A stretch of 33,251 nucleotides of DNA from Candidatus Omnitrophota bacterium (GCA_029560465.1 JAKQKX010000082.1:68947-102197), one strand, 5' to 3'. Numbered from the stretch's first letter, positions 1 to 33,251 are shown. Notes: a model not told the origin generated them from the letters alone. Numbers and translations: made by a program.

Positions 1-870
1 AAGCAATTCCGGGTCGACGGTGTCAATACGGGAGCGGCAGGCCCAGATCATATCCAATTTTTTTTCTTTTATAAGCCGGCATATTTTCATGACCCGGTCG
101 CGGATCCCCGTGAATTCATAATCAAAGATATCGATTTCCCGGACGCCGTATTTCTGATAGCATTCTTCCATTTCAGACACGACTTTCTCCGGCGAACGGG
201 GGTTATAAGGGGTACGGCCCGCCTCACAGAAAGCGCAGCCATACGGACACCCGAGAGACGTCACCATAACTGTAAAGTTCCGCCGCTCGGTTGGGAATTC
301 GGCGTAAAGATGATTGGGTAAAAGGTGCCTAGCTGGATTAGGGAAATCATCAAAGTTGATTTTTTGCGGGTGAGGGGTGATCAGGGTCAGCCCGTTTCTT
401 TTATAAACAAGCCCCGGGACCGTCGCGAAATCATGCCGGCCGCTTTCCAGTTCTTCCAAAAGCCGCGGGATCGTGTAGTACGCATGCTCGACCACGCCAA
501 AATCTATGTCCGGATGGGCGAGCGATTCCTTGGGGTACACCCTGAGATTGTATCCTCCAACCACAACGGGGACACGAACACGGGCTTTAAGAAACCTGAT
601 CCAGGCCAGCGTGTCCTGAAACATGTAGGTTGTCATCATGAATCCCATGATATCCGGGTTGAACTCCCTGACCTGTTGCCCGGTTTCTTCCATGGAGAGC
701 TTTAAAGTCCGTGCGTCAATTAATTGGACCCGGTGTCCGGCCTGTTCCGCGATGGCCGCAACCCAGGCCAGGCTTAACGGAGGGAACAATCCAAAATATT
801 TTTGAACAATTTTCAGGTTCTCTTCATGAGCCTTATAGGAGAACGGATTGAAAATCAACGATAATTTCAT
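1..870 (-). CDS. B12-binding-type radical SAM protein, partial (C-terminus beyond left edge)
   Basis: My own reading of the minus strand from the ATG at 868-870 gives 290 codons that stay open to the window edge, so the C-terminal part is missing. Residues 1-150 look like a cobalamin-binding Rossmann domain: a 'PPLSLAWVAAIAEQAGH' stretch, then 'VPVVVGGYN'. The radical SAM CxxxCxxC motif is at Cys208, Cys212 and Cys215 (GCPYGCAFC), which would hold the 4Fe-4S cluster that cleaves SAM. Family members methylate or rearrange unactivated carbons; the substrate here is unknown. The gene has the same orientation as the HEAT-repeat gene 175 bases upstream. It is not a close copy of the seven tandem B12-rSAM proteins further right, because its N-terminus differs. 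The family call is secure, the function open. Confidence 0.85.
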   Translation of the reverse strand, partial: MKLSLIFNPFSYKAHEENLKIVQKYFGLFPPLSLAWVAAIAEQAGHRVQLIDARTLKLSMEETGQQVREFNPDIMGFMMTTYMFQDTLAWIRFLKARVRVPVVVGGYNLRVYPKESLAHPDIDFGVVEHAYYTIPRLLEELESGRHDFATVPGLVYKRNGLTLITPHPQKINFDDFPNPARHLLPNHLYAEFPTERRNFTVMVTSLGCPYGCAFCEAGRTPYNPRSPEKVVSEMEECYQKYGVREIDIFDYEFTGIRDRVMKICRLIKEKKLDMIWACRSRIDTVDPELL

Positions 871-1045
871 GCCCCGTTCTTTCTGGCATTATTGGATAAC
901 GCCGTTATATTTGAGGGGACGCTTCTGTTTATTATTGTATCATATTCGGTTCAATCCATAAAATTGCGGCCCAGGAGATAAAAAATTTTAAATGGAAGAA
1001 GTTTTTTAAATAAGGGAGAAGAACGGGGTGATGCTTGGGCCACTA
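871..1045. other. Intergenic gap with a possible minus-strand promoter
   Basis: This 175-base stretch lies between two minus-strand genes. I see no ORF and no clear hairpin terminator after the HEAT-repeat gene. On the minus strand, TGATACAAT (plus 934-942) resembles an extended -10 element and lies about 63 bases upstream of the partial rSAM gene. No convincing -35 accompanies it. The part near 990-1015 is AT-rich. Confidence 0.35.
934..942 (-). promoter_or_regulatory. Possible extended -10 promoter element
   Basis: The minus strand reads TGATACAAT, five of six matches to TATAAT with the upstream TG of an extended -10. It could drive the partial rSAM gene that starts at 870. No good -35 is visible, and the call rests on one short motif. 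Confidence 0.3.
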
Positions 1046-2215
1046 TTATTCCCTCTGCGTCCGCCCTTCCCCAGATAGAATTTTATAAAGGGCTGCGATA
1101 ACACCGGTGCGCACAAAAGCGCTTTCGTCATAAAGACTCTGCTCCAGATAGGGGAGCGCCTCATGCTCCCTCCTTTCCCCCATCGCCCAGGCGGCAATCT
1201 CTCTGACCGTTATGCTGGGATCATTTTTCAGGACTTGATTCAGAACCGGCAACAAGGGGTAATCTTTAAAATCTACCAAATCTTCGATAGCGCGTTCACG
1301 CACACCTTCATCTCCGGTTTTTAAAAGATCTAACAAGAACGGATAAACATAGTCCTGTTCCCCCAGAGCGTTTAAAGCTTGGGCGGCTGAGGACTTTAAT
1401 TCAAGATTTTCCTCTCTGGATACGCTATTTTTCAAATCATCCAGATTGGCCGCGTCTCCCTGCGCAGCCAAAAGCGTGGCCAGCCATATTTTTACGGCAG
1501 GGTCTTTCTCCTGCCGAAGGATCTCTTCGATGACCGGGGCGCCGATTGTAACGTTCGAATCCTGGAGCATGTGCGCGAGATATTCGCGGGTTTCCGGTGA
1601 CGACTCCTGAAGGAGAGCGTTTTTCAGATAGTCCAGTTGCGCCGTATCGCCGATTTTATACAGGAGTGCCGCAATTGCGAGCCGGTTCAGGGGGGCCGAT
1701 TCCTGGGCCAATCTTGTTTCAAAGGCCTCTTTCAGCGATGCGTCAGCAAGAGCCAGGCATCCTTCTATGGATTGCCGGCGGACCTCCGCGTCGGTGTCTG
1801 ACAGAGATTGCACCAGGAACGTTAACACCGCGGGGTCATTGTGATTCAGCATCCCTGCGATGGCAGACCTCCTCACGAAGGCGTCTGTTTCATTAATATA
1901 TATTTTCCAAAGATCATCCAGGATGCCGGGTCCCGGGAGCTCGCCCAAAACTTCCGCGACGTTCATCCTCACGCGGATGTCTTCGTGATCAAGTTGCCTG
2001 TAAAGGAGGTCTCGCAGCTGCTGTAAATCGTGCCGGCCGGTTTTCTTAAACGTGCTCCGGTATTGAAAAAGTGCGTTATCTGGAGTATCAATGCCGGGCG
2101 TGTTTTGAACCGTGATAACCCGATCGGCAAAGATCATAAGCAGGCACACAAGGAGTGCGGACAAAAATCTCAGTTTTTCTGATAAGCGTTGGTTCATCAC
2201 GTCCTGATGGCGCAT
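1046..2215 (-). CDS. HEAT-repeat (PBS lyase-like) protein with N-terminal signal or anchor segment
   Basis: The protein has 389 residues. Residues 14-30 (LRFLSALLVCLLMIFAD) form a hydrophobic segment after a basic start, typical of a signal peptide or membrane anchor, so the rest probably lies outside the cytoplasm. The remainder is a run of roughly 30-residue helical repeats with the recurring pattern 'D..VR..A...L', such as 'HEDIRVRMNVAEVLGEL', 'DAEVRRQSIEGCLAL' and 'PSITVREIAAWAMGE'. This is the HEAT/PBS-lyase repeat signature of protein-binding scaffolds. No catalytic motif is visible. A second Met at residue 7 is a plausible alternative start, with AGGA just upstream. A good promoter (2288-2316) lies about 75 bases upstream, so the gene is probably transcribed alone or with the partial rSAM gene. 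A link to the rSAM cluster is not shown. Confidence 0.8.
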   Translation of the reverse strand: MRHQDVMNQRLSEKLRFLSALLVCLLMIFADRVITVQNTPGIDTPDNALFQYRSTFKKTGRHDLQQLRDLLYRQLDHEDIRVRMNVAEVLGELPGPGILDDLWKIYINETDAFVRRSAIAGMLNHNDPAVLTFLVQSLSDTDAEVRRQSIEGCLALADASLKEAFETRLAQESAPLNRLAIAALLYKIGDTAQLDYLKNALLQESSPETREYLAHMLQDSNVTIGAPVIEEILRQEKDPAVKIWLATLLAAQGDAANLDDLKNSVSREENLELKSSAAQALNALGEQDYVYPFLLDLLKTGDEGVRERAIEDLVDFKDYPLLPVLNQVLKNDPSITVREIAAWAMGERREHEALPYLEQSLYDESAFVRTGVIAALYKILSGEGRTQRE

Positions 2216-2287
2216 GTTGGAAATGACGACACCCTGGCGATCACCATGAAAGACAGGGCTGTCCGCAGATCGTTCCCGCGTTTCTAA

Positions 2288-2316
2288 ATATTAATAAGTA
2301 TATTTATAAAAGTCAA
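2288..2316 (-). promoter_or_regulatory. Sigma70-type promoter for the HEAT-repeat gene
   Basis: On the minus strand TTGACT (plus 2311-2316) is followed after exactly 17 bases by TAATAT (plus 2288-2293). The -35 matches the consensus in five of six positions and the -10 in four of six. The spacing is ideal and the flanks are AT-rich. It would give a leader of about 65 bases before the start at 2215. Confidence 0.55.
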
Positions 2317-2356
2317 ATAACAAATTTAATTCTCCTTTACCTTCATTATATCCTTT

Positions 2357-2372
2357 GATCCGTCAGCGGATC
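2357..2372. repeat. Short perfect inverted repeat (possible operator)
   Basis: GATCCG-TCAG-CGGATC is a perfect 6-base inverted repeat with a 4-base centre, lying between the two divergent promoter candidates. It could be a small hairpin or a dimeric regulator site. Nothing names a regulator. Confidence 0.35.
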
Positions 2373-2396
2373 CGGAATCATAACATTTTGCTAGTT

Positions 2397-2426
2397 TTGA
2401 TTCATTGTTTTTAGTATTATTAAAAT
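2397..2426 (+). promoter_or_regulatory. Possible promoter for the rSAM/PaaK pair
   Basis: TTGATT (2397-2402) and TAAAAT (2421-2426) are separated by 18 bases. They match the sigma70 boxes in four and five of six positions. The region is AT-rich, so chance matches are likely. It would give a leader of about 70 bases that includes the stem-loop at 2449-2486. Confidence 0.35.
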
Positions 2427-2448
2427 CATCTGCTGTTCAGGAATGTTT

Positions 2449-2486
2449 TTTTAAGCCGCCAGGAGACGGCCTTATTTGGCTTAAAA
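2449..2486 (+). promoter_or_regulatory. Leader stem-loop with a B12-box-like core
   Basis: TTTTAAGCC (2449-2457) pairs perfectly with GGCTTAAAA (2478-2486). Directly inside, GCC (2458-2460) can pair with GGC (2468-2470) around the loop AGGAGAC. The core GCCAGGAGACGGCC (2458-2471) resembles the B12 box of cobalamin riboswitches, one base short, and the gene that starts 18 bases later encodes a B12-type rSAM protein. The other conserved parts of a cobalamin riboswitch are not recognisable upstream. It may be a translational control hairpin or a chance structure. Confidence 0.35.
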
Positions 2487-2504
2487 GGGGTTTTGTCGTA
2501 AAGC

Positions 2505-3920
2505 ATGAAAATCACATTTTTTTATAAAGGTCGTTATTTCTTGCAGGATGCCGTTGTTACAGAAACCCTTTCGGCGATTGCCAAACGCTACGGCCACGCA
2601 ACGGCTCTGGTCTATGATCAGGATATTTTCGGGCTTTCAGACAACATCATCTCCTCTCCGGCTCTTCATCGGTCCTTTGCCAACCCCAAAAACTTTGTAA
2701 AGAAAGTCATGGAAACCGACCCGGACTTACTTGTTTTTTATGATGCCATCCATCTTAACAGGAATTGGATACGGGCCTTGCTCGCAGGCATTACACAAGC
2801 GGGTGGCTGCGCAAAAGCGGTTTACCTCTCCTGCGTGGAGACCCCGGACTCGGAAGACTTTAATTTCACCCTGATCGGCGAACCGGAGCTCACGTTTGAC
2901 CTATTCCTGCGTGAGCGGCAGGACTTGGGCTCCGCACGGGTGTTCCGTCATCCCGGGGTCGCTGATTTAAACGGGCTGCCGATTCCGGATAAAAGTTTAT
3001 TTGATGGGTATATCGACTTTAAAGACAGTTACTTGGTTTTTACCAGCAAGGGGTGTCCCGGGAGGTGCTCTTACTGCCTGGAAACGGTATTAAAGGATGC
3101 GATGGGCGCTCATTATTGCCGGCGGCGCTCTCCGTGGCATGTGTTGGCGGAGCTTAAAGCTGCGAAAGAGCGCTACGGCATAAAAGAGGTGATCTACAAA
3201 GACTCCATTTTTGCCATCAATAAAGACTGGCTTCGGGAATACCTGCCGCAATACCGGGAACAAATTGCCCTGCCGTTTAAATGTTTCGCGAAGGCCGGGA
3301 GTTTCGACGCAGAGATGGCCAGGATGCTGAAAGAAAGCCGGTGCTATTGCGTGGAATTCGGTGTGCAGACATTCAATGAATCCCTCAAACACAACATTTT
3401 AGCCCGGGAGGAAAAAAATACAGCCATTCAAGCAGCCTTTGCTATTTGCGATGAATACGATCTTACTTATGATGCTGATCATTTGTTCGGGATTCCGCAA
3501 GAAAGCCTGGAGGACCACCTGACGGCGGCTGGGATCTACGCGCAGCTGCGTCGTTTAAACAGGATCAAATGCCACAACCTGGTTTTTTATCGCCATGCCA
3601 AAATATTTGAATCTTCTCCTGTGGACATCAAAAACGATAGCAATTACCAGGCGGATTTTTTTTCTTCCATTGCCGGGAGCCCGGATATGCGGGTTATCAA
3701 CGCCTGTTTCCAGAAATATTTTAAAATCCTCCCTCTTCTTTCAACGGCCGCGAATGCTTTCGTGCGGAACAAGCACCGGTGGAAGTTTTTCAAATTCGTG
3801 CCTGATGGCCTGATCATGGCCGGGATGCTGATCCTCGCCATGAAAAACCGGGATAAACGTTTTCGTGTTTATCTTAAACAGTATCCGAGGATGATCATTA
3901 GGATGATCCGGGGGGTGTGA
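2505..3920 (+). CDS. Radical SAM protein of B12-binding type
   Basis: The protein has 471 residues. Residues 1-150 form an alpha/beta domain placed like the B12-binding domain of this class, though poorly conserved ('TDPDLLVFYDAIHL', 'FTLIGEPELTFDLFL'). The radical SAM cluster motif is Cys184, Cys188 and Cys191 (GCPGRCSYC). The TIM-barrel part follows, with 'IKEVIYKDSIFAINKDWL', 'CVEFGVQTFNESLKHNIL' and 'DADHLFGIPQESLEDH', the usual marks of the Elp3/B12-rSAM barrel. The last 60 residues are basic and hydrophobic, as in the tandem paralogues further right, but the sequence is clearly more distant. The stop overlaps the start of the PaaK-like gene, so the two are translationally coupled. Cobalamin binding is inferred from domain order. 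The substrate is unknown. Confidence 0.85.
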   Translation: MKITFFYKGRYFLQDAVVTETLSAIAKRYGHATALVYDQDIFGLSDNIISSPALHRSFANPKNFVKKVMETDPDLLVFYDAIHLNRNWIRALLAGITQAGGCAKAVYLSCVETPDSEDFNFTLIGEPELTFDLFLRERQDLGSARVFRHPGVADLNGLPIPDKSLFDGYIDFKDSYLVFTSKGCPGRCSYCLETVLKDAMGAHYCRRRSPWHVLAELKAAKERYGIKEVIYKDSIFAINKDWLREYLPQYREQIALPFKCFAKAGSFDAEMARMLKESRCYCVEFGVQTFNESLKHNILAREEKNTAIQAAFAICDEYDLTYDADHLFGIPQESLEDHLTAAGIYAQLRRLNRIKCHNLVFYRHAKIFESSPVDIKNDSNYQADFFSSIAGSPDMRVINACFQKYFKILPLLSTAANAFVRNKHRWKFFKFVPDGLIMAGMLILAMKNRDKRFRVYLKQYPRMIIRMIRGV

Positions 3921-5413
3921 TGCGGAAATATTTTTTAAAGAAAATCATTTTGCCCCTGTCTTCACGGTTGACTGCCAACAAGGGGTGGCGTTATTACAAT
4001 CATTATATCCGGGCGGATTTTGATCCCGTTGAGGCGCGCAGGGAAAGGCAATGGCAACGCGTGCTCAACGTGGTGCGCCACGCGTATCAGCATGTTCCCT
4101 TCTACAGGAAAAAATACGCTCGGGCCGGGGTTCACCCCAAGGATATAAAATGTGAAGCCGATTTCAGGAGGCTCCCGGTGATAACCAAAAAAGAACTGCG
4201 GGAGAATTTTCCTCGGCAGGTCATCGCCGATAATTATCCGCCGAGGTTCATGCGTTACTCCAACACATCCGGAACCACGGGTGCGTCGCTGATTCTTGTT
4301 CATGATCATGACGACATCAATTATAAATACGCTTCCAAGCTCAGGAGCTGGCATCTGATGGGGTGTGATATCGGGGATTCTGTCGTGCGGTTAACCCCCA
4401 ATGAATGCCAACCCTGCCTGCCGACGGGAGAGAGCCCTGACATCGGCATTTTGGAATACCTCCGCATGTTTTTTGGGAACCATGAGCATCAAAGACAAGC
4501 CTATTATATCTTTGTTGAACGGCGCATTACGAACAAGCTCCTTAACAACCGCCGTTTTCCCCCGCCATTAACGCCTGATTTTTCCGATACGGATTTGCGG
4601 AATTATATTGATGTGATCTGCAGCTTCAAACCGCGGATTATCTCCGGATACCCGCTTTATTTGTATCTGTTAGCGAAGTTCATTCAGAAAAATCATATCT
4701 CCATCCCGCCCCCTCAAGGTCTTGATTTAACCGCCGGGCTGTCTTCCCCGGCTATGCGGCGGTTTATCGGCGAACAGTTTTCCTCGGGGGTTTTTCAAAG
4801 CTACGGCGGTTGCGAGTTGGGACGGGTGGCCAGTTCCTGCGCGCAGAGCGCCGGACGAATGCATATCCTTGAGGAACAATGTTACATGGAATTCATCCAT
4901 AGCAATGGTGAGCCGGCCCGCCCGGGTGAACTCGCGAATATTATCATGACCGCTTTAAATTCATACGGGATGCCGTTTATCCGTTACGAGCATGGCGATG
5001 TCGGGGAATACTTTGAGGACCCCTGCCCCTGTGGCAGGACAACACGTTTAATGCTGGTGGAAGGACGGCTTCAGGACTTAATCCTGGCGGCCAACGGCAA
5101 AGCCATCCCTTCCCGTGAGATCCTTGATTTGTCCCTGGGGCACCCTGGAATCAAGCTGTTTCAACTCATCCAGCGTGCGCCGGACCAGTTCGACTTTAAA
5201 TTCGTAAAGGACGCCCCAGAGGCGGACATGGATTTGGAAAAAATTTGCGACGCATTAAAAGCTGTGTTGGGCCCCGGCGCCGACATCCGTCCGCAATCCG
5301 TCGATTACATCCGGTCGGCTTCTTCAGGTAAATATCGTTTGGTCCGCTCATCCACTTATGAGCCGTTTCGATGCGTTTCAGAACCTCAAACGCCGTTGGG
5401 CAATTTCTGGTAA
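3917..5413 (+). CDS. PaaK/CapK-like adenylate-forming enzyme (phenylacetate-CoA ligase family)
   Basis: The 498-residue protein carries the AMP-binding P-loop SNTSGTTG (residues 115-122), the acyl-adenylate motif region 'YGGCELGR', and the late motif with Cys370 and Cys372 (CPCGRTTR) followed by 'VEGRLQDLI', typical of PaaK/CapK-type ligases. These enzymes activate a carboxylate as acyl-AMP and usually pass it to CoA or another thiol or amine. The start can be GTG at 3917 or ATG at 3920; both overlap the stop of the rSAM gene, showing tight coupling. The partner rSAM protein suggests the activated acid is the substrate or product of a radical reaction. No carrier protein gene is near, so CoA or direct transfer is likely. 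The specificity cannot be read from the sequence. Confidence 0.88.
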   Translation: MMRKYFLKKIILPLSSRLTANKGWRYYNHYIRADFDPVEARRERQWQRVLNVVRHAYQHVPFYRKKYARAGVHPKDIKCEADFRRLPVITKKELRENFPRQVIADNYPPRFMRYSNTSGTTGASLILVHDHDDINYKYASKLRSWHLMGCDIGDSVVRLTPNECQPCLPTGESPDIGILEYLRMFFGNHEHQRQAYYIFVERRITNKLLNNRRFPPPLTPDFSDTDLRNYIDVICSFKPRIISGYPLYLYLLAKFIQKNHISIPPPQGLDLTAGLSSPAMRRFIGEQFSSGVFQSYGGCELGRVASSCAQSAGRMHILEEQCYMEFIHSNGEPARPGELANIIMTALNSYGMPFIRYEHGDVGEYFEDPCPCGRTTRLMLVEGRLQDLILAANGKAIPSREILDLSLGHPGIKLFQLIQRAPDQFDFKFVKDAPEADMDLEKICDALKAVLGPGADIRPQSVDYIRSASSGKYRLVRSSTYEPFRCVSEPQTPLGNFW

Positions 5414-5476
5414 CGGGTGTCCCCCGGCGTTGCCTGTCCGTCCATGTCAACAGCCGGCCACGGGTTGGAACGGGGG
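5414..5476. other. Convergent intergenic gap, no clear terminator
   Basis: Only 63 bases separate the ends of the plus-strand PaaK-like gene and the long minus-strand gene run. Several short GC-rich inverted matches exist (CCCCCG at 5421-5426 with CGGGGG at 5471-5476), but there is no compact stem followed by a T-run. Both transcripts must end here or run into each other. Confidence 0.4.
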
Positions 5477-7297
5477 TTAACACAACGGCGGTTTTTTCCC
5501 GTGGACAAAAACCAGGACAATCAGCGCAACAACAAAGCCCGAGCTCAGGCACAATCCCAGGATAAAACTTGCCGGTAAATAATAAAAAACCACCCGCTGG
5601 TGACCGGGGCCCAGCCGGACGGCGTTGAGGCCTTTATATACGGCCAAAGGAAGTCTCTTCCCCTGGGCTTTGACGCGCCATCCGCTGTAATAGTTCTGAT
5701 TCAAGACAAGGGTGTCCTCTCGGGACACATCCACGGAGACAGCGACGGTGTTGGGCGAGAAATGGATGTCCAAAACCGTTCCATCCCCATTCTTGAAATA
5801 AGCTTCCCCCTGGTAACGGGGATCGGATTCGGTCCGGACGTCGCCTCTTTTTACGGCGGCGCATTCGTAAGCGTTTAAAATGCCGCTGTTACTTAAAAAT
5901 ATTGGATACTGGGAGCTCCGGCTCAGCGCTTTTTCTTTATAGAAATTTATAGTGGCATAACGTTGCCTGAAAACCGGTTGCCGGACGACTTTTTGCGGTG
6001 GAATGCAAAACACGTTTTTTAACAAACCTGCGTTCACCAGCCCAAGGTCAAAGGTCACGAAAACCAGGATCAGCAACGATAGCGTCCGGCCGCTTTTGCG
6101 CGAGCCGTTTTCGATGTATGAAAGGCCGAAACCGGACAGGATAGCCACAGGAAAAAGGACGCAAAACATGAACCGGGACGGGACAGTCAATGACTCATAG
6201 ACTGGGAATTTATGCAATATTCCCCAAAGATTAACGGGAGACGCGTCTCCTAATGCCAAAAGCAGGCAGATGACAGCTGTGCCTATCAACGGCCAAAGAG
6301 TTTTACATTGTTTAAACGCGCCTAAGACAAATAAAAAGAACGGTAAAAATCCGATATACGCCCCGTATTCATGCCAACCGTACTGGTAGGTCCCGTCCCC
6401 GAGCAAGACGGTTTCCCAGAGCCGCGTATCCAGGGATACTTGTTCCCGGCTGAAGAGCATCATCCCCAACGTGGCCAAGTCAACCCCGCTTCTTTGATCA
6501 ATCAGACGTGGGACCTGCCGCACAAATTCTAGCATGGGGATCAGTTTGACTGCGCCCAAAAGGCCCGCACCGATGCACATAACACCCAATGTCAATAAAG
6601 GGCCTTTTTCCCGTAACTGAAAAGACTTTAAGACAGCGTAGGTCAGCAAGAAGACAAGAAAAAGATTGATCACATAAACGCCGCTGACGAGGATCAGGGT
6701 AAATGTCATGATGGCTCGGGCCAAGGGTTTGACGGCCGTGACCTGGAAATTTGATATGGAAGGCTTTTGCAGAAAAGGCGTGCCGGATGCGGGATCCTTC
6801 CCCGGAGTGATGCTTTCTAAATAGAACATAAAGACCCACGGGACAAATGAAAGAGCCAGCCATTCCACCTGCCCCTCGCCCAGGTGGAGGGGGAATATCG
6901 AACTTAACATGTAAACGCATGCGCTCAAATACGCGCAACGGCGGTTTAGTCCCATAGAGAGGGAAAGCCGATACATGCCGGCCAGCCCCACGAGAAGGTG
7001 CGCGAATATTTCCAGCTTGAGTCCAAGGATGGGCCCTCCCAATAGGACAAAAATAAAAAAAGGGGATAAGAAAGCAGACTGCGGGTGGGCCAGCAGCACG
7101 TTCCCCCCATTGGCATAGGGGTTCCACAGAGGGAATTGTTTATACCTTACGATGACTTCCCGGGGCACGGCGTGCCAGAAGGTAAACTGGTCCCAATCCA
7201 TATGCCCCCAGTATGAAATGTTTTGAAATACCGGGCAAGCGTAGAGAAACGCCAAGGCTAAAAATATCGCCAAGCTTGTCCAGGATATTTTTTTCAT
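5477..7297 (-). CDS. YfhO-like multi-spanning membrane protein
   Basis: The 606-residue protein begins with a hydrophobic segment, then the acidic loop 'WGHMDWDQFTFWHAVPRE' and 'FPLWNPYANGGNVLLAHPQS'. Many hydrophobic spans follow, then a soluble C-terminal part with 'NYYSGWRVKAQGKRLPL', 'GLNAVRLGPGHQRVVFYY' and a last membrane span. This order is that of the YfhO family, large membrane proteins with a GT-C-like fold linked to glycosylation of cell-envelope polymers. It is somewhat shorter than typical YfhO proteins. It is the last gene of the long minus-strand run, 34 bases after the WbqC-like gene. A role in attaching sugar to a lipid-linked product at the outer face of the membrane is inferred. 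Confidence 0.8.
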   Translation of the reverse strand: MKKISWTSLAIFLALAFLYACPVFQNISYWGHMDWDQFTFWHAVPREVIVRYKQFPLWNPYANGGNVLLAHPQSAFLSPFFIFVLLGGPILGLKLEIFAHLLVGLAGMYRLSLSMGLNRRCAYLSACVYMLSSIFPLHLGEGQVEWLALSFVPWVFMFYLESITPGKDPASGTPFLQKPSISNFQVTAVKPLARAIMTFTLILVSGVYVINLFLVFLLTYAVLKSFQLREKGPLLTLGVMCIGAGLLGAVKLIPMLEFVRQVPRLIDQRSGVDLATLGMMLFSREQVSLDTRLWETVLLGDGTYQYGWHEYGAYIGFLPFFLFVLGAFKQCKTLWPLIGTAVICLLLALGDASPVNLWGILHKFPVYESLTVPSRFMFCVLFPVAILSGFGLSYIENGSRKSGRTLSLLILVFVTFDLGLVNAGLLKNVFCIPPQKVVRQPVFRQRYATINFYKEKALSRSSQYPIFLSNSGILNAYECAAVKRGDVRTESDPRYQGEAYFKNGDGTVLDIHFSPNTVAVSVDVSREDTLVLNQNYYSGWRVKAQGKRLPLAVYKGLNAVRLGPGHQRVVFYYLPASFILGLCLSSGFVVALIVLVFVHGKKPPLC

Positions 7298-7331
7298 GCG
7301 TTTTTCGCCCTTGCGGATAGCATTTTAGGGA

Positions 7332-8054
7332 TCACGCCTCCCGCAAGCCCTGCTCCGGGCGTTTTGGAGAAGGGCCGAGAAGGAGCGCCCGGCTGGCCGG
7401 GCCTTCATTAAATAACAAATCCACCGCCGACATGTAAGGCAAGAAAGGGGTATAAATTTGGCGGTATGTGGGGTGTTGAAATTCCTGAAAGTCGACCCGA
7501 ACCCCCTTTTTCTGAAACAAAGGCATCTGGATAAACGCTTTCGCGCCCTGGCTGTCATAAAGCTCCTTGGCCTGCAGTTTGGTGCAAATGGCAAGGATGT
7601 GTTCATTCCCGGCAATGTCCTGAATTCCAAGTTCCGAGGAACGGACCATCGGAGTCTTGATATTCATTGCTTCAGCGAGAAATGAAATAATGGTCACATC
7701 CAGGTCAACCAAAAGCTCCCATGGACGCGAGTATAAATTTTCAAAGAAACCGATATATTCCCTGAAATAAGGCGCTTTGGCGTAATGAATTTGTAAGCCC
7801 TTGAGATGCGTTTGCCCCCAATGATCATCATTATTGATCTTTGTTTCCGAAATGAGCTGCCCTCTTCGGTTTTTCGATAAGACAGGAACGGTTAACCATA
7901 TCCACCCCTGTTTGGTGCGGATGCGGTTGCGGCTCCGCCAGTCACGTTTGGTAAAAGGCACGTCATCCAGGATGACGAACAACTCACACCGGGCCATGAG
8001 CTCGAAAAATCCCAGCCAGGGGAGATACCCGGGTTGCATGATACAGATCCGCAT
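7332..8054 (-). CDS. WbqC-like family protein
   Basis: The 240-residue protein opens with 'MRICIMQPGYLPWLGFFE', then 'FVILDDVPFTKRDWRSRN' and 'WLTVPVLSK', the hallmarks of the WbqC family. That family occurs in O-antigen and other polysaccharide or glycolipid clusters and is thought to help modify amino sugars. Its biochemistry is poorly known. The start lies one base after the stop of the glycosyltransferase gene, so the two are coupled. The C-terminus is intact ('DLLFNEGPASRALLLG'). The neighbours (GT2, LPG-TM, YfhO-like) support a glycoconjugate role. Confidence 0.88.
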   Translation of the reverse strand: MRICIMQPGYLPWLGFFELMARCELFVILDDVPFTKRDWRSRNRIRTKQGWIWLTVPVLSKNRRGQLISETKINNDDHWGQTHLKGLQIHYAKAPYFREYIGFFENLYSRPWELLVDLDVTIISFLAEAMNIKTPMVRSSELGIQDIAGNEHILAICTKLQAKELYDSQGAKAFIQMPLFQKKGVRVDFQEFQHPTYRQIYTPFLPYMSAVDLLFNEGPASRALLLGPSPKRPEQGLREA

Positions 8055-8055
8055 T

Positions 8056-8772
8056 TTAATCTCTCTTCCGCAGGATTGTCCAATAAAACCAAAAGCATAA
8101 AATATCCCGGATACTCCGAAACACTTTTCCGGGCCGCCCGCATTTCGGCCGCCCGCCAGGCCTTTTATGAAAAGTACGGACGACTTCCCGGTAGCGGCAT
8201 CCCTTATCCAGAAGCCTGATCATCAATTCCGGAGGAACGAAGGTTTCTTTCGACCGGATCCGAATATCTTGCAGAAGGACGCGTTTATAAACCTGAACAA
8301 ACTGGAAATCGGAAATTCGGACTTTAAACAGGATGCGTATGAGCCAATAATTGACAAGGGACGTGAATTTCCTGTAGCATGTGTTGGCGCTGCGGTCCGC
8401 CCTTACGACTACGATAAAATCAGTGTTGTGAAGGTCAACGGAGCGGATCACCCCCTCCAATTCCGATAGGGAAAAAGGCCGGTCGGCAAAGTTGCTGACG
8501 AGCAGTTCTTTTTCGGCGCGTTTCAATCCTTCCCAGAGGCTGGCCCCGCTCCCTTGATTGACAGGGTTGTTGAGGATTTTCAACCGCGTGTCGCCTTCCG
8601 AAACCCGCTTCAAGATCTCAGCGGTTCCATCCGTGCTCCCGTCGTTAACAACGATGATTTCGTAATCCCTGCAAATCAGGGAAAGGTCCTTGCCAAAGAT
8701 CGCGAGCGTTTCCGCGATGATTTCCGCTTCATTGTAAACGGGAACAACCAATGAAATACTTGTGTTGAGCAT
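8056..8772 (-). CDS. Family 2 glycosyltransferase (DPM1/WcaA-like)
   Basis: The 238-residue protein starts with 'ISLVVPVYNEAEIIAETL' and continues 'DYEIIVVNDGSTDGTAEIL', the nucleotide-sugar binding core of GT-A fold GT2 enzymes. It has no transmembrane tail and matches the short dolichol-/polyprenyl-phosphate sugar transferase type. The place where a DxD-type metal site is expected reads 'LVSNFADRPFSLSEL', so only one Asp remains and the metal site may be unusual. It ends 'FWFYWTILRKRD'. It sits 7 bases downstream of the LPG-TM gene and one base before the WbqC-like gene. A likely role is moving one sugar onto a lipid carrier or a lipid product. Confidence 0.88.
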   Translation of the reverse strand: MLNTSISLVVPVYNEAEIIAETLAIFGKDLSLICRDYEIIVVNDGSTDGTAEILKRVSEGDTRLKILNNPVNQGSGASLWEGLKRAEKELLVSNFADRPFSLSELEGVIRSVDLHNTDFIVVVRADRSANTCYRKFTSLVNYWLIRILFKVRISDFQFVQVYKRVLLQDIRIRSKETFVPPELMIRLLDKGCRYREVVRTFHKRPGGRPKCGRPGKVFRSIRDILCFWFYWTILRKRD

Positions 8773-8779
8773 GATGGAA

Positions 8780-9829
8780 TCAGGATATTAATGATTGTAC
8801 ATGTGTTGATCCTGGCCGCAGCCATTCCTTTATTTTAGCGGATGATAATTGCGTCCTGGAGAGAAACGGAGCCAGGAAAAAAAGCCCAAGCATGATCGGG
8901 AAGACTCGGTTCAAAATGAGGATCAACAAAGCAACCGAGACAAGGGTTTCTTTCGGGGCTAAGTTATAAAAAAAGAAAACCAGGGCCCCTTCCCGCACGC
9001 CGATCCCGGCGATATTCAACGGGGACTCGCTGATCATCATGGCCAGCGGCACAAATAATAAAAGGGACGCGGCAGGAATTCTCAGATGATAGGCGCGTGC
9101 CAGGGAATAAAAAATAATCACTTCGGCTAATTTATAAATTGTTGCCAGCATAAAAAACCCGAAGATTTTTCGTCGGGGAAGCCCTTTCCAAAGATTTATA
9201 TTTTTTTCAAAGATTTGAAACAAAGGGCTTCTTTTTTTGAAACAGGCGTAAAAAAGGACGCGTTTCCCTAAGGCTTGATTAAAATAAAACGCATACACAA
9301 CGCATCCGATAAACAGGATGACCGGGACAAGCTTGATCATTAAATGTTGATTGAGTGAAACCAGGTCAGAATATCCCGGCCGGTAAAATATGTATCCCAG
9401 GAGCAGCAAGAAGAGGACGCCGGTGAGGCTGAAGAAATTAACAACAATGTTCGACAAGATGCCTTCGCTGAGGGGCATACGGAGGCGGTTTTTTAAATAC
9501 AACGCCATCGCCAACCCGGTATCCTTAAAAGACGGGATCGCCTGCAAAGGCAAGCTCCCAGCCCTGATCAATAAACATTCCTGATAAGAAATAACATATC
9601 CCATGTATCGCCAGATTTTTTCCCGGATCAGGGCATAAAGCCCGATGTTCCAAATGGCCGAAATCATCAACGCGAGGATAAAAAATTTTTTATCGGCATC
9701 CCTGAGGTCGCCGATCAAAGTCTGGAGATGAATATTCCTGAAGATCAAATATATAACCGCGACAGTCGCTATCCCGGAGGTCAAAAGCATGATGAGTGTG
9801 CTCAAGATGTTGTGTCTTTTATTTTGCAT
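8780..9829 (-). CDS. LPG-synthase-TM-like membrane protein (flippase-type family)
   Basis: This 349-residue protein has about eight hydrophobic spans and the family signature 'SPLNIAGIGVREGALVFFF' near residue 265-290, as in the lysylphosphatidylglycerol synthase transmembrane (UPF0104) family. Related proteins flip or act on membrane lipids and often accompany a GT2 glycosyltransferase. The GT2 gene follows after only 7 bases here. The soluble aminoacyl-transfer domain of MprF is absent, so lipid translocation is more likely than lysyl transfer. It starts 14 bases downstream of the propeller protein gene. The substrate is unknown. Confidence 0.85.
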   Translation of the reverse strand: MQNKRHNILSTLIMLLTSGIATVAVIYLIFRNIHLQTLIGDLRDADKKFFILALMISAIWNIGLYALIREKIWRYMGYVISYQECLLIRAGSLPLQAIPSFKDTGLAMALYLKNRLRMPLSEGILSNIVVNFFSLTGVLFLLLLGYIFYRPGYSDLVSLNQHLMIKLVPVILFIGCVVYAFYFNQALGKRVLFYACFKKRSPLFQIFEKNINLWKGLPRRKIFGFFMLATIYKLAEVIIFYSLARAYHLRIPAASLLLFVPLAMMISESPLNIAGIGVREGALVFFFYNLAPKETLVSVALLILILNRVFPIMLGLFFLAPFLSRTQLSSAKIKEWLRPGSTHVQSLIS

Positions 9830-9843
9830 AAAGCGCCTGTGGA

Positions 9844-11520
9844 TTAGTAGTTCCCGACATAAATACCTTCGTTAAAGACCGTTACAAAAAACCGTCTATG
9901 AAGGGCGTCAACAATGATCCTCCGGATATAGGACCGCCCTTCTCCTGCCCGGAAATATCGAACCGTCTTTTTGGTTTTCAGGTCAATGACTTCGATGATG
10001 TTTGTAAAATGATTGGCGGCGAACAATAACCCCCGTTTCCTGTCGAGTGCTCCGTTCTCCGTCCCGTATGGAATGAGGAAGCGGTCGAGCAGATTCATGC
10101 TCCGGGCATCAATGGTAAAAATGTTCACGGGCCCGGTACTGACACCGCAATGCAGGCGTTCTCCGTCTTCGGAGACCATAACGATTCCAGGTGAGGTTAA
10201 GGGGAAGCGGTTCAGGATTGCCAATGTTTCGGCGTCGACTTTATAAATGAAAAATTTTGATGAGGGCTCATTCCAATTTGTAGCATATAACACGCCGAGT
10301 TTCTTGTTCGGCACCAGCATGGAGCCCTCTCCTTCCCGAATGCAGACGCTTAACATGGTTTCTGCGGGGGACGAATCCGCCGGGTTAAGTTTGTAAATAC
10401 ACAAGCCTTCTTCCGTGAGCCCGTAAATACGGTTATTCAGGTAAGTTATATAATTATCCCCGGCATTAAAAAGCGGGGATGAGAGGGCCTGTTTGATGGA
10501 ATGCGTCGTTAAATCCATGATCAGCAGCTGATGGAACCCTCGGTCTGTAAAATAGAGTTCTTGTGTTTCATTGTTGACGGCAAGCCAGTCCCCCATGGAG
10601 TCTTCGGTCCCGCTTGGCATCACGGCTTTATACAGGATGACCGGAGGGGCCATGTGTTCAACAGAAATACGCTCCACCTGCCCTTCCAAGTCATTGAGGA
10701 CGATCAGGGCGTCTCCGTTCTCATAATATTGTAGGTCGTAATAATATCCTTTTTGCAAAAGATGCATGTCAACAAGAGAAGAACTCTCCAAGGGCGTCAT
10801 GAGAAGCAGGGTGATAAACACAACCAGGGAATAATGCCCCTGTTGAATGATGTGCGCTTTTCGGGGAGGTATCGCCTTCCCCTGAAGCAAATATAAAAAT
10901 TTTAGGTAAAGGGGAAAACAAAGCCATTCGGTCACAAAAAGACCCGTGGCAGAGAAAGCCATAAAGACATTTTTCCTTGTCCGTGATGAGAAAAAAGACT
11001 CGCTGTTAAAAAAAATGAAATCCGCTGCGTAAACAATATTGATTAAGGCCGTTAAAAACAATGCCGTCACAGGTTGAAAAGATTTGATGACCAGGCAGAA
11101 CACGGCCGACCAAATCAAATGCAGTAGGAACACTGGGGAGGGCCCGGACACGTTATGAGAAGATTTGCGCCGGCGATTATCCGAGAAATGAATGCATAAG
11201 AAAACGACCGCTAAATAAAGAACATTTAAACCGATGGAGCGCGATAACAAGCGGACTTGGCCGTTTATCATTACGACACAATTATCGACTATATTATTAA
11301 TGGCCGCAGATTTCAAGAAAAGATACTTAGAAAATTCCCGGACAGAATCCGAAGAATCGACAAAATTTTTATAGTAAGGGTTCCGTATGACCTCAATCAA
11401 TAATAAAGGAAGCAAAATAAAGCGGTATTTCAGATAAGGAATTATCAGTTTGCCGTTTTTCATGGAAACGCGTTCTCCCAAAGCCGTTTTCAACCGCTGT
11501 CTAGCGGTGTCCCGGGACAT
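9844..11520 (-). CDS. Membrane protein with C-terminal beta-propeller-like domain
   Basis: Of the 558 residues, the first 250 contain several hydrophobic spans ('IGLNVLYLAVVFLCIHF', 'PVFLLHLIWSAVFCLVIKSF'). The last 300 form repeated beta-rich units with a YncE-like look: 'GDWLAVNNETQELYFTDRG', 'NKKLGVLYATNWNEPSS', 'GALDRKRGLLFAANHFTN'. This suggests a six- or seven-bladed propeller facing outward. The start at 11520 overlaps the upstream gene by 20 bases. A start at 11463 (residue 20, MKNGKLIIPYL) has GGGAG 11 bases ahead and removes the overlap, so it may be the real one. No catalytic residues are recognisable. It may bind or sense the product of the cluster. I do not recognise the full-length architecture. 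Confidence 0.7.
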   Translation of the reverse strand: MSRDTARQRLKTALGERVSMKNGKLIIPYLKYRFILLPLLLIEVIRNPYYKNFVDSSDSVREFSKYLFLKSAAINNIVDNCVVMINGQVRLLSRSIGLNVLYLAVVFLCIHFSDNRRRKSSHNVSGPSPVFLLHLIWSAVFCLVIKSFQPVTALFLTALINIVYAADFIFFNSESFFSSRTRKNVFMAFSATGLFVTEWLCFPLYLKFLYLLQGKAIPPRKAHIIQQGHYSLVVFITLLLMTPLESSSLVDMHLLQKGYYYDLQYYENGDALIVLNDLEGQVERISVEHMAPPVILYKAVMPSGTEDSMGDWLAVNNETQELYFTDRGFHQLLIMDLTTHSIKQALSSPLFNAGDNYITYLNNRIYGLTEEGLCIYKLNPADSSPAETMLSVCIREGEGSMLVPNKKLGVLYATNWNEPSSKFFIYKVDAETLAILNRFPLTSPGIVMVSEDGERLHCGVSTGPVNIFTIDARSMNLLDRFLIPYGTENGALDRKRGLLFAANHFTNIIEVIDLKTKKTVRYFRAGEGRSYIRRIIVDALHRRFFVTVFNEGIYVGNY

Positions 11521-13087
11521 CTTGATCCGAGGCGGGGCAGCCGGGGTGCCTCTGTGACATGAAGGACCGAAAACATTGCTTGCCCTGCAACCATGCCCGG
11601 CGGGCAGACTGCTTGAGTCTGCGCCGGATAAAATACCGGTAATAATACGTTTGCATTTTATGGATATATTTTAACTCATAATTGTTAGCCGGGAAATTCC
11701 AAAAAAAATACAAAATTCGTAAAGGGATAAAGCTGGGCATAAAAGTGTACGCCTTTTTTTGATAAAGCCAACGGACGGCCTTGGCGGGAAGGTGTCGAGA
11801 AAGAAGAAAGAAAAGATAGAGCTTCCTGCTGTCCGTGTTTTCCGTGTCTCCCCCAACCGCGAAATTCCGGCCTAAATTCCCTTGGGCTGTTTTTAAAACC
11901 TGTTCATGCGAAATCAGGCCATTTTTATACGCCTCCTGCGTGATGGTGACCGCCGGGTAATACTTCAACCAGTAAAAATTAACGCTTCCAAGTCTTTTCG
12001 CCCGGCACATCTGTAAGAATTCAAACAGAGAATCAAGGCTTTCCCCTGGGATCCCGCTGATAATGTCCAGGACATAACTGAATTTAAATTGACAGCAGAT
12101 GTCCAGCAGCTTCTCCAGGGTTTTGTTGTCCTCCATCCGGTGCAAGATTTTTCGCCTGATATTTTCATCCCAGGACTGGATGCCCAGGTTAATTTCCACA
12201 CAGCCGCTGTCCTTGAGGGCCTCAAGCACATCCGTGGAGACTTGAGAAGGATAAAGGTAACAGAGAAACGGCAACCCGACCTCCCGGCTGTATTTTTCCT
12301 TAAATTCATTCAACCAGTTGATTTCCGTTGGGAAACAATCATCCATAAACCGAACCAGGGAAATGCGGTAAGCGCTTTTGGCCGTAACCAGTTCTTGAAT
12401 GACATTATCAACACTGCGTTGGCGGCAGTACTTCCCTTTTCCCTGGTATAATTTTCTAAAATAAGAATGGATGCAATATGAGCACGCGTGCGGGCAACCG
12501 CGGTTTGTAAGCGTGTAATAGCAGAACCGGAAATGAGGGCTTACGGAATAATAAAGATCTTTGTCGGCAAACGGCAACGCGTCTAAATCCTCTATCAAAG
12601 GGCGGATGTCATTTTTTATGATTTTACCATCTGTTTTGAACCAGATATTTTTAATAGATACGTCGACCGTCCCACGGGCCATACTGTTGACCAAGTCAAG
12701 GAGAGCGTGTTCTCCTTCCCCCAGGCAGACCATATCGATGCCATTATTTTCGATAACGCTGTCCGGGCTGGATGTGGCGTGAATCCCTCCGAAAATAATG
12801 GGCACATCCATTTCACTTTTGATCCGGCGGGCCAGGTCGCAGGCCCACCGGAAAGAATCCGTGATGACTGAAAAGGCGACCAGGTCAGGCTTGAAGGGCT
12901 TTAAATCCGCCAACAGCTGAGGTTTGAAGTCAAAAAATTTTCCCAAAGGAGAAATTGTTGTGTCGGAATCGTTAAACAGCTCCGGATCCATGAATAATTT
13001 AACGTCATGGCCGGCCTTTTTTAGGACGGCAGAAAGATATTCAAACCCCATGCTTTCATAGGCATTGCTGATGAACGCGATTCGCAT
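11501..13087 (-). CDS. B12-binding radical SAM protein, paralogue A
   Basis: The 528-residue protein is the last and most divergent of seven tandem paralogues. The N-terminal cobalamin-type domain runs from 'MRIAFISNAYESMGFEYL' through 'VPIIFGGIHATSSPDSVI' to the 'CLGEGE' motif near residue 121. The radical SAM cluster is Cys198, Cys202 and Cys205 (GCPHACSYC). The barrel continues with 'LVRFMDDCFPTEINWL' and 'IQSWDENIRRKIL'. A strong AAGGAT ribosome site lies 4 bases ahead of the start. The C-terminal 120 residues are aromatic and basic ('YYYRYFIRRRLKQSARR') and longer than in its relatives. Usual activity in this class is methyl transfer or C-C bond making on unactivated carbon. The substrate is unknown. 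Confidence 0.88.
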   Translation of the reverse strand: MRIAFISNAYESMGFEYLSAVLKKAGHDVKLFMDPELFNDSDTTISPLGKFFDFKPQLLADLKPFKPDLVAFSVITDSFRWACDLARRIKSEMDVPIIFGGIHATSSPDSVIENNGIDMVCLGEGEHALLDLVNSMARGTVDVSIKNIWFKTDGKIIKNDIRPLIEDLDALPFADKDLYYSVSPHFRFCYYTLTNRGCPHACSYCIHSYFRKLYQGKGKYCRQRSVDNVIQELVTAKSAYRISLVRFMDDCFPTEINWLNEFKEKYSREVGLPFLCYLYPSQVSTDVLEALKDSGCVEINLGIQSWDENIRRKILHRMEDNKTLEKLLDICCQFKFSYVLDIISGIPGESLDSLFEFLQMCRAKRLGSVNFYWLKYYPAVTITQEAYKNGLISHEQVLKTAQGNLGRNFAVGGDTENTDSRKLYLFFLLSRHLPAKAVRWLYQKKAYTFMPSFIPLRILYFFWNFPANNYELKYIHKMQTYYYRYFIRRRLKQSARRAWLQGKQCFRSFMSQRHPGCPASDQDVPGHR

Positions 13088-13104
13088 GTTTATCCTTTCC
13101 GTTG

Positions 13105-14580
13105 TTAATGCGCGCCCTTCAAGAGGCGGCTGTAACGGGCAATCTCCCGCCTGATCAGCAATTTGTCATTATAGGCGGTCGAAAATAAACTTGTTAAAGC
13201 GGCAAAAATGCCCGGAGATTTCATCCTGTTGAAATAACGGTAAATTTTTTTCTTTATCATCCAGGATACGACACGGGGCGGCAAGAGCGGGATAAGAAAG
13301 AACAGGAATTGCAGGCCCATCCAATCTTTATTCATGGTATTCCCCCCCCTTGAAAATGGGCGGCTCGGCGCCCCCTCCATAATAAGTTCATAATCCTCTG
13401 CGCTTAAAATCCCTCGTTCTTGGGCGTATTCTGTGATCTTGGTCCCGGGATAATAGCGCAACCAGAAAAAATAGATCCGGTTGACCCTGCGTTGATTATA
13501 AAATTGGGCCAGATGGACAATATCGCTTTCTTTTTGCCCGGGCAGGCCAACAATATTATCCGCGACAAGCCGGATATTTTCTTTTTTCAACATATCGATC
13601 GCGTTGGCGATCGTTCGTACAGACATATTTCGGTTCAAAACCGTGCGGCTTAAATCTTCGTTGAGGCTTTGAACGCCGATTTCCACTTCACAGCACCCTG
13701 CGGTCTTAAGCAACCGGGCGGCCTCTGCAGACACATGGCTGGGATACATATAGCATATAAATGGCAACCCGACTTCCCTCGGGTACTTCTCACAAAATTC
13801 TTTCAGCCAGTCAAGGTTTAATCCCAGGCTGTCATCAAAAAAGCGCACATACCGTATCCTATATTGCTTTTTAGCGGCTTTCAGTTCATCCAGGACATTG
13901 TCGACCTGCCGTTGCCGGAAATAGGCCCCTTTGCCACGGCAGCCTTGCCTTAAAACAGAGTGGCAGCAGTAACTGCAGGAATACGCGCAGCCCCGGCTGG
14001 CCATGATGTAATAACATTGCGCCAGGTGCGGGCTTTGGGAATAAAAAAGATCTTTTGCCGGGAAGGGCAACGTGTTGAGGTCCCCGATTAAATTCCGCTG
14101 TTCGTTCTTAATGACGGCACCATTCTTTTTAAACCAGATATTTTTTATGGAATAATCAGGGGTCCCGGCGCTTAGGCTCTGAACAAGCTCCAGCATGGGG
14201 TGTTCCCCTTCTCCCACGCAAACCATATCCACGCAATTATTTTTTATGACGCGTTCGGGGACGGATGTCGGGTGGATCCCTCCAAAAATAATGGGAGCCG
14301 GGATCTCCTTTTTGATGAGGCCCGCCATTTGACAAGCCCACGGGTAAAAATCCGAAACCACGGAGAACCCGATAAGGTCAGGCGCGAAAGCTTTAAGCGC
14401 CGGGACGATCGTTTTTTTGTAATCAAACCGGGCATGAAGGCAGCGGATGCTGATATTTTCGTCATTAAAATATTGCGGGTCGACGAAAAGGCGCACCTCA
14501 TGCCCATGGGACCGCAAAAAGGATGCGATATACCCGACGCCGAGACGTTCACAGGAATCGTTGACAAACGCGATTTTCAT
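13105..14580 (-). CDS. B12-binding radical SAM protein, paralogue B
   Basis: The 491-residue protein begins 'MKIAFVNDSCERLGVGYI', nearly the same as paralogues F and G. The B12-type domain contains 'APIIFGGIHPTSVPERVI' and 'CVGEGEHPMLELV'. The rSAM cluster is Cys198, Cys202 and Cys205 (GCAYSCSYCC), with an extra Cys right after the motif as in E, F and G. 'RFFDDSLGLNLDWLKEF' and 'NIVGLPGQKESD' mark the barrel. The start overlaps the stop of paralogue C by 4 bases (ATGA), and there is no good ribosome site of its own, so translation depends on C. A run of eight G on the coding strand (plus 13342-13349) lies in its 3' third. The C-terminus is basic and amphipathic. Confidence 0.9.
   Translation of the reverse strand: MKIAFVNDSCERLGVGYIASFLRSHGHEVRLFVDPQYFNDENISIRCLHARFDYKKTIVPALKAFAPDLIGFSVVSDFYPWACQMAGLIKKEIPAPIIFGGIHPTSVPERVIKNNCVDMVCVGEGEHPMLELVQSLSAGTPDYSIKNIWFKKNGAVIKNEQRNLIGDLNTLPFPAKDLFYSQSPHLAQCYYIMASRGCAYSCSYCCHSVLRQGCRGKGAYFRQRQVDNVLDELKAAKKQYRIRYVRFFDDSLGLNLDWLKEFCEKYPREVGLPFICYMYPSHVSAEAARLLKTAGCCEVEIGVQSLNEDLSRTVLNRNMSVRTIANAIDMLKKENIRLVADNIVGLPGQKESDIVHLAQFYNQRRVNRIYFFWLRYYPGTKITEYAQERGILSAEDYELIMEGAPSRPFSRGGNTMNKDWMGLQFLFFLIPLLPPRVVSWMIKKKIYRYFNRMKSPGIFAALTSLFSTAYNDKLLIRREIARYSRLLKGAH
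13342..13349 (-). repeat. G8 homopolymer inside paralogue B
   Basis: Eight C on the plus strand (eight G in the coding strand) encode the Arg-Gly-Gly-Asn part of paralogue B. A one-base slip would truncate the protein. It is intact as read. Confidence 0.6.
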
Positions 14581-16100
14581 TTTTTCTTGAAATAAAATTT
14601 AATTTTTTTCTTTATAAAATAACCATACCGCCAAAATGTGATGTCCTTGAAATACCTGGATTCAAAATCATTCGCCAGCAGGGTTCGGAACATCGTCAAC
14701 AAAGCCGGATTGAGGAAAGGGGGAAAATACCGGTACCATTTTTTCTGGATAATGACCCGTGTCCAGCCGGCCGGGATAAGGTCCATAAGGACAAATAAAA
14801 TTTGGGCTTGTTTCGATTCCCGGTTTTGCCGGTTGGGGTTGTTTTCCTGGGACGCATTATAACGCAGGATCCCCAGCGTGTCCCCTCCCTCCAGGCAGTC
14901 TTCGTATTGCGAAGCCGTTATCCAGTGATGCTGGACAGCGATTTGACTCAATTTTGTCCCAGGATAAAAATGAAGCTTATAAAAATAGTTCCGGGTCGGT
15001 TTATAGCGCGTGTAGATATCCAGGGACTCTATGAATTTTTCCATGCTGTATTCAGGGAAGTCAAACAAATTATCGATCAAAAGTTCGATCCCGGAGTCTT
15101 GGATAAGTTTCAAAGCGTTTTCCATGATTTCATTGGAAACCCTGCGGGTCAACATGTCGTGTCTCAATTGAGAGTCCCAACTCTGAATCCCCAGGGAGAT
15201 GGACCGGCAGCCCGCCGCTTTAAGGCAGGCGATCGCTTCCTGGTTCACCGAGGCGGGGTGCATCACGCAAAAGAAATCCAACCCAATTTCCCGGGAATAC
15301 TCCCTGGAAAATTCCCGCAGCCACGCGATATCTGTCCCGAAGCAGTTATCAGGGAACATAATCCGTTTGATATTTTTGTGCGTTTTGAGGATTCCAGATA
15401 TCTCGTCAATAACGTTCCGAACGCTGCGATGCCTGATCCGCTTGCCTTTGCCTTGATAAAGATCGTGCAGATACGACATGGTGCAGTAACTGCAGCTGTG
15501 CGGGCACCCCCGGGATATCATGGTGACATAACTTTTCGTGTCATAGGAACTGCTGGAATAAAACAGGTCCTGATCCGGAAGTGGCAGGGCATCCAGATCA
15601 GGAATCAACGGACGGATGCCGTTTTTGATAATCTCCCCTTGTCCGGTTTTGAACCACAGGTTCGGGATCGTGTAATCAATTTGCCCGCGATCCATGCTGT
15701 TGACAAGTTCCAGCAGGGGGAACTCCCCTTCTCCGACGCAAATCATATCGACATATTCTTTCTGAATGACCCGTTCCGGGACGGCTGTCGGATGGACGCC
15801 CCCGAAGATGATGGGGATGTTGAGCCGCTTTTTGATTTTCGCCGCGAACGCGCAGGCCCATTGATAAATCGGGCTAGAAACCGAGAAACCGATTAACCCG
15901 GGGTTGAATTCGGCAATTTCTTTAATAATAGAATCCTGATAATCAAAAATTTTGTTGAGTTTGGGTAACGTGATGTATAAATCATTGAATAAGCGCGGGT
16001 CTGAAAATGTTTTGACGTCATGCCCATGCGCCTTGAGCATCGCCGTAAGGTATTGAATGCCGACATGCTGATCAGCTTCGTTGATAAAGGCGACTTTCAT
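14577..16100 (-). CDS. B12-binding radical SAM protein, paralogue C
   Basis: The 507-residue protein starts 'MKVAFINEADQHVGIQYL', sharing the 'GIQYL' form with paralogue E. The B12-type domain holds 'IPIIFGGVHPTAVPERVI' and 'CVGEGEFPLLELVNSM'. The rSAM motif is Cys199, Cys203 and Cys206 (GCPHSCSYC). 'RIMFPDNCFGTDIAWL', 'FFCVMHPASVNQEA' and 'LGIQSWDSQLRHDML' mark the barrel. The C-terminal segment 'ESRYFKDITFWRYGYFIK' is shared with paralogue D, suggesting C and D are sisters although a Tes-like gene stands between them. An AGGGAA ribosome site precedes the start, and the stop overlaps gene B by 4 bases. Confidence 0.9.
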   Translation of the reverse strand: MKVAFINEADQHVGIQYLTAMLKAHGHDVKTFSDPRLFNDLYITLPKLNKIFDYQDSIIKEIAEFNPGLIGFSVSSPIYQWACAFAAKIKKRLNIPIIFGGVHPTAVPERVIQKEYVDMICVGEGEFPLLELVNSMDRGQIDYTIPNLWFKTGQGEIIKNGIRPLIPDLDALPLPDQDLFYSSSSYDTKSYVTMISRGCPHSCSYCTMSYLHDLYQGKGKRIRHRSVRNVIDEISGILKTHKNIKRIMFPDNCFGTDIAWLREFSREYSREIGLDFFCVMHPASVNQEAIACLKAAGCRSISLGIQSWDSQLRHDMLTRRVSNEIMENALKLIQDSGIELLIDNLFDFPEYSMEKFIESLDIYTRYKPTRNYFYKLHFYPGTKLSQIAVQHHWITASQYEDCLEGGDTLGILRYNASQENNPNRQNRESKQAQILFVLMDLIPAGWTRVIIQKKWYRYFPPFLNPALLTMFRTLLANDFESRYFKDITFWRYGYFIKKKIKFYFKKK

Positions 16101-16133
16101 TACGTTTCCCTTGATTGACCCTGCTTGTTGCGG

Positions 16134-17477
16134 TCAGCGGCAGGCGTTGCCGCGATTTAAAAGCGTCACGTCAGAAACAGAATCCGACAACGCCAGATTT
16201 CCGTCCTGGCTGAAAACAAAACCCTGCCCGCAGTATTGTGAAATGCCGGCGTCGTATTTATATTTATCACAGACCGTTCCAAAACTAACCAATAAGATCT
16301 TCGCGGGGATTTTTACGTTCCGTTTTTTCCCGGGCAGCAGCATGTTGAACGGCATGACTTGAATTTTCTTGACCGGATCGTGCGTCAGGATGTTCATGAT
16401 AAATTGCAGCAGAAAATATCCCGAAGCCAGTGTTTTATTCCCTTGGATTATCCGGCTAAAACGGTCAAACTTTTTGTCAAACGCGGCCAGGTCAAAGAGC
16501 GCGTCGAAGGACTGATACCCCCCCCGGCCGTCCCTGATTAAAGCGAGCTGATGAAAATTATAGCAGCGCCGGATATTAAAGACAGACAATACAGAATAAT
16601 ATAATTTTTGAAATAAATAAAGACTGCGCCGGTTAATTTTCCCTTTCGTCTCCTGTTCCGCTAAGTCAATCAGGTCATCCGGCATCAGCAAATCCTCGGG
16701 GGAGAAGTTCTTCTCCGCATTTCCCAAGAAGGACACCGAAGCGAAGCTCACATCCCGGATAAACGTTTTTTTAATGGCGTAATCGATGATCGGGTTGATT
16801 TCCTTCTCATTCACGCCTTTGGCGATTGTGACATTGAGGCCTGTCGGGATATCCAGCTTTTCAAGATTATCCAGGGCTTTCAGTTTCAGAGAAAGCAGGT
16901 TGCGGTCTCTTAATTTCATGTACACGTTATCATCAAACCCATCGAATTGCAGGCTCACATAATCAAGGCCTGCTTTCTTTAATGTTTCCAGGTAATGATA
17001 ATTGTCAAGCTTGATGCCGTTGGTGTGAATATTGACGAGATTCCCGTATTTTTTAAGTAAAGCGATCCATTCCGGGAGGTCATCACGCAGGGTGGGTTCT
17101 GCGCCGTAAATGTAATACCGGAAACGCGGGTTTGCCCGGATCACTTCCTTGAAACGTTCCAAGTCAACATCCGCCATTTTATCCTGGTTTGGTTCCAGGA
17201 GGCAAATCGGGCAATCAAGGTTGCAGCGGTTACTCAAATATATATAAAAACGTTTTTGAGGCATACGGCTTGGCATGACTCTAAAATAATAGTCCGTGAG
17301 GTTTTTGTAATACCAGGGATGCCGTGACACCCGCAGTTTAAATGTCCCGTGGGCCTCACAATGCTTCACCAGAAAGATTTCGCCCCTGGATTCAACAACC
17401 GATGCCTTGACTTTCCGTTGACACTCCGGGCACAGGCTGAATGTGTCCCGGATGTGGTTTTCATTTTGAGTGTTCAT
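16134..17477 (-). CDS. Tes/MJ0619-like radical SAM protein T1
   Basis: The 447-residue protein has three parts. First is a small metal ribbon with Cys16, Cys19, Cys40 and a following His ('CPEC', 'CEAHGTF'). Next is the radical SAM core with Cys85, Cys89 and Cys92 (CNLDCPIC), 'YGAEPTLRDDLPEW', 'NIHTNGIKL', 'VSLQFDGFDDNVYMKLR' and 'VTIAKGVNEKEI'. Last is a tail with a hydrophobic stretch and conserved Cys403 and Cys416 (CDKYKYD, then CGQG). This order and the 'LQFDG' and 'GVNE' motifs match the family of archaeal MJ0619, known as tetraether synthase, which joins unactivated lipid methyl ends. Family membership is established by motifs; lipid coupling here is inference. It overlaps paralogue D by 17 bases. 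T1 and T2 form one subgroup. It contains a G8 tract (plus 16518-16525). Confidence 0.82.
   Translation of the reverse strand: MNTQNENHIRDTFSLCPECQRKVKASVVESRGEIFLVKHCEAHGTFKLRVSRHPWYYKNLTDYYFRVMPSRMPQKRFYIYLSNRCNLDCPICLLEPNQDKMADVDLERFKEVIRANPRFRYYIYGAEPTLRDDLPEWIALLKKYGNLVNIHTNGIKLDNYHYLETLKKAGLDYVSLQFDGFDDNVYMKLRDRNLLSLKLKALDNLEKLDIPTGLNVTIAKGVNEKEINPIIDYAIKKTFIRDVSFASVSFLGNAEKNFSPEDLLMPDDLIDLAEQETKGKINRRSLYLFQKLYYSVLSVFNIRRCYNFHQLALIRDGRGGYQSFDALFDLAAFDKKFDRFSRIIQGNKTLASGYFLLQFIMNILTHDPVKKIQVMPFNMLLPGKKRNVKIPAKILLVSFGTVCDKYKYDAGISQYCGQGFVFSQDGNLALSDSVSDVTLLNRGNACR
16518..16525 (-). repeat. G8 homopolymer inside T1
   Basis: Eight C on the plus strand encode the Gly-Arg-Gly-Gly-Tyr part of T1, between its middle Cys and its hydrophobic tail. 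Slippage would remove the tail with its conserved Cys pair. The frame is intact as read. Confidence 0.6.
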
Positions 17478-18981
17478 GGCCTCTCCTCGGTCCCCTCAAA
17501 CACCGGGTCAGGTGGTACCCGTAGCGTGATAATGTCCGGCGTTTGAAATACCGCGTATCCGTGTCAGATGACAAGAATGTCCTTAAAATCAGAACAAATG
17601 CCGGGTTAATAAAAGCAGGAAAATACCGGTACAGGCGTTTATTGATAATAAATTTTGCCCATGTCTTTGGTAAACAATCCATTAAAAACAGAAAAGATTT
17701 CATCTTAAGGGAATTTTTTTGGATCTGCCGGTCCCGCTCATCAGGGCCCAGAAAAACCCCCTTTTGATCCTGCCCTTCCATAATTGATTCGTAACGTCCC
17801 GCAGAAATAAAATTCTCCTCCCTTGCCTTCTCCGTGATGGGCACCCGCGGGAAATATTTCAGTTGATTAAACAGAATCCGGTCGGGTTTGATGTCGGTAT
17901 AGGGTAACAATGACCGGATATAAGCGTCATCATTCACAACGGGAACACCGAATATATTATCACAGATTAACTCCAGACGCGCATCCTTGATAAGCCGCAT
18001 CGCTTTCAGCATCGTGGCTTGGCTCACATCCCGGTTAAACCAGTCTTTTCTGACGGTGTTGTCCCAGGTTTGGATGCCTAAAGTTACGGAACAGCACCCC
18101 GCCTGTTTTAAAAGGCGAACGTAATCCCGGGAGACCATTTCCGGGTGGGTGGTCACGGTAAACCGTCTTCCAACGGTTTGGGCATACCGGACCGAGAATT
18201 TTTCTAACCATGAAGGGTCAGAACCAAAATTGTCGTCAAAAAAAGTGATGATATCAATTGGATATTGAGACAAGCGCTGTTCTAATTCTTCAAGTATGTT
18301 TTCAACGCTGCGATGGCGGAAATAGGCCCCGTTCCTCTGGTATAGCTGCCGCAAATACGCGTGAGCACAATAACTGCATGCGTATGGGCACCCGCGGGAA
18401 GCGACCGTGCTGTAGCCCTTTTGAAAATAAGGATAATAATTATAAAAAAGGCCGTGGTCAGGGAACGGGAGCGTGTCGAGATCATAAACCAGGGGGGCCA
18501 GGGGGTTTTTTATGATTTTGCCGTTCGTTTTGAACCATAAATTTTTTATAGACATGTCCATGCGTCCCCTGGACATGCTGTCCGCCAGTTCCAGCATGGG
18601 GTATTCCCCTTCCCCGACGCAAAGGATGTCCACGCTGTCATTTAAAATAACACGCTCCGGAACGGACGTTGGGTGGATTCCGCCGAAAATGATGGGGGTC
18701 CTCAAATGCGCTTTGATACGCCTTGCTGTACGGGAAGCCCACTGGTAAGATTCCGTGTCCACGGAAAACCCGATCAGGTCCGGCTGGTATGTTACGAGGT
18801 CCTTAATAATTTTTTCAGAGTAATCAAAATACCGGCTCAAGCGGTTTATTTGCATATACACATTATTAAAAATCTGGGGATCAACAAAAAGTTGAACTTG
18901 ATGGCCGTTGTTTTTGAGGATAGCGGAAATATATTCAACACCCAGCCTCTCGACGCAATCATTGACAAAAGCGATTTTCAT
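17461..18981 (-). CDS. B12-binding radical SAM protein, paralogue D
   Basis: The 506-residue protein begins 'MKIAFVNDCVERLGVEYI'. 'TPIIFGGIHPTSVPERVI' and 'CVGEGEYPMLELADSM' mark the B12-type domain. The rSAM cluster is Cys198, Cys202 and Cys205 (GCPYACSYC). 'ITFFDDNFGSDPSWLEKF' and 'LGIQTWDNTVRKDW' follow, then 'NIFGVPVVNDDAYI', where the usual GLPGQ is replaced by GVPVV. The tail 'DTRYFKRRTLSRYGY' is close to paralogue C. It starts within the stop of E (ATGA, 4-base overlap), and its own stop overlaps the start of T1. Confidence 0.9.
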   Translation of the reverse strand: MKIAFVNDCVERLGVEYISAILKNNGHQVQLFVDPQIFNNVYMQINRLSRYFDYSEKIIKDLVTYQPDLIGFSVDTESYQWASRTARRIKAHLRTPIIFGGIHPTSVPERVILNDSVDILCVGEGEYPMLELADSMSRGRMDMSIKNLWFKTNGKIIKNPLAPLVYDLDTLPFPDHGLFYNYYPYFQKGYSTVASRGCPYACSYCAHAYLRQLYQRNGAYFRHRSVENILEELEQRLSQYPIDIITFFDDNFGSDPSWLEKFSVRYAQTVGRRFTVTTHPEMVSRDYVRLLKQAGCCSVTLGIQTWDNTVRKDWFNRDVSQATMLKAMRLIKDARLELICDNIFGVPVVNDDAYIRSLLPYTDIKPDRILFNQLKYFPRVPITEKAREENFISAGRYESIMEGQDQKGVFLGPDERDRQIQKNSLKMKSFLFLMDCLPKTWAKFIINKRLYRYFPAFINPAFVLILRTFLSSDTDTRYFKRRTLSRYGYHLTRCLRGPRRGHEHSK

Positions 18982-20492
18982 GGCTGATGTCCTCGGGGTT
19001 GGCGGCCAGGACGGATTTTTTCCCCGATAAAATGAGCGTACCGATTAAAGGCCCAGGCGCGCTGAAGCCGGGCGTTCATGTCGAAAGCCAGCAAGTTGCG
19101 CAGGATCACGATCATGGCGGGGCCCAATGTTAACGGGAAATACCGGTACAATTTTTTTCGGATTATGAACAAGCTGACCCGTTTGGGGATCAAATCAATC
19201 AGATAGAACAAGATTTGAAACTGGATCATTCGTTTATTAACCTGATCGCCTCCGATTGTAAAGGACGTGACGTTTACCCCGTCCATCACTTCTTCATATC
19301 GGGATGCGGTCAACCGGTTATCCCGCTTCGCCCAACGGGTTATCAGGGTGTTGGGGTAATGTCTTAGCATGTAAAAATAGATCCGTTTGGGCCGAATCTC
19401 AGCGTACCGCCGTGCGCTTTCCAATATATCATCCTCGGTCTGCCCGGGAAGGTCAAAAATGCTGTCCGTCATGATCTCGATCCTGTGGTTTTTGACCATT
19501 TGGATCGCCCGGGACATGGTTTCATTATCGACATCCCGGCGCAGGATTTCTTTACGGATGCGCTCATTCCAGGACTGGACACCCATGTCTATGGTATGAC
19601 ACCCGGCCAGCTTTAAATATTTCAGGGCCTCTTCCGTGACGTCTTTGGGATGCATGATGCACCAGAATTTAATGCCAACCTCTGCCTGATAAGCGGGTGC
19701 GAATTCACGGAGCCACTTTATATCATAACCGAAACAGTTGTCCATAAACGCGACGAATTTTATGTTATATTTTGCCTTGTTGATCCTCAATTCATTCATA
19801 ACGTTGGCGACGCTCCGCTGCCGGATCCTTTCCCCTTTCCCTTTGTAAAGGTCCTGCAGATAAGAAAAACAGCAGTAACTGCAGGCGTTCGGACAGCCGC
19901 GCGCGGTCATGGTGATATACAAACCTGTTTTTTTAAAATGAGGGCTGGCGGAGTAATACAAATCCGTGTCCGGGAGGGGCAGGGCGTCCAGGTCTTTGAT
20001 AAGGGGACGCACTTCATTTTTGATAATATGGCCGTCGCGTTTAAACCAGATATTACGAATAGTGTGATCCATCGACCCCTGTTGCATGCTGTTAACCAGC
20101 TCCAATAACGGGGCCTCCCCTTCTCCCAAGCAAACCATGTCAAAGCAGTCGTTTGTTAGGACTCTTTCGGGCACAGACGTCGGGTGGATCCCGCCGGCTA
20201 TGATGGGGACATCCATTTCGTCCTTGATCATCCTGGCGATCCGGCAGGCCCATTGGTAAAAATCCGTTACCACAGAGATGCCGATCAGGTCGGGCTGATA
20301 CGCCTTTAAACGACGGATAAGTTGTTTCTTAGAATCAAGCCATCGGCTGAATCGGGGGATACGGATCATATCATCGTCAAACAACTGGGGGTCCATAAAC
20401 AGTTTGACCTCATGGCCGTTTTGTTTAAGGACAGCCGACAGATATTGGATCCCGAGCTGCTGGGAAGAGTCGTTGATAAATGCGATTTTCAT
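18978..20492 (-). CDS. B12-binding radical SAM protein, paralogue E
   Basis: The 504-residue protein starts 'MKIAFINDSSQQLGIQYL'. The B12-type domain has 'VPIIAGGIHPTSVPERVL' and 'CLGEGEAPLLELVNSM'. The rSAM motif is Cys200, Cys204 and Cys207 (GCPNACSYCC), with the extra Cys. 'FVAFMDNCFGYDIKWL', 'FWCIMHPKDVTEEA' and 'GVQSWNERIRKEIL' follow. The tail 'RRAWAFNRYAHFIGEKIR' carries the conserved Arg-Tyr. It is one base downstream of paralogue F and overlaps D by 4 bases. The ribosome site is weak, which fits translational coupling. Confidence 0.9.
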   Translation of the reverse strand: MKIAFINDSSQQLGIQYLSAVLKQNGHEVKLFMDPQLFDDDMIRIPRFSRWLDSKKQLIRRLKAYQPDLIGISVVTDFYQWACRIARMIKDEMDVPIIAGGIHPTSVPERVLTNDCFDMVCLGEGEAPLLELVNSMQQGSMDHTIRNIWFKRDGHIIKNEVRPLIKDLDALPLPDTDLYYSASPHFKKTGLYITMTARGCPNACSYCCFSYLQDLYKGKGERIRQRSVANVMNELRINKAKYNIKFVAFMDNCFGYDIKWLREFAPAYQAEVGIKFWCIMHPKDVTEEALKYLKLAGCHTIDMGVQSWNERIRKEILRRDVDNETMSRAIQMVKNHRIEIMTDSIFDLPGQTEDDILESARRYAEIRPKRIYFYMLRHYPNTLITRWAKRDNRLTASRYEEVMDGVNVTSFTIGGDQVNKRMIQFQILFYLIDLIPKRVSLFIIRKKLYRYFPLTLGPAMIVILRNLLAFDMNARLQRAWAFNRYAHFIGEKIRPGRQPRGHQP

Positions 20493-20493
20493 G

Positions 20494-22002
20494 CTAAGTC
20501 GCTTTGGCCTTGAAGAATAATTGTTTAATGAAAAAGGTGTACCGCGCCAGGGCGCTTCGCCGGTTCACCCTTGACTCAAAGGTCGATGTTGAAAAATTAT
20601 TCAAGATGGACATTATAGCTGGCGTGAACACCACGGGGAACCGTTTATAAAGACGTTTTCGGATAACCGTCTTCGCCCACCGGGGCGGTAAAATACGCAC
20701 TAATAAAAACAGGAACAAATACCGCATCACATCCTGCTCTGTCATGGAGCCGTCTTTGGACAAATATTTCCCGTAATGGCCGTCTAATATCTTTTCATAG
20801 TCATCCGGCTTTAAACTCCCGTTTTTAACAGACTGTTCAGTCATCTGCGTTCTTGGAAAATACTTAAGGATGAACGCGTACGTTCTGCTGGGTTTTATAT
20901 CGGTATAAATTTCCGCGGCTTTAAGAATATGCTCTTCTTTTTGCCCTGGATAACCGAGGATGTCCCCTGTCACAAGATTGATGTCCGCTTTTCTGATTAA
21001 CTTCATCGTCTGGATCATCGTGTCGTTTGAAACACGCCGGTTGAATACCCTGCGCCTCACGTCCTCGTCCCAGGACTGGACCCCGATCTCGATTTCCCCG
21101 CAGCCGGCCTTCGCGAGGTATCCGACCGCTTCTTCCATCTGGAGGCTTGGGAACATCATGCAGTAAAACTTAATGCCGATTTTCTCCCGGTACTGGGCCG
21201 CGAATTCTTTTAACCACCGCAGGTCGGTCCCGAAACAGTCATCCAGAAAAAAAACCGGATCGGTCCGGTAACGCTTTTGAGCCTGAACCAATTCTTCAAT
21301 AACATTATGGACGCTGCGCGACCGCCGGGGCGCGCCCAGCCCTTTATATAAAGAATGCAAATAAGAATTGCAGCAATAACTGCAGGCATGGGGGCAGCCC
21401 CGGCTGGCGGCGATATAATAACTTTTGGAGAAATGCGGGCTGGCGGAATAATACAGGTCTTTATCGGCAAACGGGAGGGCATCCAAATCCTCAATAAGAG
21501 GACGTAAGGGATTGCGGATAACCTGTCCGTTTTTTTTAAACCAAATATTTTTTATGGCGCTGTCGGGCTCCCCTCGTGCCATGCTCTGGGCCAGTTCCAG
21601 CATGGGGTATTCCCCTTCGCCAATACAAATCATATCCACGGCTTCGTTCCGGATCACCCTTTCCGGGACGGATGTCGGGTGAATGCCTCCCATGATAATG
21701 GGGACATTCATTTCAGCTTTGATGGCCCCCGCCATCTGGCTGGCCCAGGGATAAAAGCTTGAAACCACGGACATGCCGATCAGGTCCGGCTGATAAGCCG
21801 CGATGGCCCGGACGATCCTTTTTGTGTAATCAAAGCGCCGGTTGAGGAATTTAACAGTTATAAATTCGTCATCGAACAAAAGCGGGTCAACGAACAAACG
21901 GGTGTCATGCCCCTCGGATTTCAGCAACGCGGAAATATATTCAACCCCCAGATGCTCACAGGAATCATTTACAAAAGCGATTTTCAGGCCTTGTTTTGTC
22001 AT
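20494..22002 (-). CDS. B12-binding radical SAM protein, paralogue F
   Basis: I chose the ATG at 22002 (MTKQGLKIAFVND, 502 residues) because every paralogue begins at this point. The longer frame to 22074 would overlap the methylthiotransferase-like gene by 62 bases with no family support. 'VPIIMGGIHPTSVPERVI' and 'CIGEGEYPMLELAQSM' mark the B12-type domain. The rSAM cluster is Cys203, Cys207 and Cys210 (GCPHACSYCC). 'DPVFFLDDCFGTDLRWL' and 'IGVQSWDEDVRRRVF' follow, then 'DILGYPGQKEEHIL'. The tail 'RSALARYTFFIKQLFFK' is hydrophobic and basic. The gene is 10 bases after the methylthiotransferase-like stop and one base before E. Confidence 0.88.
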   Translation of the reverse strand: MTKQGLKIAFVNDSCEHLGVEYISALLKSEGHDTRLFVDPLLFDDEFITVKFLNRRFDYTKRIVRAIAAYQPDLIGMSVVSSFYPWASQMAGAIKAEMNVPIIMGGIHPTSVPERVIRNEAVDMICIGEGEYPMLELAQSMARGEPDSAIKNIWFKKNGQVIRNPLRPLIEDLDALPFADKDLYYSASPHFSKSYYIAASRGCPHACSYCCNSYLHSLYKGLGAPRRSRSVHNVIEELVQAQKRYRTDPVFFLDDCFGTDLRWLKEFAAQYREKIGIKFYCMMFPSLQMEEAVGYLAKAGCGEIEIGVQSWDEDVRRRVFNRRVSNDTMIQTMKLIRKADINLVTGDILGYPGQKEEHILKAAEIYTDIKPSRTYAFILKYFPRTQMTEQSVKNGSLKPDDYEKILDGHYGKYLSKDGSMTEQDVMRYLFLFLLVRILPPRWAKTVIRKRLYKRFPVVFTPAIMSILNNFSTSTFESRVNRRSALARYTFFIKQLFFKAKAT

Positions 22003-22012
22003 GGCATATGGT

Positions 22013-23341
22013 TCACGAAGTTTTGGTATGGCGTTGAAGGTTTTCCCGGGTGACATCCAGCATTTTTTTGGCAATCATGGGGGGGCGGTTCAAACTGTTT
22101 TGTAACCGGGCCAGTTCCAGGACGCGTTTATTGATAACCTCGGGCGCGACATCTCCGGGAAGCGTTCCCGCCTGAGTGCCGGGGCGCTTTTCATAAGCGA
22201 AAATATCGACGTGTCGAAACCTTATTTTTGATAAAAAGTTTTTGGTTAATTCAAAGTCTTGATCCGTTTCACCCGGGAAGCCGGCGATAATATCCGTCGT
22301 GAAGGCGATCGCCGGGGCGTTCTTTCTTAAGGTCAACAGCCGGGATTCCACGTCTTCAATGGTATAATGGCGGTTCATTAATTTCAGGATGCGCGTGCTG
22401 CCCGACTGAATCGGAATTTGAAGATACGTGATTTTATGCTGATTCCGTGTCAGCAGCGGTTCCAGGTTGTCATAATATTGCACGAACCAGCGGGCGTTAA
22501 AATTAGAAAGGACAATTCGGAAATCACGGTTATGCCCGGTCTCAAAAAGGGCTTTTAACAAGGCGATGATATCCGTGTGCTGGTCAATCCCATAGCATCC
22601 GACGTCTTCTGTTAATAAATAAAACTGCTTCTCACCGGTTTTGAGCCCGGCCCGGAATTCATCGAGGATGGCGACAGCGGGTTTACTGTGGAGCTTCCCT
22701 GTCGAATGTCTTTTAGCGCAATAACTGCAGTTCCCCAGGCATCCTTTAGAAACCCTCAAATAATAAAATTTATTCCGGTTGCAGGATAAAAACGGGTTGA
22801 TGTGCGCTTTCATGACAGGGATGTCATGGATTCCCGCTTTTAAAGACGTTATGAACCGTTTGAAGGTTTTAAAATCAGGCTTGAAATTACGGAAAGCCTG
22901 TCTTAGGACGGCCCTCCCCCGCAATGCTTTCTTCAGGAAAACACTGTGCGTGACTTCTGCGGCTGAAATTTTATTCGGTTCCGGCACATCCGCGAACTTG
23001 GTCACCGGCGGCACAATGGTTTCTATATCCGCCAAAGTTGTGGGAGAAAGCGTTGGAATATCCTTAAAAGAAGATAACAGCCCGGGGTTTATGACCGGAA
23101 GGCACCCTATAATTAAAAAACGGGCCTGTTTATTTTTCTGTCGTAAAAAATACCGGATGTAATCCAAAGAGCTTTCATCTTCTTCATGCCCGAACGAACA
23201 GGTGCTTATAATGACCAACCCGGCTTGATGAACCCGCGTCACCGGCCGCCAGCCGTTTAACTTGAGATAGTCTGAAATCTTCTGGCAATCCAGCATCCGT
23301 TCCATGCAAAATGTCGAAGCGCTGATAAAATATGTTTTCAT
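22013..23341 (-). CDS. MiaB/RimO-like methylthiotransferase homologue lacking a TRAM domain
   Basis: The 442-residue protein has the N-terminal UPF0004-type domain with Cys12 (TFCMERMLDC), Cys48 (ISTCSF) and Cys80 (IIGCLP), the three ligands of the auxiliary cluster. It then has the rSAM motif Cys201, Cys205 and Cys208 (GCLGNCSYC) and 'FTTDIIAGFPGETDQDF', a MiaB/RimO hallmark. The Asn of the usual CxxNxxD motif is Arg here. An extra stretch of about 60 residues (121-180) separates the two domains. The protein ends about 60 residues after 'FAYEKRPGTQAGTL', so the RNA-binding TRAM domain is missing. Known relatives put methylthio groups on tRNA or a ribosomal protein. The lost TRAM domain and the location suggest a small-molecule or lipid substrate. 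Confidence 0.85.
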   Translation of the reverse strand: MKTYFISASTFCMERMLDCQKISDYLKLNGWRPVTRVHQAGLVIISTCSFGHEEDESSLDYIRYFLRQKNKQARFLIIGCLPVINPGLLSSFKDIPTLSPTTLADIETIVPPVTKFADVPEPNKISAAEVTHSVFLKKALRGRAVLRQAFRNFKPDFKTFKRFITSLKAGIHDIPVMKAHINPFLSCNRNKFYYLRVSKGCLGNCSYCAKRHSTGKLHSKPAVAILDEFRAGLKTGEKQFYLLTEDVGCYGIDQHTDIIALLKALFETGHNRDFRIVLSNFNARWFVQYYDNLEPLLTRNQHKITYLQIPIQSGSTRILKLMNRHYTIEDVESRLLTLRKNAPAIAFTTDIIAGFPGETDQDFELTKNFLSKIRFRHVDIFAYEKRPGTQAGTLPGDVAPEVINKRVLELARLQNSLNRPPMIAKKMLDVTRENLQRHTKTS

Positions 23342-23357
23342 GATTGCCTCGGGATCG

Positions 23358-24920
23358 TTAATGGCTCGGGTTTTCCGGGACCGATTTCAATGTTATAGGA
23401 TGCGGGCCCCTGTGCCCTCGTCTGAACGCCAGCTGTAATTTGTTTTTTATTTTTTTAAAAGTATAGACCCGGTACCGGCAAACAGTGATGTGCAGCGCCC
23501 AGTTGTAACGGTACGGGATGCGCAGCCAGTTAGAAAAAATAACCAGGATATAATATGGTAATGGGATAAAAAAACGATACAGTTTCTTCTCAAGGATATA
23601 GTTATTGATCTGTTCCGGGAGATAAAGCAAAAAAGCAAAGAATGTCTGGAGCTGCTTGGCTTCCCGGCTCAAAATGTCCCCGCTTTGAATGAATGTTTTA
23701 ACATTCACTCCGTTCTCAAGATTATCCACGTCTTCATCGGTCAACAGCCCCGCATTCCTGGAATATTCGACGATATCCGTCGCCGGATAATGCCGGAAGC
23801 CGAAGCAGTATATTTTCATAATACGGTTTTTATTATAAAATTTTATGAGGTCAAGAAGTTCTTCTTGACCCTGATGAGGGAGCCCTAAAATATTGTCCGT
23901 GACCACTTTAATCCCTGCGTCTTTCAAGATTTTAAGCGAGCGGATTAATTGTTCATCCGAAACGTTACGGTTGAGGACCCCTGAGCGCGTCTCCGCCGAG
24001 ATCGACTGAACCCCGACTTCAATATCGTGGCAGCCCGCTTTCTTGAGCAGGCGGGCTTTTATCTCTGTCACGCTGTTGGGATGCGTGAAGCAGGCAAACG
24101 GCGCCTGGATACGCGTGGAGTATTTTTCCGCGAATTCTTCGAACCAGGGTACATCATGAGTGAGGAAATCGTCATCGTGAATGCGGACCATCTTTATGCC
24201 ATATTTTTGCTTGGCCAGCTCCAATTCCGCAATCACGTTTGCCGCGCTGCGGAAGCGCAGGTATCGCCCTTTTGAATGGTAAAATTTCTTCAGGAATGAA
24301 TTGCAACAATAACTGCAGGCGTAGGCACACCCGCGGTTGGTCATGAGAAAGTAACATTTGGAAAAATGCGGGCTGGCTTCGTAAAAAAGATCTTTGTCAG
24401 GGAAAGGCAGGGCGTCCAGGTCTTCGATTAAAGGCCGCACGTCATTTTTGATGATCCGCCCGTTTTTTTTAAACCAAATATTGGGGATCGCATAATTCAT
24501 CCGCCCCTGTTCCATACTGTTCGCCAGGTCCAGCAGGGCCAACTCCCCTTCTCCCCGGCAGACCATATCCACGCAATCCTGCTTCAGGACCTTTTCCGGA
24601 ACGGATGTCGCGTGAATCCCTCCGAACAAAACCGGGACATCCATGACGGTTTTGATACGCCGGGCCAGGGCACAGGCCCATTGATAAAAATCTGTCACCA
24701 CCGAAAACCCGACCAGGTCCGGCTGAAACGCCTGAACCTGGGCCAGCAGTTCGTCCTGCTGGTCAAAAAACCTGGCTAAAGGCGCGATCGTGAAATTTTC
24801 ATCATTGAACAATTGCGGGTCTGCGAACAGTTTGACAGTATGGCCATGCTGTTTAAGCACGGCCGAAATGTACTCCACACCCAGCCGTTCACAGGAATCA
24901 TTGACAAACGCGATTTTCAT
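23358..24920 (-). CDS. B12-binding radical SAM protein, paralogue G
   Basis: The 520-residue protein is the first B12-rSAM gene of the run in transcription order and begins 'MKIAFVNDSCERLGVEYI'. 'VPVLFGGIHATSVPEKVL' and 'CRGEGELALLDLANSM' mark the B12-type domain. The rSAM cluster is Cys198, Cys202 and Cys205 (GCAYACSYCC). 'MVRIHDDDFLTHDVPWF' and 'VGVQSISAETRSGVL' follow, then 'NILGLPHQGQEELL'. The barrel is the same family, but the tail differs: 'YRFFIPLPYYILVIFSNWL' is strongly hydrophobic. It starts 4 bases after the T2 stop with GGAGG and AGGG upstream. Its N-terminal domain resembles paralogues A, B and F. Confidence 0.9.
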   Translation of the reverse strand: MKIAFVNDSCERLGVEYISAVLKQHGHTVKLFADPQLFNDENFTIAPLARFFDQQDELLAQVQAFQPDLVGFSVVTDFYQWACALARRIKTVMDVPVLFGGIHATSVPEKVLKQDCVDMVCRGEGELALLDLANSMEQGRMNYAIPNIWFKKNGRIIKNDVRPLIEDLDALPFPDKDLFYEASPHFSKCYFLMTNRGCAYACSYCCNSFLKKFYHSKGRYLRFRSAANVIAELELAKQKYGIKMVRIHDDDFLTHDVPWFEEFAEKYSTRIQAPFACFTHPNSVTEIKARLLKKAGCHDIEVGVQSISAETRSGVLNRNVSDEQLIRSLKILKDAGIKVVTDNILGLPHQGQEELLDLIKFYNKNRIMKIYCFGFRHYPATDIVEYSRNAGLLTDEDVDNLENGVNVKTFIQSGDILSREAKQLQTFFAFLLYLPEQINNYILEKKLYRFFIPLPYYILVIFSNWLRIPYRYNWALHITVCRYRVYTFKKIKNKLQLAFRRGHRGPHPITLKSVPENPSH

Positions 24921-24924
24921 AATC

Positions 24925-26313
24925 TTATGCCCTGCCCTCCGGAGGAAACGCCTCGGGCCCCTCGCCGTTCGTGTCCGGCTTTTTCCAACGCTTCATCTCC
25001 TCGATGATATAGGTTCCGTAACTTTCATGTTGGGCGGATTGGCTGATGATCCCCTGTCCGCAATTTAAAGCAACCGTCGCGTCATATTTATAAGGGTCGC
25101 AGATGCTGGCCAACGTCACCACCAAAAGTTTTCCGGGTTTTTTGGGATATCCTCCGCGGGATAATAAAAACAAGCCGTAGGGAATCAGGGCCAGGCTGTC
25201 CCGTTTCAGGGAGGTTAATAATATTTTAAATAACAGAATTTTCGTCATTGTTCGTTTTTTCTTTTGACTCGCGTCAATTTTCTTGGTGATCCCCCGCAGG
25301 TCCAGATAACGTTCAACACCCTGATACCCCTTGCCGGCCCGGATAACGCAATAATGGTAATAGTTAAAACATTTCTTTTTCCGGAAAGCGATTAAATAGG
25401 CGTAAAACAATTTCTGAAAACAAAGGACATCGTCCCTCTGGATCCGCCCCCGGGAATGCTCTGTGAGGCGTATGACCAGGTCATCCGGCATCATGGCCCG
25501 CCCTAAAGAATCTTCCTGGGGTGAATAATGACAGTATGTGATGTAACTCACGTCTTTAATAAAATCATTCCGGATCACATAGTCAAAAATAGCCCCCCAT
25601 TCCTGCTCGTTAACACCCCTGGCGATCGTCACGTTCAATGTCACCGGGATTTCCAGGGTTTTGAGATTATCCAAAGCGCGCATTTTTACGTCGAGCAGCT
25701 TTCCACCCCGTAAAGTTTCATAAATTTCATCATGAAAACCGTCGAACTGCAAACTCACATGATCCAGCCCTGCGCGTTTAAGGGACTGGGCATAATCATA
25801 ATCGGCAAGTTTCACCCCGTTTGTATGGATGTTGACAAATTTTCCGGCTTTTTTAAGAAGCTGAATCATTTCGGCCAAATACGGGCTGACCGTGGGTTCT
25901 CCGTGGGAAAATGTAAAACGTTCCACATCCGGCTTATCCTGGAGCGCGGCATAAAGGTCCCGGGACAGAAGCGGTGGCTGGTCGTGGCAATAATTCAGGT
26001 AACAAATCGGGCAAGAAATGTTACACCGCGTGCTCGCGCAGACGTAATATTCCCGTTGTTCCAGGGCCCCTGGGATAAAATAAAAATAGCAATCGGACAA
26101 GGCCTGATAATCCTCCGGGTGGGTTGAAACCAGAACGCGAAAGGCGCCATGCCGGGGGCAGGTTTTTTCCAGATAAACAGCCGCCGCTTCAGCCCGGACC
26201 ATGGCCGGTAAGGGGGCCAAACAGACAGGGCACACGCTCATGGTTTCACGGATGACACGGCTGTCATGCTGGGCGGGCTTATTTCTTTTTAACGCTTCCG
26301 TTTTCCCTATCAA
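24925..26313 (-). CDS. Tes/MJ0619-like radical SAM protein T2
   Basis: The open frame can begin at a TTG at 26364 (479 residues, 86-base overlap with T3). I prefer the TTG at 26313, which has AGGAG 10 bases ahead and gives 462 residues, matching the relatives. The first ATG (26241) would cut into sequence that still aligns with them. With my start the ribbon Cys are 28, 31 and 52 (CPVC, CPRHG), and the rSAM cluster is Cys97, Cys101 and Cys104 (CNISCPIC). 'FSHGEPTVSPYLAEM', 'NIHTNGVKL', 'VSLQFDGFHDEIYETLR' and 'VTIARGVNEQEW' follow. The tail has a hydrophobic stretch and the Cys pair of CDPYKYD and NCGQG. With T1 it forms the 'CGQG' subgroup. Lipid C-C coupling is inferred from the family. Confidence 0.8.
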   Translation of the reverse strand: MIGKTEALKRNKPAQHDSRVIRETMSVCPVCLAPLPAMVRAEAAAVYLEKTCPRHGAFRVLVSTHPEDYQALSDCYFYFIPGALEQREYYVCASTRCNISCPICYLNYCHDQPPLLSRDLYAALQDKPDVERFTFSHGEPTVSPYLAEMIQLLKKAGKFVNIHTNGVKLADYDYAQSLKRAGLDHVSLQFDGFHDEIYETLRGGKLLDVKMRALDNLKTLEIPVTLNVTIARGVNEQEWGAIFDYVIRNDFIKDVSYITYCHYSPQEDSLGRAMMPDDLVIRLTEHSRGRIQRDDVLCFQKLFYAYLIAFRKKKCFNYYHYCVIRAGKGYQGVERYLDLRGITKKIDASQKKKRTMTKILLFKILLTSLKRDSLALIPYGLFLLSRGGYPKKPGKLLVVTLASICDPYKYDATVALNCGQGIISQSAQHESYGTYIIEEMKRWKKPDTNGEGPEAFPPEGRA

Positions 26314-27682
26314 TGCGAATCGTCTCCTTTTTGGCAGTTTTACGGTAACGTCGTTCAAAATCAATGGCGCGAAGCCCGTCTACCCCCTGGTTTACCAGGT
26401 GTTCCTGTTGATGGTCATAAAAAATGATTTCATCCTGGCAATGATTCACGAAACCGTAATCGATTTTATAAGGATCGCAGCTCGTGTTAAAATTCAGGTA
26501 AAGAAATGGATTGCTTTTTAAAGCGTAATCCTTATTGATCATGAAAGAGAATCCGGTCCGTAAAATTTCTTTCAGGATCACCAGCGTGGACCATCGCATC
26601 AGAAAAAACGGCAAGCCCAAAATCAAAATGATTTTGGCGAAAACGGGATGCCGTGGAGCCAGCCTTTGATAAAATCTTAATAGCCTGTCAGCCCGTTCCA
26701 GGTTAAGATAGCGGTCAATGGGATCATGGGTCCCGTCACGTTTTCGGAACAGGACAAAAATCTGGCTGTAAAGGCAATACCGTTCTGAACGCAGGGATTT
26801 AATGGCCAGGTGCAGTTTCTGAAAAAGAATAATGCTGCGTTTGGAAATCCGGCCGCTTGATCCTTTTTCCAAAATGTCGCCGATCGTATCCGGCATTAAG
26901 AAATACCGTAAAGGCCAGCGGGCCGTTTCCCCCAGGTAACAAATCGTAAAAAAGTTAACGGAAGAAATAAACGGGTGCTTGCTGGCGAATTCGACGCTGT
27001 CCATGACGGCCTGTTCATTGACGCCCCTGGCGATTGTCATGTTCAGGTCGGTTGGCAAATGTAGTTCTTCCAGGTTTTTTAGGACCAGCAGCTTTTTATC
27101 CAGGATATTCTTTCCCCTAAAAATTTCATACGCTTCCGGAGCGAACCCGTCAAACTGAAGGTTAATTCGGTCCAAGCCCGCGGCCTGTAGGGAACGGATG
27201 TAATCTTTGTCATGCAAAAATAATCCGTTTGTGTGCAGGCTGATATGCTTGCCATGTTTTTTAAAAAGTCGAATAATGGCCGGGAGATCTTCCCGGCACG
27301 TGGGCTCCCCACCGGAAAGGATGTAGGCCGGCTGGTCATGCCGTGTGATAAATTCCTCAATCTTTTCCAGGCTGGGGTCCGGGATGTCAATCCGGTTGCT
27401 GTCTCCCAGATGACAAATGGTGCAAGATGTGTTGCAACGCATTGTCACCCAGATTTCATATTCACGGATGTGGAAAGACGGACTCATAACGCTGAAAAAG
27501 AAACTTTCCAGCTCTTTATAAAGACTTGCGGTTTCAGAGAGAAGAATCTCGGATATCCCGTGCCGGGGGCAGGTCTTGCTTAGATAAACCCGGCCGTCCT
27601 TCTCCAGGACCGTCGCAGGCACGGATTCAAGGCATAAAGGACAAACGCTTTGTGTCGCGCGTATCATGTTCTCCGTGTTCAT
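26279..27682 (-). CDS. Tes/MJ0619-like radical SAM protein T3
   Basis: The 467-residue protein has ribbon Cys14, Cys17 and Cys38 (CPLC, CPRHG) and the rSAM motif Cys83, Cys87 and Cys90 (CNTSCTIC). 'LSGGEPTCREDLPAI' (the GGE SAM-binding motif), 'SLHTNGLFL', 'INLQFDGFAPEAYEIFR' and 'MTIARGVNEQAV' follow. A hydrophobic segment around 'LPFFLMRWSTLVILKEIL' precedes the tail Cys pair in 'TSCDPYKID' and 'HCQDEI'. It belongs to a subgroup with T4 and T5 ('CQxEI' tails). It starts 3 bases after T4 and overlaps the possible start region of T2. The reaction is unknown; MJ0619-type coupling of alkyl ends is the nearest known chemistry. Confidence 0.83.
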   Translation of the reverse strand: MNTENMIRATQSVCPLCLESVPATVLEKDGRVYLSKTCPRHGISEILLSETASLYKELESFFFSVMSPSFHIREYEIWVTMRCNTSCTICHLGDSNRIDIPDPSLEKIEEFITRHDQPAYILSGGEPTCREDLPAIIRLFKKHGKHISLHTNGLFLHDKDYIRSLQAAGLDRINLQFDGFAPEAYEIFRGKNILDKKLLVLKNLEELHLPTDLNMTIARGVNEQAVMDSVEFASKHPFISSVNFFTICYLGETARWPLRYFLMPDTIGDILEKGSSGRISKRSIILFQKLHLAIKSLRSERYCLYSQIFVLFRKRDGTHDPIDRYLNLERADRLLRFYQRLAPRHPVFAKIILILGLPFFLMRWSTLVILKEILRTGFSFMINKDYALKSNPFLYLNFNTSCDPYKIDYGFVNHCQDEIIFYDHQQEHLVNQGVDGLRAIDFERRYRKTAKKETIRIDRENGSVKKK

Positions 27683-27685
27683 AGG

Positions 27686-29056
27686 TCACCCCGAGTTCTT
27701 AGCATCATGCCGTTTCTCCAAATTTATGAAATAGGCCCCTTCTCTCCCGATCGGCCGTAAAGAGTGCTGTGTTTGATCCGCGGCCATGATCTCATTCTGG
27801 CAATTTTGCAGGATCGTTTGATCAAGTTTATAAGGATCACAGCTCGTTGTGAAACTTAAAGCGAGCAGGCGGCTGGTCTTAAGATAACGTGAGGTCCTGG
27901 CAAAGTAAGATAGTCCTGAGGCCAGAATTTCTTTCAACAGGACAAAAATACGGGGATGACAGAACAAACATAACAACGCCAGCGCCAGGTGAACAGCGGC
28001 GGCTCCGCGTTTTTTGGAGGCGTAGGCGCGGCTGTAACGGTCCAGCCAAGGTTCGGCTTTGGAAAGGTTCAGAAACGCGTCAATCGGCTCGAAAGCGGCC
28101 CCGTGGCGTACCAGCACATAAAGTTGATTATATAAACAGGCGCGTTGTCTAAAAAAGGCTTTGACAGCGAAATGAAGTTTTTGAAAAATATGAACATTCT
28201 CTTTTTTGACATGATATGCGGGGATAGCGCACACTACGTCAATCACTTCATCCGGCATCATGTAGCGGTCCGGGTTCCAGTCCCGCGCCCCGCCGTCGAA
28301 CGCGATCGAGAGGAACGCGATTCCGTTAATAAACGGATGCGCCAGCGCGTAATCAATCAATTCTTGAACCGTATGTTCGTTAACATTCTTGGCAATCGTG
28401 GAACTGAGCGCGGTTGGCATTTGGTGCTTCTCTAAAAGAGACAGGATGGATTGCCTTTCAGTCGTCACGTCCCCCCCCCGCATAATAACGGAAACCCGGG
28501 AGTCAAAGCCGTCACACTGTAAAATAACGCGGTCCAACCCGGCATTTTTAAGTTTCAATAAATAGGATTCATCCTGAAAGCGTAGGCCATTGGTATTCAA
28601 CGTCACCGCTTTCCGGTATTTTTTTAAAATACGGATAATATCAGGCAGGTCTTCGCGGACAGTGGCTTCCGCGCCGGAAAGGCAGTAAAAAGGGTGTTTA
28701 TCCCGGTTGACGAACTGTTCAATCGCGGCTAATGTCGGCTCAAAAAGCCGCGGGGACTCCCTCGGGCAGCCGAAAAAACAGATAGCGCAATCCATGTTAC
28801 ACCGCAACGTGGGCCAGATTTCATAATCAAAACAGGGCTGGGCGTCACTCATTAAGGCGCAATAAAACCTGTCCAGGTCGGCGTACAAATTGGGAGTGCC
28901 TGATAGGCGCACGCGGAAATTCCCGTGCTTGGGACAATCTTTTTCCAGGAAGACCCCATCCTCTTTCGACACAATATGGGCGGTCAAAGGGGCCGAACAT
29001 GCCGGGCAAACACTTTCTGTTGTGCGCAAGACCGAAGTGGCGCCGACCGTTATCAT
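27686..29056 (-). CDS. Tes/MJ0619-like radical SAM protein T4
   Basis: The 456-residue protein has ribbon Cys17, Cys20 and Cys41 (CPAC, CPKHG) and the rSAM motif Cys86, Cys90 and Cys93 (CNMDCAIC). The GGE motif is altered to 'LSGAEATVREDLPDI', unlike the GGEPT of T3. 'TLNTNGLRF', 'VILQCDGFDSRVSVIMR' (LQCDG instead of LQFDG) and 'STIAKNVNEHTV' follow. The hydrophobic stretch 'AVHLALALLCLFCHPRIF' and the tail Cys pair (TSCDPYKLD, NCQNEI) are kept. The two changed motifs suggest a shifted substrate or weaker activity. The stop lies 3 bases before T3, and the start overlaps the DegT stop by 4 bases. A G9 tract sits in the gene (plus 28471-28479). Confidence 0.82.
   Translation of the reverse strand: MITVGATSVLRTTESVCPACSAPLTAHIVSKEDGVFLEKDCPKHGNFRVRLSGTPNLYADLDRFYCALMSDAQPCFDYEIWPTLRCNMDCAICFFGCPRESPRLFEPTLAAIEQFVNRDKHPFYCLSGAEATVREDLPDIIRILKKYRKAVTLNTNGLRFQDESYLLKLKNAGLDRVILQCDGFDSRVSVIMRGGDVTTERQSILSLLEKHQMPTALSSTIAKNVNEHTVQELIDYALAHPFINGIAFLSIAFDGGARDWNPDRYMMPDEVIDVVCAIPAYHVKKENVHIFQKLHFAVKAFFRQRACLYNQLYVLVRHGAAFEPIDAFLNLSKAEPWLDRYSRAYASKKRGAAAVHLALALLCLFCHPRIFVLLKEILASGLSYFARTSRYLKTSRLLALSFTTSCDPYKLDQTILQNCQNEIMAADQTQHSLRPIGREGAYFINLEKRHDAKNSG
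28471..28479 (-). repeat. G9 homopolymer inside T4
   Basis: Nine C on the plus strand (nine G in the coding strand) encode the Met-Arg-Gly-Gly-Asp part of T4. It is the longest single-base run I noticed in a coding region here and a likely site of slippage. The frame is open as read. Confidence 0.65.
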
Positions 29057-30324
29057 GTCTTATCCCCTCCGCCCATGGAAAGCAGGGTTTGCTTCAGCGC
29101 TGCCGCCACAACCCGGATGTCACGGGCATTCAAATAAATGCCATTCGGTATCACAAGGAGATTGGAGGATATCCTTTCAAAGGCCGGGAAATCCCGGCTG
29201 TCCGCCCCGAAAACACGGAGTTGTTGGGGGTTGGTTAATTCATTTAATTGAGTATCCACCGATCGTTTAAGCAGTCTTGCCCGAAGCTGGTCCAAAGAAA
29301 GAGGCCGTTGGATGTGAACCGCATAATAAAGGTAAATATGCCCGACGTCGGGATGGGGGACCGGCAGCCCGATCCCAGGAGTCCCTTCTAATAACGCGTT
29401 CAATAACTGGGCATTGCGGGCCCGGTCCTGATTGCGCTCGTCCAGAGTTTTTAATTGTTCCAGCCCCAAAGCGGCCTGAAATGAGGATAACCTCACCTTC
29501 CATTCTTCCGGCATATGCTCCAAAATGACTTCGGAATCTTTTTTATGCTCAACGGGGTTGTACGGGTCCCGAAGATTAAGAAAGCGCATCACCGGGTAAA
29601 GTGTCAGGAAAAAAAAGCGCGGCCGGGTCAGAATATTGGCAATCATAGAATTGATAACTGAAATTGCCAATGGAACGGCCCGGGGAGCGTGAAAATTTTG
29701 AATCATCGCGGAGACAAAGTCTTTCATTTTAGGATCATTGAAACACAACATCCCCCCTCCAAATGTGCAGATCGCCTTGGCTTTTCCAAAACTGAAAATA
29801 CTGGCATCGGAGAAACTCCCCACCTTCTGCCCTTTATAGGTCGCGCCGGTGGCCATGGCGCAATCTTCGATAACCTTTAGATCATAGGCGTTCTTTATTT
29901 TCGTAAAAGCGTCCATGTCGCAGGGTTGCCCCCACATATGGGTTAAAATCAACAGACGGGTCTTTTTTGATATCAGTTTTTTAACCAATTGCGGGTTTGT
30001 GTTATGCGTTCTTTCGTCAATATCGACAAAAACCGGCTTAAGACGGAACGTTTTAAGGACCGTAAAAATACTCTGATGCGTAAACGGGGTGATGATGACT
30101 TCCGTCCCTTCCGGGAAATTGAAATATTGAAGGATTGCGTAAAGCCCCAGCCGGGCAGACGGCATAGACAAGGCGAAACGGGTGCCAATGTATTCCGCGA
30201 AGCGCCTTTCAAATTCCGGGAGCAATCCTTCTTTTTCAAAATGGGACGCGAAGATAAACGCAAAAATACGCTTATAATCGCGCCAGGTGATATCAACGGA
30301 ATGTCGGGGATACGCTTTCAGCAT
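29053..30324 (-). CDS. DegT/DnrJ/EryC1/StrS-family aminotransferase
   Basis: The 423-residue protein shows the PLP fold type I pattern of this family. 'ALSMPSARLGLYAILQYF' binds the cofactor phosphate region, 'VIEDCAMATGATYKGQKVG' holds the Asp that contacts the PLP ring, and 'FSFGKAKAICTFGGGML' carries the Schiff-base Lys, most likely Lys183 by alignment to the usual SFxxTK pattern. These enzymes usually aminate keto-sugars, sometimes other ketones. The start lies one base after the T5 stop, and the stop overlaps T4 by 4 bases, so the gene is embedded between two Tes-like genes. It probably aminates an intermediate or product of the rSAM steps, or a sugar attached to it. The extended C-terminus contains the usual mixed alpha/beta small domain. 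Confidence 0.88.
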   Translation of the reverse strand: MLKAYPRHSVDITWRDYKRIFAFIFASHFEKEGLLPEFERRFAEYIGTRFALSMPSARLGLYAILQYFNFPEGTEVIITPFTHQSIFTVLKTFRLKPVFVDIDERTHNTNPQLVKKLISKKTRLLILTHMWGQPCDMDAFTKIKNAYDLKVIEDCAMATGATYKGQKVGSFSDASIFSFGKAKAICTFGGGMLCFNDPKMKDFVSAMIQNFHAPRAVPLAISVINSMIANILTRPRFFFLTLYPVMRFLNLRDPYNPVEHKKDSEVILEHMPEEWKVRLSSFQAALGLEQLKTLDERNQDRARNAQLLNALLEGTPGIGLPVPHPDVGHIYLYYAVHIQRPLSLDQLRARLLKRSVDTQLNELTNPQQLRVFGADSRDFPAFERISSNLLVIPNGIYLNARDIRVVAAALKQTLLSMGGGDKT

Positions 30325-30325
30325 A

Positions 30326-31708
30326 TTAACAGGGATTGATTTTCTTTTCTTTGGAAACTTTATTCAAATGCCTTCTTTCCAGGCCCATGCAATAAAGCCC
30401 GTCGCTTCCCAGATGAGTAATGACGCCATCCAGGTCTTGGGCCGCGATGATTTCATTCTGGCAATGCTTAACAATGTCAAAATCGAATTTATACGGGTCA
30501 CAGCCGGTTGAAAAACTCACGGAGAAAAAACGGCTGCCTTTAAGATAATGCCGGGTTTTTAGAAAATAAGACACGCCTCTTAAAAGGAGCTCCTTTAAAA
30601 TAACGATAGACTCTTTTTTTATAAATAAACACACCACCGCCATCCCGAGATATAACCGCGCCCTGAAGGGCCTGATTTTAAACGCGTCCTTGTAACGGTC
30701 TAGCCAGGGTTCGGCTTTGGGAAGGTTTAAAAAGCGGTCAATAGGCTGGCAACCCCCGTTCCCTCGGACAAAAAGGTAAACCTGGTTATAGAAGCACCAT
30801 TTCTGTGAAAGAAATGATTTAACCGCCAGGTGAAGTTTTTGAAATATATAAACATCCTTTTTAGAAATCGGCACGTCCGTCTGTTCAATAAGCACATCGA
30901 TAATTTCATCAGGCATAATATATGAACTCTGTTTCCAGTCCCGGGCGCCCCCCAGGAAACAGATGGTAAAGAGGTTGACACCGTTGATAAACGGGTTGGC
31001 CGCGGCAAAATCAATTAATTCTTTTATCGCCCGCTCATTCAGGTCCCGGGCAATGGTCGCATTAAACGTCGTCTGGATCCCAAGGACCCGAAGGTTTTCC
31101 AGCACCTGGAGCTTGATATCCAGATAATCCTGACGGCGCAGCGCACGATAGGATTGGCGGTCAAACCCGTCAAATTGCAGATTAACCCGGTCCAGCCCGG
31201 CCTCCTTTAATTTCTTAAGATAATTTATGTCCGCGCATTTTAAGCCGTTGGTGTTAATCGTTACAACCTTACCGTATTTATGAAAAGTTCTTATGATTTC
31301 ATCGAGATCTTCCCGGCAGGTCGGATCGCCTCCGGAGAGGATAAAGAAACGTTTCTGGCTGTTTTTGGCTAATTGCTCAATCTGGGCCATGGAGGCGTCT
31401 TGCCCGGCCATCTCCTGGTTTTGCCTCCCGAAACAGCAGATCGTGCAATCGGCGTTGCATCGATACGTCGGCCAAAACTCATATTCCGGGACCTCGTAAT
31501 GTTCATCCGATAGAGAAAAATAATACTGCTCGAGCTCGGTGTAACAAGACGGCGTAGAAGACAATACGATCTCAAAAGTCCCGTGGCGGGGGCAGGATTT
31601 TTGCATAATCATTTTGGAACCCTTCTCAACAATATGGGCTTCAATCACCTCTAGGCACCGCGGGCAGACACTTTGTGTTTTTCTGATAAGGCGCTGGGGT
31701 GTCATCAC
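30326..31708 (-). CDS. Tes/MJ0619-like radical SAM protein T5
   Basis: The 460-residue protein has ribbon Cys15, Cys18 and Cys39 (CPRC, CPRHG) and the rSAM motif Cys84, Cys88 and Cys91 (CNADCTIC, then another Cys). 'LSGGDPTCREDLDEI', 'TINTNGLKC', 'VNLQFDGFDRQSYRALR' and 'ATIARDLNERAI' follow. 'RLYLGMAVVCLFIKKES' is a hydrophobic stretch before 'VILKELLLRGVSYFLK', and the tail pair is in 'TGCDPYKFD' and 'HCQNEI'. It is closest to T4 ('EPWLDRY', 'RDW', 'VKSF' shared). Translation is coupled to the SPASM gene by a 4-base overlap. The chemistry is inferred only from the family. Confidence 0.83.
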   Translation of the reverse strand: MMTPQRLIRKTQSVCPRCLEVIEAHIVEKGSKMIMQKSCPRHGTFEIVLSSTPSCYTELEQYYFSLSDEHYEVPEYEFWPTYRCNADCTICCFGRQNQEMAGQDASMAQIEQLAKNSQKRFFILSGGDPTCREDLDEIIRTFHKYGKVVTINTNGLKCADINYLKKLKEAGLDRVNLQFDGFDRQSYRALRRQDYLDIKLQVLENLRVLGIQTTFNATIARDLNERAIKELIDFAAANPFINGVNLFTICFLGGARDWKQSSYIMPDEIIDVLIEQTDVPISKKDVYIFQKLHLAVKSFLSQKWCFYNQVYLFVRGNGGCQPIDRFLNLPKAEPWLDRYKDAFKIRPFRARLYLGMAVVCLFIKKESIVILKELLLRGVSYFLKTRHYLKGSRFFSVSFSTGCDPYKFDFDIVKHCQNEIIAAQDLDGVITHLGSDGLYCMGLERRHLNKVSKEKKINPC

Positions 31709-32691
31709 ACTGTCCTTGGCTGTTCGGCCTGCGTTGAATTCAGTGTTTCCTTCAGAGCCAGGAAATAATCATAATTCCAGTCCCGGGCCCGCCAATCCAG
31801 GCAGTCCGCGCAATACGGGATGTCCTGAAATTTTCTTTGCCTATGAAGTGTCCGGATCCGCTCGTAAGCCGGAGAACACCAGACCGATTGCAGGGTGGTT
31901 TCGTTGATATTTCCTATAATAGATTGGTCATGCCAATCTTCCACACAAAATTCGGCAAAACCATCGACATTAATAAACGACCTCTTCCAGAGGTCAGGGC
32001 ATGGCCAGCGCGCGACAGACGGGTCGATTTTAATTTTAGCCGGGTCGACAAGGCCCCGTATGGATGTGTAGGCCCGGGTAATAACCCGATCGACACGCGG
32101 GGTCCAGTAAGCGATAAAAGCGTCCAGTTCGGCCTCGGCTTCCGGCTGGTCGATAATGCTCACAAATATTTTGGTGCGGGCTTTCAATGCGTCTCTTCTT
32201 TGGATAAACTCATTTACCTGGCGCATGACTGTTTCAAAATTTGAGCCTTTCCGGATACGTTCATAAGTTTCTTTACAAAACGCGTCCAGGCTGAATTCAA
32301 CAGCCTCCACCCCGGCTTCCAGTACTGCCGTGGCCCGGGATTCATCCATCAAAAGTCCATTCGTGATGAAATTCACCGGGGCCAGGCCTTGCATTTTCGC
32401 ATAACGGATCATCTCGATGAACCGGGGATGGCATAATGGCTCCCCGTCGCATAAAAGCCGGAAAATGGTTCCGGGAAAAAGGGAAACCTCGTCAACTATT
32501 TTTTTGTAAAGCGGCCAGGCCATATGGCGCGGCCTATAACCCGGCTCTTGGGATATCAAACAAAATGGGCAGTGGACGCACTGCAAATTACAGACATTCG
32601 TAATTTCAACCACCACCATGGGAGGAAATTGTCTAGTGTTAACTCCGCTGAAATCACAGGACGGCATCACTATTTTTTCTGGATCAGGCAT
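31705..32691 (-). CDS. Radical SAM/SPASM-domain protein
   Basis: The 328-residue protein has the rSAM cluster at Cys34, Cys38 and Cys41 (VCNLQCVHC), with 'LLCDGEPLCHP' where the GGE motif is expected, 'NFITNGLLMD' and 'VEFSLDAFCKETYERIR'. A C-terminal SPASM-type Cys set follows ('WPCPDLWKR', 'EFCVEDW', 'YCADCLDW'), expected to bind one or two auxiliary 4Fe-4S clusters. SPASM proteins oxidise or cross-link peptides, sugars or other small molecules. The type next to a DegT aminotransferase is common in sugar and natural-product clusters. The start overlaps the end of the DegT gene by 8 bases. It lacks the ribbon and hydrophobic tail of the Tes-like proteins, so it is a different family. Confidence 0.86.
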   Translation of the reverse strand: MPDPEKIVMPSCDFSGVNTRQFPPMVVVEITNVCNLQCVHCPFCLISQEPGYRPRHMAWPLYKKIVDEVSLFPGTIFRLLCDGEPLCHPRFIEMIRYAKMQGLAPVNFITNGLLMDESRATAVLEAGVEAVEFSLDAFCKETYERIRKGSNFETVMRQVNEFIQRRDALKARTKIFVSIIDQPEAEAELDAFIAYWTPRVDRVITRAYTSIRGLVDPAKIKIDPSVARWPCPDLWKRSFINVDGFAEFCVEDWHDQSIIGNINETTLQSVWCSPAYERIRTLHRQRKFQDIPYCADCLDWRARDWNYDYFLALKETLNSTQAEQPRTV

Positions 32692-33251
32692 AGCGCTTTA
32701 ATAATGGTGGTAATGTTTGCGTTATGTGCAAAATTTCTTTTTTTGTTAACGATGGATATATAGGGACAGAGACGGCTGCCCGCATAACATGCTCTGTGTT
32801 CGGGAATAAACGGCCGGATAAACCTAAATAATGGTGCAGAGGATAAGGCTTGACCGGCTGTTTCACCTTGATCCCTTTTTGCAGGCATTGTTTCATGAGG
32901 TCCAGGATATTCCCGCGTACCTGGATCATATAACGCTGGTAAATATGGCGGCCATTGACGCAATCTGCCGGATGTTTCTCGGTCACAGATGCGAAGGTTT
33001 CGTCATAAACTTTAGCGATGGCCCGGCGTTTTTTAATAAAATTTTCAAGTTTTTTTAACTGAACCCGCCCTACGGCGGCTTGCAGATCGGTCATCCGATA
33101 GGTGTATTTAGCGAGAAAATCACGTGAATCACGCTCTTTCAACTTGCGCAACCTGTTTAACAAGCGGGGAGAGTTGGCTAAAACCATCCCCCCTTCCCCG
33201 GTCACGATATATTTTGTACCTTCGAAAGAAAGCAGGGCCAGGTCTCCCCAG
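32684..33251 (-). CDS. DegT/DnrJ/EryC1/StrS-family aminotransferase, partial (5' end beyond right edge)
   Basis: The frame is open to the right edge, giving about 189 residues of the C-terminal half. Reading past the first in-frame GTG shows 'LLSFEGTKYIVTGEGGMV', with the PLP-binding Lys of the family in the TK pair. 'YTYRMTDLQAAVGRVQLKKL' is the standard helix after it, and 'RHIYQRYMIQV' and 'VSVIYP'-like strands (VSVPIYPSLTKKEI) end the small domain. The enzyme transaminates a keto-sugar or similar ketone. It is closer to the typical sugar aminotransferase than the second DegT gene in the window. It overlaps the SPASM gene by 8 bases and belongs to the same minus-strand run. Confidence 0.88.
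   Translation of the reverse strand, partial: WGDLALLSFEGTKYIVTGEGGMVLANSPRLLNRLRKLKERDSRDFLAKYTYRMTDLQAAVGRVQLKKLENFIKKRRAIAKVYDETFASVTEKHPADCVNGRHIYQRYMIQVRGNILDLMKQCLQKGIKVKQPVKPYPLHHYLGLSGRLFPNTEHVMRAAVSVPIYPSLTKKEILHITQTLPPLLKRYA

Follow-up and report, generated by a model that had tools for sequence, protein, structure and literature searches.

A conserved, tightly packed unit of radical SAM genes in Omnitrophota that probably encodes one multistep pathway

We present here a set of distinct radical SAM enzymes whose genes form a compact and conserved unit, found in a 33,251-base stretch of DNA (the window) from an Omnitrophota MAG (GCA_029560465.1, JAKQKX010000082.1:68947-102197; genome G000). 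That the unit encodes one multistep anaerobic pathway is well supported, since the unit is conserved, its paralogues are orthologous between genomes, its SPASM/twitch and Tes-like genes co-occur, and its genes are under purifying selection. As the product of this pathway we tentatively favor an amphiphile for the cell surface, most probably a glycolipid.

The genes of the unit and its surroundings are listed in Table 1. A preliminary description of this DNA had counted seven B12-type (B1 to B7), five Tes-like (T1 to T5), one MiaB-like (M), and one SPASM (S) radical SAM gene plus one DegT gene (A), and our analysis bore out the counts, families, and strand. B1 to B7 all contain PF02310 (B12-binding) and PF04055 (radical SAM) above the cut-offs, T1 to T5 all contain PF23545 (HMPTM zinc ribbon) and PF04055, and the CX3CX2C motif is present in all 14 radical SAM proteins. 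The same description had the genes packed mostly by 4-base overlaps or within a few bases. The tightness stands, with no core gap larger than 33 bases, but overlaps reach 86 bases, and only four core junctions overlap by exactly 4. The two large overlaps rest on TTG starts that are probably wrong: the annotated TTG start of T2 is uncertain, and B6 has an internal ATG near 22002. The unit also does not end at 32691, as had been proposed. A second DegT gene, A2, overlaps S by 8 bases, belongs to the unit, and continues it to the contig end. The window and its contig (C14; 102,197 bases) share this end, where A2 is cut, and upstream members of the unit are therefore absent from the window.

Table 1. 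Position and assignment of the radical SAM unit and neighboring genes in the window
Gene	Assignment	Position	Strand	Basis or remark
Unit	Radical SAM unit plus DegT, 15 genes	11501..32691	-	7 B12-type, 5 Tes-like, 1 MiaB-like, 1 SPASM/twitch, 1 DegT
A2	DegT/PseC/ArnB-type aminotransferase, 3' part only	32684..33250	-	PF01041
S	SPASM/twitch radical SAM, BtrN-like cluster pattern (C231, C249, C294, C297)	31705..32691	-	PF04055 + PF13186
T5	Tes-fold radical SAM	30326..31708	-	PF23545 + PF04055; AF2 model
A	DegT aminotransferase, PLP lysine K183 retained	29053..30324	-	PF01041; QdtB alignment
T4	Tes-fold radical SAM	27686..29056	-	Pfam; tree sister is a G040 gene
T3	Tes-fold radical SAM	26279..27682	-	Pfam; tree sister is a G321 gene
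T2	Tes-fold radical SAM	24925..26364	-	Pfam; clade n=7, different genomes, support 100
B7	Cobalamin-dependent radical SAM	23358..24920	-	Pfam; clade n=6, different genomes, support 100
M	MiaB/RimO-like radical SAM	22013..23341	-	PF00919 (UPF0004) + PF04055 only
B6	Cobalamin-dependent radical SAM, likely ATG start 22002	20494..22002	-	Pfam; clade with G029, G040, G216
B5	Cobalamin-dependent radical SAM	18978..20492	-	Pfam; clade n=6; AF2 model
B4	Cobalamin-dependent radical SAM	17461..18981	-	Pfam; clade with G029, G040
T1	Tes-fold radical SAM	16134..17477	-	Pfam; clade n=7, different genomes, support 100
B3	Cobalamin-dependent radical SAM	14577..16100	-	Pfam; clade with G029 and three G040 copies
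B2	Cobalamin-dependent radical SAM	13105..14580	-	Pfam; clade with G029, G040, G030, G213, G216
B1	Cobalamin-dependent radical SAM, most divergent B	11501..13087	-	Pfam; nearest is a G030 gene, support 88
	Membrane protein, C-terminal half beta-propeller-like (by inspection)	9844..11520	-	No Pfam match; 20-base overlap with B1
	LPG_synthase_TM-type membrane protein, possible flippase	8780..9829	-	PF03706; 36% identity to gene downstream of G029 B2
	GT2 glycosyltransferase, polyprenyl-phosphate type by weak similarity	8056..8772	-	PF00535; ArnC-family model 52 bits, below cut-off
	WbqC-like protein	7332..8054	-	PF08889
	YfhO-like multi-pass membrane protein	5477..7297	-	PF09586, marginal
B0	B12-radical SAM, N-terminal part of 501-aa gene leaving the window	1..870 (C14:68311-69816)	-	66-67% identity to G029/G040 orthologues

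Fourteen radical SAM genes among 15 successive genes is not random placement, given 67 radical SAM domain matches in the 2.77 Mb of G000, whose whole-genome context was searched one family at a time. An assembly artifact was rejected, as the arrangement recurs in MAGs from differently named samples (RIFOXYA2, AM-lipid, ROV157, and Modern_marine) and the GC content is level. A promoter and terminator scan gave many consensus matches, with terminators at the level of shuffled sequence. Other radical SAM genes, B0 among them, lie on the same strand of C14 as the unit. On this strand just beyond the window, C14:60436-69816 (L011) holds a further series of genes for radical SAM, DegT, and membrane proteins. 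On the plus strand, at 2505-5413 of the window, the gene for a distant radical SAM relative of the B family overlaps a PaaK/FlxY-like CoA ligase gene by 4 bases.

Profile searches with T and B located the array in six more Omnitrophota genomes, which represent at least four additional families: three of the same taxonomic order as G000 (G029, G040, and G030) and three of the same class (G216, G213, and G321). All array-bearing genomes are MAGs, and array membership in G040, G213, G030, and G321 was put together across contigs of one bin. The array of G029 reads B0-A2-S-T5-A-T2-B7-M-B6-B5-B4-T1-B3-B2 and is followed by an LPG_TM gene; the window shares this gene order, adds T3, T4, and B1, and has B0 moved about 10 kb downstream of the unit. 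The B0 orthologues in G029 and G040 stand directly upstream of A2, and by this similarity we take B0 in the window to be a displaced member of the unit. The G216 array, clear of contig ends, reads A2-S-T-T-M-A-T-B-B-B-B-T-B, with another radical SAM gene, GT2, DegT, GT2, and a Wzy-like gene after it. Overlapping gene packing is seen again in the relatives' arrays. A core of A2, S, T5-type, A, T2, T1, M, B7, B5, and B2 recurs, and internal order varies among G029, G030, G216, and the window. Copy numbers also differ between genomes (three T genes in G029, five in the window), so not every step is obligatory.

The phylum searches covered 384 Omnitrophota genomes, with the top candidates per genome scored and absences provisional. 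S was found at high score in six of the 384, all six array-bearing, and S and T co-occur. The seventh array-bearing genome, G321, is fragmented at the S position, and G131 has a more distant S match in a different gene context. One pattern-based scan of GTDB genomes returned Omnitrophota matches and one partial Caldisericota match. Radical SAM matches number 56 to 80 in G000, G029, G040, G030, G216, and G213 versus 19 to 46 in seven array-free genomes, and this surplus exceeds the array's own contribution.

Related arrangements were also seen in the phylum. Contig G054:C102 (L088 + L075) carries a divergent array of about ten B-type and two T-type genes; no gene in the stretch read scored as S, M, A, or A2. 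Two B-type proteins, at L039:4280-6853 and L088:3772-6363, are 857 and 863 aa long versus the usual 500 and are possible fusions. L044, L045, L076, L077, and L078 show a second type of Omnitrophota cluster, in which only one Tes-fold gene stands next to B12-radical SAM genes, accompanied, by inspection only, by U32-peptidase-like and in some cases IorA/IorB-like genes. We know of no description of this cluster type.

Pairwise identities within the window are 38 to 50% among the B copies and 31 to 46% among the T copies. In quick maximum-likelihood trees, built without bootstrap, T1, T2, B7, B5, B6, B4, B3, and B2 each form a clade with orthologues from other genera, while T3, T4, and T5 each pair with one gene from another genome. 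The pairing of B1 with a G030 gene is weaker (support 88). For every copy in the window, the nearest relative lies in another genome and never among its neighbors in the window. The clades with other-genus orthologues indicate that the paralogues split before the genomes did, and a split of that age suggests that they probably perform different steps. Values of pN/pS for nine G029-G040 orthologue pairs are 0.10 to 0.37, a rough estimate with some pairs saturated at silent sites; with the old splits, these low values argue for distinct retained functions. In G040, three B3-type copies lie in tandem (L036:9314-13870), a local expansion within the conserved unit.

The T proteins resemble Tes (GDGT-MAS; MJ0619). 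An AF2 model of T5 (pLDDT 92.8) superposes over its full length on GDGT-MAS 7tom (TM 0.78/0.73, 500 columns), the next-best match being MoaA (TM 0.39). All five window copies have a rubredoxin motif (CX2CX20CX2H) in addition to CX3CX2C. Cys 305, 403, and 416 are invariant in 31 T proteins and align near the C-terminal auxiliary cluster region of Tes, where the cluster carries the alkyl (substrate-sulfur) intermediate (PMC9433317). T has much the same hydrophobicity as Tes in the helical stretch that aligns with part of that C-terminal region. Unlike Tes, to which they are 24% identical, the T proteins are arrayed with B12-radical SAM genes and in alignments lack the segment of the N-terminal auxiliary [4Fe-4S] cluster (C73, C77, C80, and a His). 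By alignment reading, they also have no conserved Tyr just after C416, where archaeal Tes has its strictly conserved Tyr459. They score 118 to 156 bits against the NCBIfam Tes model NF045702 (cut-off, 450 bits) and best, at 147 to 183 bits, against the TrsS radical SAM (seleno)protein family, far under its cut-off of 490; the T frames are open, with no in-frame stop. From fold and motifs, T plausibly works like Tes, though it is not classed as Tes. A pterin methylase function, as the HMPTM zinc-ribbon name would have it, was rejected; Lloyd et al. (PMC9433317) did not reproduce a pterin role for MJ0619.

The modeled B5 protein (AF2, pLDDT 91.6) has the fold of TsrM, CysS, MgmA, OxsB, and AprD4, and the B proteins share fold and domain order with the B12-radical SAM enzymes HpnJ/BchE, AprD4, TsrM, CysS, and OxsB. 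Their CX3CX2C cysteines are invariant in the alignment, and AprD4 is their best PDB sequence match. The four B copies tested scored at most 115 bits against the curated HpnJ, BchE, and rSAM_ladder_B12 models (cut-offs of 360 to 578 bits; 480 to 580 for BchE and HpnJ). Matches to RiPP B12-radical SAM models were weak and far below the cut-offs, and TIGR04072 (ladderane) also matched weakly.

M retains C12, C48, C80, C201, C205, and C208 in 6/6 orthologues and thus has both cluster motifs of the methylthiotransferases MiaB and RimO (the three UPF0004 cysteines and CX3CX2C). Unlike these, it has no Pfam match to the RNA/protein-binding TRAM domain, ends about 70 aa past the radical SAM domain, and scores 222 bits where the subfamily cut-off is 251. 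The cluster cysteines of S are kept in five orthologues. Its best PDB match is BtrN (about 53 bits), the butirosin twitch dehydrogenase; C249, C294, and C297 align with BtrN C187, C232, and C235, and C231 fits BtrN C169 by spacing. S thus has the four-Cys spacing of BtrN and, as BtrN has a DegT partner, overlaps the DegT gene A2, but the remaining butirosin pathway genes were not found beside S. A resembles sugar and scyllo-inosose aminotransferases and has orthologues of 52 to 62% identity in five genomes plus a 58% fragment in G040. A2 is 55 to 65% identical to the gene immediately upstream of S in G029, G030, G213, and G216, and a full-length A2 orthologue scores best against PseC/ArnB models.

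Genes 43 to 52% identical to the GT2 gene by the unit adjoin the units in G030, G216, and G213, a Wzx-like gene lies within the G213 array, and, depending on the genome, the units are bordered by genes of the LPG_TM, YfhO, WbqC, Wzx, Wzy, and PMT types. As annotated, these neighbors are company typical of surface glycans or lipid-linked sugars. No fatty-acid, polyketide, prenyl-transfer, or cyclase genes were found in the unit; lacking the first three, it must take its scaffold from elsewhere. A hopanoid scaffold was rejected, squalene-hopene cyclase being found in none of the seven array-bearing genomes, and an inositol-derived cyclitol was rejected because inositol-phosphate synthase is absent from the same seven.

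In the pathway that we favor, T1 to T5 and B1 to B7 would attack unactivated carbons and form C-C bonds, mainly on an aliphatic chain, with T catalyzing coupling or cyclization and B methylation or ring chemistry. M may insert sulfur or a methylthio group at one of the carbons of a small molecule. S would oxidize an alcohol, and transamination of the resulting ketone by A and/or A2 would give an amino-sugar or aminated head group. Attachment of sugar and transfer of the product to the surface would fall to GT2 and the neighboring membrane proteins (LPG_TM-type and YfhO-type; Wzx-/Wzy-type in relatives). We infer each reaction, the reaction order, the lipid substrate, and the destination. The preliminary description had proposed one multistep radical pathway on one scaffold; the pathway is strongly supported by the conserved unit, orthologous copies, S/T co-occurrence, and purifying selection, and the single scaffold is putative, as is its nature. 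It is possible, if doubtful, that the product is a new bacterial lipid or glycolipid class made by at least 14 radical SAM enzymes, with several Tes-fold C(sp3)-C(sp3) couplings or ring closures along one chain.

DegT, the BtrN-like S, and GT2 are as compatible with a sugar as with a lipid, and the main rival is one pathway on a sugar or aminocyclitol oligosaccharide scaffold, its product an aminoglycoside-like part of a surface glycan. S and DegT would then have the roles of BtrN and its partner in 2-deoxystreptamine synthesis, and B would work like AprD4 or sugar C-methylases, which would suit the BtrN pattern in S, the relatives of A, the match of B to AprD4, and the GT2, Wzx-like, and Wzy-like neighbors. 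We consider this somewhat unlikely, as it leaves five enzymes with a lipid-enzyme fold unexplained, has more radical steps (14) than one sugar has carbons, and is at odds with the missing inositol-phosphate synthase. Another alternative drops the single scaffold and fixed order: co-kept genes would be mixed and matched for several products or for positions of a variable surface polymer. The varying copy number and internal order, the three B3-type copies in G040, and the divergent array in G054 speak for it, yet the recurrent core and the confinement of S to array-bearing genomes make it quite unlikely. A RiPP maturation cluster is very improbable: B12-dependent and SPASM maturases are common in RiPP systems and B matches RiPP models weakly, but there is no peptidase or transporter pair, B falls far below the RiPP cut-offs, and a precursor gene would not fit into core gaps of 33 bases or fewer. 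Recent tandem amplification that raised the dosage of two genes, as the tandem B and T paralogues might suggest, is scarcely credible given their low identities and nearest relatives in other genomes, the B3 copies of G040 being the one exception in the trees.

Our literature search found no description of this cluster or of an equivalent pathway, and the preliminary claim that no described system has this composition held up in the literature searched. The nearest lipid case is the anammox ladderane clusters, with four putative SAM-radical enzymes over several fatty-acid clusters (PMC2649909). These are likewise anaerobic multi-radical-SAM lipid gene clusters including a B12-type enzyme, but their radical SAM genes sit with fatty-acid synthesis genes, and the Omnitrophota unit is without any. 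Tes-like proteins, with reactions that are unknown, also occur in bacteria for which no tetraether lipids are known (PMC9433317). The unit provides a context for such proteins, namely, diverged Tes-fold enzymes conserved with predicted B12-radical SAM, sulfur-inserting, and aminating enzymes. It also offers many diverged candidate catalysts for C-H functionalization and narrows the search for an unusual molecule to a few organisms, known as Omnitrophota MAGs. If true, C(sp3)-C(sp3) coupling or ring closure in these bacteria would be chemistry that until now has been ascribed chiefly to the membrane lipids of archaea. Candidate producers of the orphan bacterial membrane-spanning lipids of anoxic settings include Omnitrophota (PMC11868695), and if the product is a membrane lipid, the unit would bear on the source of those lipids.
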